From positions 17,960,723 through 18,024,722 of the forward strand of contig NC_134282.1 in NCBI RefSeq assembly GCF_949628215.1: a DNA stretch of 64,000 nt, read 5' to 3'. Position numbers and translations under genes: made by a program. This DNA comes from Phalacrocorax aristotelis. Lineage: Eukaryota > Chordata > Aves > Suliformes > Phalacrocoracidae. Under the pieces are notes generated by a model. The model saw only the letters and a program-made list of their open reading frames with translations. It did not search any database and was not told the origin of the DNA. This document shows positions 1 to 64,000 of this stretch, one piece after another (within the stretch, counting starts at the first letter, position 1; each line of letters opens with the position of its first letter).

Positions 1-2806
1 CACAGGCCAGCTGCCAGCTTCAGGGCTGCCAGCCTGTGTGGGGATGCAGGACCCCAAGAATGGAGCCATGGGCACTGGCAGAGCTGTGGGGAGCAGGGAT
101 GGGGATGAAGGCTCTGTCCTCCCAGCACACCTGGCCGCATACCCTAGAGGCAGGCAGAGCTGCCCCTGCTCCGGAGTGGTGTGCAATTCCCTGGGTGGCT
201 GCGGGGCCACCCTGGCGTGGGGGTACAGCTGTGCCTGTGGGCAGTGCAGCCCTGCCCGCACCATCCGCTCCCGCTGACTCACCCCACTGCACCTGTGGGT
301 TTGCCCAGCTGTGCCCCGAGAAACCGCATGCCCTGGGGCCGCTCCCTGCTGATAGCGGCAGGGAGGGGGGGTGGTATATGCCACCAGCACCCCGGGGATG
401 TGCCACTGTCACCGGGCTGGGAGAGGCACTGCGGGCTCTGTACCATGCTGGCATGACCTGTCACCCCCTGTGCCGTGGGCTTTGCTTCTCCTCAGTCCCC
501 GCTGGCCACGCTGGGGCACGGTCACCCCCTTCCACCACCCCAGGGACCTGTAGGCTTGAAGGGACCTTTGGTCCCCTCATCCCCATCCCAGGACACGCCT
601 GTCCCCCTCCAGCTCGGGGACAGCGGGGACCCCCAAAGGAGCTCAGCGTCTCTTTGCCCCACTGGCACACGGGGGGCTGCCCCCACCCCCATCCCCGGGG
701 GGATGAGGAGGAAGGCTCTGTCCCTCTCCCCCTCCCGGGGCCGGCTCCCCGCGGTTAGTCACGGCCCGGAGGTGAATCAGGCTGGCTTTGTGTGTCTGCA
801 GGGACCGGCTTTCTCCCCGGTCGCCGCCGCCAGGAATGACTCTTGCCCGGGGTCTGGCGGTTTAATTGCAGGGAGGGGAGGAGAGGGGAGGGGAAGGGAA
901 GCGGCGTCGGCGGAGGGAGGGAGGGAAGGAGGGAGGGAAGGAGCGGCGGAGGGCGGCGCGGCCGCGCCAGTGCGCCTGCATCGTCCCCGCCGCCGCATCA
1001 CGGCCGGGCTGGGGGACCCGCTCCCGTGCCCGCCGCCCCGCCGCCGGCCCCAGGTGAACGGGGGGGACATACGGAGTGGGCCGGAGGGATGTGACCGCGC
1101 TGGGGGTTGCCGATGGGTCGGGGAGGGCCGGGAGTGTGGGGGGGGTGCGCGCAGCTTCTCCTGCCTCAGTTTCCCCGGGAGGCGCCGGTCCTCGGTGGCC
1201 CCCGGTTGGCGCGTTTTGGGGGCGCTGGTTCTGGGCGGGAGGGCTGGGCTCTGCAGCCGGGGGGTGGCAGGAGCCCCAGCAGCTCCGGTGCTCCCGGAGG
1301 GGAGCCTCCTCCCTGTGCCTCAGTTTCCCCCCGGGGGGCTGCCGGCGGGGAGTGGGGGGCTGGCGTCGGGGGGCTCCTCCCGGGGGCCGCATTCGCCGAG
1401 GCCGCCCGGGGCACGGTAAACACCCCCCACCCCTTTTCAAGCCCCTGCCTGTCGTTCGGCAGGCGCCGGGCATGCGTACGTGTGTGTGGGCAGGGGCAGG
1501 GACCTACCTGAAAGCCCCCCGGGGACCCAGCCGTCCGCGGGAGGGGACTCTGGGGGGAAGGCAGGGCAGAGCAAGAGTGGGTTTGTGCTGGGGGTCTGAG
1601 CCTGGGCCTAGTGGGACAAGGCTGGCAGAGGGGGAGAGCAGAGGGGCTGGCCTGGCCACAGCATCCCTCTGGCGGGATGCGGTTTTGGGGCGCAGGGAGG
1701 GTGAGCAGTGAGGATGTCCCGGGAAGGAGAACCATCTCCCCGGCCCACCGCAGGTGAGGACGGGTGCCCGGTACCGGGCGCCCGGTACCGGCTGGGCTCT
1801 GCCAAGGGGTCCTGGCGCTGAGTAAGGCGGCTGGCTGGCGGCAAGCAGGGAAGGTAAACAGGAAAAGGGTAGAGCTGGTGGCCGGGGGTGACTCACAGGT
1901 GACTCCAGGAAACCGTGGGGCCGTGCCAGTCTCGCCGAGCTGGCACTGCACACCACCCACCGGCCCCTGCCCGGTGTGTACCCAGCCCGCAGGGGGGACA
2001 TGGTTGGGAGCAGGGGCAGCAGGGTCAGGGTCAGAGCTCCCCAGTTGATTTGGCACAAGCTGGGTGTGGAGTACACTGCTTGGGGTGCCCTTCCCTGCAT
2101 CCTACCCGTCCCTGCACCTGGTCCCCCTGGGTTGGGTGACCGCCTTGTCCCACCCTGGAGGTGGCCACATCTGGGGGCACGCAGGCAGCTCCTGGCCAGC
2201 TCCTGGGCACCCTGGCCACCCTACTCACGTGGCCACGGCAGGTTTTGCAGCCCGAGTCCCCCAGCCTGCCTGCCCAACTCCCCCGCCCACACCAGCCTGC
2301 ATGGGGCTCACCAATAGGAAGGGAGCGTGCAAAACCCCCCAGCTCCCTGTCCCCCACCATGGCCCCCACCGTTTCCCCTGTGGGACTGGGATATTTGAGG
2401 GTTTATCAGCAGACATCGTGCACGTCCCTTGTGCCGTCCCTGACTGCATGGGGCGCAGCGGGACCAGCGGTGAGCAGCTCAGTGCAGGCATCGCCCCAAG
2501 GGTCCTGCATAATTTCGGGCAGCTGGGAGGAGGAAGGGGCACATCTTTTCAAGTGCAAATGGGGAGCTTTGTTCCCCACCACCCACATCCCCAGCACCTC
2601 CAGGTGCAGAGGCCACGCAGGGTGGGAGGCAGAGCTCACTGCTGGTGTAGGGTTGGGATCCTAGGTGCCTGGGTTTCCCTCCTGGTTGTGCCACCGCCTG
2701 CCTGTGTGGCCTTGGGCGAGTCACCTCACCTCCTCCACATCACCGGGGCAGGCACATGTCCCTCTCCCATCCCCTCCTCAGTAACGAGGTCCTTTTTATT
2801 CCTTAG
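1..2806 (+). other. TNK2: TNK2 intron (open at left edge)
   Basis: No exon that could encode the missing N-terminal part of the SH3 domain (ending ...VIEG/R) is visible here, so this is read as one intron of at least 2.8 kb. That is long beside the other TNK2 introns in the window. The intron ends at the polypyrimidine tract and AG at 2805-2806. Its main content is the CpG-rich patch listed separately. Long open frames here come from GC richness and lack domain sense. Confidence 0.7.
700..1450 (+). promoter_or_regulatory. Intragenic CpG-rich region, possible internal TNK2 promoter
   Basis: This stretch is visibly CpG-dense (for example gccgcgcc, cgccgccgc and cggccggg around 955-1050), in contrast to the CpG-poor flanks. 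It includes a purine-rich GGGA/GGGAA tract at about 870-950. A good splice-donor match, CCCCAG/GTGAAC, lies at about 1052. A CpG island followed by a donor is the shape of a non-coding first exon, so an alternative internal start giving a kinase-less TNK2 transcript is possible. This is inference; no TATA box or coding start was recognised. Confidence 0.4.
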
Positions 2807-5800
2807 GGCTGAGAATTACTGGTGGCGGGGTCAGAATAAGCGGACCCTAAAAGTGGGCCAGTTCCCCCGAAACACGGTGACTTCAGTGGCGGGGCTGTCG
2901 GCCCACGACATCAGCCAGCCGCTTAAAAACAGCTTCATCCACACAGGCCATGGAGACACCAACCCACAGCACTGCTGGGGGTTTCCTGATAAAATTGATG
3001 AGTAAGAAACTTTCTGTCTTCTCTGCATCCCCTGCCTGCTCCCTGCCTTCCTCGCTACCTGCCGGGCAGAGGAGTGAGCTGCAGCTTGGCTGCCACCCTG
3101 TTCAATCTCTTTGCACCCCTGGTGTACTGGGGACAGTGGCTCTGGGTAGGGTCCCCACAGCTGGATTAACTCTCTTGCTTCTTACTAACAGGGTCAGGGA
3201 TGTGGGGGGCTGCTGTGCTTGTGGGGGGCTGTCCCGGGAGGGAGCACCTCCTAGCCCCGCAGCCCCTTGTGGTTGTCTTGGGGCTAGGGAACATCAGTAA
3301 GCACCACCCTGGCGGTGGCCGCATTACCCCAATGCTTCTGGGTTGTCTGTTGGCTGCTAAACCTGTGCCTTTAAGCGTCTGCATGGAGGGAAGCTGTGGT
3401 GGGGATGCAGCCCAGCCCCACACTTCTAACAGCATGAATCTTCTTAAAAAGCAATATATGAAAAAAAGCCACCAAAATGCTTTTCCCTCTTCGCTCCATC
3501 AAGAGAGACCCTGGCTGGTCTGCACTGGGGGCTTGGGGGGGTGGGTACTTATGCCCCAGGGTACCCTATGCCCCCCTCCCAGGTGGGATTGGCTGTGCCC
3601 ATCATGGGTGCTGGGGGCGGTGGGGAGGAGTGCCTTGGCTCAGGGCAGTGAGCTTGGGGGTCTCTGCCAGTGCTGGGCTGGGGGTATGTGGGAGGGCTGT
3701 GGGGGGGGGCCAGGATGCAGTTTCAAAGTCTGGAAAGCTCCTGGTAGGCAGAGCCAGCTCCTGCGCTGGGCTTGGCGCAGTCCATCCCCTGGGATCATGA
3801 TTCCCACCACTGTTCGGCATCCCAGCCCCAGGACAGCTCTGCCAGTGCCCTCCGTCCCAGCCTGACCCTCCCATGGTGCCACATGCCATGGGCTGTGCCG
3901 GCAGCCCTTGGAGGGCTGAACCAAGGTGCTGCGCATGCGGATCCGGCTCGTGCCCCAGCAGGCCTCCCTGCACCCCACTGCGTGGGCACGGGCACTGGGT
4001 ACGTGCTGCCCCGGCCGCCGAGAACGCACCAAGCTCGGCACACACCCAGGCCTTCAGGCTGCGCCGGCTCCTGCCGGCTCCCTGCCTTACCGCGCCTGGC
4101 TTGCGATGGCTCGCCCGGGCCTCCCGGCACCCCACTGGCATGCTGTACCGGGGCGCCCTGCCCTGGGCACAGCATCACGCCACGGCACCCCAGTGCTGGG
4201 TGGTGTCCCAGGCACCGCACCCCGCATGAGCACCCTGGGCACGGCACCCTGTTTGCAGGGTACAGCATATCATGCACATGGAGTTGGAGAGGGGTGGGTG
4301 ACACCGGGACAGCACCAGGCTCTGTGCCATAGTACTGAAAGCCTCTGGTGTGGGGTGCCCCTATGGTTGTGAGGATGGTACTTTCTGGGCCATGGTGCGT
4401 GGCTGTGGGGTGTTCTGTTCTCCCATCATGTGGGAGCGAGGTGTACCACATTGTCCCCACTGACCCCTCAACACTCTCCTCTCTCCCCACAGGCTGTACC
4501 TGGGAAATCCCATGGACCCTCCTGATATTTTAGGCGTGGACCCGAGTGCTGCCAGACCCACTCAGCTTCCAGGCAGGGCTAAAAGTGAGTGGCTTTTTCC
4601 CCTTCCCCCTGCCTGTTGGCTGCACAAAGCCCCCATTCCCCTTCCCTGCTGCCAGGGTGATGGGCTGGACTGTCTCCTTTCTGTTTCTCTGCTGCCACTT
4701 GCTTTTGCAGACCCAGGGGGGACGTGGGGTGATGGGGCCCATTGTCACCTGGCTATGTGCCACTACCAGCAGCGTGGGTGGCTGGTGGCTCTGCCCAGCT
4801 GGACTCTGCCCTGCTGCCCTTCGTCCAGGTCCCTCGTCCCCTCCCAGCCTCCCACAGCTGGGCTCCCTGGTACAGGGGATCTCGGCGAAGCCACCATGAG
4901 GAGGGAACTCAGATGCAGTGTGTGTGCTGCAGCCCCCGCCTAGACCTGCACTTTTCCTTTGGGAGTGCTTCCCACCGACATCCTCTCCATGCCCCACCTG
5001 TGATGGGGGAGACAACGAAGCATGCACCCCACTAACAGGCATCCCGGCTGCCACTTGCTCCGCGTGCTCACCCTGTGCCTCCCCTCCTCTTGGGCTCTCT
5101 CTTCTGCAGGGCAGCCGCCTCCGCGCCCGCCTCAGCCTACCATCCTGCTCACCAGTAAGTCAGGCTTTTTTGGGTGCTGCTCTTCCTCCTCCTTGCCCCC
5201 CTTCTTTTCTCTCAGCTCCTTTCTCCCCCTCTGCTCCCCAGGTACTGCCATGCACCTGTGGGTGATGGCATCTGTGGTGGAGACACAGCTGCAGAGCATG
5301 GTGTCCAGCCTGGGGCAGGGTGCTGGGGAGCCATGGGGCACCCTGCTCCCACCCAGCACACTGCCCCTTTCCCTGGTGTGCATTGCTGCCCCCAAGGGGG
5401 GGAGCAAAGGTGGCTGAAGCTATGGGGAAATTTGTGGGCTTGGGGATGCAGGTGCCCTACCTTGCACCTCAGGGATGGGTGCCAAGACCCTCACGATCCC
5501 TCTCCATCCCCTCCTAGAGCCCTGCTACGACCCAGTCAGTGAGGAGGAGGAGGGTCTGCCGGGGGGTCTCCGGAAGCTCTGCCTAAAGAAGCCAGGCACA
5601 GGGAAGGGTCTGCGACCAGTCAAGCCGTCGGCACGGGTACCGGGCACCAAGGTGGGCGAGCGGCAACCCAGCCAGCCAGCAAGTGAGGGGCTGGCAGGCA
5701 GCGAGGTGACACTCATTGATTTCGGGGAGGAGGTGCCGCAAGGTAGCCCTTCGCCAGTAGGGGAGGTGACAGCCCCGTCGTTGGCCAAGCTGGCCATGGA

Positions 5801-7602
5801 GGCCTTCTCCTTGCTGGACAAGACCCCACCGCAGAGCCCCACGCGGGCTCTACCCCGGCCCCTCCACCCCACACCAGTGGTAGACTGGGACACCCGCCCC
5901 TTACCCCCACCGCCTGCCTATGATGATGTGGCACAAGATGAGGATGACTTTGAGGTCTGCTCTATTACCAGCCCCCCAAGCCGGCGGGGCAAGACCAACT
6001 ATGGCTTTGTGGATGAGGGCGAGCGGGGTCTGATGCTGGAGGACAACCTCTTCCTGCCCCCCAAGGAGACCAAGCAGCCCAGCCTGATGCAGACCACCGA
6101 GCTCTTTGAGGAGCTGCAGCAGGAGTGCATGAAGAGGCTCAACGTCCCCCTGGGACCAGCCACCCCTGCTGATGACAAGCCCCAAATACCCCCCCGTGTC
6201 CCTATCCCACCACGGCCCCTACGCCGCAATGAGCCCGGGCGCTGGTCAGGGGAGCTTTCCCCAGCTTCAGGGGGTGAGGAAGACCGGCCGCCCCAGATTC
6301 CCCCCCGGGACCCACTGTCACAGCCCACCTCCCGGACACCCAGCCCCATGGCCCTGCAGGTGGGCTCCCCACAGCAACGCGCCGCCCTCTGCTCCTGCCT
6401 CTCCACATCACCAGGAAAGCCCATGCCCACCACACAGAGCTTTGCCCTTGACCCCAAGTACGCCACCCCCAAGGTCATCCAAGCACAGGGCAAGGACTGC
6501 TCCAAAGGACCCTGCATCCTACCCATCGTGAAGGATGGGCAGAAGGTCAGCAGCACCCACTACTACCTGCTGCCCGAGCGTCCTGCCTACCTGGACAAGT
6601 ATGAGAAGTTTTTCAAGGAGGCTAAAAGCCCCGAGGAGGTGCCGGCATCCCGCCTGGTCACCACAGCCACCGTCCGTCCCATGGTGCAGCAGCTGCCACC
6701 GGATTGCAAAGCCAACTTCTCCTCCAACAACAGCAACCCTGGGCCCAAGTGCCTGGTGAAAGCCTCCTGCAGCCTCCAGAAGATCATCTACGATGGCCCA
6801 GATAGCTACCGCCCTGCCGACAAGATCAGATTGGTAAGCAGCATCCCTGGCATCCATGGGCAAGAAGGGATGCGGTGGTCATGGGCTCACTTGAGCATGA
6901 GCCGTCCCCACCCTGTGCCTTCGTTTCCCCATGTTCAGCCCTCAAGGGGTGGCTACTAGGGGTTCCCAGACATGCTGTGGGGCAGAAGTGTCATTGCAAT
7001 TCTGAAATGGGGACCACAAGCCCTTTTAACGCAAATTAGCCCTACCCACAGCCCTAGGGAGGGGGAGGAAGGTGGCTTTCACTGTGGTCCCCTTGGGCTC
7101 TCCAGACTGGTGTCTGCACCCAAGCCCAAGAGGGACTGGAGATCCTGAGGATGGTCTCAGCTCTGGACTGACAGTGCTTCTGGGGGCAGAGCTGGGGCTG
7201 GGGGCAGCCCAAGTCCCCCTTGCTCCAGCCATGGACTCCGTGCTGCCCGGGAGTGGCAGCAAATGCTGACCACAAGCCCCCCCCAGGTACAGGACACGGT
7301 GCATGGTGTGACCACTGAGGAGTGCCAGGCAGCCCTGCAGAACCATGGCTGGAGCGTCCAGCGGGCCATCCAGTACCTGAAGGTACCACACACCCCCATC
7401 CCCCCACCCCTGCTCCCACAAGAGTGGTGGCACCCCATCACTCCCCTCGCCATGCCCTGTCCCCTTGCAGGTGGAGCAGCTCTTCTGCCTGGGGCTGAAA
7501 TCCCGTGTCGAGTGCCACCGGGTGCTGGAGATGTTCGACTGGAATCTAGCCCAGGCCAGCTCCCACCTCCTCGATCCCTACAGCACTGCCCGCCAGAAGT
7601 AG
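2807..7602 (+). CDS. TNK2: TNK2 (ACK1) non-receptor tyrosine kinase, C-terminal half
   Basis: TNK2/ACK1 is a cytosolic CDC42-effector tyrosine kinase acting in receptor endocytosis. Exons seen: 2807-3001, 4493-4584, 5110-5154, 5518-6833, 7287-7382, 7471-7602; all junctions are GT-AG and phases agree. The first exon gives the end of the SH3 domain ([14 protein letters not shown]) and the CRIB motif [16 protein letters not shown]. The 45-nt exon is a proline-rich cassette (PPPRPPQP). The large exon carries the clathrin box LIDFGEE, the PPxY-type PPPPAYDDV, many PxxP runs and the Mig6-homology segment ([20 protein letters not shown]). The last two exons form the UBA domain ([20 protein letters not shown] onward). 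The reading frame is intact to TAG at 7600. SAM and kinase exons are not in the window and must lie to the left. I recognise the protein from its near colinear match to mammalian TNK2. Confidence 0.96.
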
Positions 7603-8020
7603 GGGCAGAGATGTTTTTTTTTGGGGGGAGGGGAGGTTCTCCATGCAATGCTGCTTTTGGCCAGCTGGCACCATCACCCCTCTCTGTTCATGTCCTCTCC
7701 TCCTCTTGCAGGCGGTGACAGTGGGGATGGGGTGAGCTGCATTGGATCCGGCGCAGGCATCTCATCACAGGGCTACCCCCTCAATGCCCACCCCCACCCA
7801 CACAACCTGCTGCTGGACTCTGGACTGAGCCTCCACTTGGGGGACTGGGACACCCCGAAAAGGAGCCTACCCAGTGCCCCAGACTTGCCGGGGGGCCTGT
7901 GCTGTGGCTTCGGCAATGGGCTCCGTCCTCTGGCCCCTTGTTGAATTGTTTTTGTAAAGAGAAATGTAATTTTAATATATGTTATATATATACACACATT
8001 TATATATATATAAAAAAATA
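7603..8020 (+). other. TNK2: TNK2 3' UTR with terminal AT-rich (TA)n stretch
   Basis: This follows the TNK2 stop codon. It ends in an abrupt AT-rich stretch (7945-8015) with TA dinucleotide runs and an A-rich tail, unlike the GC-rich surroundings. No canonical AATAAA was found. The ATAAAA/AATAAT-like string at about 8008-8020 is the best candidate for the poly(A) signal, so the 3' end is approximate. Confidence 0.6.
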
Positions 8021-9982
8021 ATTCTAGGGAGAGGAGGAGGGTGCCTGTGGCCATCTCCCAGGGACAGGCTCTGTCTCCATGGGTGCCAGTTCCTCCCTGC
8101 AGGCAGTCGGGACTGTGACCCGTGGGACCTGCTGCAGGAATGGAGCCTGGGTGCAGGGTGCCTGGGAGGGGATCCGCGGGTGCTGTGGTGCCCAGCAGGT
8201 GTTGGCGATCCCCAAGGAGCTTTATCCCCAAGTTTTGTGGGCGATATGGGCACCTGTAAAACCCTGCAGTGGTGGCTCCCAGACTGCTGTGGGGTGCAAA
8301 GGTTTCCCCAGCTGGGGCTGCTGGAGTTTGTTGCATGCTGTCCTACCCCCAGGACCAAAGCTTGAAGGCTGGGCACAGTTTTGCCCCCTTCAAGCAGGCA
8401 ATGCTTGCCCACGGCAATGCCCTTGTGCAGGGGAGCCCCCCACGCCAGGGCCCCCTCTTGCCCCAGCACCCCGCGGCAGTTCGGCTCCCAGCCACAGGCT
8501 GACTCATGCCTGGGCAGGGAGTGGCGGGACCTGCGTCGCGCCCCCACCCACGCAAGGGGCGTTGTGCAACCAGATGCCACTGCGCAGCCAGGGCCAGGTG
8601 CCGGTGGGGAGGTGGGGGGCTGGCACCCCATGGGGTCCCAGGCCAGGTGGCAGTGTTAAGCGCCCCACCAAGTGGGTGTCAGAGCCCCTTACCTGGCTTC
8701 CCCGAGGTGCCGCCTTGCAGCAGCACGAGGAAGGGGTCTCCATGCAGGTGGAGAGGGACCTTGGTGTCCAGACCCACTGGGTCCATGGGCACTGGTGGTA
8801 CCTAGTTTCCAGACACCTCTCTGCTCCAGAGCTGGTGGCTTCAGAGGAGAGACCCTGCCATGCACAGTGAGTCACTTGGCAGGAAGGGCTGCCCTGGCAT
8901 GGCCACAGGTCCCTCCCCATGGCAGATGGTACCCAGCTGCCTTCTGTGCTATGTGCACCCACAGGGCCACTCATCTGCAGTCCACCAACCCTTCCTGAGC
9001 ATGGGGACAGGGACGTTTGCCAGTGCTGCTGTGGGCACAGCCATGCATAGGTTCTTCAGGCTCTCTGTGCCTCAGTTTCCCCACCGAAGATACAGCTACC
9101 ATGGCATGGCAGCCAGGTGGGACAGTTGTCAATGAAGCAAGGAAGGCACAACACATTCACTGACTTATTTCCCTCGCTTAAACAATCACAGAGTGGGACT
9201 GGGCCCTGTGAAGAAGCAAATGTGTGTTTGTTGCAGTAGCACTACTGAGTCCTTTTGCACAGCCAGGTATGCCTGGCCAGTGTCCCTGGTGGAAGGTGAC
9301 CTGCAACCCAGGGCAAGGCCAGGCCCTGCTGCCCATGTGGGAACAAAACCCTCGGCCAGGCTTGTGTGGGCGTTTGCTGCAATGGCACAGATAACCCCAG
9401 CACACAGATCCCTAGCAGTGATGCCAGGAGGGGGCACGGGCCAGGGTTAGCACGTGGGACCCCAAGGCAGCAGCGGGTGGCTGCTTCTTCCTCCTTCCTC
9501 CTTGGCGGTGAGCCCGCCCCTGCCAAGGGTTATCAGCTGCTTGGCCGAGCATAGCAGGGACCCAGCAGCAATGTGGGGGTGCAGGGCCTGGGGCTGACCC
9601 ACCCCTCCCAGAGCTGCTGGGGACCCCTGTCCCCACTTGCTACCCCAGGGCCTTTGGGCCAGGTGACTGCAGCCCATCGTGTGCTCCCCAGGGATTGGGG
9701 ACCCCAACCTTGGGATGTCAACCATGGGGTAACCCTGGGAAGGTCCTTAAAACTGCCCATGGCAAAGATGGGTGTCCCCCAGCATCAGCAGGTCCCCAGG
9801 ACTGCGACACAGCCACCTCCATGGTGGGCTGTGAGGACGTGGAGCCGTCAGTACCCCAGACAGGGCACGTGGTGCCCTTGTTCCCCCACCCAGGGGAGTG
9901 CTCACCAACGGAGCCACCCTGTTGCATTGCTCACCTGGGACAGGGAGAGCCACAGCCCCGTCCCTGCTGCTGAGGAAGTGCT
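8021..9982. other. Intergenic region between TNK2 and the MUC4-like locus
   Basis: No exon, RNA gene or recognisable repeat was seen. The open frames here are short, overlap on both strands and match no family. Any promoter of the MUC4-like locus should lie near the right end, but no clear TATA box was found. Confidence 0.5.
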
Positions 9983-10486
9983 ATGGGTTGCTGGGGCCAG
10001 TGGCTGCTCTGGAGCTGGGGGCTCTGGGGGCTCTCGGTGTTGCCAGGTAAGTGCTGGTGTTGTCCGTACTGCTGCTGGTCTGACGGGGTGGCCAATACCA
10101 TCTGGGTGATAGGTGATGGGTGATGGGCTGTGAACAACTCTAGCTGCTGAAGCACTGTAAGTTTTGAACCCAAGTGCCTGGCAGGGGTTTGCCCCCATCT
10201 CTGCCTGCTGGTTGCCACAGCCTCAGCATGGTCCCCTGACCGTGGCAGGGGAAGGTGGAGGGGGACTGTGAGTCGAATGGGGACCCTCGCCCATGGAGAA
10301 GGTACTTGTCTTGCTCTCAGTATTGGTTCAGCTGCGTGTGCTGGGGTGGGGACTAGCCCTAAGGGTGATGTGTGGCCTGGGGGCACCTTTCTCCCACAGC
10401 AGGGAGAAAGGATGGGAGTGAAGGGGACCCTGGGCTGTTTATTTTTTCCCCTGCCTGGCCCTCACCAATATGCTCTGCTGCCAGTA

Positions 10487-13400
10487 CAAGCCAGGGAGAC
10501 AGGGGAGCAGCCCCTTGCCCCTGCGCTGGCCCTGGCAGAGGCGGGAAGCATGTCCTCTGGGGCCGACAGCACAAGTGCCGAGCTGCGTCAGGACCTGGGC
10601 ACGTGCCAGGTGCTCCCCACCACTGTGGCCACTCAGCTGGAGCACCCCTCTCTCACCAGCAGGACCACCTCCATGGGCAGCCGTGGCTCAGGTAAGGCCG
10701 GCAGGCAGCTGGCTGTGGGCAGGTTCTTGCCTGCTGGGGCTGCCTCATCTCTCCCCACAGGCAGCCTGGTGCCACAGGTGATGGCAAGAGCACAGGTCCC
10801 AGCCAGGGCCAGTGGTGAGCAGGGGGGGCCTCCCAGCGTGGCAGCTGTCCCCGGGGGTCCAGCAACGTAAGGCAGCCCCCAGGCAGGAGCAGGGCCTGGC
10901 ATGTTCTCTCTAGGCACTGCTAGCCACCCAGCCAGCGTCTCACCAGTTCCCACCACTGGTCAGCGCAGGCAGCTTCCCTCCCTCGTGCCAATGGGGAATG
11001 CGGTGGGTCTTGTCATGGGTGGTGGTGGTGCTGGGCCAGACACAGTCGCATCGTCCCCAGATCGCGGTGTCCCTGCTGTAATGGGGATAAGCAAACCATC
11101 ATCAAACAGCAGCACTACTTCCAAACAGGCTGTGGAAGTGTCTCTGGAGAGCATCCCTGCAGACCCAGTCCTGGAAACAACTGTCCGTGTGCAAGAGGGG
11201 ACCACGCCAAGCCACCCATGAGTGCTGCTGGTGCACTGAGAGGTGTCCCCCCAGCACCAGGCAGAGGTCTGTCCCCGCCAGTGGCACACATCCCAGCTGC
11301 TCAACCAGTGCCAGGGACAAAAGTATCTTCCTCAGTAACTGGCAAATTGACTGATGCCAATGAGTTGGTGTGGCTGGGTGATGCTGTCACTGCAGAGAGG
11401 ACACCAGGGCCAATGTGGCCCACAGTGCCATCATTACCCCAGAATGAGCACAGTACAGGGATGTCACCCCCCAGCACCAGCAAGAGCTCTGCTGAGCCAC
11501 AGGCAACTGCCATGCTCCCATCCCAGGAGATCATGCCAGGGCTGGACAAGGCCACCTCACCTCCAGACACAGCAGCCAGTATCTCTCAGGACATGGGTAG
11601 CCCCATGAAGCTGGCCACTGGCCTCCCTGTGAGTCTCCCCCATGCAGCCACAGAGGGAGCCAGGATGGTAGCGCCAGCATCTGCAGACCCCACAAGTACA
11701 GCCTCTGCAAAGATCACCTTTTCTTCCGCCACCCTTGGCATCAGCAAGGCTACAGAACCAGGGCCACATGCCTTATCCAATGCCACCCACAGCACCTTGC
11801 AGGACCACCCTGTGGCCCCTGCTCAGCCACCTCTAGCCCTTTCACCCCAGCTCCCTGGTGGTGCTGTGCCAGGTGTAGGAGAGTCACCTCCCCGCAGGCA
11901 CAGTGCAGCCCCCAGCATTGCTGGAGATAGGCTGCCTGGAGCCAACACTGTTTCTTACCTCCAGGCCACCACACCAGCTCTGGGTACACCAGCTGTGGCA
12001 ATGGATGTCACCACTGAAAAGCATGTCCTCACTGCATCGTTCCCAGCTCTGGGAAGCACCATCACTGAGCTGGTGTCCATCAGGAGCGAGTCCAGTGCCA
12101 GAGCCATAGCAGGTGCTGCTCCCCCAGAGACCAAGGCCACCCCAGTGGGGCTCAGCATGAGGCTGTCCCTCCAAGCAGCTCCTGATGGTCCTAGTGGTCT
12201 CTCTGGGGCCCACTGCAGACTCCATGGGGTCTCTGCTCCCCCCGACCCCCTTAGCAGGTCCTGGGGCCACCACAGCAGATGTGGCTGCAGGTGGATCCCC
12301 TTCAGCCAGACCCAGTGTGGCCACATCCTTGTCCTTCATGGGCGCTGGTGGTGCAAAGCCAGATGAGGCTCCTCAAGCCACTGCTGCACCAACATCTTCT
12401 CTTGGTGCATATGGCATCAGGACTGGGCCAACTGCCCATCCATCCTCCTTGCTAATGAGCAACGCTCCAGTTAGTGAAGCAGGGATAGGAACAGCATCAC
12501 TGGCCAGTGGCAATGCCACCACGATGCTGTGGGACACTGCAGCCACCCTGGCTGTGCCTGATGCATCTCCCAGCCACAGCCAGCCTGGCCCCACTGCAGG
12601 CTCAGCACCCCCAGGAGTTGGTGTCACCCCTGGACCTGCACCAGCCTCACCACTCCAGGCTTGATCCCAACACAAGGCAGCCCTGGGGGCAGAGGTTGGG
12701 TCACCCAGTGCTGCACCAGGCACAGGCATGGCTCTGCCAGGCACCCCAGGGGTACCCAGAACAGCCAGCGTCCCTGTGGCATCTCAAGCAGGCATCCCCC
12801 CTCTCCCGGAAGGCAGTGTTTCTGCAGAGATGGCTCTGGGGGTGTCCCCATCCAGCATCCCCCAAGAGATGGCAGCAGGCATGTCCCATCTCTCCCCAGC
12901 CACCCCACTGCCAGCAATGGGTGCTTCAGGTGAACCCCTCCCTGATTGGCAGCACCATGGAGCAAGCAGTGGGGATGGCATCCCTGGAGGTGGGCACAGT
13001 GGAGAACCCAGGTGCCAGTGCAGTGGGGCCGGCTCCCAGCCACATGCTCACCACCACCAGGCCATCACCAGAGCCAGCTGCCCAATGGACTGATGTGCCC
13101 AAAACCAGGCCCCCAGCAGATCTGCCTACCCTGGCTCCCAGGGGCGGGCAGGCAGCCCTGCCAGCCATGGCTAACCCCAGCCCAGCACTAGCCACTGCCA
13201 CACCCTTCCCCCACACTCCCACTGGCAAGACACCCCAGCCCATGACACCACCACCCCACAAAAACACAGCCATGGAGGGTGATAGGGGCAGGTTCCAGCT
13301 GGCAGGAGATGGCAGCACCACACAGCCAGCTCTGGGCTCAAACCCAGTTGAAAACACAAGGGTGGGTGCCATGAGAGGTACCCCCCACAATGGTGACACT

Positions 13401-15014
13401 GGCCTGGGGACAACCCCACTGGCGTCACCCCCCCGCCACAGCCAGCGTTGCTGCTTGGCCAAGCACAGCTGCATCAGACCACAGCTATCACTCTGCTGAG
13501 CCCACCACAGACATGGACACTGACATGGACTTGGGCATGGACTTGGGCATGGACACAGCTTCTCCCACCATGGGGAGCAGGACTGCAGGGCTGCCCCTGG
13601 GGTTGCCCATTCCTATAACTGGGCTGGCTGAGCTAGGCACCAGTGATGACACCCTGTCGGCACACTCTTCCCCGGACAGCAAAAGCCCTATAGCAGTGGC
13701 CATCATGGCTATGGTGTCACCACAGCTCTGGAGCCAGTTATAATACCATCCACTGGCCTCATTCACAGCACTGCTGAGCCAGATGTCAGGGTGTGTCCTC
13801 TTGTCCCCAGGAACATCTATCTGGTGGTGGCCGCAACCTGTCATCCCCAGCATCGCTGTCACTGGTACAGCAGCAGGAACAGATGATGTCAGTCTCAACA
13901 GGGTCACAACACCCCTCTCTGCTGTCCTCAGCAGTGCATCCGCTCCACACAGCCCCCATGTCACCCCAAGGCCACCGATAGCACCCACCACCCAGCCTTG
14001 AGGGCTTTCAGCCCAGTCACTGACAACAAGCCCATGCCTGTTGCCCACACAAACACATGGGAGACTACAGCCACGTCCTGGTCAGATGCCAGGAGTACCA
14101 TCACCCAGGTGGACACCACCCCATCTGAGAGCAGTGTTGAGTGGGCAGCACCCCCAGCCAGCACCAACAGCACCCATATGCCTATCTCCAACACCACCAG
14201 CACCAGCCCAGCAACCACACCAGCTGCCAGTGTGTTCCTCAGCAACACCATCCCGCCAGCCACCTCAGCCAGCAAGGAGACCTTCATGGTGGCTGGGGCC
14301 ACCACAGCCATGCCACCTGCCACAGTGAAGGCCACCAGCGCCAGCACCAGCAGTGTCCTGTCCTTTACTGTAACGCACAATGAGGCAGGCAAAGGCGGGC
14401 GATCTGTCCTATCCCCATCAGCACATACCCCCTTGATGGAAACAACTGCTGGGTTCTAGGGTATCCTCAGTCCCAGCCCTGCCATTGAGGTCCCTGGTTC
14501 ACCCCTCCCCAGCCTGCACAGCCCAGTAGAGGAGCCAGCAACATCTCCCCGTCCCTGCTTGGTGCTGGTGCAACTGGGGAGCTGGCACCCAGACAGAACC
14601 ACCCCGAGCCAGCAACAGGCACTTCTTCTGTGGCCATCAGCAACTGTGCTGTGGGACAGGCAGCAAGCACAGCACCTCCCGCCTTCTGGACACCTGACTG
14701 GGGGGAGAAAACAGCCATTGCTGCAGGCAGCACCATGGCTATCACTGCAGGCAGCACCACAGCCATCACTGCAGGCAGTACCATGGCTGTTGCACCCACA
14801 GCCCCAGTAAGCCCAGCCAAGGAGGCAGGAGATCTCCCAGACCCAGGTATTGTGGCACCAGAGAGACCACCAGTCACCACCAGCCCTGCCACCTCCCCGG
14901 CTTCTGCGTTTGGGACACAGAGGGGACCAGCCACAGCAGCAAGCACATCTGCCCACACCACCACTGGACACAGAAATCCTGCCCCTGAGCCCCGACCCAC
15001 CCATGGACTTATCA
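10487..15014 (+). pseudogene. MUC4: MUC4-like mucin (Ser/Thr/Pro/Ala) region
   Basis: The composition is that of an apomucin (T, S, P, A, G rich), but the mucin-like frame jumps. One frame runs from about 10,914 to about 12,180, another continues to the TGA at 12662 and resumes in the same frame to about 12,940, and others carry it through 13,500, 14,459 and 15,014. It ends at donor ATCA/GTAAGT (15015). Small mucin-like exons with plausible splice sites may precede it at about 10,487-10,691 and 10,761-10,814. The intact paralogue on the other strand codes the same region in one uninterrupted exon, which is the best evidence that these breaks are real damage. Confidence 0.75.
14722..14793 (+). 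repeat. 24-bp x 3 tandem repeat in the MUC4-like mucin region
   Basis: Three adjacent 24-bp units (14722-14745, 14746-14769, 14770-14793) of the form GCAGGCAGCACCATGGCTAT plus four bases encode repeats of the AGSTMAIT type. They differ at a few positions. This is the only clear short tandem repeat in this mucin exon; it lacks the long 16-residue array typical of human MUC4. Confidence 0.8.
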
Positions 15015-15362
15015 GTAAGTAGATTTTCTTCTTTCCAAAGCAAAGAGCAGGAAGGGGTTGTCAGCCAACCAAGCACTGTGATGACTGAGGGTATGGCCTG
15101 GCCCAGGGTGACTCATCTGTATTGTACATTGGGCTGCCAGATTCATGGGGAACAGTGAAATAGGACATCTGAGAGCATCCTATTCCAAATTAAAAGCTGG
15201 GTTAAAAATTGGGTTACAAGTCATCAGAGCGCTGGTCTGGCAGGGGGGGAGTGCAGGCACAGCATCTCAGCAGCAAGCAGGTGAGTTTGTCCTGGCTACA
15301 GGAAGAATGTAGCAGACTTTAACGATTTTTCACCTTTTTAATTGATCTCCCGCTCATGTCAG

Positions 15363-16740
15363 TGCCGGCGGCCTTGCTCTACCCCTTCGGCACAGAGGGA
15401 GGGGACCTAGAGTGTGTCCAGAGGACAGTGGATTTTAACTCCCCCCTGTTCAAGCCAGAGATTGGATTCCCCTTTGGGAAGTCACTGCAGGATGTTCTCT
15501 ATGTGAGTTCCTTCCTTGCCAACCACATAAGGGATGTGCAGCTTTTTTGGTAGAAAAAAAACAACATGGAAATGGAGCAGAAACTGAATTTCATCTGAAT
15601 GTTAAATTTTTGCAATTTAAAATGGCTGGTTTCTTCTCACCCATGGAGGCTAAAAGCCATCCAAGGAGCTGCCTAGGATGTCAGCAAATAATGAGTTATT
15701 TTGGTTAGTTTACAGATAATGGACAGATAATTTTTCCACCCACAGACAACTATGTCCCCTCCAACCCCAACCCACCTCCCTGGGGCTTCAGCCCCAGGTT
15801 TTGCCAATGGTGGCTGCCTTTTGGGACGACGCAGATTTCTCCCAGGGTGTCGGCACCACCTGGTAGCAGGTCAGGGTCACCAAAGATGATGTCCTGCAAG
15901 ACCCCAGCTCCCAGCTCACACATTTAACCCTCTCTCTTGCCAACCTGCAGGAGTACTCCACCCTCAGCTCTACCCGAGATGCCCTTGTCCATGACGTGGA
16001 AGCAAAGATTGAGAAATACCTGGAAAACCCCCTATATAGCAAAATGGGCCTTAAAGGTGATGTGGGAGAAGGCTCCGGCGTACCTGTCCCAGCAGGATGA
16101 CACTCAGGTGAGCAGTGGGGGACCCAGGTGGTAGAGGTGGCTGTCACCAATGATGGCTGGAGCAGGGCTGGACTGCTGGTTTCGTGCAGCTTGATGCAGG
16201 CATTTCGGGTCTCACTGCCTCAGTCTGCACTGTGGGAAGAGCAGGGGAGGCTTAGGGCATGCTAAGGGTGTGCCCTGGGTTTTTTCCAGACAAGTACCTA
16301 CCAGGCAGTCCTCACCACTGATGGGAATCAATCCTTTGACCTGCTGCTCTACCAGGATGGTGGGATGTGGTGGGACCACACCAAGCTGGCTATGGGCAAC
16401 GTGTTGATTGACTTCTGCAGGTTCTGTGCGCATGTGTGGCTGCGTTTTCGGTCAGCAGGGATTTCTCCCAGCACTATGTTGGTCCCACGGGGGATGTTAT
16501 CCCCAGGAGAGCTCAGCTCCCACCCTGGGAGCAGCCCTGTCCCATTTAACCCTCTCACCCACTAACTGCAGCAGTTCCCACCCCAGCTGCTCTATGGGGA
16601 GCGGAGGAGGGTTGTGCTGGGAGGGTGACACCAAACCTCCTCTCCCCACACAGCAGTGATGGCTATGCCCAAAATAATGAGCTGACTCAAAAGCCACCAG
16701 CTGTCAAGTACAGACCCAACCGGACAGCAGCACTGGCACC
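15363..16740 (+). pseudogene. MUC4: MUC4-like NIDO domain exons
   Basis: Exon 15363-15502 (140 nt) is intact and reads ALLYPFGTEGGDLECV then VDFNSPLFKPEIGFPFGKSL, the hallmark start of the MUC4 NIDO domain. The next exon (from about 15,713) starts FTDNGQIIFP, then shifts frame and hits TAG 15864 where the paralogue has TTT TAC CAG. The third (about 15,952-16,108) needs a frameshift between VEAKIEKYLENPL and AKWALKVMWEKAPAY. The exon at about 16,290-16,420 (TYQAVLTTDGNQSF) and the one at about 16,653-16,740 (SDGYAQNNELTQKPPA) are open. Exon lengths parallel the - strand paralogue. Confidence 0.88.
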
Positions 16741-17052
16741 GGTACAGCACTGGGGAGTCCTCAGGGTGGATGGGGATGGAGGGAGCCGTGTGCTCCACAC
16801 CAGGAGCATGTCCCCAGTGTGCATCCCTGTGAGGCGATGGGTCAGTGAAGCCACTGGTCAAGGGCTGGCCACCTAGAGCAGAGCATGGGTGTCCTGTGTC
16901 CTACTGTGGCTTGCCACAGCCACGTCAGCTCTAGAGGGAGCCTGGACACCTTGTGTGAGGTCAATGGCCAGGGACAGTTGTCCCACAGGATCCCCCTCAG
17001 CACAAGGCGAGACCCTGGCTGAGCTGTGCTGTTCTCCGGTTGCTCCCCCAGA

Positions 17053-17684
17053 TGTGCGCGGACTGTGGACATACAGGCTGGACAGTATCTCCCGGGTGAA
17101 CTATAGGCTGCGGTGCCTGGCGTGGTTGGACACTGAACCAGCTCTGGCCACCTGGAACAGCCAGCTGCCACCATGCCCCTGCTCCCAGCCCCAGGCAGAG
17201 CTGGATCCCTGCTACCGCCAGAGCAGAGGTGCCAAGCTTGGCCCTTCAAGACCAGCTGTGGGGTTGGGGGACAGCAGGGGGTCCCCTCCTGCTCTGGGGA
17301 TGGCCATGATTCCTCCACACCATTTCAGGCCCAGCGGACGCCTCTGTGAGGATGCTGTATACCGGGTCCCCCAGCCTGGCCAGAGCCAGGGTGTGGTGTC
17401 TGTTCCAAGATGGAAGCTTGCTCGAAGGCTGGCAGGAGAGACCATGTAGCCTCCCCATCCACCCCGCCACTGGTAAGTGGCCACCAGCACTCCCTCGCCT
17501 TGGAACATCCTGACCACAGAGCACTCTGGAGGCGCAATGGGGACCCCTACTGCCTTCCTCCACAGACAAGGAGCTGGAGGCTTTCAACTGGTGCTGCCAG
17601 CGTGTGGACAAGCCCCTGTTCTGTGCCAGGTTTGCTGAGAAGAGACCAAGCGTCAGCTGCGAGAGGTACATGCCGCCCACGCTT
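17053..17684 (+). pseudogene. MUC4: MUC4-like AMOP domain exons (open)
   Basis: Three exons (about 17,053-17,227, 17,330-17,471 and 17,566-17,684) encode the cysteine-rich AMOP adhesion-associated domain. Key pieces are DVRGLWTYRLDSISRVNYRL, then CPCSQPQ, then VWCLFQDGSLLEGWQERPC, then FNWCCQRVDKPLFCARF. All three are open with GT-AG sites. They align exon for exon with the - strand gene at 28,221-27,119. Confidence 0.88.
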
Positions 17685-17897
17685 GGTGAGTCCCCAGGGC
17701 TCTACCTCCTCTGTGCCTAGGTACTGAGTGGGTGGCATGGCTGTATGCAGACCCCATGCATTAACCACACTTTGCAGCATCCTGGTGGGGATTGCTAAGC
17801 ACAGCACAGCACCAGGGGCTGCTCTCCTCTGTGCAAGAACACCAGCATTTGCTTTTCTTCCTCCCCTCAAAACGGCTCTGTCTCCTTTGGACCCTAG

Positions 17898-20057
17898 CTG
17901 GTACCTTTGGGGTCCCCCACATCACCACCCTGGATGGACTCACCTACACCTTCAATGGGCTAGGAGACTTTGTCCTGCTGCTGGCCAGCAATACCCAGAC
18001 CAACTTTGTGCTGCATGGGTGCACAGCCCAAACCAGAATGGCCCGGGCCACCAACTTCATGGCCTCTGCTGCCCAGTACATCTCTGCCACCACCATAACA
18101 GTGAGTAGGAGTGACCTGGGTATCACTTTGAGTTTCTAATGGGAGAGAACCCTCTGGTAGGTTGGTCATTGCCTCTGCATCACCTACAAGTGGCTGGGAC
18201 CAGAGGAGCATCCTCTCTCCTCTTCCTGCCTTCTCCCATGAACCCAGCAAAGTCCTAATAGTGGTGGATTGGACTAAGACTAGTGAGACACACCTCTAAC
18301 AGCTCTTACAAGCTGGCCAGCATGGCCTGGAGCTCTGCAGGAACATGGTCTGCTCCATCCTCTTCATTGCACACCCTTCACCCCAACAACCGTTCTCCTG
18401 CAGACACCTTAGCACAAGCACATATTCTTCCTTGCTTTGCAGAATTGCTCCCCACACCCGTTTCAGTAAGCAAAACCTCTTGGTGTCACGAGAAGTAGCT
18501 GCTGAGCAGCGTGAGGAGGGGACTCAGAGCCTGGAGCCCACCAGCACAGCTGTCCATGCTGCCATGGTCAGCCAAGCAGTGGTAGTGGCCTGTGTGTGCC
18601 CCATGCCAGCAGTGGCAGGGGGTATCTTGCTGTCCTCTTCTGTACAACCATCAAAGCTGCTTTATCGTGTGTTTGCTGGGGTAAAGAGCACGCCAGCATG
18701 GCCCCTGGGGCGGAACCTCTCTGCCAGGGTTGGAGGAGGACATGGTTTAGCTCGAGTGTCCCCAGCATGGCGGGATGGCAGGAACAGATGAGCAGAGGGA
18801 CTGACTGGTACATCTGTGATTTGCAGGTTGAGTGAAACTTGGGGAGCCAGGGTGACCTCCAAGTCCTCCTGAACAATGAAACCATCCAGTTTTCCTATTC
18901 CCAAGGTGAATAGGATGTGCTGTTAAATGCTAAATATATCTGGGGGGGATGAGGGCTGTCCCCATCCCACAAGGGCCAGACCTGCCCAGCACAAGGGCAG
19001 CCATCCTAAGCGCCATCAAACATCTCCAACCTGCACCCTGTCTCTGACTCGGCCAGGGTGGATGGGGAGTGCTCCCCTCCCCATATTCAAGGGCATTGTT
19101 TCAGACCCCAGCCTTGCATGGACTCTCCCTCTGTGCTCTCCTCTTGCAGACACAGGCACCAAGGTGTACTACAACCCTGGTGTCTTGCCGGTCAACACCT
19201 CCTCTGTTACGGCTGTCTCTGATGGGGCCATCGCCATCTCCATCTCGGCTGCCTCCAGGATCCTCAGCGTGGTCTGCAACCTGCCCAACTGGTACCACAA
19301 CAGAACCAAGGGCCTCCTGGGTGAGGATTTCTGGCACTGCTGCACAGCCAGGGTGCAAAGTCCACTTCCCACCCTGAAGCAGGCTGGAAAATGCTGGGGG
19401 ACCATGCTTGTGAGGGCAGGGACCCCTTATGTCTAAACTAAACACCAGCCAGTGCCAGAGAAGAGGTCAGCCCCAGCATGGGTGACTGTAGTCCTCTGGT
19501 GTTGCTCACCAGGTGTGTGGGACCATGACCCTGCAGATGACTTCCACATGCCTAATGGTGCCAGCATCCCTGTGAACAGCAGCGAGGAGGAGATCTACAG
19601 CTACGGGATGACCTGTAAGTTCGGGCTCGGGATCCACCTTGATGGTCCCCGTACTCCTGCACCTTCTGACCATACTTTGGCTGGAGACATTTACACTTGC
19701 CAGAGCAGAAGTGATGCCAGGGAAGGCCTTTGATCTCCTCATTGCTCCATGAAAATGAGCCCTAAAATATAACAAAACTTAAAAACCCAAGCCCATACTC
19801 ATGGTGTTGCTCTCTTGCAGGGGCTGTTGGAGAGCACAGCCTGTTTGCTCAGCCTCTGGACTCAGTGGTAATGAACTTCACACTCATCTTCTTGGCTCAT
19901 CTGTGGCAGGAGAGTGAAAGCCAGTACCAGGTGGCAGCCTCGCAGTGCCACAGCAGCAAGGAGTGCATCTACGACTCTCTGAGCACAGAGGATGTGGCCC
20001 TGAGACTGGCCACGCAGGGCCTCACAGCTGACTTCCAGCAGAAGCAGGCAGTACTCA
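17898..20057 (+). pseudogene. MUC4: MUC4-like VWD domain exons, cleavage site altered
   Basis: The exon from 17898 reads FGVPHITTLDGLTYTFNGLG, the start of the MUC4 VWD domain. Human MUC4 has GDPH here, the autocatalytic cleavage motif; this copy has GVPH (codons 17909-17920). Further exons follow at about 18,827-18,905 (with TGA 18833), 19,150-19,321 (NRTKGLLG), 19,513-19,616 (DDFHMPNGASIPV) and 19,821-20,057. Several N-glycosylation sequons remain. Confidence 0.86.
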
Positions 20058-20372
20058 GTAAGTGGAGCAGATCCTCACCTCCAAGAGGGCATGGCTTGGG
20101 TAACCAGGCAGTGCTCTGATCCCTCTCTGGGCTCTCCTGCTCCATGTGAGGCAGAAGAGAAGTCACCAGGTTCTCAGAGTTGCATTGCCCAGCTGGTTGA
20201 TCTCCAAGTCTGGGAGGTGCCACCATGCTGTGCAATGCAAGGGCCTTTTTGGTGGACGGTCATGGCAGCATGTGCCTGGGGTCCCATTTTCACCAGGAGG
20301 GACTCAGAGCCAAGGGGTGCCAAGGCCATGTAGCAAACAACCACCTATGTGCTGGGCTGCTCTTTCCTCAGA

Positions 20373-23300
20373 CAGCTTCTCTCCCATCATCACTGGTGAT
20401 GCATCACTCACTGCCTTCAGGATAGAAAGGGTCAGGAGGCAGTACCATGCCATGGGGGTGGGTGCATGATTTGTCCCACACTTCTCGCCAGAGCTCAACA
20501 TATCGGGTAAGGAAGGAGAGATGGGGCAACTGGGATGGGGAACACTGGCCACCCAGCCCCTCTCCTCTGCTACCTCTTCTAACTCCCACCTCTCTCCCTG
20601 GCAGAGCGCGGCATGTTGACGTGGCAGCCCCATGGGACAGCCCCGCTCACCATCAACCTGGAGGCTGTTGGGTCCAACAACCTTTCCGCCCTCCTCCAGC
20701 TCCAATTCACCCTTTGCAGCTGCAGCAGGAGGGAGGAGTGTGACTAAAGTGACACCATCACTCTTGGGGGGTCCTCCCTGCAGGTAGTGGGCCAGAAAGC
20801 TCCTCTGGTGCCACATCATGCCTGTCCCCACGCCAGCCGTGCTGGTTGTCTTTTCTGTCCACCCATCCTCATGTCCCTTAAGCCAGTGTCACTGTCCCCT
20901 TCCCAGCTGGTAGCCTGCATGTGTGAGGATGGCTACCTGGGCGCCTTCTGCCAGGACCCTCCGGACCCCTGTGCCCAGGGGTGCTTCCCTGGCGTGGGCT
21001 GTGACTCACATACCGGCTGTGGCCCCTGCCCAGCCGGCCTGACCAGCAATGGGCGGCACTGCTCAGGTGACGAGGGCTTGTCATGGCCACTGGGAACTCA
21101 GGGCACCTGCGGGACCCCAGCTGAGATATTTCTCCCAGCACCATGCTGCATTTCCTCAGCAGATATCAATGAGTGCACGCAGGGGATGGTGTGTCCAGGG
21201 AATGACACCTGCACCAACACGGTGGGCAGCTACACCTGCTCCTGCCCAGCCGGTGAGGAGGGTGAGCACAGGCACCCTGGCAGGCAAGGTCCTCATCCCC
21301 ATCATCCCCGGCCCTTGGTGGAAGAGGGCTCCCATGGCACCCGAACTGGCTGGAGAGGAGAGGAGGGGGAGCTGGCTGAGGTCTGCACCCAGGCCCTTGC
21401 TGTCCTTAACAGAAGGGACCAGAGTCCAGTTGCCCCTTGTGCTCCCATTAATCCACCAGGAAAGGAAACTTTTCCCATGCAATTTTTCTCTTTGAGAAAG
21501 AAAAAAAAATCTCATCCCATCAAAGTTCAAATGCACATGCAGAAGCTGGGGGTCTAAAATCAAATCCTGTTTTCAGATGGCTGTGGTGGGGTTGGGGTGA
21601 TGGTTTTTGCTCCTGTTCTAATGCAGCAGGCTGGGATTTCACAAGGGCAGAAGGCTTCAGCTGGGAGGGCAGGGTGCATGGCCTTTTCTTGAGAATCTGA
21701 ACTTATACTAAAAGTTCTAACACATAAAAAAACACCCCAAAACTTGGAAGAAAGGCATTACAGAGCTACTGAGAATAGATCAGTGCACTAGGGGTCTGCT
21801 TCTGCACCCAGGCTCATCCCTCCACCTGACCTGGCCTCCCTGTCCTGCAGGTGAGGGGCCAGGCTGTGGCTCAGCCTGTGGCTCCCGCTCCTGCCCCAAG
21901 AGCTTCTGCAGCAACAGGGGATGCTGCCACCTGCACCCCATCACCTGCACCCCCGCCTGCACCTGCCCCTAGCTTTCACCGACCAGCACTGCCTGGTGGC
22001 AGAGGGCGATTTTCAGCTGCTGCCTAGTGCAGGTGGGTGCCTGTGCCCTGTGGGGGGTGAACACCAATGCTTCTTGCCCTGGTTCTGGGATGTCAGAGCC
22101 ACTGCTGTGACTTCCCCCAGCAGATCTCCCCCAGAGAAGAATCCAGCTGCGGGTCAGGACATTGCAAAACGCCACTGCCGGCGAAGTCAACAGCACTGTA
22201 CGTCACCGGAGGGGATGGGCTTGGGGCAGGGGATGCACTGGCACACCAGGAAGCAATGGCAGCTTGGGGTGCCCATGCCTCTGCCCACCTCCCTCCCACA
22301 GGATCCCCACAGATCCCCAGGGATCCAGAGGATCTGCAGAGCTGGAGAGAGGCAGCAACAACCGCCTGATGCTGGCTGCAGCCATCGCCATGTGCCAGGT
22401 CCCCAGCATGTCAACGAAAGGCCAAAGCAGCCCTTGGGGCTCAGCCGTGGTGCCCACGTCGCCCTTCAGTTTCTCCCTGCGCTGGTGCCGTCCTGTTCTC
22501 CCCTAACACCCTCCCACTCTCCCTGCCAAAGGTCTCGGCCATCCTGGGCACCCTGGAGGTAAAGGCTTTCCAGAGCAACAACAACATCACCCAGACGTGA
22601 GTCAGCTGCGGTGGGAGCTGGTGGGGCAGGGCTGGGCTTAGGGCCACAAGGTTTGGGTCACAAAGGGCATTTTCCCCAACGCCAGAGTCTGTTTTTCCAG
22701 GCCTGATGCTGATAAACCCTTGGAGACACAAGCCTCACAGCACCTTCCATATCCTGCCATATTCCTTCTTTACCACCCCCCAAATGGGGAAACTAAGGCA
22801 TGGTGAGTCCTGATCACTCTGTGATGCAGCAGTGGCTCTGCCAGCAGTCCCATTGTTTCCCTGCAGGACAGATGGAGGGATGGCTTCACCTTCGTGGTGG
22901 TGTCTGAGGTCAGCTATGACAGCCGTGGCACTGTCATCCAGTTCCTGAATGAGAAGTTGATGGGGGCAATCACCAGTGCCTTCAACAGGTGGCAGGGGTG
23001 GCGGGAGGCAGATGCATGCCTCCTCTTCCAGCACCTGCACTGGGGCAACATCACTGACCTGGTGAAGTGTGAGTTGCTCCCGGGGCCAAGCCAGGGAGCC
23101 CAAGAGGAGCACCCCTCTGTCCCCATTGTCTCCATCACCCTGTGTGCCCTGGGGTTCAGGTAACACCTGTTGGGGAGGCGGTGGGCAGCAGTCCCCATCC
23201 CAGGCACTGATCCCGCTCAGGGAGACATGGGGAAGCATCAAGAGGTGATGCTGCCACGTGGCCAAACCCGTGCTGTCCATCCCCGGTGACAGTGGCTGAG

Positions 23301-23704
23301 CTGAGGCTCTATTTCCCCTGCAATCTCTATGGCTAAAAGGCTACCAGCTCCACTACGCAGGGACCATCGGCTTTGCATCTCCCCTTGCAAGATGGGCTAC
23401 TGCCAGCATGGTGGCCAGTGCCAGCACCTACCTGAGGGGCCCACGTGCAGGTAGCAGTGGTGCTGGGGATGGACAAGGCCACCGGGCACAGCTGCGTCTC
23501 TCCACAGCATCACTGCCCCTCCCTCCCCATCTACAGCTGTCTCCCCTTCTCCATCTTCTCCCCTGCGGGCTCCCGATGCGAACAACTGGCTGTCAGCCTT
23601 GCTGCCTTGCTTGGCATTTTGGTGGGAGCCCTGGCTCTGCTCTGCCTCCTGCTTATCACTGCCTGCCTGGCCTCGCACGTCTGCCGCCAGTACCAGCACC
23701 AGGG
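20373..23704 (+). pseudogene. MUC4: MUC4-like EGF-like, SEA-like and transmembrane exons
   Basis: In order: a linker exon at about 20,373; an exon from about 20,606 that runs into TAA 20745; an EGF-like exon at about 20,910-21,066 (CEDGYLGAFCQDPPDPC); a calcium-binding-type EGF exon at 21,163-21,253 (DINECTQGMVCPGNDTC) with no counterpart that I recall in human MUC4; a cysteine-rich exon at about 21,850 (GSRSCPKSFCSNRGCC) broken before 21,971; SEA-like exons ending VIQFLNEKLMGAITSAFNRW near 22,990; an EGF exon near 23,400 (KMGYCQHGGQCQHLPEG); and a hydrophobic helix (LAALLGILVGALALLCLLLI) ending at donor 23,705. A possible cytoplasmic-tail exon follows at about 24,554-24,592. Confidence 0.82.
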
Positions 23705-24592
23705 GTAAGCCATTGGCTGAACCCACACAGGGATGGGTGCTGCGGGTGCAGCAGGGGATGGAGGTTGGACATCAGAAAGTGCTTTGCTCGTGGAAAAATC
23801 TATCTCTGGTAAGTCCACCATTAGTGGGACCCATCTGGCCCAGGCAGGGGGAGCTGCCCTGCAGAAAGGGCTAAGCTGGGTGGTCCTTTAGCATCTTCCA
23901 GCCCCTTTTCCAACCATCTGCTGCTCATGAGTGCGATAACGTCAGCAGGTTGAACATTACCTTCCCTTTTCCTCCATGTCAAGGAATATTTGCATTTCTT
24001 CCTCATCTCACCTAGCGCTCGGTTACAGATGGGCTTTCTATTTAATTTTAATTTTAATACCGTCCAAACGATTTCCACTGCAATTCACATTTCTCTGGAA
24101 GGAGCAAGAAAAAGGCAGTTGCAAGATTGGACCTTGCTCTCCTGCAGAGCAGGGGTTAGCAGATGGCTGAAAAGGTGCAAGGCTGGGGTGGAAGCACTGG
24201 CATCTCCTTACCTCCCCCCTAGCCCTTGGTCCTGGTGTGGCATCTGTGCTCAGGGAAAGTTCAGCACCCCAAGTCCCCCATGCTTGTCGGAGCTGTGTCC
24301 TGCCCTTGCTTCCAGCTCCCTTCTGGCCCTGGAGCCAGGGTTGGCCAGGAAGTGCCTCTGTTCAATTGCACTTGTGGTAAGGCAAGAAATTATGTGTGCA
24401 CAGCAACTGGGGCTTTTCTTCCTCTCATAGCCTCATCTTGCCCCCACACTCAATCACTGCTCCCCAGTCCCAACCAACCCAGGTGCCATGACCAGGCAGG
24501 GGTTTTCCCAGCCCCCTCGACATGTTATCCCCTTTCTGTTCCCCATCTCCTAGGGCCAAGGAGACCTTCTGGAGCCCACAGCCTTTCTCCTG

Positions 24593-25920
24593 TAAGTACA
24601 TCCCTGTGAAACTCCCCCATCCCAGCTCTGTTTCACCCTGGACTTCTTCAAGCTCTGCTCATCTTCCCTGCTCCAGTACTGACCGTGGCAGGAGAGTGGG
24701 CTGAGTCCACCCCCTCCCACTCCCCAGAAAGGCATTGGGAACCACAGCTCCAGGCCATCGACCCCTCAGTCCAGGTCTGCCCAGGTGCTATTGTTCCTGT
24801 GGGGTATCAGGGTGGGGGATTGTGGGCTGGGGACTGATGTTCTAGCCCCGAGCTTCAGAGATGCTCAGGAGCCATGCCTTGTCTGTGCCGCTGTCTGAGC
24901 TTGTTGCAAAGAGCAGAGCCCATGCAGTGCCAACAGCACAGCGTGGGCTGTCCCTCCTTTACAGATAAGGATCCAAAGACCTCACGTCAGGCCTCCGCAC
25001 CTGGATCCCAGCAGCCTTATCCCGCCACCGGTCCTGCCCCAGCGCCTCTTGGCTTGCAGAGGAGCCAGCCGCTGCTGCAGGCCCCACTACACACTCTCAG
25101 GGACCCCAGCAATGGGCACCTGTGTGGAGGCAGAGGACAGGCAGCTGCCCTTTGGGTCTGGTCTTTGTGGGAAGATTCACTCTGGAGGAGGTGGGTTTTT
25201 TAAATGAAAAATGTGTTTTTATGTTGGGTGGCCAAAGCAAGAGGATTTCACCTTCCCCTGAGGACCTGCAGAGGTAACCAAGATAGTCCCTGAGTGTGTC
25301 TGCGCCGGGGTATGCCCTAGTACAATGTAAATGGACCCAGCAGAGCTGCTGATAGCACATTCAGGTGAGGCAATGCCATGACTGTAACCCATTAGGAACA
25401 AAATAGAATCAACCAAAAATTATGGCATGCTGCTGAGTAGTAAGTTGCCTGCACCTCATGATGCCTGTGTGCCAGCCTTGCTTCCCTGTTGCTTAGTTCT
25501 CGAGTCCCTGCTTTCTGTTGATCCCATTCTCGGGGACAAAAAGAAGATGGATGTAGGGTTTTTGTTGCTTCATCCTCTCATTCCCCCTGCAAAGCGTCGA
25601 ATCCCCCTCACTGCTACCCCCAGTGGCTCAGATCGCACAGGCCGGGCTGTGGTCCCTGCAAGCACCCCACAGCCCTTTGCCCCTGCTGAGGGAAGATGCT
25701 GCACCCAAGGAGGTGATTCAGACCCTGGCAGACCCCAGCTCCAGCCCTGCTGTCCCAGAGCCCAGCTCAGCCACAGCCCAGCTGCTCACATTCCCGGCAC
25801 CAGCTCAGAGGGTAGCAGCATCCTGCAATGCTGCTGTCTCCAGCTGCCCCCATCACTGCCTTCTAACTCAGTTCAGGCGAGGACATGGCTGCCACAGGAT
25901 CAGTGATGCTCAGACCCCTA
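24593..25920. other. Convergent intergenic region between the two MUC4 relatives
   Basis: Possible remnants of a MUC4 cytoplasmic tail and 3' UTR may extend in from the left, but no + strand AATAAA and no further clear exon were found. An AT-richer patch lies at 25,195-25,440. No gene or mobile element was recognised. Confidence 0.45.
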
Positions 25921-25925
25921 GAGGC

Positions 25926-25988
25926 TTTATTGAACAAACAAGATTTATGAAGGATTTTTTTTTTTTTAAGAAAGGCAGACGCTTTATT
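25926..25988 (-). terminator. Two AATAAA poly(A) signals of the - strand NIDO-AMOP mucin
   Basis: Reading the - strand, AATAAA occurs at 25988-25983 and again at 25931-25926, about 640 and 700 nt downstream of the TAA stop at 26633-26631. They define a 3' UTR of roughly 0.7 kb from about 26,630 to 25,910. Canonical poly(A) signals at the right distance support an expressed, properly terminated gene. Confidence 0.7.
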
Positions 25989-26630
25989 ATGCGTGAAAAA
26001 AATTTATTTTTCTCCCAACATTTCTGATCACGGGGTTGAATTTTGCTCTTGCACACCCAGCAAAGGCATCAAGCAAACTCTGGCTCGATCAGGAGAATTG
26101 CCCATTCTCCTGGGCACAGGGCCTGGGGACCACCTGAGGAGGGATGGTTGGGGGACAGAAGTGGGGGACAAGACAGGGCTGGCTCACAGGGCAAGCCTCG
26201 TGCACTGCAGCACTTGGGGGCTTGGCCACAGTCGATGCACACAAGGTGAAAAAACCCATTCCCTGGGTGTCAGGGGGCCAACCTCACCCCATAGCGTGGG
26301 AGGAAGAGCAGAATGCGTGTAGGACAGGGGGTGGTGGACGTGGTGGGGTGTACCTGCCTGCCTTCCCACCAGCAAGGAAGTGCCCAAGGACACCCGCTCA
26401 GCTGCAGCTGTGGAAGGGCGACTAAAGCAACTGAATTCTTGGGATGTGTCTGGGTTAGAAAAATGAACTTGTGTCAATGAAGGCAACTGCAGGCACCAGC
26501 TGAGTGAGCTGGCCTGCGTGGTGGGCAGGGGTGATGGGTGCTGGGGGGAGTGAGGGGACACAGGAGATGAGCCAGACCAAAGGACTTGGAGGATCAGCTG
26601 TGGCCTGGTTTGCAAACGTGCAACCCCCAG

Positions 26631-29600
26631 TTACTTGTCCTCTCCATCTGCAAAGAAAAGAAACAAGATTTGCCTTTCCACCTCCTCCCTGGGGGCCTGG
26701 GGCGAGCTAGGAGCCCCGAGGGAATTTCCACACAGCGACGGGGATGGGGCAGCAGGAACTAGCCAGTGGAGAGGAGACCCCTAAACCCACTCACCATTCT
26801 GCTCCTCCGAGTTGCTCTCTGCCTCCTCTGAGGAACCTGCTGGGGGTTGCAAGAAAACCCATATCAGCTCACACTGACAACTACGTTAGCTGCCATGTTC
26901 CTCTCCTGCCGGTGTTATCCCCAGACTATGCTGGTGGTTGTGTGCTACGGGAGATGCCTATCCCCAACCCTGTGTAGCCCAGGGCATGGCACAACCTACA
27001 CATGAGCACCCCGTCTGCCCTGAGCTCTTGCTGTCTTAACCATGGCGTGGCTGGGATGTTCCCCCGAGCCCTGGGCACCAAGATGGCATCACGCAGTACA
27101 CACAGGCTGCAAACCCACCTGTGCCAGGCAAACGGTATCCTTCACAGCCAATCTTTGGTCTCTTCTCACTGTAGTGGGCGCAGAGGCGGGCACTGCCCGC
27201 CTGGTTACAGCACCAGTCGTACAACTTCAGCTCCTGGTCTGGAGACAAAAATTAGAGTAAGGGGCTGAAGGGGAGAGGAGAGGGAGACGGGCTGCCTCTG
27301 GGCAGGAAGGGCGCTTGCCTTGGCTTTTGGCAGGTCCACGCTCCCGCTGAGGGTAACAGCGTGTCAGGAAATAGGTTGGCATGGAGATTAAAACTATTTA
27401 TAGGCTACAGTGATGACAGCCTCAGCCAGGAGATGCCAGGGCTGGCTCTGCTTACCACGGTAGGGGGATGCCTGTCTGGAGGGCCTCCAGTATCTCTCCT
27501 GCCGCCCCTCGATGAGCTGGCTGTGGCTGTCGTACAGGCAGCGGACACCGGCACCGTGCTGATTGGGGGAGGTGGAGTGCAGCATGGAGACACGGGCAGC
27601 CCACCAGCCTGCAACAGGGTGGCAGTGAGCCTTGGCACAGCTCCCCCCAGCCACCATCCCTGCCCCAGGGCGATGAGTGGGCCCAGGGTTAGCTCCTAGT
27701 TATCCATCAGTCCCAGCACATCACCTCTGGTGCTACAGGCAGTAAAGGCTGATGGAGACCATCCATGTGGTCCCCCAAGGTGAGACCCCAGTGCTGGGGA
27801 GAGTCCATCCCTGCTGTCCCCACGCAGCTTAGACAGCTCTGTCCAGTCTAACAAGACAGAGACTGGTCAGCCCTCATTCCTCCCCATTTTCCCTGTCTCT
27901 GCAGAGAAGGGCAGCCCCCCACTCATTTTCCTTGACATCCCTTGCCCACCCAGCCAGGAGGGACCTCAGCCACCCTTGCAGGGGAGATGTGGAGGGACAG
28001 CTTGGGGATGAGGAGGGTAGCGAAGCAGTATGTCCACTTGCCTCCCCGGCTGCTCCTGAAGCGCAGGTCCTGCTGTCCTTGCTGCAGGGAGCAGGGGCAG
28101 GCAGGCAGGCCCTGGCTCCACACACGTGGCTCCTGCTGCCGCCCTGTCCACGCCAGGCACTTTAGCCGGTAGTTGACCCTCACACGGCTCTCCAGCTTGT
28201 AAATCCACAGCCCACGGAGGTCTGAACGGGGAGAGAAACCACGAGTTGTCACCTCCAGCCAAGGGAACCGCAGGGGCAGTTTTGGCTCAAGGAGAGAGGT
28301 GAGTGATGCTAATGTTGGAAGCTAAGCCCACACTGACTCCCAGCCATGGGACCCCACGCTTAACAGCCACCCAATGGCAGGGTAACAGAGGGAGAGGCTC
28401 TTGTCAAAGAAGAAAGCCTTGGGACAGAGCCATTGCAACAAAAAGGGTCCGTGGACACATCAAGGATGTTTCAGCTTCAGGGCATAGCTAGTACTCAGGG
28501 AAAGCATTTTATTTGTTTGGGGGGAAAACCTGGCCCTGGCTGAACTCAGTGAGAGTCTTGCCACACTGGCAGGAGGATTTTAACCCCTGGGAATGTCCCC
28601 CTCCCCTTGCAGCCCTTCCCCAACCCCAAGAGGCTGTGCAAACCCACTCCAGCTGTGCATCACTACCTGTGTTGTAGCCCCTGAACTGGTCAGGGCGATA
28701 CTTAGCGGCTGGAGGTCTCTGAGTCAGGTCATCATTGTGATAAAAGCCATCCCCACTGCATGCAGAGGAAAGGGGAAAAATCAGAGGTTGCTCTTCCTGT
28801 CTGGGGTTATCCCAGCCCCAGCCCCAGCCTGCCCTTCAGCCACCCTGATCCTGAGCTGGCAGGACCCCACAGCACTGAAATCACAGCTCTGGGGACAGGA
28901 GGGCAAAGGCAACAGCTCCCCCAGTCCACTGCCTCCTCTCTACAGGGTTGGTTAGTTTTGGGTGCAAACACGCCTGCTGCATCATGGGCTGAACCTGCGA
29001 ACAGATCAAGACCACCATGAGCAGCTTCCATGGTTTCCAGCGTCTTGCAGGGCAATACAGAGCGGAAACCCATGAGCAGTCATGCACAGGCAAGCACACA
29101 CACATGCTTGTGCTGCCCACGCTTCCCATCCCAGCCAGATTTTCCTTACCCAGATTCAGCAAACGGGACAAGACGTAATGTGAGGAGGCAGGAAGCAACT
29201 GCTCTAGCCCAGAGGCAGAAATCCCTTTGCTTGACTGGTGCAAAGTTCAGCAAACACCCCCTATTCCACAGCCCTTTCACCCAAACCACCAGGATGCTGC
29301 GGCCCCGGGACCCCAGTGGGAGATCTTACAACAAGCACAGCCCAGCAAGTCAGCATGCTGCAGCATGATCCAGCCACTAACAGGGCAAATTCTGTTGTAA
29401 GACCCCCATGTTATGCTATATGGGTGTGCAGACCCCATCTGGGCTGCCCTCATCCTTGCAGGGCACTTCATGGGGCATGGGAGGGAGGGGTTAAATTAGC
29501 TGGAGAAAAGGGTGGGAAGCAGCCCAGTGCTTGAAGAAGGCAGGGGTAGGGTGCTGAGCCTGCTGTACCTGGTGTAGCCGATGAGCACATTTGTGGCAGT

Positions 29601-32600
29601 GAGCCTGGTATAATCCCATCGCATGCCTCCCTCCTGGTACAGCATCAGGACATAGGACCTGAAGCCATCAGTGGTCAGGATGGCCTGGTATGTGACCGTC
29701 TGGAGAGAAGCATTGCAGACAGGTAAGAAAGTGAGCAAAGCTGTTGGCTTTAAAATTAGGGGTGTGGGTCAGTGCTTGCTGAGGAATGTCAGGGATGAGG
29801 TCCTGATGTGCAAGGCAAACACAGCCTAGTCTGGTTTGCATTTTGCATGGAAAATATGATGCTTTTACTTTGATGCTGCTCCATGAGAAACCAAATTCAC
29901 CCAATTTTATGCTCCTGAAGAACAGTGTTTCTGGTGCACAATAAACTTGCACCACATTAAAGAGAAAGATTTTATGGAGCAGAGGGAGTTCCGCTAAAGA
30001 TGTCCACAAAAAAAAAACCCTGAAAACCACCAAAACATGGGCACAGACCAGTTCTTTTTGGCAAAAGACTTCAAGACTGACCTTTTTCACAAAAGTGGTT
30101 CTTATTTTCAGGCGCAGATAAGGCGGTTGCCCATTGGTCTTGGGTTTGGGTTTTTTTGACAACTCAACAAGCCCTTGAGTTCCATCAGCCCCTTACCCTC
30201 TGGGTGTCAGTCCATGCTGAGTAGGCAGGTGCCTTCTCCCAGGTGATCTTCAGGGTCCAGGCTGCAGAGTAGGAGGACCTCAGGTACCGCTGAATCTTTG
30301 CTTCCACGTCACGGACGAACGGAGGCTTGGCCGTGTTGAGGGTGGGGAACTCCTGTATGTTGGGTACACCCACGTCTGCATTAGTTCCCAGTAGGGCAAA
30401 GACAGGTCTAGATTGGGGTCATGCATGGAGCACTGCAACTAAGGGTCTGGATGAGATTTGGATGGTTCAAGGGGTGCCTTCACCATAGGACCAACAGCTC
30501 TTAGATTTGGCCCAGAAAAGGGAAACACTGCTCATGGGCTCCATCAATTACACATCTCAAGGGGCACCTGCAGAATAGGTGACGAGTTTATCATAAAAAG
30601 CTGTTTCATGCAACCATGCACCCAGGTGGCTTCACTCACCTGGTAAAAGGTGGTGCCAACACCTCTGGAGAAGTCGGCGTTGTCCCAGAACACAGCAATC
30701 ATGGGAACCTCCTCATGACCGTTGAAACCCCTGGGAGGAGGGTTGGGGTACGTGAAGATGCTGTTGTCCGAGGCTGGGAAAATTATTTGTCCATTGTCTG
30801 TAAACTGAGCAGAGGGATCCCTCCATCAGGTGAGGTCAGGACCAACTGGACCTCACATGGGTGTGGCAGCCCTCCCATCTCCAAGCCCACTTTAAGCAAC
30901 ACCCAAGGAAGTTCACCACCTGCCACTGCCAAAATGGCTACAAAGTCACCTCCTGCTGCAAACAGGCCCGGCAGCATCCCAATTGATTTACCCCCACAAG
31001 GGTCCCATCCTAGGCATCTGGCCTCTGGCACCTCCCCCACGTTTTTGGGGGACGGCCGCTTGCCCAACAACAAGTCAAGCCAAGGCAGACTCACATAGAG
31101 AGAGTCGCGCAGGGTTTTCCCAAACGGAAATCCAGTCTCAGGTTTGAAAAGCGGAGAATTAAAGTCCACCCTTCTTTCCACATACTCTCTATCATTTTCC
31201 TTTGCTCCGTACCTGTAGAGGGGCACAGCTGCAACTGGAAAAGAAAACAAAAATAAACCACCCTGAAAACACACTTACAGCAAAGCCTTGGTCTGTGCCA
31301 AAAATTCAAAGGGCTGAAATTATTTTGCTTCCAAAGGAACACAGCCTGGGCAGCAGTAGGATGGGGGACACTGCCAATAGCTGCCTGGGACACCCTGCAT
31401 GTCACCTTCCCATGCAGGAGCTTGCTTCCACCCCTTTCACATACACCGCTGCCCCAAACCCGCTGTGATGGCCTTTGCAGTCACTGTCCCCTCCTGCTCC
31501 AGCCCTGTTGGGACACCACACTGAAGGACTGCCATTGGGAGTGGAAAAACATTGTACAGGACTGTGGTAGGGGGACAGCAGGGAATAAAACACCCACAGC
31601 TCTTTGTAGAAATGTTTACAGCCTCCAGCTCCCTATTTATGGCTGTTAAATAAAACAAAGCATTTGGAGGGGATGGGTTTTCCAGCTGACAGGGCCATAC
31701 TTGAAGGCAGGCTCAGGCTGCCAAAAATGCAAGCTCATGTGCAAGAGCACCTCATGGTGCATCTCCCCCAGGGGTCCTGGCCCCAAATAGCCCCTTCTGT
31801 CTCTGGGCACAGTCCGTCGGGAGGCCAGATGTGCTCCTCCTGCCTGGGCTGCTGCACGAGCATCACATACCTGCAGGGCCGGGCAGCAGGGTCCGGGTGG
31901 CCACAGGCCCTCCTGGCAGAGCTGGAAACACGGGGGACGATGCATGGGAGGTGACAGTGGCTGCTCCTGGTCTGGGGAGCGACTTCTGGCTCCCAGGGAG
32001 GGGGGCTGGTGGAGCCGGGCTGGCAACAGCTGGGCTGCAGGACACGGCTGGGCTCACAGTGGCTGGGGACAACCTCTGGGCTCCCCCCTGGCCTGGGAAG
32101 GCTGTGGAGAGGCCCACCCCAACAGCAGCAGAGGCTCTGTTTGCCAGGCCAGTGGTCAGCTCACCACCCAAGAACGGCTGCAGGGTGGCAGGTGATGAGC
32201 CAGCAGTATGTTCTGGCCCCAGGATCTTTAGTCTGGGGCTGCCAGCAGCAATCTCAGTGGGAGGAAGGTCAGGGAGCCCTGGGCTTCCCCCAGGGAGGGA
32301 GCGAGCAGGAGTCTCCATGGCTGCCTCGGCTCCAGTCACACCAGGAAGGAGCCGAGTCATGTTCCCTCTCCCTGCCATCACACTGGGGAGCACGGCACTC
32401 GGTTCCACTGGAATGGGCCTGTCAGCATCCCTGGAGGGGACCCCGGGGCTTCCCGGCTGGTGAGGAGGCAGGAGCAGGGCAGGCCCCCTCAGCACAGCAG
32501 CCCCCAGCTCTCCCCTTTCCCCTGCAGAGGACCCCGCTGCCAACTCACGTGCTGAAAGCAGAGTGGAAAGCCCAGGAGCGACGGACCCCCTCTCTGCAGT

Positions 32601-35600
32601 GTTTTCTCTCTGTGGAGCAGAAGGCAGCGCCGGGGCAGTGTTGGGGTACACAGGGGCACGGGGGGATGCTTCTCCCAAAGGCACTGGCATTCCTGAGGCC
32701 ACCTCATCTTCAAGAGACCATCTCTGAGTGGCTCCAGCATCTCCTGTCAGCCCACCCAGTGCCCCTGGTACCAGGGGTCTGCTCCCACTCTGGGTGCCAG
32801 GGGCAGAGTGGGGGTCCCCATTGGGTGCCAGCCCCGAGTTCAGTCCATGCCCAGGAAGAAGCAGAGAAGCAGCCAGTGAGGCAGCTGTGCTATCAGAGAC
32901 ACTGCTGCTATCTGGAGCCACAGGGACCAGGGGCTGCATCTCCTGGGGGGAGGCGAGGGCAGACGGTGCCAGTGCTCCTGATGCAATCTGTACAATGGCT
33001 CCTGCGCCCTCTCCCAGGCTGGCACCAGGGGAAGGTCCCCTGTTCGACGAGACTCCTTCAGGCAGCTCCACCACATTGACTTGGCTCAGTTTTGCATTAG
33101 AAAGTCCAAGATCAGCACCACTCTGGACACCAGGGGCAGACATGGGGTGTTCCTCCAGGCCAGCAGCCTCCAAGCCTGTGCTCAAGCCATCACCATCTCC
33201 ACCAGCTCCAGGAATGCTTGCTCCATTAGTGGCCTCACCAACCATCCCAGGTGATGAAGACTCTTCTGTAGATGCAGAGGAAGATGCAGAGTGCAGGATG
33301 GTTCCCATTTCTCCATCAGGGGCTCCTGAACCAGCTGGTCCCCCTCTGGCAGGGGCCTGGGACTGCCCCAGGGAACCCCTGTCACCAGCCATTTCACCTG
33401 CTCCTTCTGCTGCAGCAGGAGGGACGCCTGGCCCAGCACCCAGGGAGGGCTGCAGAGCTCCAGGAGCACTACCCGTTCCTCCAAGGGCAATCTGGCTGGC
33501 TGGATCCAAAATGGAGGATGCTGCAACCACACCACTGGGAGAAGCAGGACCAGACAAGGAACCTGCTCTGGGTAGCTGATCCATCCCAGCTGCCATCCCG
33601 CTGCCTGCAGCAGAGCTCAAGGATGGTTCAAACCCAGTCTCGCTGACTGCTTCTCCCAGCACCCGCTGTGCCACACCAGCTCCGAGTCCCTCTTCTCCTG
33701 GCAGCTTCAAGTTTGTGCCGAGCTGGTCCCCAAGGACAGATGATGGGAGTCCTGCTGGTCCGTAAGGTGCTGAGCTGGGGGCATCCCATACTGAGTTCAA
33801 GCCAGTGCCTGCTCCTTTGTCTCCAGGGAGATCTGCTCCTTGGGGACCACCAGCTGCTGTCCCCCATGGCTGCAACCCACCAAGGGATGGAGGCACTGGT
33901 GCTCCCTGGGCAGCACTGAGGTCAGGGCTCGCCGGTGCCTCTGCCACAGACATGGGGAAGGCTGCACCCCCCGGGGACAGGTAAGCAGCAGCCCCAGGAG
34001 TGCTGGGGGATTCACTGGGCAAGTCCCTTGGTCCTTCAGCCCCTGAGAGGTCAGGCTCCAGCCTAGCACTTCCAGGATGTGCAGGGCCAGGCAGGGACAC
34101 TTGTTCCAGTGACGGGGCTGCTCCTACTCCTGCCCCATCCCCAAAAGCTGATGGAGGGGACAGTTCAGCATTCACCAAAGCCCCAGTTCCTTCTGCCGGC
34201 AGCTCTCCAGTGTTAGCAGGCTCCTGCTCAATGGGACTTTCAGTCTCTGGGTTTCCTGCCTTTGCTACATCCCCTGCACTCTCAGCCCCCTGCACCACAG
34301 TGAGCTCTGGGCCAGTTTCACTGTCCAAAGAGGCTGCAGACAGGTTGTCAGGGCCAGTGGCTGCAGCTGGGATGAGTCCTGCTCCATCACCCCTCGAAAT
34401 GGAGGATGCTGCAACCAGATCACTGGGAGAAGCAGGACCAGACAAGGAACCTGCTCTGGGTAGCTGATCCATCCCAGCTGCCATCCCGCTGCCTGCAGCA
34501 GAGCTCAAGGATGGTTCAAACCCAGTCTCGCTGACTGCTTCTCCCAGCACCCGCTGTGCCACACCAGCTCCAAGTCCCTCTTCTCCTGGCAGCTTCAAGT
34601 TTGTGCCGAGCTGGTCCCCAAGGACAGATGATGGGAGTCCTGCTGGTCCGTAAGGTGCTGAGCTGGGGGCATCCCATACTGAGTTCAAGCCAGTGCCTGC
34701 TCCTTTGTCTCCAGGGAGATCTGCTCCTTGGGGACCACCAGCTGCTGTCCCCCATGGCTGCAACCCACCAAGGGATGGAGGCACTGGTGCTCCCTGGGCA
34801 GCACTGAGGTCAGGGCTCGCCGGTGCCTCTGCCACAGACATGGGGAAGGCTGCACCCCCCGGGGACAGGTAAGCAGCAGCCCCAGGAGTGCTGGGGGATT
34901 CACTGGGCAAGTCCCTTGGTCCTTCAGCCCCTGAGAGGTCAGGCTCCAGCCTAGCACTTCCAGGATGTGCAGGGCCAGGCAGGGACACTTGTTCCAGTGA
35001 CGGGGCTGCTCCTACTCCTGCCCCATCCCCAAAAGCTGATGGAGGGGACAGTTCAGCATTCACCAAAGCCCCAGTTCCTCCTGCTGGCAGCTCTCCAATG
35101 TTAGCAGGCTCCTGCTGAGTGGTGATGCTTGAAGGACTCATGTCACTCTTAGTATCTGCATAAGGACTGCCATCCCCTGGGCCTCCTGCCTGTGCCATCT
35201 CCCCTGCACCCTCGGCCCCCTGAGCCAGGACCCCAGCATGAGGCCATATCAGTCCATCAGGTACAAAAGATGCTGGGCTGGGGGCATCTGAAGCTGAATG
35301 CAATCCAGTGCTGGGTCCATCAGCTCCCTGGGGAGCACCATATGCTGTCCCCCATGGCTGCAACCCTCTGAGGGATGGAAACATGGGTGGTCCTGTGGCA
35401 GCACCAAGGTCAGGGCTCGCTGGTGTCTCTGCCCCATCATCAGCTGCCGGCAGGGTGCCAGCCCCCAGGGGTGGGTAACCAGCCCCTGGAGTGCTGGGGG
35501 TGCCTGTGGGGGACAGCAGGGCAGTAGAAAGCAGCTGTGGCTGTTCTCCAGTGGGGCTCTGCCATGGGGCAGGCTGCAGGGATGGCTCTGCCAGACCCAC

Positions 35601-38600
35601 AGCCCCCACATCCCCTGCAAGCAGTGTGGTGGCCGGGGCTGGGGGATTCATGTCATTCTGTGCACCAATGGGAACCTTTGGGGCCAGCAGCGAGGTGGCT
35701 GTGCCCACTGTCACTGTGGGTGTCTCACTGGCTGCGAGCAATGCAGCTGAACCAGGACTGTCCGATGTCACGTCAGGAGCTCCCTGCCCATCCCCACCAC
35801 CGGCCAGCACCAGTGAAGCAGCTGGGCTCAGTGCAGCCTGGCCAGGGAGAATGGGGTTCTCCCCTGGATTTCCCACTGCTCCTGACACCATTGTGCTCTC
35901 CAGAGGCAGGAGGGACGAGGCAGCTGTGCTGAATGCACCGTTTACTGCATCTCCTGCATCTCTGGGCACTGAAGGTGAGGGACTTTCCTCAGCAGCTGGG
36001 GCCATTTCTCCCACTGGCTCTGGGGTGATGCCTACAGCCCAGCTCATCGCCCCATCCTGCTGGGCTGTGAGCAGTGCCGCGGCACCAGGGCTGGGGCTCG
36101 AGGAGTTGGCACTGGCTTTGCTTTCAATATCCGCAGCCAGGGTTACGCCTTCCTCAACTGCTCCCATGGCTGTGGTCAGCCCTTGGTTTGGCAGCACGGT
36201 GACACCAGCGCCCATGGGGCTGCCAGTAGTTGGCTGTGCCCCCCAGACGGCTGCTGGTGCAGGAGTGGTGGGGAGGGGCATAGCACCCATGGTGGAGTCT
36301 AGATCTTCTGCTCCTCTGGTCACAGCCATGAGAACATCCTCCTTCATGTCTGCCAAGAGAGGGGTGGTCCCCAGGGGCACATCGAGAGCAGCCCCTGTTA
36401 CATCATGCTCAACTTCTGGGGTGACAGTGGGGTGCTGTGCAGAGATGGCGGCAGTGGTCATGGCTGCAGTGGGAGCAGCTGAACCCCTCTCGTTACCCTG
36501 AGTTGCATTAAGAGGCTGGGTCACATTCATCAAAGTTGGTACTGTAGAGCCATATTCGCTCGTCACTGTCACAAAAGTGTCTGGCTCAGCCCCAGGAGGG
36601 AAGGATGGGCTTGCCTGGCTCCCTGCAAGGATGCTCTCAGCTATCTCAGCATCGGCCGCCGGAGTGCTTGTCTCCACAGTGCCCATCACCAGGGCATGGG
36701 GCCCCTCACTCTCTGCCATGATGGGAGAAGCTGTCCCCACAGCAAATGGCCCCTCAGTAGTGACAGGGACGGCGGCAGCAGCCCTGAGCCCTGCAGAGAA
36801 GCACAAAGTGGAGTGTTACACTGGGTGCTGGAGCCAGCAGCCTGACAGGCTCAGCCATGCTTCCCCATCAGCTTAGAATCAGGACACTCCCACCCCTTCT
36901 TAAACCCTACAGCCTCCTCCTGCAGCCTTACAAGGCTCTGGCTGAAGTGCCAAGGCTAAGCTGCCTTGGGCACAGCACTGCACAGCAGCTTTTGCATCCC
37001 CAGCATCAGCAGCTGCCAGCTGAGACAAGACACAGCTCATCACAGGTCAGGGAGAGATGCTGGTGCAAGCACAGAGGCAAAGGCAGCTGCTGTAACCCAG
37101 CCCAGTTACACTGGGGATGGTACTGCCTGGCCACTAGGAAGACCTGGGGCCCAGTAAGTCTAGTTCATAGCCCCATGGGTGTCTGTGGAGCTCTGCTGCC
37201 CGAGGACAGCTCTCAGCCCTCTTTTGCCTCACTGCAGGAACAGCCCTGAGTGCAATCTCTTCTGCAGAGCCTGGGGGGGTTCTTGCATTTTTTCACCTTC
37301 TGGGTGTCTGAGGGACATTTACATACACTTTACACAAAGCCCTTAGGCATATAGGATAGCCAGGGCTTAGTGAGACAGTCCTTGACTGCAAATGGCCTCT
37401 AACCTGCTGCAGTTAAAGCAGGTTCATTAAACCTCTCCCAGGGTGGGAATCTGCCTGCTCCTGCCCCCATCCTGCTTGCCCCTAGCTGGGTGCAGGCACC
37501 AGGGGGTCCCTGCCCATGTAGGGAATATTCACAGGCTCCCAGGACCAAGGCTTACAGCTCCCTCCTCTTGCTGCCAAAATCCTGCCCCACATCCAGGAGC
37601 TCACTAAAAGGAGAAGCAGCCACCACCCCACATCCCAGGCATTTCTCCCAGCACCCACTGGCACCCATGGGTGATGTTTCTCCCAGTCTTATATTTAGGA
37701 CAGGGATGCGGGCTCTGGGGAGACCAAGCTGCCACTGCCATTGGCTCCAGGAGGAGCTGGGTGGATCTGCTGACGCTTGGCTTTAGGCAGCTGCAATTAG
37801 GGGAGACAAAGGGCACCCCAAGGGCAAGACCCATCACGGTTTCACTGCAGCCCAACAGCCCAAGCCTGTTCCCCACCCTGGTGCTCCAGTTCATCAGGTT
37901 CCCCCTGCCAGACAGCCAGATCCCCCTGCAGCGGAGGTGCCTGCAACCACACCGCAGTCTCAGCTCATTAGCTTGCGGACAGCTTGTGCCAGAGTCATTA
38001 ATGAACATTATCTCCTATGCCAGACCAGTCCTCAAGGGGTCCATCTTCCTGCAGCCCCCTGTTCCCCCTCACAGCAGACTGCTTCCTTGTCATCTTCTGC
38101 CACCAAAATCAGCTCTTTGCACCATGACCCCCTCAGCCAGAGGAGCTCAGCTGCTTCCCTCCCCATATCAGGGAAAACAAAGCACTTCAGTCAAGTCCCC
38201 CCAGGTTAGTTTGGCACACTCCACCCCAGTAAATCCATGTTTTATCTTAATTCTTCCACGCGGAACAGGAAACACCACCTACCCCACACCACCCATTCAT
38301 GGGAAGCTTGTTGAAGAGGGGCCCCAACATGGAACACGAGCATTTGCTCTTCTCCAGGATGTGGGAGGGATGGGAGCATCCCTAGGGTCCTGCGCTGCTG
38401 GCTGGCTTCCCTTGGCTCCCTTGCTGGAGGGGTACGCAGCTGTACACAGGCTTCTGGGCTGGGCTTTTGCCTTTCCCATGGGTCCACGCCTGCAACGAGC
38501 CCCTCAGGGTGATGCCTGACCCCTAAAACAATTTTCTAGCTCTTTGGCTGCAATGTGTTGCAAGGACTGGCTGTAAGAGGAGTTTCCAGTGCAGCCAGGG

Positions 38601-38745
38601 GGGAAAAGCATCCCACGAGCATACCTGCTCTGCCCTGCAAGGGCTCGGGTAGCACATGTGCTAGCAGAAAAATATGGAACGTACCGTACAGAATCCATAC
38701 GCAGCACCCCACGAAGGTGGAAAGTGTCCATCCCCTTGTCCCCAT
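26631..38745 (-). CDS. MUC4-related secreted mucin with NIDO and AMOP domains
   Basis: This is an intact paralogue of MUC4 inverted beside it. Exons (- strand): 38745-38685 signal peptide (MGTRGWTLSTFVGCCVWILY), 36790-31871 mucin, 31234-31095, 30804-30640, 30352-30197 and 29699-29569 NIDO (VDFNSPLFKPETGFPFGKTL; FTDNGQIIFPASDNSIFTYP), 28755-28667, 28221-28042, 27608-27456 and 27238-27119 AMOP (DLRGLWIYKLESRVRVNYRL; LYDWCCNQAGSARLCAHYSE), 26836-26795 and 26647-26631 tail. The lengths sum to 6,174 nt, an unbroken frame of 2,057 aa. One junction (28042) uses a GC donor, GAG/GCAAGT. The protein ends in an acidic tail (SSEEAESNSEEQN then DGEDK) with no VWD, EGF or membrane helix, so it should be secreted. 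Mammalian MUC4 is membrane-bound, so function here is inferred only as a luminal O-glycosylated mucin with adhesion-type domains. Confidence 0.9.
31871..36790 (-). CDS. Giant mucin-domain exon of the NIDO-AMOP mucin
   Basis: One 4,920-nt exon encodes about 1,640 residues rich in Ala, Pro, Ser, Gly and Thr with almost no cysteine, expected to carry dense O-glycans. The acceptor is TTCTCTGCAG at 36791-36800 and the donor is CAG/GTATGT at 31870; both ends are phase 1. The Thr-rich part is N-terminal. The middle is built of long diverged repeats sharing LGGLQPWGTAAGGPQGAD-type units, including a near-identical 720-bp pair. It is unusually rich in acidic residues (Asp, Glu) and Gly for a classical Thr/Ser mucin. 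Confidence 0.9.
33510..35116 (-). repeat. Two 0.72-kb near-identical direct repeats (888-bp period) in the mucin exon
   Basis: Segment 33510-34228 repeats at 34398-35116 at a constant offset of 888 bp (296 codons, so in frame), with only a handful of differences by eye. A 168-bp unique spacer separates them. A more diverged third relative lies at about 35,250-35,530 (the same PPMFPSLRGLQPWGTAYGAP-type segment). The near identity implies a recent unequal exchange or ongoing gene conversion. Confidence 0.93.
36791..38684 (-). other. First intron of the NIDO-AMOP mucin
   Basis: A 1.9-kb phase-1 intron separates the signal-peptide exon from the mucin exon, a common mucin layout. The donor is GTACGT at 38684. 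A short AT-richer patch with TAAT cores lies at 37,970-38,010. Nothing else was recognised. Confidence 0.75.
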
Positions 38746-38906
38746 GCCTCAGGCCTCCACACAGGCAGAGCACTGGGAAGCCCAAAGGGAGACAAAAGCA
38801 GAGAGGAGCAGCTCCGTCTGTCTGTCTGTCTGTCCCTGCCTGCCTGCCTTCCTGCCTCTCCTATACAGCTGGAGTCCTGCAGGTGCAATCCTGCTCCTGC
38901 TCCCTC

Positions 38907-38916
38907 CTATTTATAG
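38907..38916 (-). promoter_or_regulatory. TATA box of the NIDO-AMOP mucin
   Basis: On the - strand the sequence CTATAAATAG is a near-consensus TATA box, 162 nt upstream of the ATG at 38745. It predicts a start site near 38,880 and a 5' UTR of about 135 nt. The surroundings are not CpG-rich, which fits a tissue-restricted rather than housekeeping promoter. Confidence 0.75.
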
Positions 38917-38919
38917 GGA

Positions 38920-41900
38920 TGGCAGAAGGAGGCAGGTTGCAGCCACCGCCCCTCCCGCCACTGGTGCTTTCCCTCCAACATCCCTGTCACCATTTCCTTC
39001 CTGCCAAGCCCTCCTCTTTCCAAGGCTGGACGCCCTGTTCAGGTAGGTCATGGTTTGGGGTGTTACCCAAAGGCCACCCTGCAGGGACCTTGTCCCCCCA
39101 GGGACCTGGGCACAGCCCAGTGCAGCTCCCTGGGCCACCAGCACCAGCTGGCAAAGCTCAGCCTGGAGCCGTGTGTGGCACTGCCACCAGTGGCATGGTG
39201 GCCGCCCCACAGACCCCACAGCACCTGCTGCCCACAGCAGCCTCCTGTGGTCCCCATGGGACTTCCCCAGGGCAGCCTCCCCAGAGACCCCACAGGACCT
39301 GATCCCCATGCAGGGGAGGGGGCCACAGAGAGGCAGGTGGTGGTGATAGGGCAATGCCAGCTGGTGCCATGTCCATGAGGGCACCATGGGTACTAAAATC
39401 ACCAGCTAAGCCGTGCCTCATCCTGGGGCAAGGCAGGACGCAAGTCCCCACTTGGCTCAAGGCTTCCCCAGGAGCTGAGGCAGGTTATAAAGCATGGAGA
39501 GGTATGGCTGGGGGCAGGCCCTGGGGTGTCAGCCAAGCCCCGCAGCGCTCAGCTGCAACTGGGAGTACTGGGGATCCCTGTCCAGAGCCCCAGCATGCCC
39601 CAGCAGGGTTTTAAACCTGCACCTCAGTACGGGCACGGCAGTGCCATGGTGCTGGGAGGGGGTGAATGGGCCAGAGAAGCTCCTCTGCAAGGTTGGACCA
39701 GCGTCCCCAGAGGCTGGAGCAGGAAAAAGTGCAGCCCCAGACCCCCTCCCCTGCTATGGGATCCTGATCCCGTGGCTCACTTCACCCCTATGTCTCCCCT
39801 TCCCCTGGAGCACCAATTCCCATTCCCCCCGTCCTTGAAAACTGCTGCCAGCTCCCCCATGAACAGCATTATGCAAACCCCCACCACCACATGGTTTTGT
39901 AATCAATTAAATGCTTCTTAACCAGAAATGTCCCCAGGCAACTCCTGCAAAGTGTTATTAGGGGTGTTCGCAGTACACAGTGTCCTGTCCGAGCCGGCCT
40001 CCATCAGGCAGGCGGCAGAAGCAGGGCATGCCAAGCAACACCCCGATCCACCAATCGGGCAGTGTCGATGGGGGAAATGCCAGGGGAGGCCAAGTCATGG
40101 CCAATGAAACCCCATCCTGTAAACCCACGCATTACCCCCGGCAGCAGGAACAGGACACGGATGGTAAATCAGGGGAGAGGGCCACTCACCCAGAACGAAC
40201 ATCTGCCCACCGAAAATGCCAGTGCAGGGGCAAAGCCAGAGGGGTGAACTGCGTCAGGGGCCCATGCAACCAGCACTGCAGATCATGGGGTGATCACCCA
40301 GGCAGTGACCACCCGAGCTGCCACCACACCTGGGCCAATGGAGGATTAGAGGGATGCAAACCTGCCAGGGGAGTCGTTCCTGCCTGTGCTGACGATGCTG
40401 TATTGCTTTGGAAAGCCACCCCAAAGAGGAATATGTGCTGACACTGGAGACGGTTGCTCCAGATGGTGTTTGAGGTGCAAAACATCATGGGAACCACAGG
40501 GTTTGTTGCAAACGTGCTGCTCAGCATAGGGGAAATAACTCAGTTGAAGCAAGGCGCTTCCAGCCCACCTCACCCTCAGCCCACTTGCAAGCTCATGCCT
40601 GTTGTGCACTGGGACTGGCACTGTCCAGAGACCTTTATGCCTGCCCCTCCTGCCCATGCTGTCCCCAAAAAGCCCTGTTTCCCTGATGCTCCTCCAGCAG
40701 AGTCACGGGGGTGACAAACTGAGCTCTCCTTCTGCTCTGGCATCGGCACACCCTCCCAGGAAAGGCTCCAGCCACTGTGGGTCATCCCTCATCTTGAAGA
40801 TGATGCCCTGTTTCCACCCTGGGAAGGGGCTTTTCATAGAACCTTCTGCCATGCCTGAAATCAAGGTCCCAGCAAGCCACCAGTTCCTGCAAGGATAACA
40901 GTCATCTGCAGTTTTATCAAGGACCAAAGCATCATATGGGCACCAGAGCCCCTCAGGAGCCTACAGCCAGGGGTCAATGCCATGAATCCCAGTGTCCAGG
41001 GACTCTGCATCATCCGGCATGGCACAGCATGGCACAGCATGGCCCAGCACAGTGCCTTATCAACCTTCCTGGAATTAATGGACTGGTTGTTCCAGACTTG
41101 CAGAAATCCCAGCATCTCCTACCAGCACTGCTCCAGCCTCCTGGCAAGGGCATTTGGAGAGGGCTATGGGGTGTTGGGGGGGGAACCAGGTTATCCATCA
41201 ACCCTGCAGGTTCTGGATGACTTGGCAAACTGGGCATGTTGCAACACACTCCTGCCGGACAGCAGGAGCCGGACTATAGCCACTGGTGGGGGCGAAGAGG
41301 AGAGGGATACTGAAAGGGACACCTGAGTCGCAAGGTACTCGAGAGGCCCTCTGTGATGCTGCGGGGCCCTCGAAGGTGACAGTCCTGCTGGGCACAGGAT
41401 CTGCTCGTCTGGACAATGCTGATAAATAGGAGCGGGTTACAGCAAAGAGGCTGAGAGACGATACATGGGCTGGGAAAGCAGAGGGACCTGGATCCAACCT
41501 CCCAAGGCCCCCCTGATCGGGGGTCTGTGGCAGGCAAACAGCTGTGGAATAAAGGTGGTGGCCAGCATCCTCAAGGATGGCAGGAATGGAGGGCATGGGC
41601 AGTGTCAGGAACTTATCAGAGTTCTGCATCCCCAGTGCCTGGGCAGTGCCCACCATCCATCGGCCACGTCCCCACCCCGTGCCCCATTTCTCCCTCCTAG
41701 GCTGGGGGCAGAGGGGCTCAGTGGGACCGGAGCATCTCCTCCCCCTGCTGCACCCTGACCATGATAACGGTGGAAGGCAGTAAAGCCAGCAGGGCACAGT
41801 GAGTGCCCCAGTCACTTTTTCATCCCAGCACTTCAGAACCTTTTCCTCCCTTTGTGACGCAGTTTGGCTCCATTACCCAGCCTTGGCCCCCAGCCATGTC

Positions 41901-43626
41901 CTGGGGTCTGAAGTTATGGATTCAACAGCCAGAGAAAGCAGCCTGGTGGGACATGGCGTGGGAGGACTCTTGGCCCAGCTCCATGCCGTGGGCAGAGCAT
42001 AAGGATTTCTTTCCCAGCACCCCACCAGGCGTCTGGCGCAGGGACCCCTTCCGGCAGGCTTTGCCCTGTTCCCTGGCTCTCTGCCTGGGTACACTAAGGG
42101 ATCTCTTTTGGTGTTGACACCGCCAACAAGTCCCCAAAAGCCAGGCAGCTTCCTAGAGAGCAAAGGGGCAAGCCTGGGATGCAAAGGGCATCCCAAATGG
42201 GAGCATCCTGACAAGCTGCCTGGGCTCAGCCCCCAGCCCAGCCACACCAGCCTGTGCGAGCCTGCAGGCAGCCAGGTGATCTCAGGGTGCCTGCCCCATC
42301 CTGGCTGGCTGCTGGCTTCTTCCCAGCTGGGTGACAACCCAGGGAGCCCAGGAGCCGTCCCTGGTTTTGGCATCCCACAGCCCCAGGTGCCCCCCTCCAA
42401 CCCTCCCTATGCTGGAGCAGTGCGGGCTGCCAGCGGGAAGCAGAGATCAGCTGAAAATAACCCCTGACAAGCAACACAGCTATTTTGCTAAGTATTTCAG
42501 TTTTCAATCTCCCAGCGAGGTGACTTGCTTAGGCTAATAATTGCTTCATCTGGATTTTATCTGGCTAATTAATCAGTTAATAAATGACTTTGCTGCAGGG
42601 GGACAGACGCTGTGGCTGTCTCCTTAGCTTGGGTCTGGAAAAAAACAGGGAAGGAGCACAACCCATGGGATTTCCACAGCCCCACAATGCACACAGCTAC
42701 CCCAGCAGGGTGTCATGGGGCAGAGAGAATCAAAGCAGGGACCCCCAGCCTGTCGGGGTGCAGAGCCATCCTCAGAAATGTCTGCAGCAGACCCTGCCAG
42801 GAGGGGAAGCCCTGAGCCTGTCTGTCCTCTACAAAGCTTTTGGGGTTCAGCTGGTTTTCCTTGCCAGTACCTCTGCTAGATGGTGAAGCTGAAAACTGGG
42901 GAAGGCAACCTGGGAAAAAAGAAGTCATTTTTGCCACAGAAAATGTGGGATTTCCTTTTACTGCCTGGCCTTTGTTGGCATGGGTGTGCTCCTCTGTCAG
43001 TGCTACTGCAGGCGAGCCGGTGTGCCACTGGCCCCATGACAGGGCTTGAGTGGGAGAGGGGGTTGGTTTCTTCTCCTTCCTCCTTCCCAGAGCCACTCCA
43101 AGCTCCACTGTGGGCCACTCTGGATGTGAAGAATCCATGGAGCATCTCTTGAAGGCCTCAGGCACCACAGCCTTCCCAGGTTGCAAACCTCAGAGGTCAC
43201 CAGCACTGAGCCCCTGAGTGCCCTGGGCACAGCGGTACCAGGGGCTCCAGGTCTCATCTGCTGGTCCTCCGGGTGGCTTTTGTGGCTGAGCCAGCTCAGT
43301 CCCTGCTGTAAAAGCCCAGCCTCTGCAGGGTTCCTTCCTCCCAGCTCTCCAACAGCACTGGGGGGGTCCCACTGTGGGAGCCAGGTCTGGTGCAGGGTGG
43401 TGGGAGGGCTCAGGCTCTACAGATAGGCTGCAGGAAGGGGCAGGGTCACCCCAGCCCATGTGGGGCACTGGGGGTCCTCTGGAGTTGTGCAGTGAAGGAT
43501 GGGGGGTCCCAAGTTCATGGGGAGCTGTACAGGATATCCCAAAGGACTGCGCTGCTTGCAGAGTAAGGAGCTGGGAGCAGAAAGCGTTGCCAGTCATACA
43601 GGTGACAGCCAGGCAAGAAGCAGCAG
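38920..43626. other. Intergenic region between the NIDO-AMOP mucin and the MUC20-like gene
   Basis: No exon or RNA gene was recognised in these 4.7 kb. Small items seen: a short GGCACAGCAT-type repeat at about 41,016-41,050, a GATAAATAGG string at about 41,408, and the AT-rich patch at 42,470-42,600 listed separately. The 3' UTR of the MUC20-like gene must occupy the right end, but no clear poly(A) signal was found. Confidence 0.5.
42470..42600. promoter_or_regulatory. AT-rich island with HNF1/homeobox-like cores
   Basis: In an otherwise GC-rich intergenic stretch, this patch has clustered TAAT/ATTA cores (GGCTAATAATTG; GGCTAATTAATCAGTTAATA). GTTAAT-type half sites resemble those bound by HNF1, a regulator of gut and kidney epithelial genes. 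This is a candidate epithelial enhancer for the flanking mucins, on motif content only. Confidence 0.3.
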
Positions 43627-46390
43627 TCAGGTCCTCCTCTTCCCTCGCCACTCCACCGCCAGGCCAGCACACGGGAACACTGTCTGCAGGTCCCTGCGGA
43701 GCTGGGGGGAGAGGACAGCTGTCAAACTGTGCAGGAGGGAATCTCCTACCCCCACTCCCCACCTAGGAGGGGCCTGATCCCAGACCATGGCAGCCAAAGG
43801 AGTGTCTCCCCTGCATCTGAAAGGGCTCCAGGTGACAATCAATGTGAGTCCCAGCTGTTCCCCTCCAGCTGGCTGCCTGATCCCCTCCCCAGCTGGCTGT
43901 GACCCCCTCCCCGGCTGGCTGTGACCCCCTTCCCACCTGGCTGGACCATGGCTGGCAGATGCAAAGTGGCACCCCCTCCTGTCACACCTCACCTTGGACA
44001 ACACCAGCTCCTGCACCGTGGTGTTCCCCAGGTCCAGGGGGACGGTTAGCCGTAGTGACAGAAACAGGTGAGATGCACCTAGGGATGAAAAATGTGGCTC
44101 TGCTTATTTCCCTTGGACTGCACCAAAGGATCTGGGGGTCTCTCCCCAGGATCACTGGCACAGACACAGGACTCCTCCTATGTTAATCATGTCATGGACA
44201 CCCTACACCGTCAGAACAACCCTCCACCCATACATCAAACCCCACATCCCACAGAGCATCAAAGCCCCCATGCTGAGAGAACAGAAAAAGCAGTGGGGCT
44301 CCAGGACCCCCCCGCACTGGCCCCTAGAAGCCCAAAGCCACCAGTACTGGGATGCGGGTGGCAATGCCCACGGAGCACTGCACTTACTAGTGTTGGACTT
44401 GGCAGTGGGGCAGACAGGCAGTGTCGTTGGCAGATCTGCAGGGATGCTGAGGGTAACCTCTGGGGTCAGGGTTGAGTCAGTGGCAGGGGAAGAGGGCTCC
44501 ATACCTGGGCAAAGCAACATTATGTTAGTGCTGTCTGCAGAGAGTTGCAGGATGCTGATACAGCTGGGGACAGACCAAGCCTAAATGAAGCCACCCACAT
44601 GAAGCCGCTCAAGTACATCCCCAGCATCCTCATGGGGATTTGTCACCCTGACCATGCCCTTGCCTTCCAGGTGCCCCATGGCTGCACCCACCCGTGGCTG
44701 CACTGGGGGTCCCAGATACTGTCGAGGTGCCTGAGGTCAGCCACATGGTCGGAGTGGAGATGCCAGGGGTGGTCATGGACGTGGTCCCAGCCAGCTGGCT
44801 GGGAGCAGGGGTGCTCCCAGGGACCCCTGTGTTGATAACAGTGGTGGCTGTTGTGTCTGCCAGGGTTGTCAAGGGCTCAGTAGAAGCGACTGTCAGTGCT
44901 GGTGGGGTGGGAGGAAGTGCAGTGGGAGGTGAGGTGCTGCTGGTCCCTGGGGATGTGCTGGACCTCTCTGTGGTGAAGGCTCCCATTTCAGGGCTGGAGG
45001 GAGGGAGGGTGGCTATGGTGGTGGAGTCAGTGGTGAGCAGCAGCGCTGAGGTCCCCATAGGTGTCGAGGAGGTAGGGAGAGTTGGGGACATGGTTGCTGT
45101 CACTTCCGTGGTGGTGCTCCCTGCAAAGAGGTTGGAGAATGAGGTGCACAAGGGCTCAGCAAAGGCTGAGACCGTGGCTTTGCTGGAGATGGTGCAGCTT
45201 CACCACCAACATAAGATCCCCGATGGACCCAGACCTATGCATCAGTTGTTGAGCATTGGGAATGCAGACTCACCGTCCAGCATGGATCAAGCATGTGGAC
45301 GCCAAAATAGGCATCTGCAAGGCAGGCCATGTAAATCCCCCAGCCTGACAAGGCAGGAACAAGCCATGGACATTGCTGGTCTCAGGGCAGAAACTCCTGT
45401 AGGCACCAGTGCTAAGACCTGTTCCACCACCTTCACCCATCCCCAGGGGAAGTCAGACAAACCCGTCTGGTGGGAAGAGCCGTGCAGGAGCTGGTGACCA
45501 TGAGACAGGCTGGAACCACAGCAGCAACAGTTTACACAAACCTCTCTGCTGCAGATAGTCAGGAACTGATAGTGCCGGTTGTAAATAATGGCAACAGGGA
45601 ACCAGCCCCACAGAGGGGGGCCACAGAGGAACAAATCCAGCTTGCAGCTCTGGGGCGAGTCATGAGAGACGTGCAGCAACCCACGAAAGCTCTGCAGGGG
45701 TGTTGAGGGACATGGGAGGGCCATCCGCTCTGCCTGCATGGACCCCGTGCTGAAGCAGCCTGCTGTCCCTGGTCAACCCTGGGCATCTGTAACCTTCTCC
45801 AAAAGGATGCACAAAACTGCCTGTCTGCCCTGTCCTCTGTCAAGGGGTGCCTGCAAGGTAGCGGCTTAGAGATGCCAGGCTGGATTTCCCAGTGATGCCA
45901 ACAGAAATCTGGTGAGTCTCATGTTCTGCTCACATATGAATGGGGAACCAAGCCACGAGCCACCAGCTGCTTTCAGCCAACCCCACCAGAAACTCCCAAA
46001 GCTCCCAGAAGCTGCTCCCTCCCTGGGCTGCTGCAGGCAGCAGCTGGTTAAATAATAATGTGGAGAAGGGCAAAGGGCTGATCCCAGCCCATGCCTGGGT
46101 GGGTGCCTGCACTGAAGGGCCTCATCCTCACACAAAGGAGGACCTGTAAATCCACCTCTGCTTCCCATTTAGCAATCAGCAAACAGCACCCACAGTGTTT
46201 TGCCCCCCTCATCCCACAGACGCCTGCTGTGGGCAAAGCACCCCACCACCCCAGGGAACGATGCTCCCCGCTTGCCACCCGCCCCATGGAGAGCACTGCA
46301 TCCCTTTCAGCCCTTACCCAGCACGAGGCACAGCACGGCGAGGCTCAGCAGCAGCAGGGGCAGGGGCAGCACCCCTCTCTGCCCAGCCAT
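43627..46390 (-). CDS. MUC20: MUC20-like small mucin, intact five-exon gene
   Basis: Exons (- strand): 46390-46318 signal peptide (MAGQRGVLPLPLLLLSLAVL), 45120-44692 mucin (Thr/Ser/Pro rich), 44504-44388 Thr/Pro linker (PEVTLSIPADLPTTLPVCP), 44078-43993 (HLFLSLRLTVPLDLGNTTVQ) and 43701-43627 (LRRDLQTVFPCAGLAVEWRG, ending KRRT). Phases agree and sum to 780 nt, 259 aa. The C-terminal block follows the pattern at the end of human MUC20 (a leucine-rich strand, a short helix with RELH-like charges, and a basic end), and its position next to MUC4 with convergent orientation relative to the ancestral MUC4 matches human. The mucin array is much shorter than in human. MUC20 is an epithelial cell-surface-associated mucin; function here is inferred. 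Identification rests on synteny plus the C-terminus, since mucin regions do not align. Confidence 0.78.
45418..45700 (-). repeat. Proximal copy of the duplicated intron block in the MUC20-like locus
   Basis: This intron 1 segment of the proximal unit is almost identical to 49,018-49,290 in the distal unit (differences at a few positions and small indels). Further similarity, less tight, runs through the mucin and signal-peptide exons. It marks a tandem duplication with a period of about 3.6 kb. Confidence 0.88.
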
Positions 46391-47039
46391 GTCTTGGTGG
46401 GTGGGGGCTGATGCCTCCCTGAAGGCACTGCTCCGAGCGCCCCCCACGGCCCCAGCACTGGGGTTTCCGGGTCTCCTTTGCCCAGCAGAGAAGGAGCATC
46501 CAAGTGGGTCCTTTCACTCCCCAGGTGTTGGCAGTGAAGAGGGTCTCTACCCGACACGGACACTCCCAGGGACAGTGCGATGCTGAGCAGATGTCAGCTG
46601 CACGGCTGGACCCAGAGCAGCCACAAGCAACAGTCAGGGCAGGCCAGCAGGGCCGTCACTGCGGCAGACCAGGTCCCTGCAGTCGGGGACCGTGCCGACC
46701 TCTGCCTGCTGAGGGGACAGAGACAATGGAAAAAAGCCCAGGAAAGCAGCTGGGCTGTCTGGGACCGTCCCTGTGCTCCGCCACAGGGGTGATGTTTGGT
46801 TGTGGCTTCCGGCACCAACGCCCTCAGGAGACAACAGCCTGCTCTGTCTGAGTGCAAGGAACTGGCTGAGAGAACAGGCAGTGCTCAGGAAGGGCGTGCT
46901 CCAGGCTGAGAGTTTGTCCCCCGGGCTGTCTGTACAGGCATCACTTCCCCATGTCACAGGACATCATGGCTGAAGTGCACTGCTGGCAGCCGGAGCTGCT
47001 TCCTTTCTCAGGGTCAGGGACAAGATCAGTTGGAGGTGC

Positions 47040-47510
47040 CTGCAGGCACTGGGCCAGGGTACTGGCTTTCCGCAGGTGGACAGCCACGTTGGAGAACTGC
47101 CAGGGCACAGCCACTCTGCTGCTGTACGGAGACACTGGGGCACTGCCAAGGCACAGGCGCCCTGAGGGCATCGCCGGGGTACAGGCACTCTGCTGGGGTG
47201 CTCTCACAGTGTAGGCATTAGGCCAGAGTATAGGTACTCTGTCAGGATACAGTCACTCTACTAGGGTATAGGGACACCGGGTGCACTTGCACAGCCGGTG
47301 CACTAGTGCAGGGTACAGTCTCCCTGACAGGTTCAGGTGCATGGAGCAGGGTCCTTACCAGGGTACAGCTGCAGCCCTAGGGTAAAGGCTCCTTGGGAAA
47401 GCCACCAGGATACAGTCACAGTGCTGGGACACGGGTGCCCAGCACTGCCAGGGGACGGCTGCCTAGGGGGGACTGCCGGGGTACAGCCACACCGCTGGGG
47501 TAAGTGCGGG
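47040..47510 (+). repeat. Degenerate minisatellite, about 25-30 bp unit
   Basis: A loose tandem array of units resembling GGGTACAGGCACTCTGCTG recurs about 15 times with substitutions and length changes (for example GGATACAGTCACTCTACTA near 47,248 and GGGTACAGCCACACCGCTG near 47,485). It lies between the two MUC20-like units, just before the CpG island. Confidence 0.7.
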
Positions 47511-47519
47511 TAGCATCAC

Positions 47520-47880
47520 CGCCAGCGCGGGGCTGGAGAAGCCCCGCCCCCTCCCAGAGCCCCGCCCTCTCCCAGCGACTCACGGTAGGCCCCTCCCTCC
47601 CACAGGCCCCGCCCCACGCCCCGCCGCGGGCCGAGGCATATCCTTGCCGCCGCCGTCCGCGATCGCGGCGTGCGGTTTGTGGGAGCGCCCGGTCCCAGCT
47701 GCGTGACGGGGCGACAGCCTGGCTGGGGCGCGGGGAGCAGCGTGGGACCCGCCCGCCGACTGCAGAGCCTGGAGACGGGGGGGCCGCCCCGTGGCTGGGG
47801 GCCAGGTTGCGGTCCTGCCCGGGGCGGGATGGGAGATCCCGCGGGGATTTGTTACCCCGCTCCTCCCCCCACCCGGGGTG
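47520..47880 (-). promoter_or_regulatory. CpG island between the two MUC20-like units
   Basis: This stretch is very CpG-rich and contains the 10-bp palindrome CGCGATCGCG at about 47,657. It lies inside the presumed intron after the distal mucin exon and about 1.1 kb upstream of the proximal signal-peptide exon. It could be the proximal MUC20 promoter, or a promoter of an unrecognised transcript. No TATA box was seen. Confidence 0.4.
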
Positions 47881-47898
47881 ACCCGTGGCCTTACTCAC

Positions 47899-49891
47899 CC
47901 GCGGCGTCACTGGGGGTCTCGGGTGCTGTCGGGGTGGAGGTACCAGGGGTGGTCCCAGCCGTGGTCCCGGCTGGCTCGCTGGAGGTGGCTGTGCTCCCAG
48001 AGACCCCTGTGCTGGTAACAGGGGTGGTTGTGGTGTCCAACAGGGCCGTCGAGGGCTCATCTGAAGTGGCTGTCGGTGCTGGTACGGTGGGAGAAGAGGC
48101 GCTGCCGGTCCCCGGGGATGTGCTGCCAGGCGGCACGGTCATGGCCGGCCCTTGGTGGGTGCTGGTGCCCAGTGCAGTGCCCACCCAGGCGGAGGAGAGA
48201 AGGGTAGAGGCAGAGGGAGGCTGCGTGCTCATTTCGACTCCGAACGAGCTGACAGCCAGGGCCGGGCTGGTCCCCACAGATGTGACGATGGTCGTCTCAG
48301 CACAGTTGGGTGTCATGGCCATGGGGTTTGTAGTTGGGGTGCCAGTGGTGAGCCCCAGCTCTGTTGGGGTGCCAGTGGTGAGCCCCAGCCCTGTTGGGGT
48401 GCCAGTGGTGAGCCCCAGCCCTGTTGGGGTGAGGTCAGGCTGCACCATGGTGCCAACAGGTGACCCAGGAATGATGTGGGCTGTGCTGCCCCTCGCCTGC
48501 AGTGTGGAGATGCTGGAGAGTGCCGGGCTGCTCCCATGAGGTGTTGTAGCACTGGTTGTGAAGGCATCCGTCAGCACCTCTGGGGTGGAGGTTTCAGGGC
48601 TGGAAGGAGGGAGGGTGGCTGCCGTGGTGGAGCTGGTGGTCGGCAGGAGCGCCGTGGTCTCTGTGGGTGTTGAGGAGGTAGGGAGAGTTGGCGACACGGT
48701 GACTGTTCTATCTGTGGTGGTGGCCCCTGCAAAGAGGTGGGAGAGTGAGGCACACAAGAGCTGGTGGTGAAAGGCTGAGGCTATAGCTGTGCTGGGGATG
48801 GCGCAGCGTCGCCACCGACATGAGCTCCCCAAGCTGTGCATCAGCCATGGATCACTAAGAGCAGGGATTCACCGTCCTGCATGAATAAAGCACATGGATG
48901 CCCTGGACAGCAATGTGATCATCAGCAAGGCAGGCCATGTAAATCCCCCAGCCTGACAAGGCAGGAATCATGGGCATCGATGGACTTGGCAGAAACTTTT
49001 GTAGGCAGCAGCACAATGACCTGTTCCACCACCTTCACCCATCCCCAGGGGAAGTCAGACAAACCCGTCTGGCGGGAAGAGCCGTGCAGGAACTGGTCCC
49101 ATGAGACAGGCTGGAACCACAGCAGCAACAGTTTACACAAACCTCTCTGCTGCAGATAGTCAGGAACTGATAGTGCCGGTTGTAAATAATGGCAACAGGG
49201 AACCAGCCCCACAGAGGGGGGCCATAGAGGAACAAATCCAGCTTGCAGCTCTGGGGCGAGTCATTAGAGACGTGCAGTGACCCACAAAAGCTCTTTAGGT
49301 GGGGGAGGGGTGTTGAGGGGTGCAGGAGGAGGGCAATGATGGGTGTAGCTTGGGGTACACAGGAGGTACAAGCCTCAGTTTTATTCCCTGTGCTCGACTC
49401 AACACCACTCTTGCTTTGTGTCAAGTGCAAACATCAGGATGGCATCTGCAGTTTTCCGGGCCCCTGACATCCCAGTGATGCTGCTATCCGGGCAGGGCTG
49501 GTTGGCACTGCTGGGCGGGTCGTAGCAAAGGCAATGAGCCCAGCGGGGACCAAGGTCTAGTAAAGGGGTCCAGCTGGGACCAAGATTTTCTCTGCCCAGA
49601 TGAAACACACGTGAGGGGCAGAAGAAATAAAGCTAAGCTTGTCACTCCTGTGTTGCAAAGCGCAGCCCTGTTTGCATGCTGGGACAGGGCTGAGATGTCG
49701 GAGAGCAAACAGCACCCGTGGTGTTTCACCTCTACGGGTGAAGCAACCCCGGGGCCACCCACCACCCTGGGGAATGATGCTCCCTGCTCACCATCCACCC
49801 CACAGATAGGACCGCATCCCTTACCCAGCGTGAGGTCCGGCACAACAAAGCACAGCAGCAGTAGGGGCAGCCCTCCTCTCTGCCCAGCCAT
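47899..49891 (-). CDS. MUC20-like distal unit: duplicated signal peptide and mucin exons
   Basis: Exon 49891-49825 (MAGQRGGLPLLLLCFVVPDL) and exon 48726-47899 (828 nt, Thr/Ser/Pro rich) are a tandem copy of the first two exons of the proximal MUC20-like gene; the first six residues and the mucin start (ATTTDRTVTVSPTLPTSSTP) match closely. The mucin exon is nearly twice as long and adds a 10-residue array. No copy of the three C-terminal exons was found between 47,898 and 46,391. Both exon junctions are phase 1, like all junctions of the proximal gene up to its C-terminal exons, so this pair could splice onto the proximal exons and act as alternative first exons. Alternatively it is a truncated paralogue with an unrecognised last exon. 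Both exons are open with good splice sites. Confidence 0.72.
48334..48431 (-). repeat. 30-bp x 3 coding tandem repeat (LGLTTGTPTG)
   Basis: Three 30-bp units (48334-48363, 48364-48393, 48394-48423) plus a partial fourth encode LGLTTGTPTG/E on the - strand. They are nearly identical and give a short Thr-rich O-glycosylation array absent from the proximal copy. Copy number is likely to vary between individuals. Confidence 0.92.
49018..49290 (-). repeat. Distal copy of the duplicated intron block
   Basis: This is the partner of 45,418-45,700. Shared landmarks include GGTTGTAAATAATGGCAACA and CAGCAACAGTTTACACAAAC. By eye, identity is higher than between the two mucin exons flanking the blocks. 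Confidence 0.88.
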
Positions 49892-50180
49892 GTCCAGAGG
49901 TAGCACCCCCACTCCCTGCGTGGGGACAGGTACCTGCACCTGGGGACTCAGGGCAAGGGGGTGGTGCCGGTGGTGAACTACGCTGCTGAGAGATGGCTGA
50001 AGGTGGCCGGAGCTGCTTCCTCATTCCCGGGCAGGGAGGGGAGGCACCGGCGGGCACTGCCACCCCTCCCGGGGCCCAGCACCGGCCCCAGTGTGCGGGC
50101 GGGGGCGGTACAAGGTGCTGGAGCCTCGCCCCTTTTCCAAAGGCCACGCCCATCGCCACACCCATTAACCGCGCCTTCAG

Positions 50181-50190
50181 CTTGTATAAC
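50181..50190 (+). promoter_or_regulatory. D-box-like light-response element upstream of the photolyase
   Basis: CTTGTATAAC differs at one base from GTTGTATAAC, a D-box form bound by PAR-bZIP/E4BP4 factors. D-boxes drive light induction of photolyase and cryptochrome genes in fish. It lies about 246 bp upstream of the photolyase ATG in a GC-rich promoter without other TATA-like sequence, so TATAAC could instead serve as a weak TATA element. Confidence 0.45.
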
Positions 50191-50218
50191 ACACGGAGGA
50201 ACGCGTGGCTGCCCGGTA

Positions 50219-50338
50219 GGGACCAGGGACCGGGGACCGGGGACCGGGGACCGGGACCGGGACCGGGACCGGGACGGGACGGGACCAGGACCAGGACCAG
50301 GACCAGGACCAGGACCAGGACCAGGACCAGGACCAGGA
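50219..50338 (+). repeat. Period-shifting GGGACC / CCAGGA minisatellite
   Basis: Starting in GGACCAGGGACC, the array runs through 7-bp GGGGACC units, then 6-bp GGGACC units, then two 5-bp GGGAC units, then about nine 6-bp CCAGGA units. It sits between the D-box-like motif and the photolyase start codon, probably in the 5' UTR or proximal promoter. It is G-rich on the + strand and could form quadruplex structure. Confidence 0.95.
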
Positions 50339-50435
50339 AAGGCAGGAGACCGGGAGCTCAATACGGTCCCATTTCCCATCGCAGAGGCCTCACGCAACCA
50401 CGCGGCTCCGGGCACCGGCCCGGGCAATCCTAAGG

Positions 50436-53427
50436 ATGCGGCGGACACAAGGGAAGCGAAAGGCCGAGGCCACGGAGCTGCCACGCATGTCTCGGAGGAG
50501 GAAGGAGGAAGAGGAGGCGCTGCGGGAGGCCCGGCGGAGGGCGGCTCCATCCGTGCGGGAGTTCAAATACAACAAAAAGCGGGTTCGCCTCATCTCGCAG
50601 GGCTCGGACCTGAAGGATGATGCTCGTTGCATCCTTTACTGGATGTCCCGGGACCAACGGGTGCAAGGTGCGAACCAGCTGGCGGAGGGGGCTGGGAAAT
50701 GAAGTTCCCATGGGTGGCAAAAGCTTTGGTCACTTCCCACAGCAGCCTTTGGAGCTGATCCCCCCTCTGCAGGGAGGATTCCTCTTACAAAACACCACCT
50801 CCATCCTCTCAGCAGAGCATCCCCAACACTGCCCCGTGTGCTTTCTCCTCAGATAACTGGGCTTTCCTCTATGCCCAGCGCCTGGCCCTCAAACAGGAGC
50901 TGCCTCTGCACGTCTGCTTCTGTCTGGTGCCCAAATTCCTGGATGCCACCATCCGCCATTATGGCTTCATGCTGAGGGGGCTGCAGGAGGTGGCCGAGGT
51001 ACAGCTGCTGCAGGGATGTCCATGCTGGGTGGGACAAGGCAGGGACAGGGCTCCTGGGGATAGGGGGAGGCAGATCCATCCCTTCAGCAGGTGGTGGTGG
51101 GATGGGGTCTGCAGAGTCATGAACCATCACATAGCCAGCCCTCTCCTCCTTGCTGCAGGAGTGCGCAGAGCTCAACGTCCCCTTCCACTTGCTGCTAGGC
51201 TATGCCAAAGACGTGCTGCCCACGTTTGTGGTGGAACACGGTGTGGGTGGGCTGGTGACAGACTTCTGCCCCCTCCGCCTCCGCCGGCAGTGGGTGGAGG
51301 ATGTCAGTGAACGGTTGCCGGAGGATGTGCCATTTGCACAGGTGGGTTCCCGCACGCTGAGAAGGGAAAAACTCTGGCTGGTGAGATGTGGGAGGAATTT
51401 GTCTCCTGCGTTTCATGCCTGCAGAGGTGTGCTGGAGTGACATGTGCGGGGAGTGTGTGTGTCATGTCGTTGGGACTGTTTGCTTCTCCTGCTCATACCC
51501 TCCTCCATGGTTTTGCTTCCCAGGTTGATGCCCACAATATTGTGCCTTGCTGGGTCGCCTCCCCCAAGCAGGAATACAGTGCCAGGACCATCCGGGGCAA
51601 GATCCATACCCAGCTCCCCGAGTTCCTCACCGAGTTCCCCCCTGTTGTTCGTCACCCATATCCCCCTTCCTGCTCAGTAGAGGTACCAGCAGGAGACACC
51701 TCCACACCTACTCACAGCCAGTCCCAGAGAGTTTCACAGCTGCTTTGTGATCCTGGGAGGGGATGGCAGGGGATGGGGACAGTGACCTGCATGAGGTCAC
51801 ACACAGGTGCTGTGGAAATGGGGATGCCCTGGGGAAGGGATGTTCCCACCTCATTCATTCAATTCCCACATCTCTGCCTTGCAGGGCTGGTTAAGAGAAG
51901 GCCGGCATGAGCTAGGGACTTGCTGGTTGGGGACATCTAGGGGACATAACACTCAGGGCAGCCCTGGCTGAAGAGCATCTGCAAATGAACTCACACTGCT
52001 TGGTCGCTGCCCAGCCCATTGCTTGGGAGGCCTGTTATTCCAGCTTGCAGGTGGACCGCACTGTGAAGGAGGTGGAGTGGGCGACCCCTGGCACAGCTGC
52101 AGGGCTGGCTGTGCTGCAGTCCTTCATCACAGAGCGGCTGAAATCCTTTGGCTCCCTCCGGAACGACCCCAACAAGGCGGCGCTCAGCAACCTGTCCCCA
52201 TGGTTCCACTTTGGTGAGTGTCCCAGGCTTCTCACTCTGCAGCAGGGCTGAGCATGGTGGCTTGGACCAGCAGCCTGACTTGCTCCCTCCCCATGTTCCC
52301 AGGCCAGGTTTCCACCCAACGAGCCATCCTGGAGGTGCAGAAGCACCGGGGCAAGTACAAGGAGTCGGTGGATGCATTCGTGGAGGAGGCTGTGGTGAGG
52401 CGGGAGCTGGCTGAAAACTTTTGCTACTATAATGAGAACTACGACAGCATACAAGGTAGCATCCCAGGTTGGATGGGCAACTTGGTGGGCCAGGCTAGTA
52501 CCCAGCTGATCACCCCGACTTGGCAATCCTATTTCTGCTAGGAGACGTGCTGTAGGGACACTAATATGCCATCATTCGGTACCTTCTGGAGGTAGAACAG
52601 GAGCTGGCGGTTGCCCTCTTCAAGGCTGGTGCCTCCAGGGCACGGTGCCCTCAGTAGCTCAATTCCCCATACCTTCCCTGGGGCCCTGCAGGAGCAGGTT
52701 GCTCAGCATTGCTTCTCATCTCTCTTGCTCACAGGTGCTTATGACTGGGCACAAACCACCCTGAAGCTCCATGCCAAAGACAAGAGGCCTTTCCTCTACA
52801 AGCTGCAGGAGCTGGAACAGGGGACCACGCATGACCCGCTCTGGAATGCTGCCCAGGTAGCGCCCTGTGTCTTCCCCTCTCGAACCGCTGAGCCTTTGCC
52901 CAAGGGGCAGAGACAAGCTGGCATGGACTGACATCTGTGGCTGTCCCTTCCCCCCAGCTCCAAATGGTCCGAGAGGGCAAGATGCACGGCTTCCTGCGGA
53001 TGTACTGGGCAAAGAAGATCTTGGAGTGGACCCGCACACCCGAGGAGGCCCTACAGTTTGCCATTTACCTCAACGACCGCTACGAGCTGGATGGGATGGA
53101 CCCCAACGGATACGTAGGCAAGCTGCAGGATGAGGGCATGAGGCGGGGGGGGTGTCTTATTTCTGATAGCCAAGGCTGTGGTGGAGATGGGGAAGGGCTC
53201 TCTGCATAAAACTTAGCCCATGCTCCAGCCCATCCTGCTTTGGAACTGACGCTCCATCCCCATGCCTGGCAGGCTGCCTCTGGTCCATCTGCGGCATACA
53301 CGACCAGGGCTGGGCAGAGCGGGCCATCTTCGGGAAGATCCGCTACATGAACTATGCCGGCTGCAAGCGGAAGTTTGACGTGGGCCAGTTCGAGCGTCGC
53401 TACACCCCACACACGCTCTCCCAGTGA
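50436..53427 (+). CDS. PHR: Class II CPD (cyclobutane pyrimidine dimer) DNA photolyase
   Basis: This flavoenzyme uses light and FADH- to split UV-induced cyclobutane pyrimidine dimers in DNA. Nine exons: 50436-50667, 50853-50998, 51159-51341, 51524-51682, 52015-52213, 52303-52455, 52735-52856, 52958-53117, 53273-53427; 1,509 nt, 502 aa, frame intact. Both class II signatures are present: [15 protein letters not shown] and [20 protein letters not shown]. The FAD-site region has [15 protein letters not shown] and [16 protein letters not shown]. The N-terminus is basic ([20 protein letters not shown]), a plausible nuclear signal. Exon 8 ends at a GC donor (GTAG/GCAAGC); only this choice gives the conserved [14 protein letters not shown]. 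The start is the first ATG of the open frame. Birds, marsupials and fish keep this gene and placental mammals lost it. A D-box-like motif upstream suggests light induction. Confidence 0.96.
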
Positions 53428-54439
53428 TGCGCACAGCATGCCTTGAGATTGCTCGTGTCCCTCTATGCTGGGGGCAGATGTGCCTTTGCCAAGGTGCCAG
53501 CTCACACCTTACACCTCAGCTGGGGATCACCCTGGTTGCCCTTGGAGGGCTCACTGTAACAGCAGCAAGCCCCAGGCTTTTGCAGGTGTCTTTACTCTGC
53601 CATCAGCCCCTGCTAGAGCTGCCATGCTAGGGCAGTTGCTGGAGCCCTGCAGGGCCATGCAGGGCCCTCCTGCTGCCACAGGTTTGCTAGCAGCTGTGAA
53701 AGCCCATCCTCAGCATGCCCATGCCTGCCAGAAACATTTCCTATAACCACTGTGCTCAGGAGTAAGCCCAAGTCGCTGTTGCTGCTGCTAACCACTGCTT
53801 AGATTAGGCTGAGCAGGGCTTTTCTGGGGAAAAGCCCCCAGAAACTGGCTCTTCATGCTGTGCTGCCTGCAGGGAAGCCCTGCTTCACTCCATGCGGAGC
53901 CAGCACTGTGCAGGGCTTGCACCTGCATCCTTCAACAGTTACTTTAAACTTTACAGTTTCTATCTCCTGTGTCTAAGGTGTTTATGTGGCAATGCATGAC
54001 ACTGCTGCGAGGGGAGAGCTGGGCTGCATGGGACAGAGATGCAAGCAGGAACAGGGCACCCAAGGCCATGCCCCTGGGCCGCTCTGCCCGCAGCAAAGGC
54101 AGGCTCAGGAAAGGGACAGGTGTTACAGAGAGTCCCTTACTCAGTGGCTTGCACCTCCTGCCCCAAGTCCAGTGCGCAGTTTGGGGAGGGGGTGTGTGGC
54201 ACAAACCAGTTGGATTAATCAAGGGGTGGTGACAATAACCCCTTCCCAGTGCCATCTGGTGATGAACCACCATTTGCACAAGTTGTCCCCCCACTGGCCG
54301 CCCCCCCTCAAGCCCTGCCATCAGCTAGTGCATCCTGCTCCCTCCCTGCCCCAGGGGCCAACAGGAACTGCAGCACTGACCCCAAGGAGGGGATACACAC
54401 TGTCACCCCACCTGAAATGATGCCATAACACAACCAGGC
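53428..54439. other. Photolyase 3' region and gap to the RUBCN 3' end
   Basis: The photolyase 3' UTR begins here, but no + strand AATAAA was found; the AT-richer string at 53,935-53,990 is the likeliest end region. No other gene was seen. The two genes converge with about 1 kb between the photolyase stop and the RUBCN poly(A) site. Confidence 0.5.
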
Positions 54440-56931
54440 CCCTTATTAACTTAGTTTATTAGGGATGGCATTTTTGTTGCTACACTGTGCCATAGTCCCA
54501 TGGGGGCTCCAGTTGATGGCTGGGGCAGCCCCTTGCTCTCCCTTACAAAGAGCTCACTGCCTTGGCCAGTTCCAGTGTTGCTCGTAGCAGTCAGTGCTGG
54601 GCAGCGGTGTCAGTGATGGGCACAACCCTGCCCTGGAGACCTCCACCAGGTGTGCAAGTCCTGCTGCTTCCAGGCAAAGTTCATGGCAGAGAGTGGAAAT
54701 CACAGATAAGCCAAAATCCCTTCCCCCTCCTCTAAATGTACTCAGTGCTTCTAGAAAGGGACACAGACAGCCTCTTAGCTGCTATCCCATGACATTAAAG
54801 TGCTTCAAACAAAACGGGGTGGACGGAGGTGTGCTGCTGAGGCAGTGGCAGGGAAGGGGGTCCCAGCTCCAGGCAGCAGTGGGAGGGTTCGGCTTGGGGT
54901 TGGGGACATGCAAGACCAAGGCAGCCAGAGTCTGGCAGCCCCAGGACTTGTGGAGATGGAGAGTGAGCGGAAGAGCAGCTGCTCCCCTGGGGAAAACAGG
55001 CAGAAGCAAGACTGGAGGAGGCAAAAACCGTAGGGGAGCGAGTGGGGAGCTGAACCCCCTTTCCTGGGCAAGACCTGACTTTGTCAGGATGCTGCAGAGC
55101 AGGGGAGATGCTGCTGTGCAGTAGCCCGGCCCCCAGCAGTGAGGCTTGCAGCCACACTCCCTGACCAAGCCCTGCGGTGACTTCTCCTGGTCCCAGCCTC
55201 CACATCCCCTGTCCCTCGACCCTGCTGCCTCCACTGGGACAGCCCACAAGGGGTCACATCCCAGCCAGGGCACACCTGCAAGAGCTGCTGTCCATAGATG
55301 CCTTCTGCCAGTGTATTGCTCCCTGGTCCCTCAACACCCTTATCGCACATACACAGGCCCCACTGTCCTTCCAAACACCCTGCTGCCACCTCACATCCCA
55401 CCCATGCTAAGGTGGTGCTGGACACTCACCCATGCCATGGGCTAAAGCATCCCTCTGCAATGCAGAGGGACCTCCTCGATTGACCACTAGCCCCACAGTG
55501 CAGAGCTCACCTTCTATCACTGGGTCCAACCCCACAGAGCTGTTGGCCATGGCAGAGAGCTCTGCATCGGCAAGGGACCAACCCTTTGCAGCACTCCAGT
55601 GCCAAACCTCTCTCCCCTGTGCACCCCCCATTGCAAGCAGGCTGCCTGGCTACCCCACTGCACCGCAGCTAGGAAGCCTTGAGGCTTTGCGTGGCTCAGT
55701 GACCCCTCTCCAAAGGGGAGCAGGAGATCTGCTGAGAGAGCGGACACCTGGCAAACACCAGCCCCATCCAGGGGTGAAGACCCAGGAGCAGGACAGCCTT
55801 GGAGGTTTTATATCGGTGAGTCCCAAGCAGATTGCATGCCCCCTAAAGAGGCACGTCAAGCAGCACCTCCTCGCGGGGGGAACACACAATTAAAAATACA
55901 AACTACATTAAAAAAATAAAACCAAATCTAGCAGATTAAAAAACAAAAACCCAACATAAAAAAACAGAGACAGAGGCTCAGGGGATGCGGCTGGAGGGCT
56001 GAGCCTTCACCCACATCCCAACAGGCCTCAGGCTGAAGGCAGCTGCACACAAGGCAGGTCCTGATGCCACCAGAGTGAGGTCCCATGTCATCCTTAGAGG
56101 AGGACACAACCCCCTGGGAGGACAGACCGGCAGCACAGTGAGGAAGCCTCGCTTACTGCATCCTCTGGCCACGGCTATCTGCCTCTGCCGAAAGCCCAGC
56201 AGCACCAGCCCCCTTGTGTGGCTGCTCCCAGGGGCAGTGCCCCTCTGCAGCACAGGCTGCGGTTGGAGGGCAGGGAAAGCAGCTCAGCACAAACAGCATG
56301 GAGAGGTGAGGCAGAAATCTGGCATTTTCACTACTGCCACGTCCTCTGCTCTGATCCTGGAGTGAGAACAACTGCTCTCCAGCAGTGTCCCAAGCCAGAT
56401 TTGAGAAAGGGAGCTGTTAAATGTACAACCAACCCCAAACCCCCACCCTCCTTTCATGCACACAACCCCCAGCAGCAGGACAGGATCAGAGGACTTGGAG
56501 AGCTGATTCCCCGCTCCAATGATCAGATGTGGCCAGAGCTTCCCAGTATACAGCTGATGAGCAGAAAGTGCTGATCCCCCAGGTGATCCTGCCAGGGAGC
56601 AGGGCACAGGGAGTGGCAACACAGCCCTGCCTATTCCAGCACGAACAACTGCTCAAAAAAAGGCCCCTGTTCTGCCTGCAGGACAGGCAGCAGCAGCTGC
56701 CTTTCCTCAAGCAAAGGCATCAGGGAACATGAGCGGTACCTGGAGACCCAGACAATGGAAGATACCCATTCCCAGCCCAGCACTACTGCATGGGGGAAAA
56801 CAGATCCCTTCAAGACAGTGCTCCAGGCCCCCTGACAGTCCTCCTCATCTCCAGTCAGTGTGGCTCAGTCTCTGGTGACAAAGGCCACGCACATAAATAA
56901 ACCCACAATCTGCTCCTCCGCTGCAACATGC
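54440..56931 (-). terminator. RUBCN: RUBCN 3' UTR and poly(A) signal
   Basis: From the RUBCN stop (56934-56932) the - strand runs about 2.5 kb to AATAAA at 54460-54455, the first convincing poly(A) signal in that direction. An A-rich stretch on the + strand at 55,885-55,960 reads as T-rich in the transcript. No coding exon was recognised in the interval. Confidence 0.6.
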
Positions 56932-59900
56932 TCAGGTGGCTGCCACTGCCTCTGGCTCCTCCAGCTCGTCTTCGTAGTCTGAGACGTAGGACTCCATGCT
57001 CTGCTTGGCCAGCAGCTCTCTCCGGGCTTGAAGCCGCTCACAGCGGGGACAGCGGGTGGATTTGAAGCAGGATTTGTGGTAGCAGGCTTTGCACTCTGTG
57101 GGGGAGAGCATGGCTGAGAGCTGGCAGGGGCTGACACAGACTGCCTGACACTGCACCCTGGGATGGATGCTCCAGGGTTGTCCAGGAAGACATTTCAAAC
57201 CAAAGCAGTGGCAGAACAAGCACCAAAAGCAGGAGTCCAGCACCGTTCTGGACACAGCAAGAAGTCATGCTGCCGGGAACCTGCAGTGGCTTGCAAAGCC
57301 TTTGGGAGCACAGGCGGCAGGGTTTCCTGCTCCGCACAGGTCTGTCCCCAAACTTTCCTGATTCTCCAAGGAAAAGGTGACTCTGCCCCAAGTTTTCTCT
57401 GGCACTGCACCTGCCAAACCACAGCTTGCATGTTGCCAGGAACCATTTCAATCTAGTTCAGAGGCTGGTCCCAAGCTGCAAGGACAAGCTCTGCTTGGCC
57501 ATTAGTACTGGACATTGTAGAGGATGACTTCTGAAGGGGCCCAGGGACTTCCTGGCAGGCAGGAAGGGAACAGAGGCAAAGCCTTCAGGCTCTCTCTGCT
57601 CTACAAGGTCAGCTCCAGCCATCCAAGCAGGGGCAAGGGAGCCAGGTGCAGGCTGTAGCCAGGGCTCCCAGACATCCACTCGCTGCAGTCACAACCCAAC
57701 AGCCCACTGCCATTCAGGAAAGCAGCACAAGGCATGGTCAGGAAGGAGCCTACATGCTCCACCCCACCAGCAGCTCTGGACAAACACTGTTATAATGCTG
57801 ATCATCTGTGTGTCAATGTGGTGCAGAGACACAGGCCACGTACAGAAGCACTCTGGTCTGGCTGGCTCTAGCTCTGTACCTCTCACTATCACAAATGCCA
57901 CTCAAACTGGAGGCAGACCTTGGTGGCCTCAGGCTTTGTCCCTTCCCTGTTTCTCCCCAGCATCTCACCTTCACATGTCCTGCACTTGTTGAGCTCAAAG
58001 GGGAAAATGATGTCACCCTCATTCTGGCAGAACTCACAGATGAAGCCTTTGGCTTGGCACAGCTGGAAGGAGAAAAGGTGAGGAAAAGGCAGCTAAATGC
58101 TCCTTATCTCCCTGGCCAGCAGGGTAGGAGGTAGAGCAGAGCAGGACAGCAGGACGGACACAGTGCCCTCCTTTAACCACGGGGTAGAGCCGCTCCCCAG
58201 CATGGAGTACAGCAAGGCAGAATCAACATGTGTCAGGGGTGGGGGAGAGCCAAAAAACAAATGGGGTAACAAACATCCCACACATGCTGGGTAGCAGCTC
58301 TGTGGAGCAGGCAGGAGCAGTTAGCATTCAATCAGTTAATTTGGCAGCTGTCCTGCACGTCAAAGCCCCCCATCAGTTATTCTGGCAGCAAAGCCTGCTC
58401 CCAAGGGTGCGAAGCCGTGCAGGAGGCAGGTAAGGAGGCCTTACCATGCACTTCTCAACATGAAGGCTGCCTGCTTTCAGGAGCTCTGTCAGTCGAGGCA
58501 CCAGGTCCCCTTTCTTCGTGGCGCTGAGGTCGCTCAGCGAGTAGAGGTGCAAATCCTCCGTCAAGTGGCCAGGCACTGCATCGAAGGAGTCTAGGAGGCT
58601 GCAAGGACAGAGAAACCAGAGCTCATAGCAAAGTGACTCTACTAAGCCCCCTCTCTCCACTGTTTCTCCTTTCTCTCCCCCTCCACTCCCCTCTCCCCCC
58701 ATTGCTCATTGCACAGGCTGCACAGATCCCCAGCGCAAATTGCCACGGGACAGATCAAGGACAGCACAATAGCTTCACCTCACAGCCCAGGACTCACTCT
58801 TTAGCTAGCCGGCACGTCTTAAACATGTTCTTCATGTGGAAAAGCTGGATTCGCAGCAGCTGGAGGGAAAGGGCAGACACAAGAATCAGTAAGCACAGCA
58901 CAGTCCTTAGCCAAACAGGTCAGTCTTGCTTTCTACACTGGTGAAACAACCGCTACTCCTCAGCTGCAGCTCCCCGCTACCGAAGTGCTTACACCACACA
59001 GGACAAAGCAAGCACAACCATCATTCATGCACTCCAGGACATAAATTGAAGCCCAGCTGGACACCAGGCACAAATTCCTTTTGGAATTCCTACACTACTA
59101 TACAAAGAACAAGAGGTGAATGGAAACCTACAGTGCTGAGGTTTTAAGCCCCAAAACCAGAAATATGTGCTTCTCCCCAGCTTCCCTGGAATACAGTTTA
59201 CAAATGGCAGCCACCCACCTCACCCAAACCCTGCTCAGGCAGCCGTGGAAAGGGTCTTACCCACACTTGGTTGAGAGACTTCACTTTCCGGTACAGGGCG
59301 GGATTGATATCCTGCACATTGAAGAGCGGGTCACTCCAGATCTTGCTCAGCAGGTCTTTGGAGAAGTTGCTCACACAGTACTTGCTGAAGTCCCACTTGC
59401 GCAGGATGCGGCTGGGGATGACCATCTGGGCATTCTCATGGCAGCACTGGCAGAAATACTTCCCCAGGTACTCACAGTACCGCAGCCGCTTCATGTAATC
59501 TGGCCAAACCCAGGGAGGTCAGCCAAGGCACAGGCTCTGCCCAACCACATACTGGACTCCCAATGTTGTTCAGCATTTCCAACAAGCAAGGCAGTTCGCC
59601 TTGCCGGTACCCTCCTCCAGCCCCAGAGTGCTCAAGACCCCTGCCAACTGCAAAAGCATTTGGGACCACAGTCTGGTCTTATGCAGCCACAGGTACCTAC
59701 ATACTCAGGAAACACAGCTGGTCAAAGAGCTCTGGAGCCACAGCAGAACCTGCCGGGAGCTTTAGGACCCCAACAGATGACTTTTCTTTAGAAAAGCCAA
59801 CATCTGAAATGCTCTTCAAAGGACAAGCTAGCTGCTCTTTGCCTCCAACAGCCCCATGACCTTCTGGAGAAGGAGGCTCCCCTGTGGGTGGTGCACACCA

Positions 59901-62114
59901 ATTTGCAGGCAGAGCTGGCAATGTACCACTTCCCTGCTGACCTTGTGCTGAGCTCTGCCACCACCCACCCGCTTTGCATCTTCCCACTTGTTTGCAGGTT
60001 CTTCCCCACTCTCCAGCTACAGGTCAGCGTCCCAGCACTCACCAGGATCAGTCCGGATGCCACAGCCTGCACAACGGTAATTCTGCTTGGCCACGGCCAC
60101 CTTCCTCCTGCCCAGAGACAGAAGACAACATGCATGAATCCAGCCCTGATGGTGCCTGGCATCAGAAGACAGGCACTAGCACAGGTCTGGATGGCAGAGA
60201 TGGCCACATGCTTTGCCACTTAAGGGCAGACAACAAATCCAAGGGGAAAAGCCCTGTTGTGCCCTGGTGCACACCAAAGGCACCAACCGCAGGCACTGGC
60301 TCCATCGCATAGCACCAGCTGGCAGTGGTGATCACCATGGATTTACCAAGCTCAGAGCAGGGAAGCCCCAGCAGTCAAGTGGGAAGGACACGATAATCAA
60401 CCCTGGAGTTGATGGGAAAGAGTTGGAAAGGACAGGTCCCCGAAGAGCCCTCAGCCACATGGGCCCTTACGTTGGGGTTGGGTGAACATTGAAGATGATC
60501 TGTGGTCGTGGTGGGGCCCACTCCAAGTTTCCGCGCACCCGAATCCTCAGCTTGTAGATGTCAGCATGTTCTCCATCGTCAGGAGAGATGGGCAGAGAGT
60601 CGGGGATGGGCAGGAGCTGGGAGAGGCAGGCAAGAGGGTCAGATCCCTGCCTGGTACCACAAAGGCAATGTACCTGGCTGGCTTGCCAAAAACCTGCAAC
60701 TGCAGCCCTCTGGAAAACTGCCAGGCACCAAGCTGCTGCTCCAGCTGAGTGGCAGCTGGAGAATGGATGTCCTCAGGGATCCAGGCACTCTGCTGTAGGA
60801 GGCTGTAGTGGCAGAATCCTGCTCAGCTGCACCCATCTCCAGAACCTGGACAAAACTGCTCCTCCAGCTCCACAAAGGGATCACTGGGACTAGCAAAGCC
60901 CCTTGTCAATGAGCTGAAGCATTGGGTTTGGGGAAGAGCAAATGCCATTGGTGGCCAGGGACTCATACCCCTACCTTCTGCGGGGCGTCGTGCTCAGGGA
61001 CCAGCCACTCCAATTCAGAGGCAGCTGGAAGCTGCATGCCCTCAAACTGCTTCAACAAGCCCATGGCCACGGCCTCGGCCGAGTTGGAATTGAGGAAGGG
61101 GTGGGACCTAGACAGTGAAGGGAGTGGTTAGTGCCAGGTCTCACAGCTGTGCCCTCCTTACAACCCCTGATGCCAGTTCCAGCTTAAGCCGAAGATGCTC
61201 CCTTCAACTCTGGTAACTTATTTCTGCACTGCTACACAGGCTTAACATTGATTTACGCGATTGATTTCTGTCTTTGCAGCTACCCCCAAGCAAAGCTACC
61301 TAATAGCACAATAGCTGTTTAGAAAGGCAAGCAAAGCATATCTTAAAACCTGTGCCTGTTTGCAGGGGAAGCTGCAAAGTGAGAGCCAGTGTCTGTACAA
61401 GCCAGAAGTAACTGCTCTCCCAGTACGAACCTACCAAAGCTGCCAAGCATGGACACAGCTCTTTATCTCACCCAACGAGCAGAGAGATCCCTGCAGCCCA
61501 AAGGGGTTTTACTTTCAGAACATTAACACAGCAGCTGTGCTTAAAACAGGTTGTGATTCACCTCCCCACAACCCCCACCTCTCCACCCCAGGGTAGTGTC
61601 GGGAAAGGACCAAGAACTTCATGTTTAAGCTGCTGCTGCACTGCACAGAGAATTTATAAGCATCACTGTGTGCCAGTGCTTCCACCTCTGGGTCACAGCA
61701 CAGCAGCAAGGGTTGGAGAGAAGATGGGGAGGCAGGGGAGGCTCAGAGCCAGCAGCCAGCCAGCAGCCAGTCCAGATGCTCCAGGCTGTGCCAGGTCCTC
61801 TCCCCAGCCTCTCACCCTGACACCAGTCCATATCATACCTACCTCATGTGAATACCCTGATCATCCCAGGTGCTGCTTCCCAAATTTAAGTCTAGGACCC
61901 AGTGCCCCTCTACTAAGTAAAGTTATGGAGGGAGGAAGGGAGGGAGGGATGTCCACTCCAGTGCAAAACAGCAGCTGATGAACAGGGAAGATCAGAGTTG
62001 GGCAGGAAGGGGAACTTGGTATCAAGATGCCTCGCCACAAGTTGAAGACATACATGGAGTCCGAGGAGAGAAAGGACTTCCTGCTGGAGTCTGGGTTCCT
62101 CTTGATGTCTGCAT
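56932..62114 (-). CDS. RUBCN: RUBCN (Rubicon) autophagy regulator, C-terminal part
   Basis: Rubicon is a Beclin-1/PI3KC3 and Rab7 partner that restrains autophagosome maturation and supports LC3-associated phagocytosis. Exons (- strand): 62114-62054, 61107-60975, 60616-60471, 60107-60043, 59499-59261, 58859-58798, 58598-58445, 58062-57969, 57095-56932. They encode [40 protein letters not shown], then the RH domain with zinc-binding pairs ([57 protein letters not shown]) and a tail ending [18 protein letters not shown]. The match to mammalian RUBCN is almost residue for residue. The 62114-62054 exon is less certain but its phase fits. The RUN domain and other N-terminal exons lie to the right of the window. 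Confidence 0.95.
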
Positions 62115-64000
62115 CTGAATCACAAACAGACAAGGTGGAGCAGATGGGGCAGGGCAGGGCAATACACTCATTTCAAACCAAAGCTTCACTGTAAAACTCA
62201 TCAAGCTGTTCAAAAGCACGTGAACTACAGCACCAACTTCTACCAGTGGCACTGAGCAGCAAGGAAAGGCGCGGTCTAATCAGTCACCTGTTGGGAGTTA
62301 CAAGGGAAGGACATGGTGGGATGCTGTGAAAACAGTGAGCCTGGGGTTTGGGGGAGACAAACGGCTGCTGCTACAGGTCACACACCAAGTCCTAGCAGTG
62401 ACATGGCCTGAAACAGTATGCACACAGGAGCTAGGAGGGCAGAAGACAGCAAGGTAGCAAGAAGGTTTAGCAGCTCTCTACATGCAGTTTAGATGCTGTA
62501 GGGGGTTAGCAATGGGATGCAGAGCCCTTCCCTCTACTTGACCACAACCTGTAAGATCAGATGGTGGCCATGCCACAGCTTGTCAGCAACTGCACAGCCA
62601 GGGCTGGCAGCCAAAACCCAGTACTCCAGAGACAGGTCAGCATCCGTGCAGAGAGCGGGCCAGCAGCTACGGGGGCCAGCCCTCTGCAGAGGCCACAGAC
62701 CCATCTCCCAAGGAGGGACACATCCAAGATAAGGTGCAGGACACTGGGGTGTCCTCCACCAGCTCCCCAACAGCCCTGAGCTGCCCCACATCCCTCCTCG
62801 GTGCAAGTCCCAGGTACCAGGCAGTACCCAGCGGTACCTTCATCACTCATCTTTCCTCTCACTCCAGCAGGTTAAACCCTGACAGGGAATTCAGCTCAAT
62901 GGTGGAAGGACCCTGGGACAGGAGACTCTTCCAGCAGTACAAGGCAAGCAGAAACCCTGCTTCATTGCAGACAGACTTCCAGAAAAAGGAAGGAGTGCAG
63001 GTAAGGGGAAAGTACTAAAGGTCAGGACAGAAGAAAGGCCAATGCCACAACCTTCAGCCCAGCAGGTCTCCTATTTTGTACCTCTGGGAAGCTCTAGGAA
63101 CAGGGTCTGCACTGACCACACCACCCCCAAACACAGGCTTACGGCTCCCCCTGACTCAGTGGCCCTGTGCCTGGCTTGGGGAGGCACAGCTCAGGGTCCC
63201 TGCTCCTCCACCCCAAGCAGGTCAGCTACCAGACCTGCGCAGAGCTGAACCAATCCCAGCCAGGCACCAACTGCACACTGAGGACGAGGGAATCACCACC
63301 CCCCGAGCCGTTGGCTCCCCTAGGAACAGCGGGGATGCCCTGGCAGCAAGGGGAACAAGTCCCTGTCCTGCCTGTAAACCAACAGGCTCACACTAGCGAA
63401 GTTCAGCATGGCTGCTTCACCCTCCTTGTTTGACATCCATTGCTGGAAACAGGCTCAGGAAAGCACCCTAATTGCTAAGGAATCCACATATCTACATCAT
63501 GTGAACAGACTTCTAGCTGCAGAAAATAGGGAACTCAGGCAAATGTAGCCCCCTGACCATGGAGGGCACTGGCTAGACATACCCGCCATGCTCTGGTGCC
63601 TTTGGCTCTGCACAGGAAGACACCACATGGTCCTATACTATGATAAACGTGAGCAAACAGCAGGGCACATGCAGCACAGTCTGGGCCAAGTGTTATGGGG
63701 AGGCAGAGCTAGCACACTCAGGCACTGGCATCATCTCAGGGATGGCAGAGGGAGCCAAACCTGACCCTAGGCTTCCATAGGGGCTACCACTGGGATCCTG
63801 CCACTGCTCACTTCCCAACCTTAACTGCAGACATTCCCCAAAAGGCTCCAGTTAACTGCCCAAAACACCTCTGCTGCCAATGCTATCATCAGGAGTTCCT
63901 ATAAGGCTCATGAACAGCCCCCCAACCCAAGGCCATCACCCCAGGCTCTGTATGCCAGCTTCAGGCCAGGATGAGCGCCCCTGGATTAACCCCTGGGCTG
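62115..64000 (-). other. RUBCN: RUBCN intron continuing past the right edge
   Basis: The exon at 62114 is preceded by a normal acceptor (GATTCAG). No further RUBCN exon was recognised up to 64,000, and no repeat or RNA gene was seen. A short, poorly conserved exon could have been missed. Confidence 0.55.

Follow-up and report, generated by a model that had tools for sequence, protein, structure and literature searches.

In the genome of Phalacrocorax aristotelis, within the 64-kb window that makes up the whole stretch of DNA analysed here, two related loci lie tail to tail, and we consider it very probable from their exons that the plus-strand locus, MUC4, is now a pseudogene, and that the minus-strand locus is an old inverted duplicate that is still an intact gene. 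As we reconstruct it, the plus locus would be MUC4 itself, the membrane mucin adjoining TNK2, now a pseudogene in this genome, and the minus locus would be an old inverted duplicate of the 5' and middle part of MUC4 kept as an intact predicted gene, because the homology lies in the NIDO-AMOP exons and no VWD, EGF, or transmembrane (TM) part was found in it.

The locus pair came out of an all-against-all comparison of the 1,557 six-frame open reading frames of at least 25 residues in the window, in which plus 15335-17687 runs collinear in reverse with minus 31253-27117 (best E values of 5e-18 and 8e-18). In the raw DNA, all eight NIDO-AMOP exons pair in the same order and tail to tail, plus 15363-17685 with minus 31234-27119. 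Three of the eight pairs have equal lengths, namely the first NIDO-region exon (140/140), e4 (131/131), and e8 (120/120), and the remaining lengths, given as minus/plus, are 165/161, 156/157, 89/88, 180/177, and 153/144. An earlier note on this DNA had proposed that the two loci share this exon series, with a 140-nt first NIDO exon, and had placed the start codons at 9983 (plus) and 38745 (minus); all of this is confirmed.

The plus locus adjoins, on the same strand, a large exon of 513 open codons at 5418-6956 carrying the Mig-6 domain (Pfam PF11555, 4e-39), an exon that we take by eye to be TNK2. Beyond it follow a signal exon, a long S/T/P exon, and NIDO, probable AMOP and VWD, EGF, and TM exons, a layout like that of human and chicken MUC4 in each of these parts (the S/T/P exon onwards) and in the position after TNK2, in agreement with the earlier note, which had put this copy in the place of MUC4 with its domain set; in human, MUC4 follows TNK2. 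The signal-peptide exon (9983-10046, 64 nt) has an ATG, a hydrophobic reading, and a GTAAGT donor. The long S/T/P-rich exon (10924-15014, start approximate) is broken, with 7 frame switches and 3 stops on the best path, whose score is 96 versus -190 ± 21 in 20 shuffles. By the usual composition rule for mucin PTS domains, set here at 40% S+T with 5% P per 100 residues, one of three tested pieces of this exon contains such a domain (S+T up to 42%, 13 of 91 windows), and the other two have none (0/78 and 0/381).

Among the shared plus exons, the first NIDO-region exon (15363-15502, 140 nt) is open and identical to the minus copy at 29 of 46 residues, with no Pfam match when searched alone; e2 (15709-15869, 161 nt versus 165 nt in its minus partner) has a frameshift and an in-frame TAG; e3 (15951-16107), also paired with the minus copy, has a frameshift; e4 (16290-16420) is open, identical at 26 of 43 residues, and by itself matches Pfam NIDO at 4e-8 (33.9 bits, cut-off 25); and e5 (16654-16741, 88 nt, paired with 89 nt in the minus copy) has a 1-nt frameshift. 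The AMOP exons e6 (17052-17228), e7 (17329-17472), and e8 (17566-17685) are open and pair with the minus AMOP exons, their Pfam AMOP score of 19.2 bits lying under the 25-bit cut-off. The first VWD exon (17898-18100) is open, scoring 19.5 bits for Pfam VWD, under the 22.9 cut-off (0.0013), and has GVPH where MUC4 has GDPH, a motif given for MUC4 in a passage of PMC5354666, and many exons of the plus locus are broken. Next come, with edges set by eye, a VWD-region exon with an in-frame TGA (18827-18905) and three open ones at 19150-19320 (without a Pfam match when searched alone), 19513-19614, and 19821-20057. Stops occur in every frame of three further exons whose edges were likewise set by eye: 20605-20783, where the best-fitting frame has a TAA; the cysteine-rich exon 21851-22032, which also has a frameshift; and the last EGF exon, 23293-23450, with two frame switches. 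The EGF exons 20907-21066 and 21163-21252 are open, the second matching EGF_CA at 1.4e-10 and the first matching nothing in Pfam when searched alone, and the TM exon (23537-23704) is open with a best 19-residue mean hydropathy of 2.96.

Altogether, approximately 19 frameshifts or stops lie in 7,188 coding nt of the plus copy, leaving no working open reading frame, versus none in 6,115 nt of the minus copy. Ten come from the frame-path program, a count that varies with the program's penalties and uses a residue model derived from the minus exon; four lie in the NIDO-AMOP exons; and five lie in the VWD-TM exons, a count resting on edges set by eye and an assumed MUC4 layout. The claim in the earlier note that this copy is broken and still carries its VWD, EGF, and TM exons thus holds, all of them being present together with several stops and frameshifts. 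As read from the DNA, the plus locus is a MUC4 pseudogene adjoining an intact inverted paralogue predicted on the minus strand. A very rough figure of approximately 10 million years for 19 lesions in 7.2 kb, based on neutral rates for birds, was given no weight.

The minus gene comprises ten exons. Up to the last splice donor that it shares with the plus copy it has 2,038 codons free of stops; reading on past e8 as far as the stop at 27039 gives 2,065. The openness noted earlier is confirmed, the count given there being 2,057 codons. Nine of the ten splice donors are GT, that of e6 being GC (GCAAGT). The signal-peptide exon (38685-38745) starts with the ATG at 38745, and a TATA-like box lies 170 nt upstream of it (38915). 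The open 4,920-nt Ala/Gly/Pro/Ser-rich exon (31871-36790) has 1,642 open codons, for which the chance at the same composition is 3e-22, and contains a near-perfect 732-bp internal repeat; under the rule given above, no PTS domain occurs in the minus gene (0 of 1,541 windows, at most 25% S+T per 100 residues). The NIDO-region exons (31234-31095, 30804-30640, 30352-30197, and 29699-29569), followed by e5 with the NIDO end (28667-28755, paired with plus e5), give a Pfam NIDO match of 4.4e-34 over the spliced protein, and the AMOP exons (28221-28042 with the GC donor, 27608-27456, and 27238-27119), which pair with the plus AMOP exons, match Pfam AMOP at 7e-5 with 23.3 bits, just under the 25-bit cut-off.

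VWD, EGF, and TM parts of this gene were sought on minus 39000-23700 with composition correction off, and nothing convincing was found. Six queries were made from the VWD-TM exons, and for five of them, namely vwd1, vwd2, EGFca, SEA-like, and TM, the best E values ranged from 0.43 to 6.5; as a positive control the plus first NIDO exon recovered its minus partner at 1.3e-16. The cysteine-rich first EGF query reached E 0.005 at minus 31394-31335, a match set aside as chance in view of its 1.7e-5 antisense to the plus VWD region. No TM-like hydropathy (at least 1.6 over 19 residues) occurs in any minus-strand frame of 27118-23700, and the 22 candidate last exons scorable by length, out of 36, include no TM (best 1.25). 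After residue 30 the protein itself has a 19-residue maximum of 1.34, versus 2.96 in the plus TM exon. A search of solved structures returned one chance match only (E 0.58). Because VWD, EGF, and TM were not found on the searched minus strand, the protein is probably secreted, as far as its predicted exons tell.

Over 335 codons the two copies share 55% identity, with dN 0.36 and dS approximately 1.4 (1.36), a dS near saturation for a split that is unrooted. These values make the duplication old, and a dN this far below dS indicates that purifying selection acted on both copies for a long time; the decay of the plus copy is, on this comparison, later than the duplication. Most likely both genes would have coexisted for long under selection, MUC4 being lost later. 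With it would have gone the EGF modules and S/T/P domain as well as the anchor in the membrane, none of them having a like-for-like substitute in the minus gene.

Several other explanations have to be weighed. Assembly or base-calling errors in an intact MUC4 would suit the long repetitive S/T exons, an error-prone type of sequence, but the lesions are spread over the S/T, NIDO, VWD, and EGF exons with TAG, TGA, and TAA stops among them, the TNK2 exon, used as a frame-integrity control within the window, is open over all 513 codons, and the minus copy has no lesion in spite of its GC-rich 4.9-kb exon with the 732-bp repeat, for which the chance is 8e-6 if lesions are independent and equally likely in both copies; we therefore regard errors as very improbable. 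A shorter working plus protein, made by skipping the broken exons or by a late start, would draw on the open AMOP, first VWD, and TM exons and on the AG and GT kept at the ends of all eight shared exons, and yet joint skipping of e4 and e5 breaks the frame, as their lengths indicate, and three VWD-EGF exons have stops in all frames, so we hold it to be quite improbable.

A chance neighbourhood of two unrelated loci that each use NIDO and AMOP domains would fit their different big exons and 3' ends, and is scarcely credible given eight collinear exon pairs out of eight, three of equal length, 55% identity, and no third such locus among the best candidates scored in the 1.28-Gb genome. In that search the minus NIDO-AMOP protein, which carries the weight since a genome search with the AMOP model missed the window's own split AMOP exons, gave 15 rows, of which eight were its own exons and six belonged to the plus copy, the remaining one, on C2 with E 0.08, being noise. 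AMOP matches elsewhere, on C15, C3, and C9, have no NIDO match nearby and may be SUSD2 and isthmins, which carry AMOP as the minus gene probably does. Finally, the earlier note had suggested that the membrane mucin was replaced by its secreted relative in this lineage. An intact minus gene beside a broken MUC4 speaks for this, and it is nevertheless unlikely: with a duplication this old (55% identity, dS approximately 1.4), the minus gene did not arise as a recent substitute, and that gene has neither a PTS domain nor any VWD, EGF, or TM that we could find.

Returning to MUC4 as a pseudogene beside an old duplicate, the minus product would have a signal peptide, 1,640 residues rich in Ala/Gly/Pro/Ser, and the NIDO-AMOP head, and might have a soluble or matrix-bound epithelial role in which the head binds and the long flexible region is a spacer. 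We tentatively put forward, at less than even confidence, that birds have, in the mucin cluster on the side of TNK2, an ancient and so far undescribed gene derived from MUC4, devoid of membrane, EGF, and mucin parts and surviving as a secreted NIDO-AMOP protein, its parent membrane mucin having died in at least one bird lineage and left the soluble relative beside MUC20-like genes. MUC4 is an epithelial shield, and a bird without it would mean that what MUC4 does can be dispensed with or is taken over by other mucins. STK33 is reportedly a unitary pseudogene of birds, a single-copy gene likewise decayed in place, whereas MUC4 here adjoins an intact inverted paralogue. The splice form MUC4/Y contains vWD and, as we take it, EGF and TM, none of which was found in the minus gene. 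Deleting NIDO or AMOP from MUC4/Y alters signalling according to a passage of PMC5354666, so these domains matter apart from the mucin repeat; the abstract of that paper calls their functions unclear, and passages of it treat MUC4 as partnering ErbB2 at the cell surface. With a natural relative that has NIDO and AMOP only, these functions could be tested in isolation from the mucin, VWD, and EGF regions, and, if the reading is true, nature would have done the experiment of parting the adhesive head from the portion of MUC4 that binds ErbB. Chicken Muc4, with AMOP-VWD-EGF-TM, is placed on chromosome 9 in a passage of PMC1552070, with EST support for 0 of 23 exons. What is annotated as 'MUC4' in birds may be a mixture of two genes, of which one is broken. 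In the literature searched we recognised neither a bird MUC4 pseudogene nor the minus gene, which speaks only weakly for their absence from print.

Farther on, at 43.6-49.9 kb, lie two small genes in tandem, both S/T-rich, that may be MUC20 homologues. The minus gene lies on what is presumably the MUC20 side of MUC4; its own identity as MUC20 is ruled out by its NIDO-AMOP, the tandem genes being the better lead. With a provisional human MUC20 sequence as query, they score 52 versus 19.6 ± 3.7 in 5,000 shuffles, and with the same query unspliced their open reading frame ranks only fifth in the window.

We found in the window a decayed MUC4 and, tail to tail with it, an intact and inverted paralogue of its NIDO-AMOP part, as the earlier note had observed; the paralogue is old. 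The window lies at C7:17,960,723-18,024,722 of a genome of 1.279 Gb in 352 contigs, which by its size and genes is probably a bird's, and carries an ORF of 513 codons (5418-6956) with the Mig-6 domain known from TNK2 (PF11555, 4e-39 in Pfam). An all-against-all comparison of the window's stop-to-stop ORFs (1,557 with 25 residues or more) paired the + series at 15335-17687 with the - series at 31253-27117 in reversed order. With edges taken from the DNA, all eight exons, namely n1 (the first NIDO-region exon) and e2 to e8, match between the copies with AG acceptors in both; three of the eight are identical in length, including the 140-nt exon already noted as shared. GT donors are present at 8/8 exons of the + copy and 7/8 of the - copy, where e6 (window 28042) has a non-canonical GC in GCAAGT and its + counterpart a GT. 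A genome search with the - protein gave 15 rows: eight from its own exons, six from the + copy and one of noise. Domain searches placed NIDO at five places elsewhere in the genome, none coinciding with the three AMOP places (C15 in two rows, C3 and C9) of a survey that is incomplete, given that it missed the window's own split AMOP exons.

In the + copy, the signal exon (9983-10046) is followed by an S/T/P/A-rich stretch of about 4.1 kb. A frame-path program whose residue model derives from the big exon of the - copy gives this stretch a score of 96; 20 dinucleotide shuffles score -190 +/- 21 (-153 at most), and four control stretches, taken from both strands, fall between -129 and -272. Its optimal path takes seven frame switches and three stops, and all these figures vary with the chosen penalties. 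In the NIDO-AMOP part that follows, frameshifts interrupt e2, e3 and e5, with a TAG in e2 as well, and the frame is open in n1, e4, e6, e7 and e8. The VWD, EGF and TM exons downstream follow the order of MUC4, with edges set by eye and from the human MUC4 layout; among the 14 tested, 18827-18905 has a TGA, 20605-20783, 21851-22032 and 23293-23450 are stopped in all three frames, and the ten others keep an open frame. The TM exon has a mean hydropathy of 2.96 over 19 residues. Of six single + exons submitted to Pfam, e4 matched NIDO (4e-8) and 21163-21252 EGF_CA, the single match of the TM exon was weak and unrelated, and n1, 19152-19319 and 20907-21065 gave none; e6-e9 together gave AMOP at 0.0014 and VWD at 0.0013, each under the cut-off. 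The + copy has GVPH in place of GDPH, which PMC5354666 names as a putative cleavage site in MUC4. A cattle mucin study gives MUC4 a NIDO of unknown function, an AMOP and a cysteine-free VWD (PMC3056801).

The - copy, with its ATG at 38745 and a TATA-like box at 38915, runs through ten exons (6,115 nt, 2,038 codons) with zero stops. At the base composition of the big exon, the probability of 1,642 codons staying open by chance is 3e-22, and its remaining two sense frames hold 45 and 65 stops. The spliced protein scores 4.4e-34 for NIDO and 7.4e-5 for AMOP in Pfam, the latter at 23.3 bits, slightly below the 25-bit cut-off. After e8 there is either read-through to a stop at 27039 or a further putative last exon; a TM was sought in 36 candidates for it, the best hydropathy among the 22 long enough being 1.25, and no 19-residue stretch reached at least 1.6 in any - strand frame of 27118-23700. 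Poly-A signals follow at 26008, 25988 and 25931.

The residues that the big exon encodes include 17% A, 15% G, 13% P, 11% S and 6% T, with five N-glycosylation motifs, and since S+T reaches at most 25% per 100 residues, it is not a PTS domain by the usual rule of 40% S+T and 5% P. Repeat exons change length by whole codons, and this one appears to do so, given that a 732-bp repeat (33504-34235 and 34392-35123) recurs nearly identically at a spacing of 888 bp, or 296 codons. Of the 13 mismatches between the two copies, one lies in the interior and the others close to the ends, six at each; the repeat appears to be a recent in-frame expansion. Another copy, with more divergence, is present near 35272-35483.

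Over 335 codons in ten exon pieces, the two copies share 183 residues (54.6%) and differ at 33%, 30% and 47% of codon positions 1, 2 and 3. The resulting dS of 1.36 and dN of 0.36 indicate that selection probably maintained both copies through most of the time since they separated, and this dS, although uncertain at so high a value, speaks strongly against a recent duplication. The decay of the + copy is, in this unrooted comparison of two copies from one genome, a late event, since its exons still align well despite their lesions. That the - gene replaced MUC4 in this lineage, as the earlier note had proposed, is possible but unsupported. For chicken, a published survey predicts a Muc4 on chromosome 9 that carries AMOP, VWD, EGF and TM and has EST backing for 0/23 exons, and the sections available of that survey make no mention of a second NIDO-AMOP gene (PMC1552070).

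Beyond the pair, two tandem small genes on the - strand (about 43.6-46.4 and 47.9-49.9 kb) have a similar signal exon (MAGQRG...) and S/T-rich exons, with 82/90 and 101/226 windows passing the PTS rule. Against a putative C-terminal piece of human MUC20, the spliced last two exons of the first gene scored 52, a value reached by 0/5,000 shuffles, and its unspliced ORF ranked only fifth in the window. From sequence, these genes are possible MUC20 homologues; if so, this genome would have MUC20, with the - MUC4-like gene between MUC4 and MUC20. MUC20 is close to MUC4 at human 3q29 (PMC6149062), and a chicken entry for it is absent from the mucin table of PMC1552070, whose authors call their own method poor at detecting mucins lacking VWD or SEA domains. 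A 201-bp repeat, 97% identical and apparently intronic in the tandem genes (45498-45698 and 49099-49299), would reflect either gene conversion or local copying at a later time; the S/T exon stretches are 78-81% alike, far below that identity. The second gene also holds a VNTR-like 30-bp tandem repeat of 3.3 copies (48333-48431).

To the right of the pair are exons recognised by eye, presumably CPD-photolyase-like on the + strand (about 50.5-53.2 kb) and Rubicon-like on the - strand (about 56-60 kb). Directly ahead of the photolyase-like gene stands an array of about 20 GGGACC hexamers (50219-50338).
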